A stretch of 64,000 nucleotides of DNA from Morinoia aosen (Eukaryota > Arthropoda > Malacostraca > Amphipoda > Talitridae), in NCBI GenBank assembly GCA_030386875.1, contig CM059579.1:14542484-14606483 (forward strand), written 5' to 3'. Of the stretch, positions 1 through 64,000 are shown one piece after another (position 1 is the first letter of the stretch; each line of letters opens with the position of its first letter). Below the pieces are notes generated by a model that saw only the letters and a list, made by a program, of their open reading frames with translations, was not told the DNA's origin and did not search any database. Made by a program: the position numbers and the translations under genes.

Positions 1-640
1 ATGGTTTTCATTTCTACCTGCCTTGAGAGTTAACTCATATCTGTTTTGAATTTAACTCTTATGATACTACATTTAGCAGGCGTGCCCTGCTGTGTTTCTA
101 GCGCCCTCACAGGAAAGCACTGAATGGGCTGTAGAATTTTAAAACACCATCTAATCATTGTGGGAAAGATAACATGTGAGTCTACTCATCGAGGCAAAAG
201 TCCTATTGAAAAACAAAATCCCCTGCTGTTTTGTCAATAGCAATGTTTATTCTCAAAGTTTGTCCAGTTTTGTGTGTCCGTGAGACTTCGGGACGTTGTG
301 CTCTTGAGCATTAGAACTACGGTTATATTTAAGAAATAAAAATTATAAAATCAGAGTTCAATGCGTGAAGTGAAACAATGAGTTACCATACAGCATTATA
401 GAATAGTATATTCGCAAACATAACGATGAGAAAAGATGATTCGTGGAGTAGTCGCTGCCATTAACGTGAAAGATTTAATACTCAACTAACGGATTTTTTT
501 CATTTGATCAGAAATCTTATGGAGTGATGGTACGTCGGAAGTAATTGAGAATTCATATAATTTGAACTGAATAGAACGTGATATTCCACGCTAGTTAGGC
601 GGCACTGGTTTCTGTTAGAGTTTGTATTTTGTGAAGAATG
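1..640. other. No recognisable feature
   Basis: AT-rich unique-looking sequence. I see no splice-flanked coding segment, no terminal inverted repeat and no tandem array. Confidence 0.4.
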
Positions 641-753
641 AAACGATATGCTTTAGCAAATAAATAGGACAAGATTCCTACACGAATACCCGTCTTCAAC
701 CCCTTCCCCAACAATTTTTTTGTTAAAAACGTTTCTTTTTCAGACTAATTTTT

Positions 754-1056
754 TCATTTTGGCTCTATGTAGTATTTTTGATGCTGGTAATGAAAACGGT
801 AATTCTTTTTTCTTCCCATTTTTGTGGTTAACTTTTTATTTTGAAAATACCTTTGTCGGCAAAAATGAGTCAAATAGTCATTGTCTGATGTCGAGAAATA
901 GTCATTGTCTGATGAACTGACAGAGTTATCAGAAGTATTCAAGCTTCTGAGGGAAGGTTCATATTCACTATATTCCGTTGAACTAGACAATTGGGGTGTA
1001 ACACTTGAAAATGCTACAAAAAAATGAATGGAAATGTGGATGCAAACAACACCCAT
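754..1056 (-). other. Weak ORF with Ser/Asp-rich segment, unassigned
   Basis: A 100-codon minus-strand frame with an acidic, serine-rich middle (SSSDNDYFSTSDNDY) followed by a lysine-rich stretch. The acidic part comes from a direct duplication of a short segment (GTCATTGTCTGATG occurs twice, near 877-911). Acidic Ser-rich N-termini occur in piggyBac-type transposases, and palindromic repeats lie just upstream on this strand (1148-1300), but no catalytic domain is visible. It may be chance. Confidence 0.15.
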
Positions 1057-1147
1057 CCAACGTCAATGGCTGTCGGAGCAAGTCTAGTAACAATGTCCTT
1101 GAAATCCCACAGTCCTACCCTATCGCCTGTGCCAGGCGTACAATTTG

Positions 1148-1300
1148 ACGAGAATACTCGTTTCACACGTAGAAAATCTTACAAAGGCTTAAAATCGACG
1201 AGTATATACGTATGTAGCTGGTTTTTGAGGGTAAAGTTTCAGACGAGTATACTCGTCGACGACTGAAAAACGAACACTTTGTGAAAACGAGTATACATGT
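1148..1300. repeat. Four spaced copies of a 14-bp palindrome
   Basis: ACGAGTATACTCGT or a close variant begins at 1148 (ACGAGAATACTCGT), 1198 (ACGAGTATATACGT), 1243 (perfect) and 1287 (ACGAGTATACATGT). Spacings are 50, 45 and 44 bp. The DNA between copies is not obviously repeated, so this looks like a cluster of binding sites or transposon subterminal motifs rather than a simple tandem array. Confidence 0.6.
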
Positions 1301-1685
1301 TTCTGCTTTGGAAGGGGTTTAGGCAGTATAAAGTGAGAACTCTTCAAACCCATTCTGAAACGCCGGTTTCGTAATATAAAAAGAATAAAAGCATCACAAC
1401 GTTGAAATAAATATTCAAAAACAAGCGTTCATCAGGGACCAAATAAGCTTCCTCGTCAGTTTTATTTTTATGCGAATTTTACAAACTCGACGAAAGTGAC
1501 GCGCTCGTATAGGGATCTCTCTGTACAGTTTGGTGAGCCTGTCAATTTGCAAGTAAGTTTGACACCGTAGCTCACGTGTGCTACAGGATGTTCTCCGAGT
1601 GTTTTTCACTCTCTTCCACTTAGGAACGCGAATGCAGCGCTGATTTCATGCAAAGCGACAACTTAAGAGCTATCTTTTGGGATCA

Positions 1686-2011
1686 GTGCTTCCTTAGGGA
1701 AAATGTGAGGTACGAAGTAGGTAGGCTTTCTTTCAGTTGGAATAGAATATGATTTTTGGTTAGTTGAGGACCATCTTCTCTCGGTTCATTGCTGTTTTGT
1801 TTTACAGCACCTATAACTATCTTCAACTTTTATCCTGTTTCATACTTTTCTTCCTAGCTCATTTCTAAGTGTAGGAGATCTTGTGTGGGAGCACACCTTG
1901 TGCATAGATTACTCGTTCCCTTACCTCCTTACTAAATGGTGTCTTTGTCCTTCCTCTCTTTGGAATCCCTAAGTTGTGGTTAGAAAGGCTTAAACCAACT
2001 CATCTAATCTT
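1686..2011 (+). mobile_element. Dispersed 360-bp element, copy 1 (head-truncated)
   Basis: Shares the body of the family best seen at 39723-40085: GTTAGGTAGGCTT-like start, GACCATCTTCTCTCGGTTCA, the pyrimidine-rich middle, CTTGTGCATAGATT, TACTAAATGGTG, and an AGGCTTAAACCAACT end followed by a CATCTAATCTT tail. It belongs to the long subfamily, which keeps the GGAGATCTTGTGTGGGAGCA segment. It starts at the CTCCCAGGGGG-equivalent point, so the palindromic head is missing. Family identity is unknown; a variable simple-repeat end suggests a SINE/LINE-like retroposon. Confidence 0.75.
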
Positions 2012-3628
2012 TGCTATAGCTTAGCTGAAACCAGGTCCGTCTGAGTTTCACAGGCTTAATTTTTACAGCTGAACTCAAGCTATTTAACTATAACTCTATC
2101 CTCCTCAGTCATGTTTATTAAATTTAGATAGGCTTGTTTGTTAGGTTGGCTGTCACCGGTCATACCATGCTTTCAGTATCAACATGGATCAAAATTAAAT
2201 CCCGTTTTCATAAATGATATCGGATAAAATTATTGTACTCTTTGAACAATTCTGAGGAAACCTTATACTTCGTATCTCCCTGTTAATGAATCTCCCCCTT
2301 ACCATCTCACTTCATTCTAGGAGTGAAATTTTCTCTAATTCGTCCAATGAGTAATTTACGTACTTCACCGGTTTCCAGCAGCATTGAGATGACTGTGCGG
2401 GAGAGAAGTTCCTGCGAACTTCCTGACGTGTCAGGACTACTGAACGCATTTCTAGATGTATCAGTTTTCATATTGGGATGTTACATCTCCACTTCACTGC
2501 CATCATCGTTGTATTCATGTTGTTCATGACCTTTTTTGTAGTTCTTCACATATTTCTCTTGCCGAGACGCAGAGATTGAACACCGATGCAACTCTCATCT
2601 GTCATTGACTCCTAGAGTTCACATCGAACTCTATTGAATCGCTCACCACATTGTTTCGCATCCTCCGTGTGTGCGGATGCAATGACTCAACTCAAGAGTT
2701 GAAATCATGTTCAACCACAGCAGCTGTTTTAGATGACGCGGGTGCCTGAATGATTTACTAAGTTATTTACGACACTATCTATAGCTGTAAGTTTTTCAAG
2801 TGTTTTGTATTCAATTTTCTCTGTCCCACTTTTTGCGACAGACCTTAACTAGCCCTAACTTCTCTGCGCATCAAGCATGCAGTCTGACGTGAAAGTATGA
2901 AATCAATTTTACCGTGCGACACTATGCAAGAATTGTATAAATACTAGGAATGAAGTACAAAACGACTTACTTCATGCGACTGATAGTGATACCCTCTTTC
3001 TGTTTCAATCCCCATTATAACAAAGATCAGAAAATATATTTACCCTCACCATTTATAAAAATTTAACTTTGCACCTGCATGTCTCACAACCCAACCCAGC
3101 ATTTTCTGGCCATTCAATTGTTGAGTCAGTCGAAAATTTCAGCATTATTCAATCTTCGTAATAATGCATTCTTTTTTCATTCTTTGCTGTGAGTTAAAGC
3201 TGCCCTTAGCAGGGGGACACCTACTAAACTCCTAGCTCGGGAATAACTTCTTAATGGAAATATCGTCTTTCATTGGTCGTTATATTGTTTTAATCATGTA
3301 GTAGAAATGGATTTCCAGCTTCCTGGCCCAATGGGAGTGATGTGCAAACTCTATGAGTTTGAGAAATCCCTTTCTAAATTTTTCTAGTCAACTTTTCCGT
3401 TTTCTATAATCACCGAGGGAGATGCGCGTACTCGTACTAAGGTGAATTAAAACAAGTGAAGCGTGAGCTCGAAAATACTGTCTCCTAACTGCCATGTCAA
3501 CAGAAATACGCGCTGGGGAAAAATTCTTATCTATTTTAGGAGTAAATTAACTTATAAACTCTTTTCTACATTCTTATGAAACTTTCCGTTTTGTCCGTGT
3601 TATTTTTTATCACCGTTCACACTCTGCT
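2012..3628. other. No gene seen; one short repeat relative
   Basis: Mostly unique AT-rich DNA. Bases 2165-2260 resemble the repeats at 3629-3770 (TTTCAGTA, AAATTAAATCC, CCGTTTTCA, AAAATTATTG in the same order), so a related repeat has been copied here. No exon could be supported. Confidence 0.35.
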
Positions 3629-3770
3629 TTCAGTGATGATATTGGGCGAAATTTAATCCTCCGTTTTCAGTATATAATGACCTAAGGCCAAATTTAAACC
3701 TCCATTTTCGTAATGACATAAGGATAAATTTAATCCTCCGTTTTCAGTAATGATTTAAGGCAAAAAATTA
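3629..3770. repeat. Three degenerate tandem repeats of about 47 bp
   Basis: The motif AAATTTAATCCTCCGTTTTC recurs near 3648, 3690 (variant) and 3726 with TCAGTAATGA-like spacers. A relative at 2165-2260 shows the unit also occurs dispersed. Confidence 0.55.
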
Positions 3771-4404
3771 TTGAGCGCACTGAACGATTTTGTTGAAATC
3801 TATCGTTCGAATTCACTCTCTTATTATAAGATATATAAATTTTGTAATTCGAGAATAATTCCTCGAGAAATTGGAAGTAAAGCAAAGTTACTTGCAACAT
3901 CGAGTTAATATGTTCTATTTCCATTTTGAGAAAATTATTAATTTACTTCGGCCCAGACACTACGCACTCGAACTTTTGCGTCAGATTATCTATGATTTTA
4001 GCTGCACAATGCCGAAGCTACTCTTGAACGGTTATAGATGGTCGTACGTAGGAATTAGATTTCGCACAGACGCTGCATTCGAAGCTCAGGTTTATGAAGA
4101 TCGAGGCAACGCTAGCTCCTGTGGAATGAGCTCGTTTTAAAATTTATCGTAACCACGGCCCTGCTTTTCATATAAGAGGTGAAAGTGTGAATTCATTTTG
4201 TATTCTGGATACTATTTGTCACAATGTCCATTTAACGGAAAACATTTTTTATGATGTCTATGAAAGTACTACGTCATTTCATAAAAAAATAGTTACACAA
4301 ACAACCCTATCTAAGCAGTTACGGGTGGTCAAGTACTCGATAAATTTCAAGATTCTGGATGCTTTGGTTTCACTGACTGCATACTAGTTAAGGTTTTCTG
4401 ATAA
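3771..4404. other. No recognisable feature
   Basis: An open + frame at 3871-4140 (89 codons) has ordinary composition. It shows no recognised motif and no convincing splice context. Confidence 0.3.
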
Positions 4405-6115
4405 CGTAAGTCACCCGGCTCTGTTGAAGCCACAAGTCTATACACTGCAATTGACGGCTCAAACCTTCCGGTTCCTTGAAGACTCGAGTTTCTTAGCTTC
4501 ACTGAAGACATAACGCTCCTCGTTTCAATGAACAAAAGGCAGAACGCTCCTTGTTTCAATGAACTAAAGGCACAACGCTCCTCGTTTCAATTAAAGCCCA
4601 AGTTTCCCTACTTTACTGAAGGTACAAGTTGCCTGGCTTGGCTGAGGACACAAGGTTCCCTGCTTCACAGAAGAAACAAGTTTCCCTGCTCCACTGAGGA
4701 CACATGTTTCCCTGCTCCACTGAGGACACAAGTTTCCCTGCTCCACTCAGGACACAAGTTTCCCTGCTCCACTGAGGACACAAGTTTTCCTGCTCCACTG
4801 AGGACACAAGTTTCCCTGCTCCACTGAGGACACAAGTTTCCCTGCTCCACTGAGGACACAAGTTTCCCTGCTCCACTGAGGACACAAGTTTCTCTGCTCC
4901 ACTGAGGACACAAGTTTCCCTGCTCCACTGAGGACACAAGTTTCCCTGCTCCACTGAGGACACAAGTTTCCCTGCTCCATTGAGGACACAAGTTTCCCTG
5001 CTCTACAGAAGGCACAAGTTTCCCTGCTCTACTGAGGACACAAGTTTCCCTGCTCCACTGAGAACACAAGTTTCCCTGCTCTACAGAAGGCACAAGTTTC
5101 CCTGCTCCACTGCACTGAGGACACAAGTTTCCCTGCTCCACTGAGGACACAAGTTTCCCTGCTCCACTGAGGACACAAGTTTTCCTGCTCCATTGAGGAC
5201 ACAAATTTCCCTGCTCCACTGAGGACACAAGTTTCCCTGCTCCACTGAGGACACAAGTTTCCCTGCTCTACTGAGGACACAAGTTTCTCTGCTCCACTGA
5301 GGACACAAGTTTCCCTGCTCCACTGAGGACACAAGTTTCCCTGCTCCACTGAGGACACAAGTTTCCCTGCTCCACTGAGGACACAAGTTTCCCTGCTCCA
5401 CTGAGGACACAAGTTTCCCTGCTCCACTGAAGGCACAAGTTTCCCTGCTTTACAGAAGGCACAAGTTTCCCTGCTCCACAGAAGGCACAAGTTTCACTGC
5501 TCCACCGAAGGCACAAGTTCCTTCGCTTGACTGAAGGCACAAGTTTCCCTGCTCCACTGAGGACACAAGTTTCCCTGCTTTACAGAAGGCACAAGTTTCC
5601 CTGCTCCACAGAAGGCACAAGTTTCCCTGCTCCACAGAAGACACAAGTTTCCCTGCTCCACTGAGGACACAAGTTCCCTCGCTTGACTGAAGGCACAAGT
5701 TTCCCTGCTCCACTGAGGACACAAGTTTCCCTGCTTTACAGAAGGCACAAGTTTCCCTGTTCCACAGAAGGCACAAGTTTCCCTACACCACAGAAGGCAT
5801 AAGTTTCCTTGCTCCACTGAGGACACAAGTTTCCCTGCTCCACTGAAGGCACAAGTTCCCTCGATTGACTGAAGGCACAAGTTCCCTCGCTTGACTGAAG
5901 GCACAAATTTCCTGGCTCTACTGAAGGCACAAGTCTCCTGGCTGCACTAAAGGCACAAGTTTCCTGGTTTCAATGCCAGCACAAGTCCCTTGGATTGAAT
6001 CATGGCCCTAGTCTTTCAGCTTCAATGAAGGCACAAGTCCCTTGACTTCAATGAAGGCATAAGTCCCTCGCCTTCAATGAAGGCCCAAGTCCCCCGGCCC
6101 CAGTGAAGGCGCAGC
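4405..6115. repeat. 26-bp minisatellite, about 60 units
   Basis: The unit is built on CACTGAGGACACAAGTTTCC plus CTGCTC, period 26 bp. The core (about 4650-5930) is nearly uniform. Units at both edges (4405-4650 and 5930-6115) are progressively diverged, ending in forms such as TCAATGAAGGC. In the right half, variants with TTTACAGAAGGC and CGCTTGACTGAAGG recur every 5 or 6 units (starts at 5447, 5577, 5733), indicating higher-order duplication. The long minus-strand frames through the array arise because no frame of the unit has a stop; they are not treated as genes. Confidence 0.95.
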
Positions 6116-6714
6116 CACCGCTCGAGAGGAGAGTGAGAGCCCTCCAAACTCGGGTCGATTGCGCGCGCCTGCCTTTGTTCCTGATATTTCACCGGCCCTG
6201 ACGCGGCGCGCCGCAATTTATATATCTCTCTTAAACCTATTTTTTGTTTGTTTCAACGGGCTCTTTTTGTTGAGCATCAGTTAGACTGGTGTTTTAATGG
6301 TCCTCAATATCAAAACTCACGCGGTGACTTCACACTCACTTCGCCAATTTATTTCTATCGAATTATTCATCCATCCACAGGATTCAATCGAATTTTTAGG
6401 GTGACAATGATTTGTGAGTGATAAAAATTTAGTCATTTATATCATTTACCAAAAATTCGGAAGAAGATCAATTTTGGGCAAATTTTGTCCATATGAAGAA
6501 TTCGTAAGTGCGATAAATGAGAAATAATCGCAAACATTTCATTGACTTTTATTTGGTAAATTCCTCTTTTGCGTTGGCTAATACTGTGATCAAGTGTACC
6601 AGCTCACAAAAGACAGTCTCTTTAAACGTCTATCTCATAAAGTAGGCAATAGGTTTAGGTTGGATAGGTTTGTTTATCCTATGCGATAAACAGTTGTTAC
6701 CTCAGCTATAGACA
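6116..6714. other. GC-rich patch then unique AT-rich DNA
   Basis: 6116-6225 is CpG-richer (GCGCGCGCC-type runs) next to the satellite edge. It shares a GCCTTTGTTCCTG word with a GC-rich patch near 39473. The rest is unremarkable. Confidence 0.3.
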
Positions 6715-6980
6715 AGCCTTTGAGACTTCTTTCTTTCGTGGGTATTTAACATTGTTCAATTTTCTTGACTCTTTCGCTATCTCTTCTTTGCCTTTTCGTC
6801 CTCTTCCTCTTCGGCTTCCTGTTTTTATGCGCTGAGTATCCTGTGTGTATCCTGTGTGGGAATTCACCTTGTACATAGACGCCATGTTTTTCTTAATCCT
6901 TACTAAATGCACTCTTCTTTTTCTTGGATGAAAACATCTCTGCAATGAAAAGGAGCCTTAAACTATCTATTAAAAAAGTA
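6715..6980 (+). mobile_element. Dispersed 360-bp element, copy 2 (old, diverged)
   Basis: The 3' half aligns with the family: TTTTTATGCGC, TCCTGTGTGGGAATTCACC, TTGTACATAGA, CCTTACTAAATG, and AGGAGCCTTAAACTATCTATTA at the tail. The first 60-70 bp are barely recognisable. A short internal duplication (ATCCTGTGTG twice) is present. The left boundary is approximate. Confidence 0.55.
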
Positions 6981-7964
6981 GAAACATCTATCCCAAACAA
7001 ACAGCTGAACTTGGTTTCCATAGGTCAATCATTTGATTAGTTAATAAAGTGCAAAGGGCATAGGAAAATCACCGAAACAAAAATCATGTGAAATTGATGA
7101 GTATTTATCAAATTCTAAGACTCCACAGCCTTTGTTTGATTTTCTCAACGCCCCGCGCGCAGTGAGTTCAAATGGTAGGACTAACAGGCCAGTAATATAC
7201 AGGCTTCTGGTATTAGTTAATTCCACAAATAGTATGGTTCCTATTAACTTTCGTTTTTCAGATGAAAGACTAGCTTTTCAATTTGTGGTGCGATGAGTTG
7301 TGTAATAAAATAGAATGCCAGTTTTGTATTATCGAAAGCTTGCATCCTTTTTTTTGTACAATACATCTGAATCCTTCCAATGACTTAAAAAAACGATTCA
7401 TTTTTCACGGAAATCACACTCTAAATTGTATCTGTGCTAAGCAGCTTTCCGTAGATCTAATATATTAAGTCGAAAAATAATTCTTTCAATTAGCAGGAGC
7501 TAAGTCTTAATTAAAAACATTTCTTAACACTCCAGCTCCTAAATTAATGCTATGTGCTAATACTTTTTACCTTAATTAACAAATGTTTGTTGGCATCGTA
7601 GAATGACTAAGAAAGACTTGTGCTTAGTTCTTAATTTTCATGAATTTCTTATCCTAAAAAATTCAGTTTGGTTTGGAAATAAAATCTACGAAGGTCACAA
7701 ATTCTATTTAGAGAGTAAATAAAAAATGGTGAACAATATTCGATAACTAGACTTTGCAAATGAACTCGCTGCAAGTTCGTTGACACTCGTTCTTGACGAC
7801 GTCATAATGTAACCGTTTAGAAATTCACACAAAATAGTGAGATGCGTAAAGGTTGACGGCAATGTTGTTGAATAAGCTGATGAAACTTTGTCACGTTTTG
7901 TCCTTTATATTCGCTCAGAATGATGGGAACCATTTATTTTAAACCTTATCATCAGACGAGTGCG
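6981..7964. other. No recognisable feature
   Basis: AT-rich DNA without repeats, splice-flanked frames or inverted repeats that I could detect. Confidence 0.35.
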
Positions 7965-8110
7965 TTCTGAGCCATCGCATAACTAATAGAATATATAAAG
8001 TTTATAAATTGTATAAGCTTATAGAATATCATACACCTATAGAATATAAACCGATAGAAAATTTTTTCTGAGCCATCGTATGACTCATAGAATATAAGTT
8101 ACACCAAATT
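7965..8110. repeat. Imperfect 101-bp direct duplication
   Basis: TTCTGAGCCATCGCATAACT at 7965 recurs as TTCTGAGCCATCGTATGACT at 8066. Each is followed by ATAGAATATA-type sequence, and further ATAGAATAT motifs lie between. Confidence 0.55.
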
Positions 8111-9926
8111 CACAACATTTAATTATGACGCGGTATTGCTGAGGAGTTTGAGTCATCGCGACCGTCGGATACAGGCCCCACTGTTGTGTTCAAAATTGAA
8201 CAGAAACAATACCACGTAAAAAGTGAACATCGGGGTCTTGAGTTGAGAAACAGCGTCATATTAAGGCGCATGCATCACCCTTACTGGGACGGACCTAAGA
8301 GCTATAATATAAGGACGCCTAACATAGTTCTGGAAGAGAAGTCATAGGTAGTTACAGTCGGTATTTAGATTTTAGTCTGCAAATTTAATGAGAAAACGTG
8401 GAGTGCCTTCAATTCTAACGACGATGGACGATATGAGATGTTCTCAAAAGTGATTATTCCAATTAAATATATTATCCTTATTCTCCTATCAAGTCACTGA
8501 ATAAATGTGCCATGCCTAATCTGGGAAATACTGAACGACACTTATCGAATGAATTTTCCAAATACATAGAACTAAACAGTTGAACAGCCCTTCGGATTGA
8601 ACATAGGTTGATTTTTCTGATTATCTCCGATCACAGACTCTAAAATTGAAAAATGTATCGCAATCAGTACCTACACGACACATGGTATCACGGTTGTTAT
8701 CTGGAATGTTGCATCAACTGAGTGTGATCCTCCTTCTGATCTGAACCCGTTAGATTTTTCTGGCAGTTCATTCCGGAGTTCAAAGCCCGTATTTTCCCAG
8801 CAAAACAGCTGAAGCTTTGACACACTCCCTTAAATAGACATGAGAGGAAATTCCTCAAGATTTGCTCCAAAACGTGGCACAGAGTTTCCTGAGGAGACTC
8901 ATGCTTGCGTTAAGGCTAGAGAGGTATATCTCTGAAAGAAATAGGTTATAGAATGATGTACAGGCCGTATTAAATATCGCAACACTTATTTTGCTTACAA
9001 ACGGAAATGAATAAGATATTTACCCTTTGTAAGTCTGAGTTTGTCCGCACTGAGCAGCTCAGCACTGTGCGTAGACTTAGTACTACATTACAGCCGCGAG
9101 TTGTACTCTTTGTTTCTCACTCGCTTCACCTCTCAACCTGAAGATTGGTGCCCTCGCTGAACTCTGCTGCAAGTGAATTCGATCCTTCAATAATTGTGGG
9201 CTGCGTGCTCAATTTGAGGAGCCGGAGGCGTTCTTGTCACCGTGCGCAGTCTGTTGAGGTCACCGCACCTGCGGCCCGCGTCCTGGCAGAGTCCTTTGAG
9301 CTCCCGGCTCACAGCATTTGTCCTTCGCTTCCTCGAAAGAAATGAACAGGTCTAAAATGAGGAGCGTTCAAACGTGCGGGGTGGTGCATCAAGAAATGAT
9401 TGAAAGTGAAGAGTTGCTCCTTTAAATTCACTTATTTATGCCAGTTATTTTTTACCACAAAGAATATTTATTTAGTAACTCTGATGCCATTTATTTCGTA
9501 ATATAAATATTATTTTTTCTGTTACGTTGATATCAGTTATTTCATAACGAACATACCAGTCTTTTCACATCATCCTCTCAGTAACAATACTGTATAAATT
9601 CAAGGATAAATCAATAAGTTTTCCGCATAATACTATGCATGAAAACCTGATATTTGAATTAATGCACATAAAATTGGTTCTACAGGACCACACATGCATG
9701 TAGTTTAGTGTCTAAATTTCGCCGTGGTGTCTCTTAGTTTTTCATCGATTTCAGTTTTGTTTTCAGTCGCCTATGTCTTTGATCGGTTTTTGAACTCTCA
9801 AAGCGGAGAATGAGGCTTCCAGGATTGGTCAAGATAAAATCAAAACTTCAGTTAATGTTTTGAACTCGTTGACGTGACGTTGCTTCGATCGCAGTGCCGT
9901 GTTCGACTGAGTTTCCGGGATGTCAA
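8111..9926. other. No gene supported
   Basis: Mostly unique sequence. A GC-richer + frame at 9145-9345 ends near AACAG|GTCTAA but has no recognised domain or convincing acceptor. I regard it as unproven. Confidence 0.3.
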
Positions 9927-10034
9927 CCCAGTCTAACTTTTTCGCCGCAGTATGCATGTTATTCGCCGTCCTGGCGATTTAATTACTTGGGCCGCGAAAA
10001 ACATGGATGCAGGCGGCGAAAAAGTTAGACTGGG
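9927..10034. repeat. 108-bp near-perfect hairpin (MITE or small-RNA precursor-like)
   Basis: Perfect 22-bp terminal inverted repeats at 9927-9948 (begins CCCAGTCTAACTTTTTCG) and 10013-10034. Pairing continues with mismatches inward (AGTATGCATGTTATTCGCCG against GCCGCGAAAAACATGGATGC), leaving a loop of about 20 nt around TGGCGATTTAATTACTT. No clear target-site duplication flanks it. Confidence 0.8.
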
Positions 10035-10630
10035 AAGGCGGACCTCCATGATTTCGTGCACACATATTAGCTATCGAAGACTCAGACTCTTCCAGTTGAT
10101 CAAGCGCATAATTTGCTAAGAAGCATTCGCTGAGTCATTTTGCACATCCCACTTATTGGTTTCCAGGAGCAAACTTGGTACGCAGATCAAGCAAACTTGG
10201 TACGAAGTTCGAAACCGTGAGAGCGACATCACCAATCCATCGTACTGTGGCACACAAGTAACAAACAAAAGAATTATAAAATATGATTCTTGACACACTA
10301 AATAATTATCAATGCACACTGAAATAAGTTAGAATGATGATAATAATATTTCATAAACGTGGGTATGGTTAGTAGATTTCGAGTATCCAATGACGTGATG
10401 ACTTTTTTTCGCGGAATCGCGCTTTATCGAATTCACCTGGTGTTCTCTCCACGCCAGAATTACGGTTGGTGACAGTGACCGAAAACTGGAGGGTCTGAAA
10501 TATTGGTAAGTCGCTCTCTCCTAACCTTTCTGCTCAGAGCCTGAAACGTTTCAGGGAAAGTCCATAGGTGCGCAGGAGCTCCGAAGTGTTCAGTGTATCG
10601 CACTGGCTGCCAAGATCTCATCAGTGATAT
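10035..10630. other. No gene supported
   Basis: Contains CTCTCCACGCCAG (about 10447-10459) and ATTG|GTAAGTCG (about 10503) bracketing 48 bp open in one frame. This is too short and contextless to call an exon. Confidence 0.25.
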
Positions 10631-10835
10631 TTAACCCTTTAACGTCGGAATTTTTGTATTCATAATACCGTTATCGCAACCACCGTCACTAAACTGGCGC
10701 CGGCGTCAGGAAGGAACTGCCATTCGGCAGTGAGCTCTAAAGAACACTCTAGGGAACTAATTTAAAGCGAAAAATAATATATTGAGTCTATTTTCAAAAT
10801 AGGACCGTATAGTGCTTTCGGGCGTAAAGGGTTAA
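10631..10835. mobile_element. piggyBac-type MITE, copy 1
   Basis: A TTAA target duplication at both ends (10631-10634 and 10832-10835) flanks a 197-bp element. Its ends are CCCTTTAACG and CGTAAAGGG, near-inverse of each other. The interior is non-coding and shares CCGTTATCRCAACCA, CGGCAGTGA and AGGACCGTAYAGT with the copy at 45606-45834. TTAA duplication with CCC/GGG ends is diagnostic of the piggyBac superfamily. Mobilisation would need a transposase from elsewhere. Confidence 0.88.
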
Positions 10836-12003
10836 TTTTGAGCTTTTGTTGTGTTCACTCTCCTGGCGTTCGATGCCATTTTACTTGGCGTTCATCTGAT
10901 CATTTCTTCCACTGATGTCTTGGTGGGAGATCATCACCCTCTTTAAGCGGGGGAGATTATTACTTTTCTTGCGTGGAAATTACACACACCTCTTTACAAG
11001 TGGCCGTTGCTCTCCTATAGGAAGAGGTCATCATCCTATGTCAGAAGTTGATCTTTGTTCTCTTAGCTGTAAATTATCACCCTCCTTTTAACATGCGATC
11101 GCTGCTCTCTTGGTTGAAAATCGTCACAGCTTCGGAAAGTCATCTCAGCTTTTTACATAGATCCATTGTACTTTCTACTGTTTCTACTTTAGCTTTCGCC
11201 TGATATCTACATACCTATTCCGTTACTTTTTGATAGGCATTAAATTTTTAGGGGAGTTCAATTGCTCAGTTGTTTGTCTAACACCTCAGATTTTAGATAA
11301 TGTTAGAGTATTTTTTCCCTCACACGTAGCACACTCGATATTGCCACCGTGATGTCTTTCTCTATCTATCTATCTATCCAGCAGCCTTGTTTAGGGTGGT
11401 ATAACCATGAAGGGTAGTGGAATAACAGAATTGTGGATCGGATCATTCATCATGGAATGTACCAAAGATTTCTGTTTAAGTTGAAAGTACATTTTAGTGA
11501 AATTTTAGAATTCAAAATGACGGTTTCAGCAGGCCAATGGAAATTATTTTTCAGTGTGGTCAGGCTCAGTTTGTGTTCACAATGAATTAAATATGTTCAA
11601 AATAATGACTAATCCTTTCTGATTCATTGTGACTGTGAAACATAATATACAGTATCCAGTATTATGGTATGAAAATCTCTAGCAAATTTTATTTTCATGA
11701 ATTTTTCTTCAAAAAATCATTTTAGATGTTTACTACGTATATTTTTCTTTTCCCTATCATTTCCATCATGGAAATGTAAATTTCTCAGGTACAATGACTT
11801 GATGACAAAAAATTGGGTAAGTATTCACTCATTTCACTTGCGAAACAAGATCTTCATCGATGGACAAGTTCATATTTCGAAGCGGGGAGATACTGCTGCT
11901 AATGGAATTTCCCTCACAATTCAACTGCCACCAGTTATGCCTTGGGCGGTGGCGTCGTGGGCGTCCTCTGACTTCCGTGGGCCGCATTGCCTCATAGCCT
12001 CAC
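10836..12003. other. No gene supported; short CTAT microsatellite
   Basis: A (TCTA)n run lies at about 11359-11379. The + frame 11697-12071 ends at AACAAG|GTAGAG but has no recognised domain. Otherwise unremarkable. Confidence 0.3.
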
Positions 12004-12480
12004 CCCAATTGTTGCCCGAGTTCTCGTGCACACCACGAGGCCTTGAGGCCATGTTAGAGGAAACAAGGTAGAGTCATTTCTATGGGGGACAATACACCTC
12101 CTCATGGTCGGCTGGCCAATAGAACGGCTTCATTTCAAACAAACTTTATGACGTCACCATTGTGACATATCGTTAGGCCAATAGCGGTTCCAGATTTGAG
12201 GCTAGCAGTGTCGTCAGATGCAATATGAGCGCTACTATTGGTTCGTTGCTATGACGTCAGCATTGCCACACGGTCGTCGAAAAAAGACTGGTTTGACCAT
12301 ACCTTTTTTCTTCTACCGCGGGCGGCGGGCCCTACTCACAACTGCTGCCCATGTTCTCGTGCAGATCAGGGCTTGAATCCTTGCCCTTTGTTAATAAAGT
12401 TTCCGTGCTGGCCACTGAAACTCGAAGCCTCGCTCCCAACTGCTGCGTAAGTTTTCGATCTGACCGCGAAGTCTTGAGAC
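12004..12480 (+). repeat. Three dispersed copies of a 45-bp motif
   Basis: CAATTGTTGCCCGAGTTCTC near 12007, CAACTGCTGCCCATGTTCTC near 12338 and CAACTGCTGCGTAAGTTTTC near 12437 are each followed by a degenerate CGTG/CTGA-ACC-CGA-GYCTTGA stretch. They bracket the regulatory-looking block at 12110-12290. Confidence 0.5.
12116..12259. promoter_or_regulatory. CRE/CCAAT cluster
   Basis: Two perfect TGACGTCA sites (12149-12156 and 12252-12259), each in an ATGACGTCA-SCATTG context. Three CCAAT motifs (12116 and 12178 forward, ATTGG at 12237). All lie within 144 bp, about 2.8 kb upstream of MXD exon 1. CREB/ATF proteins bind TGACGTCA and NF-Y binds CCAAT. Whether this serves the MXD gene, another transcript or a repeat-derived promoter is inference. 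Confidence 0.4.
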
Positions 12481-12795
12481 TTTCAGTTCAGTGACTGAGA
12501 AGGTAGATCTACATCCTGCCTTCAGTTTGTTCTTTTTCAATTCAACGTGTGAATGCAATGTGTGGCACTTTCACTTACAACGATTGAAAATGCAAACACG
12601 AATATGAAACCGGCCTATAATGAAGACAATTTCAGACATTTTCAACTGACACATGACTCGTATGAACTCTTCCACATCTAAAGTCTCTACCACTTGAGCA
12701 CTCTTATTTATCTCGTGCAGCTCATTTCCAACGATATGAAGACTATCAATGACTTTAAAGATATTCACATAAGTGCGCAAGAGATATACGTGAGT
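12481..12795. other. No recognisable feature
   Basis: Unique sequence with no convincing coding or repeat signal. Confidence 0.35.
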
Positions 12796-13161
12796 ACAAT
12801 GAAAAGCATTCTAGAATCACGTTCATTCGAAAGCCATTTAGACGCACGATAAAAATCCGGTACCAATATCCAACGTGCCAATTGTTTCTGCAGATCTCGT
12901 AAGTATGTCGTACACATGCCAACTCCTAAACACGAGCTCGGATGCGTATGAGTTTGTTCCTTTTCGAGTCATGGTACAATGGAAAGGATTCTAAAATCGC
13001 ATTCATTCGAGAGCCGTTTAGACGCACGATAAAAATCCGGCACCCATAACCAACGTGCCAATTGTTTCTGCAGACCTCGTGAGTATGTCTTTCACATGCC
13101 GAGTTTAGTAACCCTTGAACACGAGCTCGTATGCATATGATTGTTCTTTCTCGAGTCATGG
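12796..13161. repeat. 180-bp tandem duplication
   Basis: Unit 1 (from 12796) and unit 2 (from 12976) share TTTAGACGCACGATAAAAAT, CAACGTGCCAATTGTTTCTG, ACACGAGCTCG and TTCGAGTCATGGT in order. They are about 85-90% alike by eye. Confidence 0.85.
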
Positions 13162-13429
13162 TTCGCGGTCCTTAAACCAATCGGATTCTCTCAGCTGAAG
13201 TGCTAGGACAAGTCTTTGTCAGGGATATTTCCTGCCAAGCGTTGTCAAGGTGTTTCTTTGCATCGTGTTCGCTTCCAGGCAAGTGGAGACTGTCCTACGA
13301 ATCCAGACAACGCAAAGTCATGCCATCGTTTCAAATCAAGATAATGGATAATAAAGTTCAGCTCTGAGATCAAATGAGCTAACAGGATGTTTTGATGTAA
13401 TAAACTTTGGTATTCAGAAATGCTACAAT

Positions 13430-13587
13430 ACATCCCATCGTAGCGCATCATGTGAATTTGAAACGAGATATGGTAAAAAACAGCGTCGTTTTTGCCTGCA
13501 TTTTTAAAACATCCCATCATAGCGCCTCATGTGAATTTGAAAATGAGATATGATGAAAAAACGCATCGTTTTCACCTGCATTTTAGA
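13430..13587. repeat. 79-bp tandem duplication
   Basis: ACATCCCATCRTAGCGC, CATGTGAATTTGAAA, GAGATATG, GTCGTTTTTGCCTGCATTTT and matching variants occur from 13430 and again from 13509. Confidence 0.85.
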
Positions 13588-14789
13588 GGGAACGTTATTG
13601 AACGTTAGGATTATTTTTTATGAATAAACTTTTCTCGTTGATGTGTTCCGATATCGAGGTTTTGCGTTGAACCCTCGAGATATATGCTCACCAGATCTCA
13701 GCGATCGCTGGCGGCCTATTAAAAAGCTAAAAACTTTTTAACTACCTGCTGACTCCAAAAATTCCAAGAGGTGAATGTACGTTAAGAGACGAGCAGAAAC
13801 AATGCATCAGTCGTCGTTCGCAAATCATCGCAATCGAGAAAAATTATAGCTTAATGTGGTTGATTAGTGTATCGACGTCACCTACCTTCCTGATCCCCTT
13901 ATCTCCGAACTGGTGCGGGACTGTCGAGGGTAATGTGCACTCCCCGAAAAAATAATGCAGTTCTTTGTAATCAGGTAAAAATTTGAGAATTCATAAGAAT
14001 CCCTTATCGAGACACTGAATTCTAATAGTCCCATGGAAACACGGGATCAGGCATGAACTTCACGTGATGCCAGGCTTGCAACAATGGCTGCAACGTCGCA
14101 CGTGGTTGGCTGGCTGCAGCTCTTAGGAATTCGGCGGACCAATGACAGCGCGTCTTGTATAATGGCTGTTGCTCGAGCAAGGTGTTTTGGCTGAATGTGG
14201 CTGCGTGGCTTTTACCATGGCTGAGCCCTAGAAACTCTTACTGAGTGGTATGGAAGTTTAACATGAGTAAAGCCATTGCAATATATTGAGATGAATTGTC
14301 CCAATGTCAGCTTGAGGGCAGTAAAATTTTATTTACGCTACCATCATGAGCAACGGGAATTATACGTGACCAAATCAAATCAGCTGTTTGAGATCATTAA
14401 CCACTAATTGCTAAGAGATTCTCTTGATCTATCGTACCACGTATTGCTCGCGGTAGCGAAAAAAAGCTTATTGTAAATATTTTGCTATTTTATCAGAAAG
14501 TTTTTAAAACAAACAAGGAACAGATTGAGTTATGAATTGATAGAATAACATGAAAAAATTAAAAAAATACTTTCCTTTATTGTTAGAGGTATTGGAAACA
14601 CGAACTCTACAACTCTACTAGGGCCTATAAGATGTGAAGCTATTTTAAAATTAATCATGTTTTATGAAGCGTAAACGATTAACCTTACAATTATAATACT
14701 TACTTGTACATTTTTAGCAATAGATTTGAGAATAATAGACATTTATAATCTATTGTGTAATATCAAAAGTTTATTTAATTTAAGCGCCT
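13588..14789. other. Upstream DNA of the MXD gene, E-box pair only
   Basis: No coding segment found. 14050-14230 is somewhat GC-richer and contains the CACGTG pair listed separately plus one CCAAT (GGACCAATGACAG). 14460-14790 is AT-rich. Confidence 0.35.
14061..14104. promoter_or_regulatory. Pair of perfect CACGTG E-boxes
   Basis: CACGTG at 14061-14066 and 14099-14104, 38 bp apart, about 0.95 kb upstream of the MXD start codon. CACGTG is the canonical site of Myc/Max and Mxd/Max dimers, so feedback regulation is an attractive inference. About fifteen CACGTG are expected by chance in 64 kb, so only the pairing and position make these stand out. Confidence 0.35.
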
Positions 14790-15018
14790 CTCGCGAACAT
14801 GTGCGCAAGATTATAACCGCGGCATGTATGGCTGACTGTGACAGGCAGCGTGGCTGAAGGGCCGAAGGCGCAACTCACAAGTCCCCGTCTCGACTCGACA
14901 CAGGCCGTGTCGACTTGTCAGTGTGCGGTTAGGTTTGGTGTGGTGTGGGTGTGAAACGTTCCGGTGCTTTGTTCTTCTGTGTGCTTACCTAGACCATTTT
15001 CAGAGCCATTCTCTCAGT
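14790..15018 (+). promoter_or_regulatory. Probable MXD promoter / 5' UTR
   Basis: CpG content rises abruptly here relative to the AT-rich flanks and stays high up to the start codon. TCAGT, the arthropod initiator consensus, occurs at 14918-14922. A CGACAC/GTGTCG inverted pair lies at about 14896-14912. The frame of the start codon is open back to about 14880 but contains no earlier ATG, so 15019 is the first start in this frame. A CATTTTCAG just upstream of the ATG (14995-15003) could instead be an acceptor joining a further-upstream non-coding exon. No TATA box is evident. Confidence 0.5.
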
Positions 15019-15073
15019 ATGAACATAGAAATGTTATTAAGTGCAGCTGAATTTGTGGAGAGGAGAGATAGAG
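15019..15073 (+). CDS. MXD/Mad family repressor, coding exon 1 (Sin3-interaction domain)
   Basis: Encodes MNIEMLLSAAEFVERRDR, then the first base of the next codon before a strong donor G|GTGAGT. This matches the N-terminal Sin3-interaction domain of Max dimerization proteins (vertebrate MNIQMLLEAADYLERRE). That amphipathic helix binds PAH2 of Sin3 and recruits histone deacetylase to E-box genes, antagonising Myc; it acts in the nucleus as a Max heterodimer. The core pattern (MLL, AA, LER/VER) is kept. The start has A at -3 and is the first ATG in frame. The phase-1 intron matches exon 2 (47193), giving ERRDR-A-REHGYAALLP, which aligns without gaps to ERRER-EAEHGYASMLP. The EHGYA motif favours MXD over Mnt. 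The exact vertebrate paralogue (MXD1, MXI1, MXD3 or MXD4) cannot be assigned. Confidence 0.9.
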
Positions 15074-15253
15074 GTGAGTGCGCGTGAATATCTTGCTGCA
15101 TTAAGGGACTTTCCTTTGTTTGAGAGGCAGCTGATCAGCCTGACCTGCTCTTGGGTCAAAATGTATTACAACTCTTTGCTTTTAATAAACTTTAACTCTT
15201 TGGTGAAATTTTTTGTGCTTATTTTACTTCAGGAAGACAAGTGCCGCCTTTGA

Positions 15254-16116
15254 TGTGGTAGGATTTTTACATTTGTGCATCGCCTATTTTGCGCGTTTGT
15301 ATCGATTCTTGAAAGTCTATCGAACAACTTTAATATTCTAATCTAGCTTCAAAATTTTCATTCGCGCTAAAACTTCGAAAGTGTAGAGCTGTTTGTTTCT
15401 TTAGGAAATGCATGAATTATCATAGAGATGTTTTTCATGAAGGCATAATGAATATTCAAGGAATTTTTTATATTGATAGCAATATTCAATTAGAATTTGT
15501 AATACGGCATCCCTTTCCTACGCGACGTTTGCAATGTTCAATTTGTGTTTACGCATGCTAATAAATACGACCTAAAGTTCAGCAAAATATGTCCTCTGTT
15601 CAGCGGTCATATTTTAGATCTACGTAGCGAAGTATGAAATCCTGAACAGATTATATCCCATCCTGAGCTGCGTTTACTTCCCACTTCGGGTCCGTTAAAT
15701 TCCATTGATATTAAATAAAAAAGGCCTGTATGATTAATTTTCAAGGAAAGAACAAATTCCCTATCATTTTTGCAGTTCCTATTCGTTCTTATTTGTTTAA
15801 ATGATTCATGAATTCTCGGTGTATTCTGTAATTGCCATCCGCATTTATATTTTGAGTAGGTGAATAAATTTTCGATGTATTGTGCAGTTATGCATAGTTA
15901 CTCTTAAATAACGGGGATGATTGATTCTCGATGTATGTTGTAGTTGCTAACTAGGCGAGCTCGATTCACGTGACCGTATCGATTGCTGCACTCTAACACC
16001 ATGCCAGCAGGCGCTCCGCCGCTCGCTGCGACTTGTGTGCTTAGTTGCAAGTAACGGCCAAAAGCAAAGTAAGGGCGAGAAGCTAAGTAAGAGCATAAGA
16101 AAAACTTCATTCTGGT
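15254..16116. other. Intronic DNA, nothing recognised
   Basis: AT-rich intronic sequence with one CACGTG (15967-15972). No repeat or exon detected. Confidence 0.35.
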
Positions 16117-16670
16117 GAATAGGGTTTAATTTCAGGATCGGTGGGTCAAAATAAATGAAATAGCTCACCGATTCTAACCCAGTGAATCACTGGGTTAGAA
16201 TCAGTTAGCCATTTCATTTATTTTGACCCACCGATCCTGAAATTCTACCCTATTCACTGGGTTAGAATCGGTGAGCTATTTCATTTATTTTGACCCACCG
16301 ATCCTGAAATTCTACTCTATTCACTGGGTTAGAATCGGTGAGCTATTTCATTTATTTTGACCCACCGATCCTGAAATTCTACCCTATTCACTGGGTTAGA
16401 ATCGGTGAGCTATTTCATTTATTTTGACCCACCGATCCTAAAATTCTACTCTATTCACTGGGTTAGAATCGGTGAGCTATTTCTTTTATTTTGACCCACC
16501 GATCCTGAAATTCTACCCTATTATAGGGTAGAATTTCAGGAGAGGCTGATCGAAATGAATGTAGCTCTCAACTCCAGCATAGTGAATAGAGTAGAATTTT
16601 GGGATCGAAACAAGTGGAAAAGCTCACCAACTCCAGCCTAGTGAATAGGGTAGAATTTAAGGATCGCAAT
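16117..16670. repeat. 67-bp tandem array flanked by inverted units
   Basis: Direct units starting TTCACTGGGTTAGAATCGGT lie at 16253, 16320, 16387 and 16454 (exact 67-bp period). The left flank 16117-16183 is a unit in reverse orientation, meeting the first forward unit head-to-head at CCCAGTGAATCACTGGG (about 16179-16195). The right end forms CCTGAAATTCTACCCTATTA against TAGGGTAGAATTTCAGG. Two diverged reverse units follow (about 16570-16670). The whole could form long hairpins. Confidence 0.9.
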
Positions 16671-17569
16671 TGGTCGTATCGCAGTCAGCGTGGTAAACTC
16701 GGAACGAGGTGCAAGACTGAATGGCTCTGCCTTTTGCAGTGGTTAGAAGAACTGTAGTGCGGCAGCCCACCTGCTCTGATTTCGCCATCATTCAGTCCTC
16801 TAATTTTCGGCCAGATTTCGATCACTTGATAAGAGAAGTTGTGCATGTGGGTGTTTTGTGTAGCTATTATCTTACTGCTGCAGGCACTGACGTCAACTGC
16901 ACTTCTGACGCTTTCGATAGATAGGCGAGGTAGCTTGGAACAAGTCCTGGCTTCAACTTTACTTCTTAAAAAAGTTGAAAATTAAAGGCAGATCTAACTT
17001 CTTCCTGCACGGGGCGTGTTCAATCCTGAACTTAGTAGGATTAAGGTTCACTGAATTATTATTTCGGTAGTGCAAAATATCACAGACTCATACGTCAAAT
17101 ATGTTTCACCTCTAATTTTTTGTACGCGTTTTGAAATAGGATAAAGAAATGTTCATGTTTGGCACGTCCTTTTTCTGTTATAAAATGTGTCAGAAGTACA
17201 ATGATTTAAAAATTATCGTAGTTGAATTGGTAATGTAATCGTTAGCTCTAGAATAGATTTTTCATATGTACGGGATCATTACAAAATTAGGTTATTGCAC
17301 ACGGCAAAATTATGACTCGAGTGTACATCAGGGTTTCGTTCATTGAGGAGATATACGGCGCTGTGCAAGTATGAGCATAGAGAATCATTTATGCTGCTAG
17401 TCTGCTAAAAGAGCATCGGGCCTTTACAATCGGTGGTGGTTTGAGTATTCATTTATTATTAGTTTCTATTGCGCACGAATACTTCGTCGCGTTTTTCCGT
17501 GTAAATAACATAAATACAATATTGAACTGAGGAGTGTCGAAACCGCATCGAAGTGTTTCTCCGTTAGTA
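16671..17569. other. Intronic DNA, nothing recognised
   Basis: A + frame at 16721-16924 (67 codons) directly abuts the 67-bp array. It has no motif or splice support. Confidence 0.3.
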
Positions 17570-17735
17570 GAAGATGGACTGAACGATCATCGAATGAATT
17601 GGTGTAGACTGAATGTTCATTGTATGTATTGGTTGGGGCAGTATTTGACAGAATATTCATTGTGCGCACTGGTTGGGACAGCGGTGTACTGCACGTACAT
17701 TGCATGTACTGGCTGGGACAGCGCAGTTGCGCGGC
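17570..17735. repeat. Three degenerate 41-bp repeats
   Basis: TTCATTGTATGTATTGGTTG (17615), TTCATTGTGCGCACTGGTTG (17655) and TACATTGCATGTACTGGCTG (17696), each followed by GGRCAG. A weaker first unit may start near 17590. Confidence 0.65.
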
Positions 17736-18074
17736 TAAGAACGTGAGATGTTGCGCAAGTCCGCTAGACTCGACAGGTGCACACAGCGGGGCCACTTTCT
17801 ACTTCGCTGGCTGTCCTGCCGCTCCGTATCAGTTTTGCCGTTTGGCAATCTGTTCACGTCCGAGTGAGCCGCTTCTATGCACGTGTCTTTACGCGGCTCG
17901 CATTTTGAAAATCTTTATTTTTAAGTAGTGCTGGCTCCGAGGTACTGATGACGTTTCCTTGACGCGTGAAAGGAGCTACAAAAAAATGGATGAATTCAGA
18001 GGCATTTGAGTGTCCGACTATGTTGCTGTTCTCTATTGAAAATTTATTTGAATGCGATATGAGGATTGTCTTTA

Positions 18075-18152
18075 ATTCTTAACAGTTACTTTTTTCTTCA
18101 AATTCTTTACAGTTACTTTTTTCGTCAAATTCTTTACAGATACTTGTTTTTT
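18075..18152. repeat. Three 27-bp tandem repeats
   Basis: CAGTTACTTTTTTCTTCAAA, CAGTTACTTTTTTCGTCAAA and CAGATACTTGTTTTTTCATA begin at 18083, 18110 and 18137. Each is preceded by AATTCTTWA. Confidence 0.75.
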
Positions 18153-18841
18153 CATAGAAAATACTAACTCACAGTAGTCTCAATACGTTATTTTTAAACT
18201 AGCACGTCCCATTTCATAGGAACGCTGATAATAAAGATAAGAGGAATGATCTGTACGCGTGACTGAACTGAACATGAGTTGACTGTGCACTGCGGCCAGC
18301 TGAGCAAACTTGACGAGTCGAGGTACATTTCTACGTCCTCATAAATCTTTAGTGTTAATTTTTTTTTAAATTCGGAACATAGGGATTTCGACTAAAGAAT
18401 AATAAGCACAATCTGGTAGGAATACGTCTGGACTGCCAGTCCAGTTGCCTGAAGCGTGAAGTCTTTCCTATAGAAAGCGTATTGATCTGCGTGTCTTCGT
18501 ACAAAATTTCGCCGCGTCAGTCAATCTACATTGAGGATTGATGGTGCGCGGCCTGCACCCTCGTGCTTATACAAATATAATGACGTGTGATCATTTTATT
18601 TATTTATTCCTCTTCGGTAAATGTAGAAAATGAAGAACTCGCGTTACCAATTCATCAACCTGAGGAAAACTGGACACGTAACGAGGAAGAAAAGTATACG
18701 CTATTAGCTTTCGCAATCGCTATGAATAAATTTACGTTTGCATAGTAGATAGGTCGGTGAATTTAACCCACGTCTGGTTTGCGGAAAATGAAAACAAACC
18801 CGTAAGGTTCTTCATTAGCATTTCAAATAAGCTATTGTATT
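18153..18841. other. Intronic DNA, nothing recognised
   Basis: No repeat or coding signal detected between the 27-bp repeats and the 116-bp duplication. Confidence 0.3.
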
Positions 18842-19125
18842 TTTTCATTCAAATTCATAGATTTCAACATTAAATTTTTATTTCTTCATCCAAGTTCATC
18901 AATATGAGCATAGACGTTTTAATTCATCAATGAATTTCATCGATAATAGCCATTAGCCTATTATTTCTTAATTCAAATTCATCGATTAACCTTTGATTTC
19001 TTTTTTCAAGTTCATCAATATGAGCATAGACGTATTAATTCATAAATAAATTTCATCGATAATAGCCATTAGCCTATTATTACTCTATTCAAGTTCATCG
19101 ACGTAACCATTAGTTTAATGATGAC
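18842..19125. repeat. 116-bp tandem duplication with partial flanking units
   Basis: CAAGTTCATCAATATGAGCA begins at 18891 and 19007. Each is followed by TAGACGTWTTAATTCAT, TTTCATCGATAATAGCCATT and AGCCTATTATT. Shorter ATTCAAATTCATCGATT-type pieces flank both. Confidence 0.85.
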
Positions 19126-19380
19126 GCTGCCAGCGTCGGTTTCGCGTGCGTGCGAACGGAAGACTCAAAGTTCCCGCGCTGTCGCGCGATCGATGAACGG
19201 TCGATGCTGGCGTGTTTCAGCGGCCTCCTGCTGTTGGAGCGGGGCGGGCGCAGAGAAGGGGTGAACTTCCATTGATGCTTCCGCTGCTGCTTGTTTTCAC
19301 GCGCCCTTCAGCTTGCGCAGAATATCAAGCAACGCACGTGTGCGCTCTGTTTGACGTTCTTGTGCTTCCGAGACTGTTTT
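19126..19380. promoter_or_regulatory. CpG-rich island inside intron 1
   Basis: A sharp GC/CpG-rich block in AT-rich intron, with GGGGCGGGCGC (Sp/KLF-type GC box, near 19237), GCGCGATCGATGAACGGTCG and a CACGTG E-box (19335-19340). It lies 4.1 kb downstream of exon 1, so an alternative promoter or enhancer is possible. No exon with a clear donor could be assigned. Confidence 0.35.
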
Positions 19381-19619
19381 TTTATTGAAGTTAGTTGGGT
19401 GTGATAGTGTAAATGCAGATGGATTTATTTATTCTTTCTTTGAGCGTCGAGTAAGGTTTTTTATTATTGCGGCCTTTCTTTTGGATTCTCCTTAACGTGC
19501 ATTGTCGATAACGCAAAACGGTAGCCCCATGCCGTTAATTAATTTTTTCTATTGATGAATGGTTATTTTAAAAAATCAATGGAAAATAAAAGTGAGGCTT
19601 GGTACTTTATTCCTCGAGA

Positions 19620-19722
19620 ATGATCTTTCCAGGGGAAAGATAATTCCCCTCATAATTGTCTGTCCAGGGGGAAGACAATTCCCTTCATAATTTTCTGACC
19701 CGGGATAAAGGTAATTCCTTTG
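19620..19722. repeat. Three 35-bp repeats, each a small hairpin
   Basis: Units centred on CTTTCCAGGGGAAAG (from 19625), TGTCCAGGGGGAAGACA (from 19661) and GACCCGGGATAAAGG (from 19697). Each is followed by TAATTCCCYTCATAATT or a variant. The first two units contain self-complementary arms, such as TCTTTCC/GGGAAAGA. Confidence 0.7.
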
Positions 19723-22165
19723 CGCTGTCTGCAGTGAACGGAATTATCTATTAATGCATATACAGTAGGAGCGCCCCTAGGGGACATGTAGGCCACCTTA
19801 GCGGTTTTCACCGAAGTATATGCTCAAAGGTTATTCCCGTGTGTGTATTGGGGTGCACCTCAATGGTAACCCTAGCGACCTAGAACAGAATCAGCATTAC
19901 CTGTTGTAAGAGTCTGTTTCGGGTTTGGATTTGTAGCTAGGTAAGTCTTTCATTCCTTACTTATACTTTTTTCGTTGGGAGGCCGGCGTATTGAGCAACT
20001 GACCTCCTGTACGGGTGTCCGTTCAATCATTGTTTTCCCTTATTTTTGCTTCAGATATGTGTTTACGTCCTTTTACGCCTACGGTACGAGCTTTACCAAC
20101 CGAAAGACCCAAATTTTTCATTTGTATTGTGCCACTCAAACTTGTCTACCACTATCTCTGATCATCGTTTAACCGATGGAAAACGGTACTTAAACATCGG
20201 TTGTCGAAGTAATAATTTCGTGGAATTAAATCCTGTAGAACATGATCACTTTTTTACGTTTGCGAGATTGAGTGTTTTTGAACCAGTTCTCTTATTCAAG
20301 GAATAATGTTATCACTGTTCACTAAGGTATAATATTCAATTTGCATTAAAAAAGTCTGACGATGTGTTACTTTTATAAGTTCCTTTAAAAGGAACATATT
20401 GGAAATTAATTGTAAACTCAAAGCTTTTCAGTTTCCTCTTGCATTAACAAGTGGAGGGAGGCCTCTCATAACGACTCGCAAGAGAAAGCGACAGCACATC
20501 ACCAAGAGACTTATGAAATGAGTTGAGTTCAGAGCAAACGTTCAATAAGCAATTTAGATATTAGTAGAAATTTATGTGTGATTCAGTGCACTACACTTAA
20601 TTCCATTAAAGTTGTAGCGCATTGAATTATAGATAGCCATATATTTTTTATTTATGTAAGTTTAAAATTTTGCGATGGGACTGTCAGTTATTTGGAACAA
20701 AGTTTAGAAACAAACATTCAGATTTTATTCACATTGGGCATAAGGTAGATACATAGTAAAATAGCGGTTCATTTCGTTCATAGTACTAAACTAAGCGGCG
20801 AGGTCTATTACCAATTGAACGTTTCCAGCGTGCTTGCGAAATGTAAAATGAAAGCGCAATTGGAGAACATGGGTGGTTAGTGGGATAGGTCATTTGAGAA
20901 ATGTGTTTTTAAAGCCTTCCAAGAATGAGTGTTCGATTGTCCGTGTTGGGAGCAGGTAGTACGAGATGAGCTTGTTTTTTCCATTCTTTGTTTATCCTGT
21001 AGATTTTTTATTTTTAAGAATAGCCACTTGTTTTCACACAGATGGCAATTTGTGTTTGCTCATAGTGATGACTGAATGTTCCAGTATTTTATTACGTTAT
21101 TCTTAGTAGTACGTCTTGTGTGCATACTGTCTTCTGTGAAACACACCAATACTTGCTAATTTGTTTTATTTACGTGTGTTGCAATAGACGCTTTGCTTTT
21201 TTCCTTTTTAATTTGACCAAATTTTGTGGTGAAGTCAATGAAGCTGGTGCTAAGTCAAGTCAGTGGCTATTACGGGAACATTTCGTCACTGACGATCGTC
21301 GTATTTTGCCGTTCTCTGATATACTAACATAAATAATTATGCAATTTAATTTTCATGTATCATTAAAATTTCAGTTTTCTTATGAACGTCTGTCAAATAT
21401 GACCAAGGAATCGTAACTCTTTCCACGCATTACCTAGTCATGGGGGATTGTTTTGCAAGTGGAACTTGAATTTTTTCTGTATTTAATGGGAATAGAAAGC
21501 GCATACACGTTTCTCAAAGCACGAACGCACGCTTCTACCAACTTTTGTTATCAGGCAATTCGTAACTTGGTTCTTAGATTGTAGAATTTAACATCTAAGT
21601 TATAAATAAAATGTTGATTTATCATTCTTTAACGCAAGTCTGAGTGTTCGTGTTGGAATTAAATTTAACTGACGCTCGTCAGTAGCGCATTCTATTGTTC
21701 CTGAGCGTGATGCTTGCCAGTGCCAGGTATTTCGGAAGCTGGTACGCGTAGGTTCCTCGCGTGGGGCGGGCTTATAACAACGCTACTTAGCCGGCCGGTG
21801 AGCAATCGATTTTAGAGTAACCACCTGACAGGGTTTGTTAGTTGCGTCAGTAGAAAGGGTGGCAGCTCGCCTGCCATTGGGAACCGATTGCCTACTTCGT
21901 AATGAACCGCTCGTTTTTCTTCCCGGAATCATCATCATTCTGCCTCTTGATGAATCCGTAGCGTGTCATTCGGGGATCCCTCATTCTACTGCTTAATGAA
22001 CCACAAGCCTGCCGTGAGGGATTCATCGCTGTCACTAGCTTAACCTTTAACCTTCCGTTAGAAAATCAATATCCTACCACTAAATGAGCCCCCTAACCCT
22101 CCACTAGAGAACCCCAATTGTGTAGCTCTACATGACTGCTGGTGCTGCCGTCCACGCTGTCACGC
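19723..22165. other. Intronic DNA, nothing firmly recognised
   Basis: Contains a GC box next to TTATAAC (GGGGCGGGCTTATAAC, 21764-21779) and a TCAGT at 21847, which is weak promoter-like content without an assignable exon. Several short + frames have no motif. Confidence 0.3.
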
Positions 22166-23020
22166 GATGCGTTTGGTTGTCATGCTTCGTTTGGTTGTCG
22201 AGCTTCGTTTGGTTGTGCCGTGCTTCGTTTGGTTGTGTCGTGCTTCGTTTGGTTGTGTCGTGCTTCGTTTGGTTGTGTCGTGCTTCGTTTGGTTGTGTCG
22301 TGCTTCGTTTGGTTGTGTCGTGCTTCGTTTGGTTGTGTCGTGCTTCGTTTGGTTGTGTCGTGCTTCGTTTGGTTGTGTCTTGCTTCGTTTGGTTGTCATG
22401 CTTCGTTTGGTTGTCGAGCTTCGATTGGTTGTGTCGTGCTTCGTTTGGTTGTGTCGTGCTTCGTTTGGTTGTGTCGTGCTTCGTTTGGTTGTGTCGTGCT
22501 TCGTTTGGTTGTGTCGTGCTTCGTTTGGTTGTGTCGTGCTTCGTTTGGTTGTGTCGTGCTTCGTTTGGTTGTGTCGAGCTTCGTTTGGTTGTGTCGAGCT
22601 TCGTTTGGTTGTGTCGAGCTTCGTTTGGTTGTGTCGTGCTTCGTTTGGTTGTGTCGTGCTTCGTTTGGTTGTGTCGTGCTTCGTTTGGTTGTGTCGTGCT
22701 TCGTTTGGTTGTGTCGTGCTTCGTTTGGTTGCGTCGTGCTTCGTTTGGTTGCGTCGTGCTTCGTTCGTTTGGTTGTGTCGTGCTTCGTTCGTTTGGTTGT
22801 GTCGTGCTTCGTTCGTTTGGTTGTGTCGTGCTTCGTTCGTTTGGTTGTGTCGTGCTTCGTTCGTTTGGTTGTGTCGTGCTTCGTTCGTTTGGTTGTGTCG
22901 TGCTTCGTTCGTTTGGTTGTGTCGTGATTCGTTCGTTTGGTTGTGTCGTGATTCGTTCGTTTGGTTGTGTCGTGATTCGTTCGTATGGTTGTGTCGTGAT
23001 TCGTTCGTATGGTTGTGTCG
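22166..23020. repeat. 20/24-bp minisatellite, left part
   Basis: The unit GTGTCGTGCTTCGTTTGGTT (20 bp) repeats to about 22760. A 24-bp derivative with an extra TTCG (GCTTCGTTCGTTTGG) follows to 23020. CATGCTTCGTTTGGTTGTCG at 22181 recurs at 22397, implying a 216-bp block duplication inside the array. GCTTCG changes to GATTCG in the last units. Open frames on both strands reflect a stop-free unit. Confidence 0.97.
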
Positions 23021-23379
23021 CCCCTCAGGGGGATACAACTATTGTATCTACGGGAATTAGTGCTCCCAGGGGGACAATGTGAGGGCCCGAGCGAAAGGTT
23101 AGGTAGGCTTTCTTTTTATTAAAATAGAATAGGTTTTTGTTGTGTTACGGACCATCTTTTTTCGGTTCACTGCTGTCCTGTTTTTCACCGCCTACTACTT
23201 TCTTCTTCAACTTTTTCTTGTTTCATGAACTTCTTTCTTAGCTTTCTGTTTCTGTGCCCTTTCTGCATAGATTCCACGTTCCCTTAGCTCCATACTAAAT
23301 GGTGCCTTCTTCCTTCCTCTCTTTACATCTCATTTGTTGAGGATAGGGAGGCTTAAACTAACTAATAAGCTAATAAACT
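23021..23379 (+). mobile_element. Dispersed 360-bp element, copy 3 (intact, inside satellite)
   Basis: Full length: palindromic head CCCCTCAGGGGGATACAACT, AATTAGTGCTCCCAGGGGGA, GTTAGGTAGGCTTTC, body, AGGCTTAAACTAACTAATAA tail. It belongs to the short subfamily (GTGCCCTTTCTGCATAGATT, lacking the roughly 22-bp AGGGGATCTTGTGTGGGAAC segment), like the copies at 39723, 41829 and 55380. Satellite resumes immediately after it. TGGTTGTGTCG lies on both sides (23010-23020 and 23380-23390), a candidate target duplication, though the repeat itself supplies that word. Confidence 0.9.
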
Positions 23380-23490
23380 TGGTTGTGTCGTGATTCGTTC
23401 GTTTGGTTGTGTCGTGCTTCGTTTGTTTGGTTGTGTCGTGCTTCGTTTGGTTGTGTCGTGCTTCGTTTGGTTGTCGTGCTTCGTTTAGCG
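23380..23490. repeat. 20/24-bp minisatellite, right part
   Basis: About five further units of the same satellite, starting with the 24-bp GATTCGTTCG form. They were separated from the main array by insertion of the dispersed element. Confidence 0.93.
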
Positions 23491-24610
23491 AGCTGCGTGG
23501 GGCCGTGTCGGGGACAGTGTCAGGGCGGGACTGCGAGGTTTTGTGAACAGTAATGACTGTGATATTTGAAAAGAAATGAGGGGACATTGCCGGAAGTGTG
23601 GTTTTGTATCGTGAAGAATCACTTGGAATACTCGCGTTACATTTTGAATTTCGACGCGATGTTGTAGCAGTGCGGAGTGCGAGACACGCAGAAACAGCTT
23701 TGCCTGTAGGACTTCTTTGATTTGAAGGTTGACCAGCTTTCTGATGCTTGGTAGCTTCACTATTGAAATCTCATAAATTGATGGCATGTTGTTTCTGGTA
23801 CCTCTGTTATTTTTAATGTTCTGCATCTTGAAGCGGGTTCAGTGTATCATCGGGATTTTCCTGTATTCTTTGTCATCGTGATAGTACTGTATAATCGTTA
23901 TGTTTATCGAGGGATTTTTGCGTCATACTTGAGATAATTCTGTATCACTACGATAGTTTTGTATTTGGTATAAAATTCATATGTATATTTATTCATTTAT
24001 GTGTACTTTAAATAGACCTTAATATAGAGTATACATTAATTTACGTGCACTGTGAATTATATTTAGTGTACAGTATACACTCATATATACTGTATTGGGA
24101 TTTTTCCCGTTTCGGGTGCAGTATCATGTATGCAGCCTAAATATTTATGTCTAGAATAGATGATGTTTTTGTGTTTAGTGCACCTAGCCAAACAAACTCT
24201 GCTGATAGGATCTTAGTGTGTATTAACATTCTTTAGTGAAAATTGGTATTGCGATTTGCGTACAAATTTCAAACTCATCGATAAAACTTTCTTACGCACA
24301 TTGATTAGTGTCAGGAATGGCGGTATTGATGTGATTCCTGAGTGAACTCACTGATACCGACGGCTTTTTATAGCCAACCCTGAGAAAAAAAATTCTATTT
24401 ATTTTAAATTTATTGTAAATTAGGAATGCACAATGAACATTTGGAGTGCGTTGTAGCGGTGCCATTCGAAGCACATGCTCGCAAATCGGGAGCTCAAGCC
24501 GCTCCTGGGCTTGTGCCTGGAGGTAGCCTGTCGACGTGTTGGAGTATGTACACTTCGCGCTGTGCTGCCTGCCTCTCACGTCTGCTGCTACGGCGTCTAG
24601 CTGCTGCTCT
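23491..24610. other. Intronic DNA, no gene supported
   Basis: 24430-24660 is GC-richer and open in frames on both strands. Neither frame has a recognised domain or a good splice pair, so I leave it unassigned. Confidence 0.3.
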
Positions 24611-24925
24611 AGTATCCCACTTCCACTTGGACACCCCACCGCTACTTGCTACTTTGGCATCCCAATACAAATCTAACACCCGACTGCTACTTAGAGATCC
24701 CATTGGCATTTTAACATCTCACTGCCACTCGAGCATCCTACTGCCACTTCATTATCTCGGTGCCACTCGATCAAAACTCTGTCACTTGAGCATCCCGGTG
24801 CCACTGGATCATCTTGGTGCTACTTGAGCATCTCGGTGCCACTGGATTATCCCGATGCCACTGGATTATCTCGGTACCACTTGAGCATTCAGTTGTCATT
24901 GGGGTATCCCACTGCTTGTCTTGAG
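24611..24925. repeat. Degenerate array of about 18-bp units
   Basis: Variants of ATCCCGGTGCCACTGGATC (for example near 24796, 24832, 24849 and 24866, and CATCTCACTGCCACTCGAG near 24714) follow each other with indels. Individual units are diverged. Confidence 0.6.
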
Positions 24926-24936
24926 AGCCACTAGAG

Positions 24937-25050
24937 CAGTGGTCCTCAACCAGGGGTAAATTTACCCCTGGTTGAGGTAAATTTCGGCCTTACGTATTTA
25001 ATACATAAAGCCGAGGGGGTCAACGATGGAGGAAAGGTTGAGCAGTACTG
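24937..25050 (-). mobile_element. hAT-type MITE, internally deleted (114 bp)
   Basis: Ends CAGTGGTCCTCAACC and GGTTGAGCAGTACTG are inverted repeats matching the intact relative at 52016-52248. The interior (AAGCCGAGGGGGTCAACGAT) is the reverse complement of that element's left part, so this copy is inverted and has lost about 120 bp. A 20-bp perfect palindrome CAGGGGTAAATTTACCCCTG is kept. No clear 8-bp target duplication remains. Confidence 0.8.
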
Positions 25051-26233
25051 TGGTGGGATCGGAGTCCGTCAATCGATATCAACCCAATAAATGTATGCTC
25101 TCACTATCTGCATGTAGTGACTGGACTTGGGTTTTGACGACCAAATTTTTTTTATTTTTGAAAATTTCCTTGCTTTTTTGGAGTGAAGAGTAAAGGGAAA
25201 CAGCGAATACGATTATGTTTTTGTGTACAGTTATACTTACTTGCAGGTTATCATCGATTAAACAAAATCTTTTCGAACCTCGACTTGTACGCGTGTTAGT
25301 TAGTTTCGGTTATTCTCAGTTATGATAACTTGAATCACGCTTAGTATAAGTTGAATAACTTTTACCAATTTTTATGCCTACGAATTCAGGTTTTTGTGAG
25401 ATGTGTAGAGGGGGACCAGTATTTCTGTGTGAACTCGCTTATATGGACTGCTTTTCATAGCCAACCAACCATAGGAAAAACAGTTGATTTGTTATAAAAT
25501 TGAAGTTTTACGGCGACTACTAGTTGAAATGGGAATTCTAGCAGCGAGTTCAGTACTGTTGATGTGAGCGATAAAGTTAAATATTAAATACTCAGCCGTG
25601 AAGTTAAAAGTTCTCTTTTCTCAAAGGGTGAAGAGAAGTACAACATGCATTTATCGCTGGTTGAAATTTGAAGTGGTTTCAATTTTACCGTTGAAAAAGG
25701 TCCGCCTTCCCACCTCTTCTTTTCATCACAGTACAGGTGATCGATGCATTAATCCAACGACGTCCTGCGCGAGTGCTTACAATTTTCATTCAATTTTTAG
25801 ACTTTCTCGATGCGAGGCAGCCGGTATTGTAAGGCGTAAATAAACGTCTCTAGTTGAAAGTAATGCATAATCCGTTTTCCTTTCGATTGACGTGCAAACT
25901 AATAGTAAGAAAGCTCGTTCAGATAACGGGCTCTCAATTCGCTTGCTCGGGTTGGTCCTATACTCGTTGCCACAGCGAGAACAGTTGGGGGTGCACCAGT
26001 ATTTAGGCCTTGAGCTTCTGCAGGGCTACGCCCAGTTGATTGCTAATATGGAGCCCGCTGATTCTTCCAAGCTTGGTCTCGGAGTCTTGTAAGTCAGCAG
26101 GCAGGGACACGTGCTGTGTCGTAAAACAGTTCTTATTTCATTAAGTGGTTCTTGAGTCTCATCCCGATCACGTTAAAGATTATCCTTCCATTCCGTTGGG
26201 GTTTCTGTTGCTTTCTTGATTTTCGAACGTTAG
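25051..26233. other. Intronic DNA; one exon-like segment rejected as MXD
   Basis: 25976-26088 looks like an exon (TTGCCACAG before it, CTT|GTAAGTCAG after it, open frame). It begins in phase 0, incompatible with the phase-1 MXD junction, and matches no domain I know. It could be an alternative non-coding exon or chance. Confidence 0.25.
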
Positions 26234-26627
26234 ACCCCCCAGGAGTATGCAACTATTTTACCTAGGGGAATTAGCGCTCCCTGGGGAAAGATGTGAGCCT
26301 CCGAGTCGAAAATCTGGTAGTGTTTTTTTTAATAGAATAGGTTACTTGTTGTTTCGTTCCAGACCATCATTTTTTCAATTCTCTGCTGTCCCGTTTTCAG
26401 CAGCTATTGCTCTCTGCTCCCTTCTCTCTTCTTCTACTTCCACATTGTATCATGAACTTTTTTCAACCTTTCTGTATTTATGCGGAGGGTATTGGGGGCA
26501 TACCTTGTACGTAGATTACCCGTTTTCAGTTCGATACTCAATGGTCCCTTCTCTTCGCTTTCTAGAGATCGCCTTTATTGTAGCTAGGAAGTCTCAAAAA
26601 TTACATTAAATATAATAACAATAGTAG
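26234..26627 (+). mobile_element. Dispersed 360-bp element, copy 4 (full length, diverged)
   Basis: Head ACCCCCCAGGAGTATGCAAC and GAATTAGCGCTCCCTGGGG, body with AGACCATCATTTTTTCA, TTATGCGGAGGGTATTGGGG (long subfamily), TTGTACGTAGATT and GTCTCAAAAATTACATTAAA at the end. It is followed directly by copy 5. Confidence 0.82.
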
Positions 26628-26990
26628 TAATTTGTTACGAACCATCATTCTTCGGTCCAAAGCTATCTCTTATTTTAGTACTTGCTACTTTTTTCAATCT
26701 TACTGTTTTTACGCAGGTTATGAGGGTGGGGAGGGACACACCCTGCGCTTGGATTTTCCGTTGCTTTAATTCCTCCATGCTAAATGGTGCCTTCTCACTT
26801 CCTCTCATGCGAACACCTTTGTTTTGTTTTAGGAGGCTTAAACTAACTTAAAATCTAAACTTATAATTTAGTCTTATCTAATTTTAAAATCTAATCTTGG
26901 AATCTAATATTAGACTCTCGTTTTAAAGTATAATTTTAAAATTTAATCTTTAACTCTAGTTTTAGAATCTAATTTTAGAATCTAACTTTG
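26628..26990 (+). mobile_element. Dispersed 360-bp element, copy 5 with long simple-repeat tail
   Basis: Head-truncated copy starting at TTTGTTACGAACCATCATTC, with ATGCTAAATGGTGCC and AGGAGGCTTAAACTAACTT. The tail (26857-26990) is an unusually long run of degenerate ATCTAATTTTAAAATC-type repeats. Variable-length short-repeat tails are typical of the 3' ends of CR1/RTE-type retroposons and their SINEs. Confidence 0.78.
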
Positions 26991-29340
26991 AGTGTCCATC
27001 CTCGTCAGGGCTCTTGGGGGACACACGCCCTTCAGTCTCACCTCTATGCCTCCCCATTGCCGAGCACGAAATCCAGATAAGTGCGTATTGAATTTCCACA
27101 GTAGATTGTTCACGTATTGTCCTTGCTCTTTATTTGGTGGTGGTCGTCGTCGTCGTCTTAGTGACTACCTAGTGCTTGCGTGCCTGTTGATCTTAGCATT
27201 TATTTCGTATTTCGGGCCTTGCAAGCTGCGCATGGTGTTTTGCAACTGGAGTATTTCGATAACATGCACGCCAAGCAAGTGTTGAGTTGTTCACTATTCC
27301 GTAATTTTGTGACATTACTCTACATATTGCTACAAGGGCCGTATTTTCCTTTCTTTTCTTATTAATCACTGATCATTTTTTCTGTTAGTTTTTAGTCACC
27401 GGCACGCACAGCTTTTTTTTGTATTTGTAAGCCGTACAGCAGTACGTGTATTTGGAACGTAGAAGCAGCATATGTTCTAAGCAAGTTAAGTGCTAACAGG
27501 ATCAGGGCTATTGGTCGCGTCTTCGCGTACCCTTAGCTGTTGTACTGGACTTGTTCATGGGATCTTTTATGTATTGGTGATGCCGTACTTTGTGATATAA
27601 AATGCCATGTTATGCGTGACACAGCTTGTCATGTTTGCCTATGCTGAGCTGTGTCTTGCCATACCTTGTCATGCTCTGTTAATTTCCATGTGTTCGTGGT
27701 GCGTTACATCTTATCTGATGTGACAGTAATCAATCAACCTCACCTTATGTTCTTCGACATGGAATTTCCTGTGAATTATCTCATCAAATTATCGTTAATA
27801 CTTTGTTCTTTTTTCTAACAGTCACTCTGATTTAACTTGAACCACTGTGACGACTCATCACTTTCTACTTCCGTAAAATTGATCTAACTAGTTAATACTG
27901 CCGATTAGATGACGTAGTCTACCGCACTTGTTGGACGAGTGCGTGCTCTTGAACATATATTCATTTTAATGGCATGAAATTGCCGCGATTCAGGTTCATT
28001 TGTCTCTGAAAATGAGAAAATTCGTACATCGTTGAAGGTTAAGGTTGTGTAAGGAAATATTTGTTAAATACTTTTATTTCGCCGTATCACCAGAACTCGT
28101 TTCATTCAACGGCTATGCCTTCCCTTTCCAGTTTTTTCTTCCAGAGTCCATAAAAACGGACTCGTTAGTCATGGTGGCTAGAGCTGTTATAATCTCTTTG
28201 TTTGTTTCCTGCTTCTGTTGTGGTTGTGGTCGCAAATCCGTCGTCGTTGTCAGTACTGCCCTTTTGTTGGTGTCGGTGTTTAGCCTCCGCTAATTTTGAG
28301 CTGCCTCCTAATGCGATAATCTCTTTCTTTGTTCGTGCTCATGCTTAAAGTCATCCTTCTCTCAGCTGTGCCGTGATGCATGCTAGGCTCACACAGAACT
28401 TTCGGGGTTTTCATTCGTTCCTTGGGATGCTGCCGTGCATTAATTTTTTGCTCGGCAAGTGGAATGGCTCTGGTGGGCTTTGATAACTGTGCACTTAAAT
28501 TTTTTTGTAGCTTCACTCTGGTGTGTAAAGGTGAAAAACTGATTATTTCTGTTTTGTTTCGTGAATAAGTGGAATATGTATAAGTATCGTGAATGAGTGG
28601 AAGCTTCGTTGAGGTTAGTCATGCACAATAAACCTCTGTGCACGTTCCGTAGCAAGTTGCTTGCGCCGTTAGGCGATAGGAGATGATCGACTGCTAAGAA
28701 AGCTTAGTTGTTCCGAAGTGTGGTTGGCTTATTTTTATGCATAATGAGAAGTTCGTTTCCCTGGGTGATAATAGAAATCAGAAGGTAAAGTTGAGTTGTG
28801 CATGTGTCATTACCAATGGGGACTAAATTAGTATTCGCATGATGTATGCAGATAATTATTGAGATATTTTGCTGTAGTACCTTCGAGATCATTGTCTTGT
28901 CCCCTAGGTCACCGGAGCAATTTTCCATATCCTGATTTCTATCGCATATACACAAGTATTCCTCATGACGATAAGATTGCTCCACTTGTTATACGTGATA
29001 TGTTCATGTTCAAAGTGCATCAGGGTCGTAGGGAGCTTGACTTCTCAGTTTCACGCTTTTTTGGCCATGTTTTCTAGTTGGAGCACTTTAATGACGAAAT
29101 TTTCTGGTAACCTAGGTGAGTTGCCAATGCTAAGTGGTATTTATGGCCTAATTACATTGGAAGAGCACCCAAGCTGGAGAATTTGTAGCCAAAAAGGCCA
29201 ATCCTGATCACAGCCCACGTGGTGGAAGCAGACAGCCTTAGACATCAGCTGATGTGTTCTTATCTGGTGTGGATGGCCAACATAGACGGCGGGAGGTGCG
29301 TGGAAGGGGGACGTCGACTGTGGTTTGCCCACATTGTGAC
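26991..29340. other. Intronic DNA, no gene supported
   Basis: Some GT-rich and Cys-codon-rich stretches give short + frames (for example 26992-27285 and 28045-28293). None has splice context or a recognisable domain. Confidence 0.3.
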
Positions 29341-29515
29341 TTGTTCCTACTTGATAACTTCGGGTTCGGATGTACTCTATTTATTTGGATATGTGAATTG
29401 TACCTACTTGATAACTTCGGGTTCGGATGTACTCTATTTATTTGGATATGTGAATTGTTCCTACTTGATAACTTTGGGTTCGGATGCACTCTATTTATAT
29501 TGATATGTGAATAGA
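29341..29515. repeat. Three 57-bp tandem repeats
   Basis: CCTACTTGATAACTTCGGGT begins at 29346, 29403 and 29460 with near-identical continuation through CTCTATTTATTTGGATATGT. The period is a multiple of three, so a + frame encodes a 19-residue repeat. No other support for coding. Confidence 0.95.
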
Positions 29516-31977
29516 TTGAGTGTCCGTTCTCGTTGTGTTAATCATTTGCCCTGTCCGGATGAGGTGTTGTTGAATTTTTAAAGGCTGATAGTGCATTGAG
29601 TATTGCTTGATTGCTGGTATGCAAGCGTTTTTTGATTTGGATATTTTTAAAGGAAAAAATTATGAATGAAAGCAATGATCGGTTTTAATTTTGAATTTTA
29701 ATTAAAAAGGCTTTCATATACACCACTAGTGGTAAATTGACATGTGTTGTAACCGTTTAAAATTGGATGGGTTTATAGTTGACTGAAAATCTCATAGCAT
29801 TTTTTTTGATTGGGTAAATTATTTTTCAAGAAATGTTTGAAATATTGTTTCCAATACTTGTTCAACAGTCGAAAATAGATTCACTATAATTTATTGAGAG
29901 TGCATGTCGGAAACAAGACTACTATTATGCTCTGTGCGCTTCAAAGAAGTGGTAATAGATGAGGCATAACCTTCTCTCTTCGCTCCTCATACCAACGCCG
30001 GCTGTTCAGCCTCTGCCGATTGGAAAGCGTTTCGCCGGTTTTGGATTGTGATGGGTGCTGTTTAGGCCTGATATTTGGGGCGTCTTCTCTACCTTAAGGA
30101 TCGTTGTAATGACACGTAGTTGGTTAGTACGTCAGTGGGGAAACTGGTCAGAAACTGGTAAATGGTTTTATTGCGGCTAATGGGTTCTAGAAATTGGAAC
30201 AGTTCACTAGACAAACGTAACTGAGATGAATAGAACAAGGATTTCTTTTCAAAGCATGAATTTCTCTACGCATGAATTTGCTTCACGGTGAGTAGTCCAA
30301 TTTTTGATATTTTTTGCATAAATTCTGCTCAAATAAAACCTCAGCAGACGTGGATTTTTTTATTATGTCTGGTCAGGTTGTTGCGCCGCATTTTTTGCAT
30401 CCGTGTGAGTTCAATACATTTTACTTTCTTTGTAGAGGAAAAAGTATTAATTGTGCTGCATGAGTGCTCAATAATATTACTGAGGTCCGAGGTGACTTAT
30501 TCATTACTGTACTTGGTGTCGGACAACAGTTAAAGAATGATAGATGCGTGTCGTGGACCTTGTCTACGCAACTGTTGAGTTATTCAACTTTATGATATTG
30601 GCCATCTTCCTAAATTGCAGTGCCAACTGCTACTGGTATATGGAGCGTATCCCTGATTGAGAGGTATGTTAGTTTGAAAAAATTTCTGAGCTTGTGGGAA
30701 TTGAGCTTGTTGATTCCAGCATGTACCTTTTGAATTAACCTTTCGCTCCGAAACTCATTTTCCTCCAATTTAGAAGTACTTGAAATACAAGACGTACTAA
30801 GTTCTAAACATTTTTATTGCAAGCACTTTTTACATTATACCTAATTTTTTACTGAACACCGGTATTCGATTTCAAAGTTAGTGATAAATTCTTACTTAGA
30901 CAATAACATTTCAAATGAAATAATATTAATAGATGAAATAATGAAATTTTATCGCGTGGTTAGAGATAATTTATTATCTGGAAATTTACACACATCGGGG
31001 AAATTAATTTCAGCTTGGGGGTGTTTATTGATAAATTTTACTCTTTGATTCTGAGTTTTGTACTCAATCGTGGTCCACCTGAGCACTCTATCGTGACCTA
31101 CATCATAACTCAAAATCACCTTAAGCACTTCAGTGTCATTTACTACGAATACTAAATTGTTATCTGCTTTACTACATAATTGTGATTCACTTTACTACTC
31201 AATCGTGATTCGGTTGAGTACACAATCGCGATTCACTTGACCAGTAAGTATTTTACTGCTGAAAGTGAGTTTTTACAGAAATTGACTTGCCATTGATGCT
31301 GCTTTCCCATTCGTGCCGCTGGTGGGCAGCCAACTGAGCTAGGAATGTGCAACAAGTTTGAAAACTCCATTTCTCAAGTTCTTTCGGAGTTTTGAGTCCG
31401 TACTCGTAAAGCTAGTTCATGAAATGTCTCGTGACGAAAGCTTGGAGCGGTTTATCTCGGCTCCTTCATTATCTTTGTTCCGGATGAAACAGTTACCAAT
31501 TTTCTAAGTTTGCTTGATTAAAATTGGCCTCAGTTTAATGTTCTTAGAAATTCACTTTAGGGCTACAATGTTCACTTGGAAGGAAACCCTAGTGAGTTAC
31601 GAAATAAAATCGAACTTTATCTTTCCATAGAAACGCTGGCATAAACTTGGTCACACATTGCTAAGAATTTGTGGCGTTATGGCGATGTGATGCAGTGCAT
31701 CGTGCGCACGTTGCTGGTGCTGGAGAGGTGGCGTTTGCTTGCCTCCTTGTTCTACGAGAAGGCGTGCTGAGTGGGACACAATGCGCCGCTTGTTGCTATG
31801 CAGTGCGCTTGTGCGAGGTGTCTGCTCCTATCTCTGTACATGGAGGATAACAGTGCAAGTGTTGATTGGCTCGCCTGAAATACTGCGTAGTCACACGAAT
31901 TCCTCATCACTGTTCACCTAGGTTACTTCAAATGTAGCTTTTTAGTTGAATCTTGGTCGTGAGTAACAGTGATGTGT
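29516..31977. other. Intronic DNA with a weak degenerate repeat
   Basis: Around 31055-31250, motifs like ACTCAATCGTGATTCACT recur loosely. The rest is unique AT-rich sequence. Confidence 0.3.
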
Positions 31978-32252
31978 TGCATTTTTAGCGTACATGCATT
32001 TTTAGCGTACATGCATTTTTAGCGTGTATGCATTTTTTAGCGTACATGCATTTTTAGCGTAGATGCATTTTTAGCGTAGATGCATTTTTAGCGTAGATGC
32101 ATTTTTAGCGTGGATGCATTTTTAGCGTACATGCATTTTTTAGCGTACATGCATTTTTAGCGTACATGCATTTTTAGCGTGGATGCATTTTTAGCGTGGA
32201 TGCGTTTTTAGCATACCTGCGGTTTTAGCGTACAGGCATTTTTGGTAATTCT
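31978..32252. repeat. 17-bp minisatellite, 16 units
   Basis: The unit TGCATTTTTAGCGTACA repeats with GTAGA, GTGGA and GTGTA variants at the end and occasional one-base length changes in the T run. The last three units are diverged. Confidence 0.95.
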
Positions 32253-32310
32253 GCAGGTATTTCTTAGAGAAATTTTCTGAAAATGTTTGGCCAACATTTC
32301 TCGAGCGTTC

Positions 32311-32685
32311 GCCCCTCAAGGAGATACAACTACTGTATGTAAGGCAGTTAGCGTTTCCAGGGGAAAATGTGAGCTCGCGAGAAGAAAGATAGAGAGGCCT
32401 TCTTCCTTTTGAAATAGAATGTTATATTTTATTAAGGAATTTTTTCAATTCAATATTGTCGTGTTTTTCAGCACCTCTGACTTTCTTCTTCAACATTTAA
32501 CTCGTTTCTTAAACTTCCTTCTCAAATTGTTGCAATGTGCAGGGGATCTTGTGTGGGAACACATCTTGTGCATAGATTCCGCATTCCATTCACTTCATAC
32601 TAAGTGGTGCCGTCATTCTACCTCTCTTTAAACGCCTTTGTTGTGGTTAGAGAAAATTAAACTTTCTTATAATTTAACTACTATA
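32311..32685 (+). mobile_element. Dispersed 360-bp element, copy 6 (full length)
   Basis: Head CCCCTCAAGGAGATACAACT and TTAGCGTTTCCAGGGGAAAA, body with TTTTTCAGCACCTCTGACTT, GGGGATCTTGTGTGGGAACA (long subfamily), TTGTGCATAGATTCCGCATT and TACTAAGTGGTGCC, ending AAATTAAACTTTCTTATAAT. It sits between the 17-bp and 22-bp arrays. Confidence 0.88.
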
Positions 32686-32826
32686 GTTTGTTGGCATTTC
32701 AACTGAAGACGCGTCGTTCTAATTGTTAAGTAAAGCCCAAAAATAGAAAACAGTGGTCAAGTCCGTCGTTGTGGTCCGACGTCGTCTCCTTTAAAGCCTT
32801 GCTGTGTCCTGTCCTCTGTTATTCCG

Positions 32827-34016
32827 CGTGCTCGTACCCTGCACGTCGTGTTCTCGTACCCTGCACGTCGTGTTCTCGTACCCTGCACGTCGTGTTCTCG
32901 TACCCTGCACGTCGTGTTCTCGTACCCTGCACGTCGTGTTCTCGTACCCTGCACGTCGTGTTCTCGTACCCTGCACGTCGTGTTCTCGTACCCTGCACGT
33001 CGTGTTCTCGTACCCTGCACGTCGTGTTCTCGTACCCTGCACGTCGTGTTCTCGTACCCTGCACGTCGTGTTCTCGTACCCTGCACGTCGTGTTCTCGTA
33101 CCCTGCACGTCGTGTTCTCGTACCCTGCACGTCGTGTTCTCCTACCCTGCACGTCGTGTTCTCGTACCCTGCACGTCGTGTTCTCGTACCCTGCACGTCG
33201 TGTTCTCGTACCCTGCACGTCGTGTTCTCCTACCCTGCACGTCGTGTTCTCCTACCCTGCACGTCGTGTTCTCGTACCCTGCACGTCGTGTTCTCGTACC
33301 CTGCACGTCGTGTTCTCGTACCCTGCACGTCGTGTTCTCGTACCCTGCACGTCGTGTTCTCCTACCCTGCACGTCGTGTTCTCGTACCCTGCACGTCGTG
33401 TTCTCGTACCCTGCACGTCGTGTTCTCGTACCCTGCACGTCGTGTTCTCGTACCCTGCACGTCGTGTTCTACCCTGCACGTCGTGTTCTCGTACCCTGCA
33501 CGTCGTGTTCTCGTACCCTGCACGTCGTGTTCTCCTACCCTGCACGTCGTGTTCTCGTACCCTGCACGTCGTGTTCTCGTACCCTGCACGTCGTGTTCTC
33601 GTACCCTGCACGTCGTGTTCTCGTACCCTGCACGTCGTGTTCTCGTACCCTGCACGTCGTGTTCTCCTACCCTGCACGTCGTGTTCTCTTACCCTGCACG
33701 TCGTGTTCTCGTACCCTGCACGTCGTGTTCTCGTACCCTGCACGTCGTGTTCTCGTACCCTGCACGTCGTGTTCTCCTACCCTGCACGTCGTGTTCTCGT
33801 ACCCTGCACGTCGTGTTCTCGTACCCTGCACGTCGTGTTCTCGTACCCTGCACGTCGTGTTCTCGTACCCTGCACGTCGTGTTCTCGTACCCTGCACGTC
33901 GTGTTCTCGTACCCTGCACGTCGTGTTCTCGTACCCTGCACGTCGTGTTCTCGTACCCTGCACGTCGTGTTCTCCTACCCTGCACGTCGTGTTCTCCTAC
34001 CCTGCACGTCGTGTTC
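32827..34016. repeat. 22-bp minisatellite, about 54 units
   Basis: The unit is built on TACCCTGCACGTCGTGTTCT plus CG. It is very homogeneous; a TCCTACC variant is scattered through the array and one TCTTACC is present. A single short unit (19 bp, loss of CGT) lies near 33467. Frames on both strands stay open because the unit has no stop in several frames; I do not treat them as genes. Confidence 0.97.
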
Positions 34017-35661
34017 CCGTGCTGCCGCGTGCCGTGCTGCACTTATCTGCAGCACTTTCCTTCCGCTCCATTTGGCGGACTCGCTCGCGTTTCCCAGGAT
34101 CGCTACTGAGTTTTCTAGGCCATGTCGTCCTTTGTGTCTTCACTTAGCGATGCGTCCAATGCTAGCTTGGCTCTGTCTCATGAATTCATGTGAACAGTCA
34201 ATTTCAATAGTAGTGGTTGATGATTGCCGTGAACACTTGTGGATACTGCTGGAGTAGAGCTTCATAATATATACTTCACATTAATACGTATTGGTTACGT
34301 GTTCATAGTAAACATTTTATTCGTATTCTTTCTTTTCGCTTCAATTGACTCTCGTGCGTTACACATCATACTGAAGCTTGCACATCGTTTGGAATTTGCA
34401 TGACATGCGACCTTCATTTCCTGTAAATAAGGTTTCAGTGTTTCAAATTCATGTTTTATTATGCATATTTCCTTCTTTAAAAATTAAATTAATGTGATTA
34501 AGGAGTAGAGGTTTTGCTTTTCATTTTTTAGACATGTCTTCGGTGTAAAGAAGTTTGATACTTTTCTTCTCGGCGGCACTTATTTTAGTCTTCTAATTTT
34601 GCTGTTAGCCCATATTGTGATTGGTTAATTTCCATTTTACTTTTACTTTCATTTCATTTGTTCAATACGCTTTCATGTTTTTTGTTGCTATTCGTAAACC
34701 GATCGGGCCATACCTGAGATTGGACCTCGTTATCATAAATTTCCTGTTTATGTTGATAACTTCGTTAGACTAGCGTTTTTTTGAACCACCCTTAACCCAT
34801 CTCAAATTCCTTCTCTTCTGCCATAAATACTCATTGATGCCTGCCTGGAACACGCAATGACGAACATTCCATTCTTTTTACCATTGGGTCCGCTCTGGTG
34901 TTAACTCCTTTGAGTTTTTGTAGGGCGGTCTTTGAAAGAGAAGATCTTTGTGTATTGCCTCGACGTCGTAAAATAACCATAAATCTTTTGAGAAGGAAGC
35001 CTCTCCCTGCCATTACGCTTAGCACAAAAGCTTGTGACTTCAGCTGCGACTCCGAGTTCAGCATCTAGAGGGGGTGCTTCTCGGCCCTAGTAGAAATTCC
35101 TACATACTATGAGATTGTATTTTCATGGGAACTGCATAGTGTTCAGTAATTTTAAAAAACCTAAATTTCTCCTTGAATCGAAAAGTAAAATTTGTAATTG
35201 GAAATGTAGAGATGCAATGTTCCAGCGCCTCCGTGCTTTCCTTAGGCTTTTCAAGAAAATAGGCTGGAAAATATTTGTTAGCGCGTTTAGCATCCGAAAA
35301 ATTTAGGTATGCGTCGTTGGCGGCATTGAATACTCCACATTTTGACAGCTGAGTCAATACCGATGTATTTAATTCATTTTCGATATATGGTATGTATGTA
35401 TGTGCATCGGGTATCGATGTCTTCAAAATAGAGCATCTTACTGAATCGATAGGCTATTTTAGTATCGGAATTTCTGTGTACCTCCACCACTCGTGACGAC
35501 GGTGCGAGTCTCACGAAGGCTTTTCTTGTTCACGACCTGAACCGAGTGATGATATCCTGACCATTTAAAGCTCAAGTAGCCTTACCGGGCCTCGGGTTAC
35601 GCTTCTAGCTACGCGAGGCGCGCTGTGTCGTGAGCGCTGTTTTACTTCCACTTCGCTGCAC
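34017..35661. other. Intronic DNA, no gene supported
   Basis: Includes a minus frame at 34831-35064 with basic composition but no domain, and a GC-richer stretch near 35500-35640 before the next array. Confidence 0.3.
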
Positions 35662-37872
35662 TTGAGCTCGTTTGCAATGCTTCATTGTTTATATTACGCA
35701 TTTGTGCTCGTTTGCAATGGTTCATTGTTTATATTACGCATTTGTGCTCGTTTGCAATGGTTCATTGTTTATATTACGCATTTGTGCTCGTTTGCAATGG
35801 TTCATTGTTTATATTACGCATATGTGCTCGTTTGCAATGGTTCATTGTTTATATTACGCATTTGTGTTCGTTTGCAATGGTTCAATGTTTATATGACGCA
35901 TTTGTGCTCGTTTGCAATGGTTCATTGTTTATGTTACGCATATGTGCTTGTTTGCAATGGTTCATTGTTTATATTAGGCATTTGTGTTCGTTTGCAATGG
36001 TTCATTGTTTATATTACCCATTTGTGTTCGTTTGCAATGGTTCATTGTTTATATTACGCATTTGTGCTCGTTTGCAATGGTTCATTGTTTATATTACGCA
36101 TTCGTGCTCGTTTGCAATGGTTCATTGTTTATATTACGCATTTGTGCTCGTTTGCAATGGTTCATTGTTTATATTACGCATTTGTGCTCGTTTGCAATGG
36201 TGCATTGTTTATATTACGCATATGTGCTCGTTTGCAATGGTTCATTGTTTATATTACGCATTTGTGCTCGTTTGCAATGGTTCATTTTTTATATTACGCA
36301 TTTGTGCTCGTTTGCAATGGTTCATTGTTTACTTTACGCATTTGTGCTCGTTTGCAATGGTTCATTGTTTATATTACGCATTTGTGCTCGTTTGCAATGG
36401 TTCATTGTTTATATTACGCATTTGTGCTCGTTTGCAATGGTTCATTGTTTATATTACGCATTTGTGCTTGTTTGCAATGGTTCATTGTTTATATTACGCA
36501 TATGTGCTCGTTTGCAATGGTTCATTGTTTATATTACGCATTTGTGTTCGTTTGCAATGGTTCGTTGTTTATATTACGCATTTGTGCTCGTTTGCAATGG
36601 TTCATTGTTTATATTACGCATTTGTGCTCGTTTGCAATGGTTCATTGTTTATATTACGCATTTGTGCTCGTTTGCAATGGTTCATTGTTTATATTACGCA
36701 TTCGTGCTCGTTTGCAATGGTTCATTGTTTATATTACGCATTTGTGCTCGTTTGCAATGGTTCATTGTTTATATTACGCATTTGTGCTCGTTTGCAATGG
36801 TTCATTGTTTATATTACGCATATGTGCTCGTTTGCAATGGTTCATTGTTTATATTACGCATTTGTGTTCGTTTGCAATGGTTCGTTGTTTATATTACGCA
36901 TTTGTGTTCGTTTGCAATGGTTCATTGTTTATATTACGCATTTGTGCTCGTTTGCAATGGTTCATTGTTTATATTACGCATATGTGCTCGTTTGCAATGG
37001 TTCATTGTTTATATTACGCATTTGTGTTCGTTTGCAATGGTTCATTGTTTATATTACGCATTTGTGCTCGTTTGCAATGGTTCGTTGTTTATATTACGCA
37101 TTTGTGCTCGTTTGCAATGGTTCATTGTTTATATTACGCATTTGTGCTCGTTTGCAATGGTTCATTGTTTATATTACGCATATGTGTTCGTTTGCAATGG
37201 TTCATTGTTTATATTACGCATTTGTGCTCGTTTGCAATGGTTCATTGTTTATATTACGCATTTGTGTTCGTTTGCAATGGTTCATTGTTTATATTACGCA
37301 TTTGTGCTCGTTTGCAATGGTGCATTGTTTATATTACGCATATGTGCTCGTTTGCAATGGTTCATTGTTTATATTACGCATTTGTGCTCGTTTGCAATGG
37401 TGCATTGTTTATATTACGCATATGTGCTCGTTTGCAATGGTTCATTGTTTATATTACGCATATGTGCTCGTTTGCAATGGTTCATTGTTTATATTACGCA
37501 TTTGTGCTCGTTTGCAATGGTTCATTGTTTATATTACGCATTTGTGCTCGTTTGCAATGGTTCTTTGTTTATATTACGCATTTGTGCTCGTTTGCAATGG
37601 TTCATTGTTTATATTACGCATTTGTGCTCGTTTGCAATGGTTCATTGTTTATATTACGCATATGTTCTCGTTTGCAATGGTTCATTGTTTATATTACGCA
37701 TTTGTGCTCGTTTGCAATGGTTCTTTGTTTATATTACGCATTTGTGCTCGTTTGCAATGGTTCATTGTTTATATTACGCATTTGTGCTCGTTTGCAATGG
37801 TTCATTGTTTATATTACGCATATGTTCTCGTTTGCAATGGTTCATTGTTTATATTACGCATTTGTGCTCGTT
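35662..37872. repeat. 40-bp minisatellite, 55 units without indels
   Basis: The unit is TTTGTGCTCGTTTGCAATGG followed by TTCATTGTTTATATTACGCA. Every unit from 35701 to 37860 is exactly 40 bp; only substitutions occur (TTTGTG/TATGTG, GCTCG/GTTCG, TTCATT/TGCATT/TTCGTT/TTCTTT). Higher-order copies: 37541-37700 and 37701-37860 are identical 160-bp blocks, and variant patterns recur at 320-bp (36501/36821) and 600-bp (36101/36701) offsets. All three + frames are open across the array, which argues against real coding. Confidence 0.98.
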
Positions 37873-39722
37873 TACTATAGTTTACTACCTTTCGTTTATA
37901 CTACCTCTCACACTTCTTTCAACTACGGTGTTCACATCATAAAGGTAAATTTCAAAACGGTGTTTTCATTTCATTATCTTTTGGCATGTGAATGCATGAC
38001 TATGTTCACATGTGTCAAAATTGCAAATTATTGATTTTGAACGATTTTTTAATAGTATTACAGCCATTTGAAATCGTTAAATGTCCAATAATATTATGTC
38101 AAAATAAAAACAGTAAAAGTTTGTCTGAATTCTAATCACCGCTTGTTAAGTGGAACTTACGCTGTGAAATTTTTCACCTACTTAATCTTAACTACGATTA
38201 TGATTCTTGTACAACTAGTTGAAGCTCATGTATACTACTTGGTAGACGACATGTTTGCATTTTTATTGCCCTTCTAGTGACGTTTTCCGTATGCTCAGTA
38301 TTTTTTGATTATATTTTTGTAAATCTGTGGCTTAAGTTACTACTTTCGTCTGTGTAAAAGTGCAACTATCGTCTTTAGTTAATGAACTACAAACAGTACG
38401 TTTAGTGGAAGCTAGATGATTCCGTTTGATCTGGAAAGTGGACGATTGTAATGAAGTTGAACACAAGAAGCACATCCATTCTTTTGAACACACCATGCCG
38501 CTGCACATTGAGGGTAGTCGGCGTATAACCTGCATTATCTCAACGTTTCCTGCGAATGGTTAAACTGAAGTTCAATATTCAATTAAAATGTAAACTCGCT
38601 TGTATCAAGCTATACTGAAAATGGCAAACATTAACTTGATCGTGCCTTCATTTACCTTTCATTAAATATTTGTAAAAATTGAGTTAGTGACTATAGGTCG
38701 GTTAGCAGCATTATGAAAATCCTGCGTGACCACCGGTGGGTCCCTTCGCAGGAAACGTTAGCTCAATCTCAGTCCTGGCATCGAAATCTCGACTTTAAAA
38801 TCAGTTTAAAATTCAGAGAAATTTTACTAACAATTTGAGCGCAAATAAATTTCTTTGACTCGAGATGAAATCGTCATATTATATTTATTTGGTAATTCAT
38901 AGCATACCTCATTGAAACGAATTGGAAATTTGTTGAAACCAACTTACTAAGTTTGGCGTACACACGTAAGGTTCTGTCGTTATTTCTAATACAGCAAGCG
39001 GCCGCTTGTGTCGGTCTCAGTTTTTGTTGGAGTCCATTTAACTTGAGATTTTTTGCGTCCTTTCTTTCCTCGCGTCTTGTTCCCTCCTAACCACAGGGCG
39101 TACGCCTCGCTCCCGAAAGCGTTCATATGGCGACGCTCATTTCCTCGTTGCAAAGGTCACTGACTGAGCAATTTTGAGCGGCTTTGTTGGGAGCGCAGCC
39201 ATGACGCTACGCCGGTCGTCGGCCCGAGCCTCCTAGGGTAGACCGCGGATAAAGAACCTATTTTTTGTAATTGCGATAATTTCCTTCCGATAGTGAATAG
39301 GCTTTCGATAGGCTTGCAATGCATTGAAGCCACATTGGTTGGCACTTGAGCTGGAAAAGAACCTTCTACACTAAAAAGAAGCTCGGAGGTAGTTAATATA
39401 CGCGTGGCCACTCTTGCCTAGCCGTTGGGCCGCTTGCTTGATTTTGGCGCCAACTCGCTGGCGCGCTCGCTGCTGCCTTTGTTCCTGTGAGGAGTGTGGA
39501 GCCCCGCGCCTGTCATATTCTCCGACTGCTGCTGCTCGGCTATGTGCATGTTTCAATGTTTCGAATAATCAAAAACAGTTGGCTCCCTTCTTCAATAATT
39601 TGGGGGCTGTGTATGTCGAATGATTAAAAAAATAAATTAGTTCCCTTCATTTGAGTTCGAAAGAAGGTTATTTGTATTAGTAAATCCAGAAGTTGGTAAT
39701 CTTCTTATTTGCTACGCCTATA
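37873..39722. other. Intronic DNA, no gene supported
   Basis: 39410-39560 is GC-rich and open on both strands without a recognised motif. The rest is AT-rich and unremarkable. Confidence 0.3.
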
Positions 39723-40085
39723 CCCCTCAGGGGGATACCACTATTGTATCTATGGGAATTAGCGCTCCCAGGGGGACTAAGTAAGGGCTTGAGCTAAAGG
39801 TTAGGTAGGCTTTATTTTTGTTGAAATAGAATAGGATTTTATTTTGTTACGGACCATCTTTTTTCGGTTCACTGCTGTCCTGTTTTTCAGCACCTCCAAC
39901 TTTCTTCTTCAACTTTGATCTTGTTTCATGAACTTCTTTCTCATCTTACTGTTTCTGTGCCCTTTCTGCATAGATTCCACGTTCCCTTAACTCCATACTA
40001 AATGGTGCCTTCTTCTTTCCTCTCTTTGGATCGCCTTTGTTGCGGATAGGGAGGCTTAAACTAACTAATAATCTAATCTAATCTT
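39723..40085 (+). mobile_element. Dispersed 360-bp element, copy 7 (best intact)
   Basis: Head CCCCTCAGGGGGATACCACT, GAATTAGCGCTCCCAGGGGG, then GTTAGGTAGGCTTTA, TTACGGACCATCTTTTTTCG, GTCCTGTTTTTCAGCACCTC, GTGCCCTTTCTGCATAGATT (short subfamily), TACTAAATGGTGCC and AGGCTTAAACTAACTAATAA, followed by a (TCTAA)n tail. It closely resembles copy 3, so this subfamily is probably the youngest. Confidence 0.9.
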
Positions 40086-40224
40086 GCTACGCCTATTTTC
40101 CCTGCAGTTGCTGGAAGAGCTGCCATCTGTGCTGCTGCGGATGTTACTGCCTTGTTTGATGGTTTTATGCTACAAGCGATCTTTCTTGCACCGCTTAGAT
40201 TGCTACAGTTCAATTCTGCTACAT

Positions 40225-40422
40225 CTTGCCAGAACTTGGAAAAAACGTACTACTTGTTTCATTTTTCGGATGAGCTTTCGTTCTGTTGATTGCGCTGGCA
40301 TGGCCCTGCGCTACTCCATTAATCTTGCCAGAACTTGGAAAAACGTGGCACTTGTTTCATTTCACGGATGTACTTTCGTTGTGTTGCTGCTTGCGACCCA
40401 AGTGCTACTCCAGCTGCTGCTG
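40225..40422. repeat. 99-bp tandem duplication
   Basis: CTTGCCAGAACTTGGAAAAA begins at 40225 and 40324. Each is followed by CGT, ACTTGTTTCATTT, CGGATGWRCTTTCGTT. The period is a multiple of three and a + frame stays open through it (40084-40461). The following 40400-40680 segment is open on both strands and ends at a GTATGT donor-like site, but in phase 0 and without a known domain. Confidence 0.7.
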
Positions 40423-40719
40423 TCGCAGCTGCAGCTGATGAGGCTGCCAGGAGTTTATTGATTCTGGCCCCAAGTCCATGGGATGGCTCAGTTGGAGTGG
40501 CCGATGGCATGAACGAGGCGCCAAAAGAGGAAGTGACGCCTGGCCGTCATTCTTTGCTTTCCTCCCTCCGGAACTCGGAGAAGGGACGTGCGCCGCGTCC
40601 ACTTCTGCCCACACAAAGACTTTCGCTTTCCCTAGAAAACCAAAAGGATGACATCGTTGGTGCTCACCGTACCATCTATGTATGTCGTTTCTGAAAATTC
40701 TGAGGCACATGAACACCGA

Positions 40720-41091
40720 AGGTTAGGTTTGGTTCGAGAAACTTGATGAAATTGCTCGTTTTTCATATTCTCTCCTCTCTTCGTGGCTATCATCATGAAT
40801 TAATTTTTTGGATATTTTCACCGCGTAATGCAATTAAGACGAAAAAGGTGCTATTATTCTGCAACCCTGAGTATTAGAGAAAAAATATTTCTTGCTGTAT
40901 TCCTACTATCTCCTCGCCATTATTTTTCCTCGGTATTAGGTCGTACCATCATGTCTCGGTGGACTTTCTGTATTTTTGGGCGGTGCACAAAGACGCTGTC
41001 GGGTGTTGAAGGAAGGATGTTTAGACAAGCAAATGAGGCCACATGCTCACGTGGCTGCTGCTGCTGCTGCCGGCAAACGTTAGGATTGATT
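40720..41091. other. Intronic DNA, nothing recognised
   Basis: Short open + frame (40828-41100) with a (GCT)n run near 41055 and no motif. Confidence 0.3.
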
Positions 41092-41325
41092 GCTCAGTGA
41101 AAGTCGTCGGGCTCATGCCTTGCATCTTTCACAGACGTCTTACTAATACTATTGGTTTTGGTGGTATGCTGAGGGAAAGTCACACTCATGCCTTGCATCT
41201 TTCACAGACGTCTTTCTAATACTATTGGTTTTGGTGGTATGCTCAGTGAAAGTCGCACTCATGCATTGCATCTTTCATAGCGGGCAATTTACGTCTCACC
41301 TATACTATTGGTTTTGGTGGTACTT
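41092..41325. repeat. Three 73-76-bp tandem repeats
   Basis: GCTCAGTGAAAGTC-like starts at 41092, 41168 and 41241. Each is followed by CTCATGCMTTGCATCTTTCA, GACGTCT (first two units) and ACTATTGGTTTTGGTGGTA. The third unit has an insertion around GCGGGCAATTTACG. Confidence 0.88.
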
Positions 41326-41365
41326 CTCTCGAAAAATTTGCTGCCTCCTTCCCAAACACCGAGAG

Positions 41366-41615
41366 TAGTTTTTTTTGTTAGACTATCTTTTTTTTCATTC
41401 ACTGCGGTTCTTTAATTTCAGCATGTATTGATTTTTTAGTATATCTTGTTTCTTAAATGTTTGTCACTCATGCTGTTTTTATGCGCAAAGCCTAGGAACA
41501 CAATGTGCATGGATTCTCAATGCCTTAATTTCATCATGAATGGTGCCTCCTCTCTTTGTCCCTTGGGAGCTTCTTGGTTGGGACTAGGGAGGCTTGAACT
41601 AACTTGTAACCTTGT
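41366..41615 (+). mobile_element. Dispersed 360-bp element, copy 8 (head-truncated, diverged)
   Basis: TTTTTTGTTAGACTATCTTT, TTCATTCACTGCGGTTC, TTTTTATGCGC, TGTGCATGGATTCTC, CATGAATGGTGCC, and AGGGAGGCTTGAACTAACTT at the end. Confidence 0.72.
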
Positions 41616-41828
41616 TTAACCCATTCACTCTCGGTTATTTGTTTTAAAAAAATTGAAACTGATTGCATATATTACTTGTTTGTAAGGATAAGTCTAGGAT
41701 ACTTGGGAAAAATAGGTAAAAATTTCTCACATTCGTAGGTTAGGTTACAGGCCCTGGGATTTTTTGTCCCATCGGTACTTTATGAAGGCATCATGCATCC
41801 TACTGGGTTTATTGAAAATCTATGGACC

Positions 41829-42102
41829 CTCCCTCCTTTTGTTGAAGTAGAATTTGTTTTTGTTACGGACCATCTTTTTTTCGGTTCACTGCTGTCCTGT
41901 TTTTAGTACCTCTGACTTTCTTACTTTCTTCTTCAACTTTTATCTTATTTCATGCAGTTCATTCTCAACTTACTGTTTCTATGCCCCTTCTGCATAGATT
42001 CCACATTTTCTCATCTCCATACCAAATGATGCCTTCCTCCTTTCTTTCTTTGGAACGCCGTTGTTGCGTTAAAGGAGGCTCAAAAACTTACATCTAAACC
42101 AA
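41829..42102 (+). mobile_element. Dispersed 360-bp element, copy 9 (head-truncated, short subfamily)
   Basis: CCCTCCTTTTGTTGAAGTAG, TTACGGACCATCTTTTTTTC, GTCCTGTTTTTAGTACCTCT, ATGCCCCTTCTGCATAGATT, and AGGAGGCTCAAAAACTTACA at the end. Confidence 0.82.
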
Positions 42103-42752
42103 TATAGTAGCTGTCCTTTGTGAACCCGCTCAGTTTCCCTGATAAAAAGTAGTGCACATATAAGCTGTACTTGCACGACTGGCCAGCATCAGGGAATCAT
42201 TAGCATGATTGCGTTGTAAAGAACAGGATCACGAGGTGAAAATGTTTTAGTTTGTGTTTGATAAATTTACCCTAATCGACACAGTTTCGTTATTGAGTTT
42301 TTACAAGTACCTTTCTTTCGTGTTGCTCTCAGAGATGCAGCAACGACGTTCGGGCTGCTGTGGTCGATGTCGTGGCGCATTAGATGTCCCAAAGAGCCCT
42401 GGGGCTGTAAATTGATCTTCAGATGTAGTTCTGATATTGAAGGGAAGACAGAAGCGTATCAGCTCAAAATACGGGCAAAACTCGTCTCGGTTGGAACGAT
42501 AGCAACCAGTAGGGGCCCCTGGACATGTTTGCTTGGCTGTTGAGCGTTGTTTGTTACTGGCGGACCATGAGGGCAAAAATTTAAAGGTTACGAAGGGAAT
42601 TCGCTCTCGCGTTTTCCATTTTCCTTCTTTGTGCGTTGGCGCTCCAGTTGCAGGGAGCGGGGTGCCGGTGCCCTGGTCTGTGATGGTGGTGATGGCTGTG
42701 GTGGTTATGGTGGCGGGGTTACTACGCAGTTGTACTGCAACTGATGAAGTGG
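42103..42752. other. Intronic DNA, no gene supported
   Basis: The minus frame 42576-42301 (91 codons, Cys/Pro-rich) ends at AAAG|GTACTT and looks mildly exon-like. It lies antisense within the MXD intron and shows no recognised domain. Confidence 0.2.
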
Positions 42753-43670
42753 ATTGCTGCTGCTGCTTGAAGTTTAGTGTATGTTGCTGCTTGCTCTTTA
42801 GTGTATGTTGCTGCTTGCCCTTTAGTGTATGTTGCTGCTTGCTCTTTAGTGTGTTGCTGCTTGCTCCTTAGTGCGTGTTGCTGCTTGCTCTTTAGTGTGT
42901 TGCTGCTTGCTCCTTAGTGCGTGTTGCTGCTTGCTCCTTAGTGCGTGTTGCTGCTTGCTCCTTAGTGCGTGTTGCTGCTTGCTCTTTAGTGTGTTGCTGC
43001 TTGCTCCTTAGTGCGTGTTGCTGCTTGCTCCTTAGTGCGTGTTGCTGCTTGCTCCTTAGTGCGTGTTGCTGCTTGCTCCTTAGTGCGTGTTGCTGCTTGC
43101 TCCTTAGTGCGTGTTGCTGCTTGCTCTTTAGTGTGTTGCTGCTTGCTCCTTAGTGCGTGTTGCTGCTTGCTCCTTAGTGCGTGTTGCTGCTTGCTCCTTA
43201 GTGCGTGTTGCTGCTTGCTCCTTAGTGCGTGTTGCTGCTTGCTCCTTAGTGCGTGTTGCTGCTTGCTCCTTAGTGCGTGTTGCTGCTTGCTCCTTAGTGC
43301 GTGTTGCTGCTTGCTCCTTAGTGCGTGTTGCTGCTTGCTCCTTAGTGCGTGTTGCTGCTTGCTCCTTAGTGCGTGTTGCTGCTTGCTCCTTAGAGCGTGT
43401 TGCTGCTTGCTCCTTAGTGCGTGTTGCTGCTTGCTCCTTAGTGCGTGTTGCTGCTTGCTCCTTAGTGCGTGTTGCTGCTTGCTCCTTAGTGCGTGTTGCT
43501 GCTTGCTCCTTAGTGCGTGTTGCTGCTTGCTCCTTAGTGCGTGTTGCTGCTTGTTCTTGAGTGCGTGTTGCTGCTTGCTCCTTAGTGCGTGTTGCTGCTG
43601 GCTCCTTAGTGCGTGTTGCTGCTGGCTCCTTAGTGCGTGTTGCTGCTTGCTCCTTAGTGCGTGTTGCTGT
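42753..43670. repeat. 24-bp minisatellite, about 38 units
   Basis: The unit is GTGTTGCTGCTTGCTCCTTA plus GTGC. Early units carry TTTAGTGTATG and several 22-bp units (TTTAGTGTGTTGCTGC). The rest is highly uniform, with GCTGGCTCC variants near the right end. The period is a multiple of three and no frame has a stop, giving RVAACSLV or CCCLLLSA repeats on paper. Not treated as a gene. Confidence 0.96.
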
Positions 43671-45605
43671 TGTATTGGGGCTCTACTCCTATTGGTATTA
43701 TGTGCTTCATGTTGTAGTTATCACTCTCACTGCTGCATCACCAGATGTTAGGCGCTCTATTTTATGTTACGTCTTCTTTCTTTTTACTCCACCGCAGTGC
43801 TGCCATTCGTTATCTTCCTATAATGTCATTCCACCGCTGCGGCATCATTTGTCGTGATCCTATTATTTATCATTGATTTTTAAGGTCGGATATAACAGTA
43901 TATAACTTTCCAATGTACTTATTACATCAATCGTTAAGTATGAACATTTCATAATCAGCTAACGTTTGTTTCTTTTCATTATTATGTTCAGTTAGCTGCC
44001 ACCAGTGTCTAATGAGAAATTTTGAATGGTTCAGATTTTTGTCAGAATGGTAGCGTGGATTCATTTCTTACTTATCCCACATTCTTTCAAAACAAATGAA
44101 AATTAATACGCTTGGATGTTAATTACAATTTACTACTAAACAACTAATCTGACGTACATGACATTTCCAATAGATACTTAATGATCTCATTCCCGCTATG
44201 ACCTGATAGAAAAGCAGTTAAGTGCGGTTTTATAAACTGAGTGGATAACCTTAGCTTTATGAGAGTTGCCGCAGATTTATGACAGGAGCGAAAAAGTGCA
44301 CCTTGAACACACAGTGATAGGGACGCCATTATTCGGGGTGGTCGGGCACTTCAGCGCAGACATGGTCGTCTGAATTGGTAACTTTCTTTGTCTATGCGTG
44401 ATTTACATGCGAAAATCCGACTCTGATATAGTAGGAAGTATGGCAGCCTGCGCCCAGATAGGCGAGAGCAGAGAGTGCTGAGCAACGCATTCCTGGCTTT
44501 GATGAGGTCTGGCGACCCACTGCCTACCTTCATCCATGCCAGGCGTTTGCAGGACAACTGCTTGAATCGAACGTTCTCGTTTGAACATTTTTTTTTGAAA
44601 TATCAAATGTCAAATTTATAATAACCTACATAGAAATGTGCCTATATATTAATAATCAGTACCTATAAATGAATTTCTATAATGAAATGATCCCCGAGCA
44701 TCAATTAATAGCATTATAAATAGAGGAAATAGAAATCTGAAGATTTCTTGAATGGCGTTTGCTGGAGACTCAAAGCTTGCTTCGATGTAACGCGTTCGTG
44801 ACAGCGACGCTGCCGTCATGTGAAGAAACTCCATGCAGAGGGAAGGCTTGCCAAATATTCGTAAAATGAGCATAGTCGAAATCGTAGAAAACTCGTGACG
44901 AATTAAATCTTCAAGTACGATCGGCGCAGTTCTTTTTGAAGATTCGAAGTGAATACGCAGGTCTATACCAACATTTGTTCCATTACGCCGAAATATTCTT
45001 GAATAGGCGCAAGAAAAGGTGCATCAAATCATTGGCGCTCTGCACTTATTGATGCTCTACTCTTTTTGGTGCTCAGCTAATAATTAAAGCGTACGGTTAC
45101 GGTAAGCGATCAACACAGTCATGGCATCGCTTTCAAGCACCGCCCAAAAAACTCGCTTGTTTGTACCCTATTAAAATAAGAATAAGAACTCTGTTCACAC
45201 CCCACATTTGACAATAAAAACAGCTCACGACTGCTGCTCAATTATCAGGTGCTCTGTAGCAACATGTAATCGTTATCTACATTTTACCACGGGCTGTCTA
45301 GTCGCCACCCAAAGAAATTCGAATCTGCTGTGCCAGCTTGTGTCTCGAGCGCGGTGGAGGCACATGAAGCCAGCCCTTTGTTGTTGACTGTTTGTGGCGT
45401 TGCGTGTCCTGGGAATTTCTTCTTATTCGCTCGTCACGCGTGATGTTTCAGTTCTGTTGCTACTGTGTCTCATCAACCGCTCGGTTGTCGTTGTCGCATT
45501 GAATCTGATGCTCATTTCTTCCTGTTTAAAGTTGAAATACTCTATTTTAATACGTGCAGGGCTCTATTAATAAACTAAAAGGTGCCTCATTTATGTTTTA
45601 TGCTC
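43671..45605. other. Intronic DNA, nothing recognised
   Basis: Several short minus frames (44144-44873) without motifs. No repeats detected. Confidence 0.3.
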
Positions 45606-45834
45606 TTAACCCTTTAACGCCCACATTTTAATACTCATATTACCGTTATCACAACCACTATCACTAAACTGACACTGGCATTAGGTAGTCACTGTTATCA
45701 AGATGTGGAAGGAACTACCACTCGGCAGTGAAGTTCAAAGGACACATTAGTGAACAAATTGAATAAGAAATATAATATGTTATTGTTATTTTTGAAAGAG
45801 GACCGTACAGTCCACTTCGGCGTTAAAGGGTTAA
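45606..45834. mobile_element. piggyBac-type MITE, copy 2
   Basis: TTAA at 45606-45609 and 45831-45834 flanks a 221-bp element with ends CCCTTTAACGCC and GGCGTTAAAGGG, a perfect 12-bp terminal inverted repeat. The interior matches the copy at 10631-10835 but has about 24 bp extra (TAGTCACTGTTATCAAGATG). Confidence 0.93.
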
Positions 45835-45994
45835 TGGTCTATAAGGTATTATATATGATAAGAGTTAAGAGTTTGGCCTTGCTATCACGTTTTACAAGTC
45901 ATATTTGAGCGTGCTGCTGTTTTATTGTTGGTTAGGAAAACGTTTGTCAGGTTAGGCATGTGTGTTTGTTTTCGGACGAAACTCCTGAATTGGT

Positions 45995-46136
45995 CCTTGT
46001 TCTTATGCGCTCGAGCACACCTTAGCATAGATTCCGCGTTCCCTCATCCCCATCCTAAATGGGGCCTTCATCCTTTCTCTATTTGGAACGCCTTTGTTGC
46101 GCTTTGGGAGTCTTAAACTAACATTTAATCAAATCT
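45995..46136 (+). mobile_element. Dispersed 360-bp element, copy 10 (3' part only)
   Basis: TTCTTATGCGCTCGAGCACA, TAGCATAGATTCCGCGTTCC, ATCCTAAATGGGGCC, GGAACGCCTTTGTTGCG, and GGAGTCTTAAACTAACATTT with an AATCAAATCT tail. Confidence 0.75.
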
Positions 46137-46489
46137 ACCATTACGAGTGTGTTTATCTCGTCTAATACAAGAATAGAGTCAGGGTAGCCTGACCACAGTT
46201 TGTCTGGGGCGTCAACAAGGACTGTCTTGTTGAAAATTGTGACTGCGTTCTTGAAGCCATAAAAATGGTTTTGGTAAAGCTCTTCCCACATTATCGTGTG
46301 CTTCTGCGGAGTGATGGTGAGCGCGTGGCTGCCGATGTTTTTTATATTCGTTCTTAATCTACATTTTTGACGATCTGATTTCGCTTCATGGAGTGATGTA
46401 TGGAATTAATGTGCATTTTTATGTCCCTATACATTCTATTGACTAACTAGTTAAGGTTTTACATTTTTTAAGTGTCCACGCATCACACA
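46137..46489. other. Intronic DNA, nothing recognised
   Basis: No repeat or coding signal between copies 10 and 11. Confidence 0.3.
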
Positions 46490-46872
46490 CCTCTCAGGAG
46501 GATACAACGATTGTGTCTACGGGTGTTGGCACTTCAGGGGGAAAATTTGAGGTTCCAACCTTATAGGTTTTCACAACGTAGGATTTCTTTTCGCTGAAAT
46601 ACAATATTTTTGTTTTGTTGAAAAACATTTTTTTCGGTTCACTCCTGTCCTGTTTCCCAGCACCTATGACGTTCTTCTTCAACTATTATCTCGTTTCCGT
46701 GCTTTCCTTTTGAACTCACTGTTCTATGCGCACGGGATCCTATGCGGGAACATACCTTGTGCATAAATTTCGGGTTCCCTCAACTTCATACTAAACGGTG
46801 CCTGCATCCTTCCTCACTTGGAACATCTTTGTTGTGGTAAAGAGTCTGAAACTAACTTATCAATCAACCACG
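46490..46872 (+). mobile_element. Dispersed 360-bp element, copy 11 (full length)
   Basis: Head CCTCTCAGGAGGATACAACG, TTGTGTCTACGGG, CACTTCAGGGGGAAAATTTG, body with TTCGGTTCACTCCTGTCCTG, GGGATCCTATGCGGGAACAT (long subfamily), TTGTGCATAAATTTC, TACTAAACGGTGCC, and GTCTGAAACTAACTTATCAA. Confidence 0.87.
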
Positions 46873-47010
46873 CATAACGTTATACGTGAGTACTGCGCAA
46901 GAAAGTGTTCGCAAACAGGTTTCTTCTACGGATGCAGGCTCATTTGTACATAGTATTTTCTTCGAAACTCAGACACTGAGATTATCAATCTGTGCGTGTA
47001 ATTCTCAAGT

Positions 47011-47190
47011 GCTCCTTTACTTTGGTGCACATGACTACTATGTTTAAGATTGCCCTTGATACTTCATTACTTACTAATTTCTGATAGGACTTTCTTTTAG
47101 GACCTTTACTTCTGATGCACATGACTGCTATGTTTAAGATTACCCTTCACAATTGGTTACTTACAAATTTGTAATAGGACTTTCCCTTGC
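47011..47190 (+). repeat. 90-bp duplication of the exon-2 3' splice region
   Basis: Unit 1 (47011-47100) and unit 2 (47101-47190) share CCTTTACTT, TGCACATGACTRCTATG, TTTAAGATTRCCCTT, TTACTTACWAATTT and ATAGGACTTTC. Unit 2 runs into the true acceptor CCCTTGCAG|CG at 47192. Unit 1 ends in an equally good acceptor TTCTTTTAG|GA at 47100. Confidence 0.88.
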
Positions 47191-47192
47191 AG

Positions 47193-47433
47193 CGCGGGAG
47201 CACGGCTACGCGGCGTTGCTGCCGTTGACGTCAGCAGACGGAGTTGTGCCCCCGCGACTCAACCAGTTATCCACCAGTCACCACAACCATCATAGAGGAA
47301 AGAGTGCCGATGCTATTAACTCTCATCATCACCATCATAGTCATCATAGTCATCACCACAATAGTCATCATCATCACCACCATCGCTCTGCCACGAGGCG
47401 GCCTCGGGCGCGTCCCAAGCACGTCTCCAACAG
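47193..47433 (+). CDS. MXD/Mad family repressor, coding exon 2 (His-rich linker before bHLH)
   Basis: Phase-1 acceptor (TTTCCCTTGCAG|CG) and phase-2 donor (AACAG|GTTAGTG). The exon begins [A]REHGYAALLP, the counterpart of EAEHGYASMLP that directly follows the Sin3-binding helix in MXD proteins. It then runs through a non-conserved linker with about 20 histidines in under 40 residues (alternating CAT/CAC codons broken by Ser and Asn), and ends in a basic stretch RRPRARPKHVSN. In vertebrate MXDs the equivalent linker is short and leads into the bHLH basic region (NNRSSHNELEKHRR), so the next exon should start there. No such exon is found in the rest of the window. The basic stretch may act as a nuclear localisation signal (inference). 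Confidence 0.88.
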
Positions 47434-47447
47434 GTTAGTGTTCCGCT

Positions 47448-47622
47448 TAATTATTTTTATCATTGGTAAACGCTATGTTACGTTTATCACTGATAAATGC
47501 TGTGTTACGTTTATCACTGATAAATGCTGTGTTACGTTTATCACTGATAAATGCTGTGTTACGTTCATCACTGATAAATTCTGTGTTACTTTTATCATTG
47601 ATAAACGCTAGGCTACATTCAT
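47448..47622. repeat. 27-bp minisatellite at the exon-2 donor
   Basis: Six units of GTTTATCACTGATAAATGCT plus GTGTTAC, starting about 15 bp after the 5' splice site. Each unit contains a TTATCA/TGATAA palindrome. The outer units are diverged. The period is a multiple of three and the frame of exon 2 stays open through the repeats (FITDKCCVT) to a stop at 47609-47611. Confidence 0.95.
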
Positions 47623-48875
47623 TAATCGTTTATGAACACTATGCTAGGTTATCATGCATGAACGCTGTTTTCTACTGGGCAGTTCTGTATGTGTGGGCAT
47701 GTATCACAAGATTTCTAGTGGTGAAATATGTTCTGCCATGATTGTCCACCTTGTGATGGGTCTCACATGGCAGTTTTCCGATAGTAAATATTTCGTTTGA
47801 TAAAGTTTTCCTTACAGAGCTGAACTTCAGGGGGAAAATTCGAGGTATGAACATTTAAGTGTTCAAATTTGTTACCTCCAATTTTTGAGCTGTTGTTGCT
47901 CGGTATAGTGAATAAAACAAGTTCATAAAGACTTAAAATTTACATATGTTTACTTATTAGTGCTCGAGATTTTTTTACACTGTGATGTCCATGTTTCGAT
48001 ATATCTTGCATATATTTGTTATTTGCTGGAATTTACGGTTGGTATAAGTTTCTTATTTATTCTTATGCACGCATTCTTATCTTTTCGGACATAATATAAT
48101 GAAAAATTGTGTCAGGGCTTCTTGAACACTCATTTCTCAAATATTTGAGTTGCAAACGAACTACGTCTCTCATTAACACTTCTTGTTCTCAGATTTTTCC
48201 GTGGATATAACTCACAAAGCCGATTTTACATATATCGATACCGATGGAATAAAGCTTATTGCATCAGATTACACCATAGGGTGATGGAACAACGGAATTT
48301 GTTTAACTTTAGATTCCAATTTGGATTGCATGAAATTAAGGGTAGATACCGTATTGCCGCGACAAATGGTGTCTTCGTTATGCGCTGTGTGTTGGTAGAG
48401 AAGATTTCCAGACGTGGGCGTCGACACGTGATGTGCTAGCCAGTGTGTATGGCCGTGCTTATCTACCTAATAAACACCGACGACAAACTCAGATTATGGC
48501 TTATCAGTGACTTCTGATAAATAGGCACTAAATTGGGGCCCCCTGTATCTCAAACAGCGCGTGGAAAAAGCCCGCGCTTTAGGTGTGATTTGAGCTGCTC
48601 GTCTCGCTATCTCTGTGTGAGCGGTGTGCGAGCCTCATCTTGAGTCACGCGTCAATGCCTGCTAGTGAAGTAACATGAGCCTTATTTCCAGTTACAGTTC
48701 TTCCTTTAACTTCTTGGGGGAGCGAGTCTCGTGCTTTTTGTTCGGATTGTATCTTGTCAGAGGACCGTCATTTGCTTATAGAGCTTTAACATCGTGTAGT
48801 ATCAAAAGTCCTGAGTTTTTGGTAACTGTATTCTACTTATTATAATGAAGCGATAATTCGATCTTGGTCACTACC
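47623..48875. other. Intronic DNA, nothing recognised
   Basis: 47820-47846 briefly resembles the head of dispersed-element copy 11 (CTTCAGGGGGAAAATTCGAG), too short to call. Otherwise unremarkable. Confidence 0.3.
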
Positions 48876-49205
48876 AATTCAGGGGACACAACTATTGTAC
48901 CTAGAAAAAGGCCTTCTATTTTCTTCTTCAAATAGACCTTGTTTATCAATTTGTTATGAACCTTTTTTTGGTTCACCGCTCTCGTTTTTTCTCTGCATAT
49001 GTGACTTTCTTTTTCAACTTTCATCTTGTTTCATTAGCTTCTTTCAATCTTGCTGTTTTTCTGTGCATATGGTGTGGAGACACACCAAGTGTATACAATC
49101 GCTGTAATCTTAGATGCACACTGAATGGTGCTTCTCTCTTCCCTCTCTTGAGGAACACCTTCGTTTTGGCTAGGGAGGCCGAAGCTAAATTGTAATTTAG
49201 TCTGC
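48876..49205 (+). mobile_element. Dispersed 360-bp element, copy 12 (internally deleted head)
   Basis: AATTCAGGGGACACAACTAT and TGTACCTA run directly into the pyrimidine-rich body, skipping the CTCCCAGGGGG and GTTAGGTAGG part. Then TTTTTTTGGTTCACCGCTC, GGTGTGGAGACACACCAAGT, CACTGAATGGTGC, and AGGGAGGCCGAAGCTAAATT. Confidence 0.78.
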
Positions 49206-49290
49206 CCTAAATATGTTTTGAACAATAATAAAGTACGATATTTTATGACCTTGGTTGGAGTTTTTATCTCAGTGATTCAGTGAACATTAA

Positions 49291-49341
49291 CTTCATCAAA
49301 CATGAAGTTGATCAAACATCCGTTGATCTTCCGATCAACGG
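49291..49341. repeat. Two adjacent short perfect hairpins
   Basis: AACTTCAT-CAAA(C)-ATGAAGTT at about 49290-49310, and CCGTTGATC-TTCC-GATCAACGG at 49320-49341 with a 9-bp perfect stem. GATCAA words link the two. Confidence 0.7.
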
Positions 49342-50363
49342 ATTCATGGCTTAGAAATTCAAATGTGAAGATCTCTTGTTGTTGAGTTTTGAAAGTTCAC
49401 TTAATTTATATCGCTTGTTTTCTTTCCTGCAGTTCTTGAAGCATCTATCAATGACAAATTCATGGGAACAGAGTCCTGAAATGATGCTAGAAAGAAAGTT
49501 AGACATATTTTTAGTTGACCAACCGAGCCATTTTATGTTGTCATAGTTCGACATGATTCGTTTGATGGTTAGGCTCGTGTACTTACTTAGTGTATGATTT
49601 ACGAGGGATAAAATTTGTTCATACGCTCCCCACGGATATTAAATTTTTAGGAATTCAAATAGCTAACTTGTTGACTGCGTATTGGAACATACGAGTACCA
49701 CGAGGTAAATGGCCCATTTATGTACCGGTGTAAATGAACAGCATTTCAATTATTTTTGCAACACGTTTTTCAGTTGAGATTTAAGCATAGCATACGAAGG
49801 AAAATTTCATCGTACCATGAACTTTCCACACTTATTTGGAAAAATAAAAGTTTTTCGAGCATTTCAGTCGTTTTTTAAATTCTGTTAGTTACAATTTAAA
49901 CAATCGACCGCTGCCGCACATGTGCGTCAAGCGGCAGCAAAGGCGTTGAAGTTGCTTCGAAAAAGTATGACGTAATTCGTTATTCATGTAACTATTTGTC
50001 TGTAAGAACGCATCTGTTTGAAGTGATATCTGATTGGAAACGCACGTGTCGATGTATTTTCGTGTGTGTGCATCGGTGCTTATTGCAAGAAAAGGAGAGA
50101 CAGGATCGGTTGTTCCTCGACTCAAAAAGGTTGTCGGGTCTACAAAGGTCGTAAAGTCGCTGCGGGCCTTCCACTTGTCACTCGATAGACCAGGGTTTGA
50201 TTTCACTAGCTGGATCTAAATGGAGAACATCAGATCGTTATCATTTATACACGCTCCCGCAGCGTGGCAGTCGTAAGGTTGGACTGTCAGAGAAGACGGA
50301 TTGTTGGTAGATATGCGCTTCCCGGACATATAACCGCAATTTGGTTGTGTGAACTTGGATAAT
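49342..50363. other. Intronic DNA, nothing recognised
   Basis: Short frames on both strands only. No repeat or domain. Confidence 0.3.
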
Positions 50364-50522
50364 GACGAGAGCGACTTTTGGACGAAAGGAAAATTGTTCT
50401 TCATATTTGTTATCCTGCCAGTCATGTTCGAGCGTTTACTATCACGAGTGCGACTTTAGGACGAGAGAAAAATTGCTCTTTATGTTTGTTCTTCTACCAG
50501 TTATGTTGGAGCGTTTACTGCC
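50364..50522. repeat. 80-bp tandem duplication
   Basis: ACGAGAGCGACTTTTGGACG at 50364 and ACGAGTGCGACTTTAGGACG at 50444. Each is followed by GAAAAATTGYTCTTYATRTTTGT, CCAGTYATGTTSGAGCGTTT and ACT. Confidence 0.88.
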
Positions 50523-52007
50523 CGATCCGAGTACAAGTCCTGGTGACTGTTGTCGCTCCTTATGTGAGGTGCGTCACCGCGTGGTCGGCAGTTTATGGAG
50601 AGTGAGTCACCACTGCGCGGTCGTCTGTGTACGTGTCCAAGTGAGTCGGCCGCGTATGATGAGCGCCTCGTGAGAGGCAGCGTGTTGCACTAAATACGAC
50701 GATCCTGAAGTCTCGAAGGGACTTGCGACCCATCTCTCATCTCCTTGTCTACTTGGAATAATTCATGTTTTTTCTTCATCAAGATTTCAATTCGAATTAT
50801 CTTCTGGGCATGGAGTCATTAAATGGAACTTCCCGTTTGCAAGCTGCACGTGGGCATGGACCTAATTGCCCATCACGCGTAGGTGATGTTCCAATTTTTT
50901 TCCAAGCCTAGCACCACCGCACTGTTTACTCTGCTTCTTGGTTTTATTTACAAGGCTTATGCCGATGTTACTACCCAGAGCAGTTGATGAAGCACTGCCT
51001 TGAAGACATTATTACATCGAGAGCTCCGGAGAAAATGACTCTCACCGCCTTGAGCTTCTCTCAGAGGACGTGAGCATTCGTCAGGATCACGCTTGCGTTT
51101 CAGGCGCGTCTTGGTGTCTTTAGCTAATCGCAGTATGTTAAGCTGTACGGGCTGTGGAAATCCATCGCGGATTTAGTTTGTTCTCATGGTGGAACGTAGA
51201 TATTTTTTTTTACTTTTCCGTGTTGAAAGAAAATGAATTAGCTTTAGGGATCTGGACTCGTTCTGGTATTTTTCAGTAACTATTTTTTGCGCATCCTTCT
51301 CATTATCAATTAAGCATGTAACCAACGTCCAAGTTTAACGCCGTTTTCGAGTTGCCGGTATTCAGCGCTTCGAAGCTCGAAGCGAATGAAATGGCATAAA
51401 GCAGTATAGTAATTTTCCCTTACAGATATTTGCTTAGGGAAAAGAATGCTGCTGTTACTTGCCCCCTTACTACAGAAGTCGAACGAAGCAAACTTGTTAG
51501 GGTACATGAATCTCGGAACATACTTAATTCATGCTACCATCCTTAAAGCTTACTGAGCTCCGACCGGTCAAATTTCAGCATGGTCGGTGTGGTGTTATTG
51601 ATCTCTAATACCCTCATCGGGATTTATCGTAATTGAAATGTTTTCTAAATGCGGTTCACATTATTTGTATAATATGTGCACGTTTAAGAATAAATTCTAT
51701 GGATACTGTTATCATTTTATAAAATGCATGCATCCTACGGCCTAGTATTGAAAGAAGTTTTACGCATAAATAATTAAGGGACGTGACCTAGGAAAGCGCC
51801 AACCGAAGTATTGCTACATGCAAAAGCATAATGTGGAGCCCAGAAGCTTTGTGGATGTGTGAGGAGGTGTGAGTCGCTTTAAGAACGGGGGCGCCTTGCT
51901 CTGAGACGAGCAGGGGGGGGTCATCCTCGCTTCCCTTCTTCCAACCTGGCTGTTTAAGAGGGACCGAGAGAAGCGCCTCGAAAAAATCCACAACCTGTGC
52001 GTTGATC
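50523..52007. other. Intronic DNA, nothing recognised
   Basis: GC-richer patches near 50560-50680 and 51890-51980 give short frames without motifs or convincing splice pairs. Confidence 0.3.
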
Positions 52008-52256
52008 AGTTAGTGCAGCCATTTTCAACCTTTCCTCCATCATTGACCCCCTCGGCTTTATGTATTTCTCCGTTTACCCTCTACTCCCTTGCAAAACGCA
52101 CACACACTTTCTTTTCATTCTCTCTCTTATTTTACAAAATTAAATTTTATTGAATAATTTTTTAAATTGGCTGGTTCTTCAATTATGTATTATTATATGC
52201 AATTCTTCACCCCCTAGGGGTAAATTTACCCCTGGTTGAGAACCTCTGAGTTAGTG
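52008..52256 (+). mobile_element. hAT-type MITE with 8-bp target duplication
   Basis: The 233-bp element (52016-52248) has ends CAGCCATTTTCAACC and GGTTGAGAACCTCTG (imperfect 15-bp inverted repeat). It is flanked by identical AGTTAGTG on both sides (52008-52015 and 52249-52256). CAG-start, YTCAACC ends and an 8-bp duplication are hallmarks of hAT non-autonomous elements. The interior is AT-rich and non-coding, with the palindrome GGGGTAAATTTACCCC near the right end. Confidence 0.93.
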
Positions 52257-54220
52257 CCTCATGCTCTTTCCTGATGACGTCGCCAGATACCGTATCTGCT
52301 GTGAAAGATTCGTTTTTGTTCTCGGGGAAAATCTGACGCCGCTACGATAATATGACGCACAATATATTCCTCAAAGTTTCGTTTGTTCTCTCAAGGGTTT
52401 ATGACAGCGTGTCCTCGGAAGCTTATGTAGGGCACGGTCTTGGTTGTAGTTAGAGCGTGCCCCAGTATTGGAGGTGCGGACTTGGTGCAACCTTCGACGT
52501 CCGTTTTTGTTGCCTCAAGCGCTCATTAACGCAAGATTTAGCTTCAGAATAAACTTCTCATTTTTTGATTGCAAAAATATACTGGGACCTGTAGCTAAAA
52601 TGGGCCTCCAAAGCATCAATTTCATCTTTTTGTCTAGTTTTCAACTTTTCGGTTCACCATAATGAAACATTTTGACTGAAAATTGTTCAGTACTTGGCAA
52701 AGTTCTGTGCTGGAGAATGCGCAAAAATTGAAGGCATTTGTAAAAAAATAACTCCAATCTCTAATTTGAACGGTCGGTCTGCTCAACACGACTAGAAAAA
52801 TGTTTCAATTAAGATACGAGACGATAGCCAACGCTGAGGACGTGAGAGTTAAGGTGTATAAATATGAATTTTTCATGGTTTTGTGCTGATTTCTAGCGTT
52901 ACGAAAACATTTTCTGAGTGTTAAAGCGTCAATGCCATCCTAGAACTTCACCCGTTCAGTAGTTCCTGATGTGTGCTCAGCGACGTTCGACTCAGAAGCT
53001 AGATGGGTAGAACCTACTTGTAGTAAAGTAGCACAGAAGACCGATATTATGAAGAAATGGTGATCGTTAAGTAGTTTGAAGTTAATCAATTCGTAGAAAG
53101 GATATTAGGCCCTTGCGAACTGAAAAGAACGATGAGAATGTCTTCTCCACATAAACTCTTCAATATTTGAATTTTTTTTTCTGTTAATGGTTAGAAAAAT
53201 TCATAACATTGCAATTTGAAATTCATTATGAAATTCGGCGTTTTGGGGAAAAATCTGATAGCCCTTGAATTAATCTCGTTACTTTTGGGCGAAAGTACAA
53301 TATTTCAGCTATCTGTCCAAATTTTTTGGTTCCTTTTATCCGCTGTTAGAAAATTAGATTTAGTGTCGTTTTCGAGCACGTTTTGTGTTTCACTGGACTC
53401 GTCTGGAATGCGAGGCTGGCGTCAGAGCCATTTGGGGGCGGTATTGTGGTCGCATGTTTGCATGTTTGCATGTCGTAACACGGAGCTGAGGGTACAGCAG
53501 ACGAGCTGCATACGTTGCTTGGTTGAAATGCGTCGGTGTGCTTTACCCAGAAAGTCTGCTCTGCTCTGAACGTCTAGCTACGGCTTCGCACACTGCACAT
53601 GACGTCTGATGCCCACGCAACGTGCGACTTCGGCTGCTTACGACTTCGGTTTCTTACGACTTCGGCTACACACGCTGCGCATGAGTTCGGTTACACACGC
53701 TGCGTATAACGATTTCAACTTCATCTACACGTGCCGCCGTTCAGAGCGTCTTCGATCACATGCTTTGTGCAGAATGTCTTTGACTGCACACTTTACACGG
53801 CGTTCGCTACTGTTAACTCAGCACTGACAAATGACGGGCATTGCGCAAACTGCTGATAAGCGTGCCTGTCTGCGGTGAAACGCTCTCTGTAAATTGCGCT
53901 TAAGTTAAGAGTAAGACTGGTCTTCGTTTACTAGATAGCGTTGGAAGACTATCAATCAACTTATGAGTTGGTTTGAGGAACGCCCGAGAGAGTACACGTT
54001 TTGGTACTTCCCGCTCTTTACAGGTTATTTAAATTCTTCAACTCTACTGAAGGATTTATGCAGTTATCACCGGTTTTCATTAGTATTCCTCAGGAAAATT
54101 CACTTTCCTCATTGTTATTCCAAGCATCACTGTGTAGCCAGCAACGTAGTTTTTTGCGAACGGCTCATGATTGTCTCCGTTTAGGCACTCCTTAGACGGC
54201 TTCAACTATTGGATGCTGCT
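52257..54220. other. Intronic DNA with minor short repeats
   Basis: (TTTGCATG)n at about 53455-53473. TACGACTTCGG and ACACGCTGCG words recur between 53580 and 53710. No exon supported; the + frame 53216-53569 has no domain. Confidence 0.3.
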
Positions 54221-54404
54221 CTAGCGTGAGGTCTACTACACTGTAGTGTGAGACCCACCTCTAGCTAGTAATATAGCGTGAGATTAGGTTACTAATAGAT
54301 AGTACTCATTGCCATACATTTAATATAGCGATCAACACTTAACTTGTAAATCTCAACCTGCACCTGCGTAGGCGATATATGGCGGTAGACCTCACACTAT
54401 ATAG
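54221..54404. mobile_element. Small MITE-like element
   Basis: CTAGCGTGAGGTCTAC (54221-54236) is inverted at 54385-54404 as GTAGACCTCACACTATATAG. Internal related motifs (GTAGTGTGAGACC, TATAGCGTGAGATT) suggest subterminal repeats. Target duplication could be TA (CTA/TAG). Family not assigned. GTAGCGTGATGTCTAG near 54919 may be a remnant of a relative. Confidence 0.55.
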
Positions 54405-54411
54405 TACGAGT

Positions 54412-54777
54412 AGCCCCCAACTATTGTATCTATGGGAGTTGGCTCTCAGGTGCAGATGCGTTGAGGTCCCAGACTAGAGGTTAGGTAACCCTTTGTTTTA
54501 ATAGATTTTTTTGTTTTATAATGGACCATCTTTTTTGGGTCACGTCTGTATTTTTTAAAAGTACCTACTACTTTCGTTTTAACATTTGTTCTTGTTTCAT
54601 GTATTTTTCAATTTTGCTATTTCTTAGAGCAGGGAATTGGGGCACACCTCGTACACAGATTCTCTGTTCCCCTTATGCCGCACTAAATGATGCTTTCCTC
54701 CTTTTTCCCTTGGAACACTTTTTTGTCGTTAGGGAGGCTAAAACTAACTTATGGTCTAATCTTATCACAATATACTG
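54412..54777 (+). mobile_element. Dispersed 360-bp element, copy 13 (full length)
   Basis: Head AGCCCCCAACTATTGTATCT, GGAGTTGGCTCTCAGGTGCA, GGTTAGGTAACCC, ATGGACCATCTTTTTTGGGT, GAATTGGGGCACACCTCGTA (long subfamily), GCACTAAATGATGC, and AGGGAGGCTAAAACTAACTT with a GGTCTAATCTTATC tail. It starts 7 bp after the MITE at 54221-54404. Confidence 0.86.
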
Positions 54778-55379
54778 TGACCATGAGTTTATTTATACCG
54801 CGGAGGAAATGTTAAAACTCAGAAAAAAGTGAGATTTATTCCCTGTCATAGCCTCGGTAGTGAGAGCTTCTACTTGCAACGGCTTCCGTTCAACGGAGTG
54901 CTAGCTATGGGAGAGTCGTAGCGTGATGTCTAGAGCTCTCTTTTCTTATCAAGGTTGATTGTTTCCTGAATATTTACCAACCCTTATCACTAATTAGCCC
55001 ATCGAATGTTGTACATACTGCGTGAAATATTAACGGTACATCCTCTTGCATGCTTTTCTTCTCGTTTTGCTCGTAATGAGGTTTAGAACCGGTCTTGTTA
55101 TGTGCAGCTAGCGAGACGGTACCTGCCCCAGCATTAGCTCTGGCGCTGCTCCTGTGAAAGTCTGCCTTTAATATCAGACTATCTGAATTTACTGCCAATA
55201 TGTTGCCGTGAGGCATGCTCATCTGTTCGAGAGATGTCAGTTTTTCAGCTTCTCGTGGTCTGAATAGCTCTACGAACTTATTATTCTTTTTGAACAGCTG
55301 TTGAGTAAATGCATGCATGTTTTCTTTATCGATTACTTTTTCAGCATTGCGACAGCTAATGAAAATTTCGGTATTATAT
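54778..55379. other. Intronic DNA; one unassigned minus ORF
   Basis: A 114-codon minus frame (55318-54974) has balanced, protein-like composition and an ATG start. I recognise no domain, and it lies antisense in the MXD intron. It may be a transposon relic or chance. Confidence 0.2.
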
Positions 55380-55680
55380 GCGCTCCCAGGGGAACCATGT
55401 GAGGGTCCGAGCTAAAGGCTAGGTAGGCTTCCTTTTTGTTGTAATAAAATAGGTTTTTGTTTTGTTACGAACCATCTTTTTTCGGTTCACTGCTTTCCTG
55501 TTTTCAGCCCCTACTACTTTCTTCTTCGACTTTCTTCTTCGACTTTTTTCTTGTTTCATGAACTTCTTTCCTAGCTTACTGTTTCTGTGCACCTTGTGCA
55601 TAGATTCCGCGTTCCCTCAACTCCATACTAAATGGTGCCTTCTTCTCTCCTCTCTTAGAACATCTTTGTCGTGGTTAACC
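55380..55680 (+). mobile_element. Dispersed 360-bp element, copy 14 (short subfamily, both ends trimmed)
   Basis: Starts at GCGCTCCCAGGGGAACCATG, then AAGGCTAGGTAGGCTTCC, TTACGAACCATCTTTTTTCG, GTGCACCTTGTGCATAGATT, TACTAAATGGTGCC. The GGAGGCTTAAACTAAC end is replaced after GTCGTGGTTAACC. A 13-bp internal duplication (TTTCTTCTTCGAC twice) is present. Confidence 0.85.
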
Positions 55681-57295
55681 TATCGCCACGTCCTGGACTC
55701 TTTGAAGGTCGGCAAAGCTAGTACATGTTTCACATCAGCAAACCTAGGGTTGCCATATATGGTCTTAAGCGTCTCGTTGAGCGCTAGTCATTGGTGTAAG
55801 GTAAAATTAGGTGGGGGGGGAACAGGGAAGGAGAGGTAACAAGCTCAAATCTGTATGAATTCTTCTGCTCAGTCTGGAGTGTAGCTACCGGCACTGCACA
55901 ACCTCTTAGAAGGCCAGCTGTGTTGCTGAGGCATACCAGCACACACTCTGCCTCTTAGAAGGTCGCCATCATTTTTATTTTTTTATGTTTTTTGTTCCAA
56001 AAATGGGAGTCCAAATCCACAGATTTACTCCTAGGCAAAAAATAATACCACTATTGCATTCGGGAGGAAAAGCTTTATGCATATCAAACTCTTTACAAGC
56101 AATGAAACTGCTTGATAACAGCCTGCATACAAAATGAACTAAAAAATGAAAACTGTGTTTACATATAATGCACAGAACTCCGGAACTATTAGACCTGAAA
56201 AAAAATTCACATACCACAAGATTCAGCAACTCAGAATCTATGAAAATGCATCATTAAAAACATGAAAGTGCAATAAATAAAAATGGCCAGTGATTTTCTG
56301 ATTTCTGTTTTTTTGGTGTATTACCGAAATAAAAACTCAAATTTCGTAGATTTTTGTTGGGGTAGCAGCATTTTTTTCCCCACTGACCGAAAGAGCAACT
56401 CTCTCTCTTTACAATGAACACCCAATGAAACTTCTAACTTGAATAATGAATGTACAGTAAGTTGCACAGTTGACCCATTTTCTTCAAACCTCCTGGTAGA
56501 TCGACCATGTGGAGACGGGTTAAGGGAGGCTAAAACTTTCTTAAATAATAACAATAATAATTCGGTTTCATATCTGTTGAAAAATCAACGTTTTTTTAAC
56601 GGTATGGTCATGTGCCATTAAGTATGAGTGTAATAGTTCTACGTTTTAATAAAATTTTTAGAGGGCTTCGGATTTCCTAAATGAAATTCATTTCACGCTG
56701 GCGTGAAGGAGGAGCATAAATTACGTAATGATAAACAACTTGACAGACTTCACTAATTACCATGGTGCGGAGACTAGAAGCTTCAGCAAACAAAGTTAGA
56801 GTACAAAGGCTATTATTCTACTAAACGGTGCAATACGCTCATTACTTAACAAAACAGAAGTTAGATCTAAAAAGTTGTGCGCATGTATACGTGCAATAGA
56901 AGCTCATGGTGAGCGTTATGTGTGAGGCCCGAAGGAAGGAATTCCAACAGCAGTCGGACTAATATCGTATTGCAATGAACAATTCTTAAGGATTTGTAAG
57001 AACGAGTCATTAACAAAGCCAAATATCGCGAGAATATGGTAATTAAACACTTCGTTGCGCTTACCTGTCCCTTTGTCTATCAATTCACGACTGACGGGGC
57101 TCTAACTTTCGGCGGCCATATTTGCAACTTGCGCATTTCTGGAAGCGTTAAGATATACGCTTATTTAAAATAGGGCATTTCTATGAAATAAAAGAATTTC
57201 TTTAATTCGATGTCAGTATTCCAGTTCGATGAGTTCTTAGTCTCCACTTGGTGTTGCTTTAGTGAAAACAGTCTCCTTGTTTTTTTTTTACATCT
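55681..57295. other. Intronic DNA, nothing firmly recognised
   Basis: AAGGGAGGCTAAAACTTTCT near 56522 resembles the 3' end of the dispersed element and may be a remnant. The rest is AT-rich with no exon or array. Confidence 0.3.
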
Positions 57296-58965
57296 TTCTA
57301 CATTAGTGATGTACCGATACTATTTTTTTGGCCGATACCGATACCCATTTTTTGGCCGATACCGATACCGATACCCCGATACTTGAAAATACCGATACTT
57401 TGACCGATACTACTACCGATACCGATACTTTTACAATCATCTAACCTAATAATGCCCGTTGTATGTTTGTGTATGTATTTGTTCGGTGTCCGCTTCTTAA
57501 GAAACATAGGATGCCTGAGTTTGCGGTATCATGGATACCGAATTCCTCAGTAACATTGAAAGATCGTCTCTACATGCATTGATATGTTTGAAATTTTATC
57601 AGGATAGGTTAGTAGTATTGGATAGGTTGTTGTGATCGCCGTAATTTGCGCATTTTTCCTAACCACGTCGCTTTTGTGCAGCTTTCAGGCCATATTGAAT
57701 AGTTAAAAGACATTAAATTAAATATAGTAATTTTGAGAGTAGCTGTGCCCGAAGTCATCGTTTTTGAGTAATGGTGATTTGTCACCGGAGGAGAACTAAG
57801 AGTCAAGAGAACTTTGTGTGTTCTTGTGCAAATGTGCTCGGCATAAACATTTTAAACCTACCCGACTTTCCGTTCCACGTATTGGGAACTGTGTACAACG
57901 CATTGGTGGTGTAGGGCCTACAAGAACCGCGGTTGCTACCGTGTAATGACGATCGCTAGGCCTTCGCTTCGTGAACGTGCTTTGCGGCGGTGCGAGTCAC
58001 GACATAGAATTAGGATAGCATAGGTTAGATAATGTTGACGGAATTTTTCCATGGGTCTATCTAGCTTAACGATGACATTGTCCTTGGCATTTCCATGGGT
58101 CATGCTTCTACCTAATAATACCCTTGCCCTTGGTTTATTTGTTTGGTGTCTGTTCCTTCCATTTCTGTCACGCTCATAAGGATAGTTATAATGACCGTAT
58201 CTGTGATACGAGTTTCACCAGTGCGCAAGTACAAGAATATTTTGCATCACGGGTACTGTTAGGATGGATATACTGTATTTGTTTGTCATCTACATCTTGA
58301 AAATTCGTTCATGAAAGGTTTTGAATCCCATTTTTGGCAGGCCGTGCACACTAGTATTAAAATAAAACCATTATAAGCCCTACATGGCTGCTATAATAAA
58401 ATTATTTGCTAATATACGAGTATCTAATAATATAACAATATTGACAATAAAGTTTCCGATTATGAATAATAAAATGCTCTCTCTATGTTGACTATATTGT
58501 TGAGAAAAATAACAAAATGAAATCCATTCAATAGATACGTGTTTCTAATCGTATTGCAACGTAATGTAGACTAACTATAATAGCAACTGGCTCCAAAAGT
58601 GGACCAGAACAATAATTTCTCCAAAAAGGGTTGTCTTTTTCGTGTCATTCGCACCAAATACGAGTACATACTTTGGCGAAAAGAAAACATTAAAATTCGA
58701 TAAGCCCCAAAACCGAAAATATCCGCTAACACGCAATCAACTTTAAGATGAAGAATTTAAAAACTGAGGAAAATTTCAAGGAATTTGATCATATTTATTA
58801 GGAATACCTTTCGGAGTTCAGATCCTTCATCGGTTCGTAAATGTACAAATCATTATGTCTGCAATAAAAGAAAAATGAAAATGTTGGATGCAGTCATTAA
58901 ACGAAATCAAGAAAATTAAAATAAAATGACAACATGTCCTGGAAAAACTAAAATCGACAAGATCA

Positions 58966-59290
58966 TTATTTAGTTACAATTTGTAATGGGTAGGAACTAT
59001 GAGAATTGTTGAGGGCCGGTTTTCGTTTAAAAATATGTAACGATTCTAAAATTATGAGGTCACATGCAGTTAAAGTGGAATCTAAGATTTTGAAGTCCGC
59101 AGAGGATATAGGTTCGTTGCATTTTACTGCGTGATTACGTACTGCGGAGTGTGAGGAGTAAGCTAATTGGTTCCCCGCGAAAGCTTCGACCCCGCTGTTC
59201 GGCAATTCTGTTATAAAAATTTCGTGACGTCATGCCGACGTACGATGATGTGCACTGCACACAACTGTACAACCGTTATGAATAAATCAG
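58966..59290 (-). pseudogene. Penelope-like GIY-YIG endonuclease C-terminus, left copy
   Basis: Reading on minus, the segment from about 59205 to 58966 gives ISSADFKILDST, then IILESLHIFKRKPALNN and SYPLQI before a stop. This is the C-terminal part of the endonuclease domain fused to reverse transcriptase in Penelope-like elements, including the conserved Glu in ESLHI. The upstream SYVG-containing part is present in the DNA but out of frame. Confidence 0.72.
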
Positions 59291-59359
59291 AGAGGCTCGA
59301 ATCTCCATCGGAAGCGCATCCTTGTACCGGAAAAAAGAAGCAACCTTATAATTACACAA

Positions 59360-59718
59360 TTCCTGTACCAGGATACGCTTTTGATGGAGAACCGAGCCTT
59401 TCTGATTTATTCTTACAGTTATACAGTTGTGTGCAGTGCACATCATCGTACGTCGGCTTGACGGCACAGAATTTTTATGTCAGAATGGCCGGACATCGGG
59501 GTTGAAGCTTCCGCACGGGGAACCAATTCGTACAATTCGTACGTAATCACGCAGTAAAATGCAACGTGCCGATATCCTCTGCGGACTTCACAATCTTAGA
59601 TTCGGCTTCAACTACATGTGACCTCGGAATTTTGGAGTCGCTGCATATTTTTAAACGAAAACCGGCCCTCGACAATTCTGACAGTTCCTACCCATTGCAA
59701 ATTGAAAGTAGATGTTGT
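59360..59718 (+). pseudogene. Penelope-like GIY-YIG endonuclease C-terminus, right copy
   Basis: The plus frame shows LYSCVQCTSSYVGLTAQNFY, VRMAGHRG, an in-frame TGA at 59503-59505, then SFRTG, HAVKCN, ISSADFTILDS and ILESLHIFKRKPALDNS-SYPLQI. The CxxC-SSYVG, R, H and E positions fit the GIY-YIG domain of Penelope-like elements. The reverse transcriptase domain is absent, so this is a dead 3' fragment. The normal stop seen in the left copy is lost here. Confidence 0.78.
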
Positions 59719-59838
59719 CGATTTTTTTCTCTGGGACATGTTTTGATTTTTGTTTGTTTTCGTGATTTCCTTCAATGACTGTATCCAACATTTTATTTTT
59801 TCTCGTATTGTAGTCATAATGAATTGTACTTATACGAA

Positions 59839-59864
59839 CTGATGATGGAGCTAGACTCAGAAAC
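59839..59864 (+). ncRNA. Hammerhead-ribozyme-like motif of the Penelope-like element
   Basis: CTGATGA (59839-59845) and GAAAC (59860-59864) are separated by 14 nt that can form a short stem II (TG-AG with CTCA, one bulged G). Hammerhead cores in the terminal repeats of Penelope-like elements are established. The left copy at 58808-58833 (minus) has CCGATGA instead of CTGATGA, so its core is mutated. Stems I and III were not verified; activity is doubtful. Confidence 0.5.
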
Positions 59865-61126
59865 GTATTCCTAGTAAATATGATTAAGTTCCTTGGAATT
59901 TTCCTCGTTTGTAAATTTCTCATCAAGTTGCGTTTAAAGCAATCAACTGACCCGTTCAGATGTATTCAACTATAAGATTGTTCGTGAATATTTCAAACAT
60001 CTTAATATAGAAGAAAAATACAAGATTCGTTTCGAACGGCGATATACTTGCTAAATTAAAATAAATTCGAAGCTTCGAAATATTTGACGATTTACAAGCT
60101 AAATTAAAATAGAATTTTTAGCTACTTCTATATTCAATTCACAAAAACTTCCAAATGCACCTTCAACTTTATTAAATTGGTTTGGTTTTTGTTAGCCTGC
60201 CACATACTTTAAGAAATGGATATTAGGTCAAACTATATAGGTTTTAGTCGTAAAAGTATAATAATTTCATGTCGCTACAGGGTTCAGCTATTCTTGCTAC
60301 AGAGCTTTCAGTTATGACCTTGACTCATCGGGAATTCAAAGTAGTGAGTTCAGTTTCGCGGGCCTGATTAAATGCTATGATTCAACAGTTAGCTAACTAA
60401 TTTACTAGGTATGAATAGGCTCTTTATTTGATTACTGGTACGCACAGCCCGTCAAAAATGACGGGATTCACTAACTTTCTTGAACAAATTTTCCAGATGT
60501 GGTGCCCAACGAATGTATCCATCCTAACAGCACCCGTAATGAAAAATATTCTTGTACTTGCGCACTGGTGAAACTCGTATCACAGATACGGTCACTATAA
60601 CTCTCCTTATGAGCGTGACAAAAAAAAATGGAAGAAGCAGACTCCAAATAAACCAAGGGTTATTATTAGATAGTAGCAGGACCCGTGGAAATTCCATGGA
60701 CAATGTCATCGTTAAGCTAGGTAGACCCGAGAAAAAATTCTGTCAGTATTACCTAACCTGTGCTAACCTAGCCTATCTTAATCTAAGCTAACCTATCCTG
60801 ATAAAATGTCAAATATTTAAATGCATGGAAACGCCATCTTTTAATGTTACACTGAGGAATTCTGTATCCATGATACCGCAAACTCACACAACCTATGTTT
60901 CTTAAGAAGCGGACACCAAATAAGTATATAAATAAACACACAACGGGTATTATTAGGTTACATACTTTTACTTTCATGATTTATGACCTTCATTTTAATG
61001 ATAAAATACGTATTATTGAAAAGTATCGGTTAAGTATCGGCCGGATTTTGCCGATACCGATACCACTAAAAATGACCGATACTGCCGATACCGATACCGA
61101 TACTTCGGTACATCACTATTCTACAT

Positions 61127-62179
61127 CTTTTTACATCTTTGTACTCGACATATCCGCTTGATTGACATTATGTAGAGTCGCTGCTTTCCGGTGCACTCGT
61201 GCTCCGCCGTGCGCGGACGCGGTGAAGATTTAACCTTGAAACGTTCCTGTCGAGGTTCGGTGGTGCTGAATTGATTTTACACTTCAATTAGCATGTGACC
61301 GGAGTTGCTGTGCGGTGTAGGCGTGTGTCTGTGTGTATCACTGCACGGCGGGAGCACTGACACGGAAAGGAGACTGTCATGTGCACTTGATGATACGCTA
61401 TCTGTTCGAGGCGCCTTATCCTCGCTGCTATCTCGGCTGCGTAACTGCTGATAACGGAATCACAGTTATCGTTGGCGGAAATTTACTTTGTCCGTTCACA
61501 GAACAATTTAGATCATTTTGCGTAATATTTTTCGTGTTAGCGATGTGCTGTAAGAGAAATTCATACTTTGTCTCCTGTAGTGTTTTTTGTTTGGTATTAT
61601 ATATTAATTATCGCCGTATGAGGCTGTGTGCGATAATTGTTGAATCAGTTTACTCTTATTACTCGTTAAAAATGGACATTTACAGCGATGTAATTATTCC
61701 GGTCATTTCAATCACACATGTTCAAAAAGCGGTTCGGCTTCGTTGCATTTGCGTAATTTTTATTGTATGGGGCATTTCCAAATTAACTTATGCATACTCA
61801 CCTCAACATCTGTCTCATGTGCATTTTTCAAGTATCTTTATTTTGAAGTGAATGCTACTGTTATTTCTAGCTACATATACAATACTTCTTAACTTCTATT
61901 TAATTTTTACCCAATGTTTCTCATGGATTGCTTTTTACTTACTGAATTATTGTCTTATTTCATGCTCTAGGATTTCGGTTTGTTATTTTATTCATGTTTC
62001 ACGCTGTATCGACTGGAATAGACTCTTGCTTTATAAAGAGCCCTGTAAAAGTGAGAGTCCATCTCGGCTCCTCATGCCTTAAATCGCGCACGCCGGTGCT
62101 TCATATAATATGTGCAGCGTTTGTTTGACTTTGTTCTTGACCTACCTCTTGTGATCGTGAAAAGTGATAATTTCGATTT
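61127..62179. other. CpG-rich patch and AT-rich intronic DNA
   Basis: 61170-61380 is CpG-richer (CCGCCGTGCGCGGACGCGG) and could be regulatory. A 172-codon + frame (61333-61851) runs from it into AT-rich DNA, but its composition (Phe, Ile, Cys, Tyr-rich) looks non-coding. Confidence 0.3.
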
Positions 62180-62430
62180 GTGTGCGTGGCACAACATGAG
62201 CGTGTGTGTGGCACATGAGCGTGTGTGTGGCACAACGTGAGCGTGTGCGTGGCACAATGTCGGGGTGTGCGTGGCACAATGTCTGCGTGTGCGTGGCACA
62301 ATGTCTGCGTGTGCGTGGCACAATGTCGGCGTGTGCGTGGCACAATGTCGGCGTGTGCGTGGCACAATGTCGGCGTGTGCGTGGCACAATGTCAGCGTGT
62401 GCGTGGCACAATGTCAGCGTGTGCGTGTTA
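62180..62430. repeat. 22-bp minisatellite, 11 units
   Basis: The unit is GTGCGTGGCACAATGTCGGC plus GT, with CTGCGT, CAGCGT and GAGCGT variants. The first units are shorter (GTGTGTGGCACATGAGC). Confidence 0.95.
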
Positions 62431-62652
62431 AATCGCGTGCGCGTTTCTGCCACGTTGTGTGCCGGTGCCGAGCTTTATTTTCACTAGGTCGTACCTGAAG
62501 AGCGGTGCGGTGGTGACAGTGCCAAGAGCGCGCTGCTCGGGCGCTACCTGTCACAGGTGCGACCGAGAGCCCGGCCGGGCGTGGCACTGCAGCCCGCACC
62601 GCTGCCCGCGTGGCACTTCTGGCGCAGGCACCCTATTTTGGGGCGACCTGTT
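62431..62652. promoter_or_regulatory. CpG-rich island inside intron 2
   Basis: High CpG density (GCGCGCTGCTCGGGCGC, GCCCGGCCGGGCG) and an inverted pair CCTGT/ACAGG (about 62547-62558, CTACCTGTCACAGGTG, containing an E-box CAGGTG). It might be an internal promoter or enhancer. No exon could be assigned. Confidence 0.3.
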
Positions 62653-62845
62653 GTGCTCCCGGGCTCTGGCGGGCACCCTTGCATTTGAGCATGAGTTCGA
62701 TACCCGTGATAATATACTACGTTGCTTATATGCGTGAACACGCGCTGTGCTCCCGTGCGGTGCTCCCGTGCTCTGGCAGACCCCTTGCATTCTGTGCTCG
62801 CATGAGCAAGAGTTCGATACTCGTGATTATATACTACTTTGCTTA
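62653..62845. repeat. 108-bp direct duplication
   Basis: TGCTCCCGGGCTCTGGCGGG at 62653 and TGCTCCCGTGCTCTGGCAGA at 62761. Both continue CCTTGCATT, GAGTTCGATACYCGTGATWA and TATACTAC-TTGCTTA. Confidence 0.85.
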
Positions 62846-63494
62846 ACATCCTTACGCGTGACTCGGCACCACGTCCTGTTCGATGAATAATATTGCTGGA
62901 AAATCCTTTTCATAACGTGTTCTTACCTAAGGGAAAGCTGTTCAACTACGGATTGCCAAGAGCATGCTGTTTTCTCACCTCTTCCCTTTGTGATACGACT
63001 CGCTGATCAGCGAGCTGTTTGCTGTAACTGCAAATCTGTGAGGCGCAATATTCCCGTACCGTAATAGGAGGGACGAGCAGCATAGGGTTATAAATGTGCT
63101 ACTGTCTTAGCGACAGCAACTGCGTTCACGGTTGTGCTTGCCAACTCGGCGTTTATTGTTGTGGTTTGCTTCGGTGCAGCTTCATTCATAATTAGCGTTA
63201 CCATTTAATTCGTGTTGCGAACTTCCATTTACGGCCTGCAAATATTACTTCAAGGTAGAGAGGCTTCAGTTACGCATTGAAAGTATTTCACTAGACATCC
63301 ACTCCTCTGAACGCCCATTATTTCACACGTTACAAAGACACCGAACACCTGCGTCTCTTTCACGGGAATGAAGTAATGAATAATAAGCTCTACGTGCACA
63401 GCACATTCGTTGTGACTATTAGGCTTCATCGCATCTTTGCGTTATTGATTGCTGTTACTGTGTCGTTAGTTCAAGAATGTTCTTTAATGGGAAT
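62846..63494. other. Intronic DNA, nothing recognised
   Basis: No repeats, exon or RNA gene seen. Confidence 0.3.
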
Positions 63495-63661
63495 TTCTAC
63501 TCATTTTATTTACAAGATTCTTGCCTGAAGATCTCTAATATTAATTCAACTATAGAAACTAATATTAATTCAACTATATTAATTCAACTATTTAACTATT
63601 TCTACTCATTTTATTTACAAGATTCTTGCCTGAAGATCTCTAATATTGATTCAACTGTAGA
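63495..63661. repeat. 104-bp duplication with ATTAATTCAACTAT microrepeats
   Basis: TTCTACTCATTTTATTTACA begins at 63495 and 63599. Each is followed by AGATTCTTGCCTGAAGATCT, CTAATATTRATTCAACT. Between them AATATTAATTCAACTATA-type pieces repeat. Confidence 0.88.
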
Positions 63662-63888
63662 GGTTGTTGTCTGTCACTGCTCAGTTGTGGGTTTCGTTCT
63701 CCGATGATTGAGTATCTTTGCTTTTCTTCATTGTTCTGTAATTTATCCTTTGTTTCTTATCCGCTGACGCGCTGCTAATACCGTTATATTTTCTTTTATT
63801 TTGTGCCATGTTGACTGGATGTCGCTACCCAAGTTGAAGTGGTATTATGGCAGAACTTGTGCTGGTAAATTCATTTTTCTAACCTGGA

Positions 63889-64000
63889 ACTCAGTGGGAT
63901 ATTGACTATTGTATCTATGGAAACTAGAGCTCCCAGGGGGAATATGTGAGGCCCTGAGCTAATGGTTAGGGAAGCCATCCCTTTTTTGAAGTATAATAGT
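63889..64000 (+). mobile_element. Dispersed 360-bp element, copy 15 (cut by window end)
   Basis: Head ACTCAGTGGGATATTGACTA, TTGTATCTATGGAAACTAGA, GCTCCCAGGGGGAATATGTG, AATGGTTAGGGAAGCC. The body continues past the window. Confidence 0.85.

Follow-up and report, generated by a model that had tools for sequence, protein, structure and literature searches.

Results

The window analysed here, a 64,000-bp stretch of DNA (C24:14542484-14606483) from a genome of 1.99 Gb in 29 contigs, carries on its + strand two short coding pieces separated by a long intron. The coding part of exon 1 (15019..15073, 55 nt, + strand) opens with an ATG at 15019, runs through 15073 to a gtgagt donor at 15074, and reads as the Sin3-interaction helix MNIEMLLSAAEFVERRDR plus the initial base of the codon that follows (exit phase 1). 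It is preceded by a G+C-richer stretch before the start codon (14787..15018, + strand) that is presumably the promoter-proximal region and 5' untranslated region; the G+C content is 51% at 14787-15100 compared with 25% at 14500-14786. Intron 1 (15074..47192, + strand, gtgagt...cag) ends in ccttgcag, with the acceptor cag at 47190-47192, and is followed by exon 2 (47193..47433, 241 nt, + strand), which reads (A)REHGYAALLP followed by a histidine-rich linker and ends in phase 2 before a gttagt donor. The junction is in phase 1, with G|CG forming an alanine codon to give MNIEMLLSAAEFVERRDR-A-REHGYAALLP, and the joined peptide of the two exons is MNIEMLLSAAEFVERRDRAREHGYAALLP. Re-reading of the coordinates and splice sites places both exons where the first-pass annotation had put them, 32,119 bp apart and in matching phase.

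Two local repeats touch exon 2. The histidine-rich linker has 22 histidines among 79 residues and contains a 24-bp tandem repeat at 47325-47384, and a 90-bp tandem duplication at 47014-47184 adjoins the exon and duplicates the polypyrimidine tract and AG. The duplicated upstream acceptor (AG ending at 47100) was considered and rejected, as an in-phase reading from it runs into a stop codon 24 residues on, and the acceptor at 47190-47192 is therefore preferred.

The remainder of the coding region lies to the right of the window. A search of the genome with a typed MXD-like bHLH-zipper query returned four matches at E values up to 10: C24 14684137 (E 5.2e-12, 77% identical), one on C13 (E 0.024), C24 14687697 (the zipper exon, E 0.72), and one on C18 (E 7.6). 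Both C24 matches lie past exon 2 on the + strand, at distances of 94 and 98 kb, and they correspond to exon 4, a bHLH exon containing RRAHL (C24:14684139-14684253, 115 nt, + strand), and exon 5, a zipper exon 3.5 kb further on (C24:14687709-14687940, 232 nt, + strand). A pattern search located exon 3, a 30-nt microexon reading STHNELEKNR (C24:14618052-14618081, + strand), 28 kb past exon 2 and 66 kb before exon 4. The five exons are ordered on one strand and form an uninterrupted frame of 224 amino acids; introns 1 to 4 are 32,119, 28,135, 66,057, and 3,455 bp long, in phases 1, 2, 2, and 0, and all are GT...AG. Intron 2 begins within the window (47434..64000, + strand) and extends beyond its right end, and intron 3 is twice the length of intron 1, which is thus not the longest in the gene. 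The first-pass annotation looked to the nearest downstream + strand bHLH exon for MXD likeness, and exons 3 to 5 indeed supply a complete Mad-type bHLH-zipper in phase.

Since exon 5 exits in phase 1, one or more further coding exons are expected. Pattern scans for a C-terminal exon up to C24:14806483 found nothing convincing, and none of the 22 acceptor-led phase-1 frames listed by a filtered scan to 165,000 (in continued window coordinates) resembles the MXD tail. A typed tail of vertebrate-like sequence, searched against the genome, gave a single match, on C13 (E 1.88).

The joined product is that of a Mad-type protein. Pfam reports an HLH domain (6.9e-14) and no other family above the curated cut-off. 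Among 13 distinct PDB sequences matched at E values up to 0.01, the top match of the 224-residue product is Mad 1nlw_A (E 3.7e-25, 92 bits), followed by Myc chains (29 and 28 bits), with Max chains at 19.6 to 21.8 bits. The alignment to 1nlw_A is ungapped through the leucine zipper after helix 2 (residues 98-176), and 51 of 79 bHLH-zipper residues are identical, in contrast to 21 of 79 for Myc 1nkp_A. Four features of an Mxd/Mad protein are present: an N-terminal amphipathic Sin3-interaction helix, an exon junction between this helix (SID) and EHGYA at G|CG CGG GAG CAC, a Mad-type bHLH, and a leucine zipper behind helix 2. With five exons in phase and Mad as the best solved relative, the MXD/Mad repressor reading of the first-pass annotation is well supported, and we put the probability that the two pieces in the window represent coding exons 1 and 2 of an Mxd/Mad repressor gene at about 0.94, judging from sequence. 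This is the sole Mxd-like locus that we found in the genome.

The pieces in the window are short (55 and 241 bp), and it might be argued that the helix and EHGYA matches arose by chance or derive from a pseudogene. The 18-residue helix scores 66 (BLOSUM62) against the Mad1 helix, compared with 27 at the next-best place in all six frames of 264 kb and a maximum of 36 among 40 Markov-resampled 132-kb sequences, and a chance match of the helix is rejected on these scores. EHGYAALLP scores 44 against the nine corresponding letters of Mad1, with 29 at the next place in the 264 kb and a resampled maximum of 36. Together with splice sites and phases that are intact across five exons, these controls make the chance or pseudogene origin exceedingly improbable. 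When the joined peptide was searched for MXD relatives in the PDB (phmmer, 45 residues), the best match was Mad1 1pd7_B (E 8.1e-4, 22 residues aligned), with the three remaining matches at E values of 1.1 to 1.5. The alignment is without gaps, and 14 of its 22 residues are identical; four of the 22 lie at or beyond the exon junction, and two of these four are identical. Mxd1 residues Leu12, Ala15, and Ala16 contact Sin3 PAH2 and Glu23 makes an electrostatic contact, according to PMC6295471; by our own numbering of the 1pd7_B alignment, the equivalents of Leu12, Ala15, and Ala16 are kept and the Glu is replaced by Asp. A search of the genome with the joined peptide returned a single match with an E value of 0.001 or less, namely exon 2; exon 1 is too short to appear.

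Intron 1 contains several minisatellites, including a 20-bp unit in 40 copies (22170..23005), a 22-bp unit in 54 copies (32831..34020), a 40-bp unit in 55 copies (35658..37873), and a 24-bp unit in 38 copies (42774..43669). The share of sequence in tandem arrays is 22.5% for intron 1, 5.8% for intron 2, and 2.7% for intron 3; it is 11.7% at window positions 1-14700, 11.5% downstream of exon 5, and 3.6% in the 30 kb that precede the window. Arrays are therefore denser in intron 1 than around it, yet they do not fill it; of the "32-kb minisatellite-filled intron" proposed from the sequence, the length stands and "filled" is too strong. Very long stop-free frames extend over these minisatellites (22062-23115, 32730-34254, 35569-38031, and 42989-43748) and could be mistaken for genes; among the listed frames of at least 90 amino acids, all 15 that reach at least 200 lie over minisatellites. 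A tRNA scan and an Rfam scan (gathering cut-offs) of the window returned nothing. In a bHLH survey, introns within bHLH motifs average about 1.1 to 15.6 kb across ten species, and the longest intron among Nilaparvata lugens bHLH genes is 1,155,031 bp (PMC5126786), so that intron 1 is long relative to these averages and well below the extreme. We infer that such intron lengths are normal for this genome.

The + strand composition is skewed along the gene. After masking of the arrays, introns 1 to 4 have an A minus T skew of -0.12 to -0.15; the value is -0.11 over the 30 kb that precede the window, -0.05 at window positions 1-14700, and +0.035 between the end of exon 5 and 264 kb, being positive from near 154 kb (continued window coordinates). 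The turn near 154 kb is consistent with an end of + strand transcription there, with the proviso that the skew is also negative upstream of the gene. The arrays themselves are oriented: among those of at least 120 bp, 21 of 22 in introns 1 to 3 are richer in T than in A on the sense strand, compared with 9 of 24 outside them (294 kb), a difference (Fisher P 3.4e-5) that is post hoc, from one gene, and with array skew not independent of the surrounding skew. An array skew of -0.45 or lower is seen in 6 of 22 and 1 of 24, respectively, and some oriented arrays have almost no A on the sense strand. One could speculate that minisatellites in long introns are oriented in this way genome-wide, either because transcription shapes array growth or because arrays of the opposite orientation are removed as disturbing splicing or ending transcription early; for a post hoc pattern from one gene we consider this rather improbable.

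Elsewhere in the genome there are candidates for partners and for a related repressor. Two Sin3 PAH exons above the Pfam cut-off are present on C18, 6 kb apart. A typed MAX fragment has six matches, four of them on C16, of which two have a stop inside the aligned stretch. One Max match on C16 is doubled (C16:53258754-53260047 and C16:53962989-53964282), with the two copies 704 kb apart and equal in scores and spacing, reflecting either recent duplication of the locus or an artefact of assembly. A further bHLH exon, separate from the Mxd gene (C13:51075270-51075413, - strand), looks Mnt-like by its motif. It aligns with the C24 bHLH over 27 residues only, 15 of them identical, and Max chains lead its PDB matches, with Mad 14th of 15.

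Discussion

Mxd (Mad) repressors are the natural opponents of Myc; Mad-type proteins pair with Max at E-boxes, and their first helix brings in Sin3-HDAC to silence Myc targets. The gene described here is a member of this known family, with long, repeat-bearing introns and an otherwise normal organization. Exon 1 encodes the amphipathic Sin3-interaction helix and exon 2 the EHGYA segment and histidine-rich linker. The basic region begins in exon 3, the remainder of the helix-loop-helix is in exon 4, and exon 5 carries the leucine zipper together with a Ser-rich tail. If transcribed and spliced as predicted, the product most likely would dimerize through its bHLH-zipper with Max on E-boxes, and its first helix would most likely recruit the Sin3-HDAC corepressor, thereby opposing Myc through repression of its targets.

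Mnt and Mxd are both Sin3-binding bHLH-zipper repressors of the Max network, and the gene on C24 might accordingly be viewed as an Mnt paralogue rather than an Mxd. In favour of this view, Drosophila is described as having one MXD/MNT paralogue only, dMnt (PMC7358075), and NlMad is filed under the family Mnt in Table 2, though under Mad in Table 3, of the planthopper survey (PMC5126786). The distinct exon on C13 looks like Mnt by its motif, and the C24 bHLH is far closer to Mad than to any other solved relative, with Mad 1nlw_A the best by far in a comparison that covers solved relatives only. An Mnt identity is disfavoured on these grounds and we hold it to be very improbable. An Mxd identity is compatible with a different arrangement at the 5' end, in which exons 2 to 5 are Mxd and the exon at 15019 is one choice among several first exons. 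The junction here falls where a first-exon switch occurs, according to PMC8984142, and forms with and without the Sin3 helix would then be made. The exon at 15019 itself encodes a strong Mad1-type helix, and we judge alternative first exons to be unlikely, if conceivable, and the production of both forms to be similarly doubtful. The preferred reading remains an Mxd gene that begins with the helix exon.

The locus provides a clean Mxd gene model from a very large animal genome. With coding exons of 30 to 241 bp spread over 130 kb, a gene of this kind may be split by automated annotation. One survey lists no Mad gene for eight of 13 insects, its four flies among them (PMC5126786), and the gene is thus a data point on the retention and loss of Myc antagonists.

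The gene shares with vertebrate MXD1/Mad1 the Sin3-interaction helix and the Mad-type bHLH-zipper, as well as the EHGYA segment. It differs in beginning directly at the helix methionine, where MXD1 has a short lead before the helix, and in its histidine-rich linker. Mnt is a related repressor of the Max network, and a separate Mnt-like locus, so named by its motif, is on C13. The exon layout, with the SID alone in exon 1 and the junction before EHGYA, resembles that of human MXI1 (MXD2), which likewise has an SID-encoding first exon and an exon 1/2 junction just before CEHGYA, and in which an alternative exon 0 is known. PMC2441969 gives primers and probes for exon 1/2 and for exon 0/2 of human MXI1; the exon 1/2 primer and the exon 0/2 probe share letters only from AG-TGT-GAA-CAT on, so that, by our own reading, the human junction lies at most two bases from the place found here. 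Among insects, a Mad gene is listed for five species (N. lugens, A. pisum, N. vitripennis, T. castaneum, and L. decemlineata) and not for H. saltator, A. mellifera, B. mori, D. melanogaster, A. aegypti, A. gambiae, C. quinquefasciatus, and P. humanus (PMC5126786), and an older table likewise has Mad in some insects and lacks it in others (PMC3527142). With NlMad, ApMad, and the other insect Mad genes listed in the survey, the gene described here has in common the presence of a Mad besides Mnt and Max (PMC5126786).
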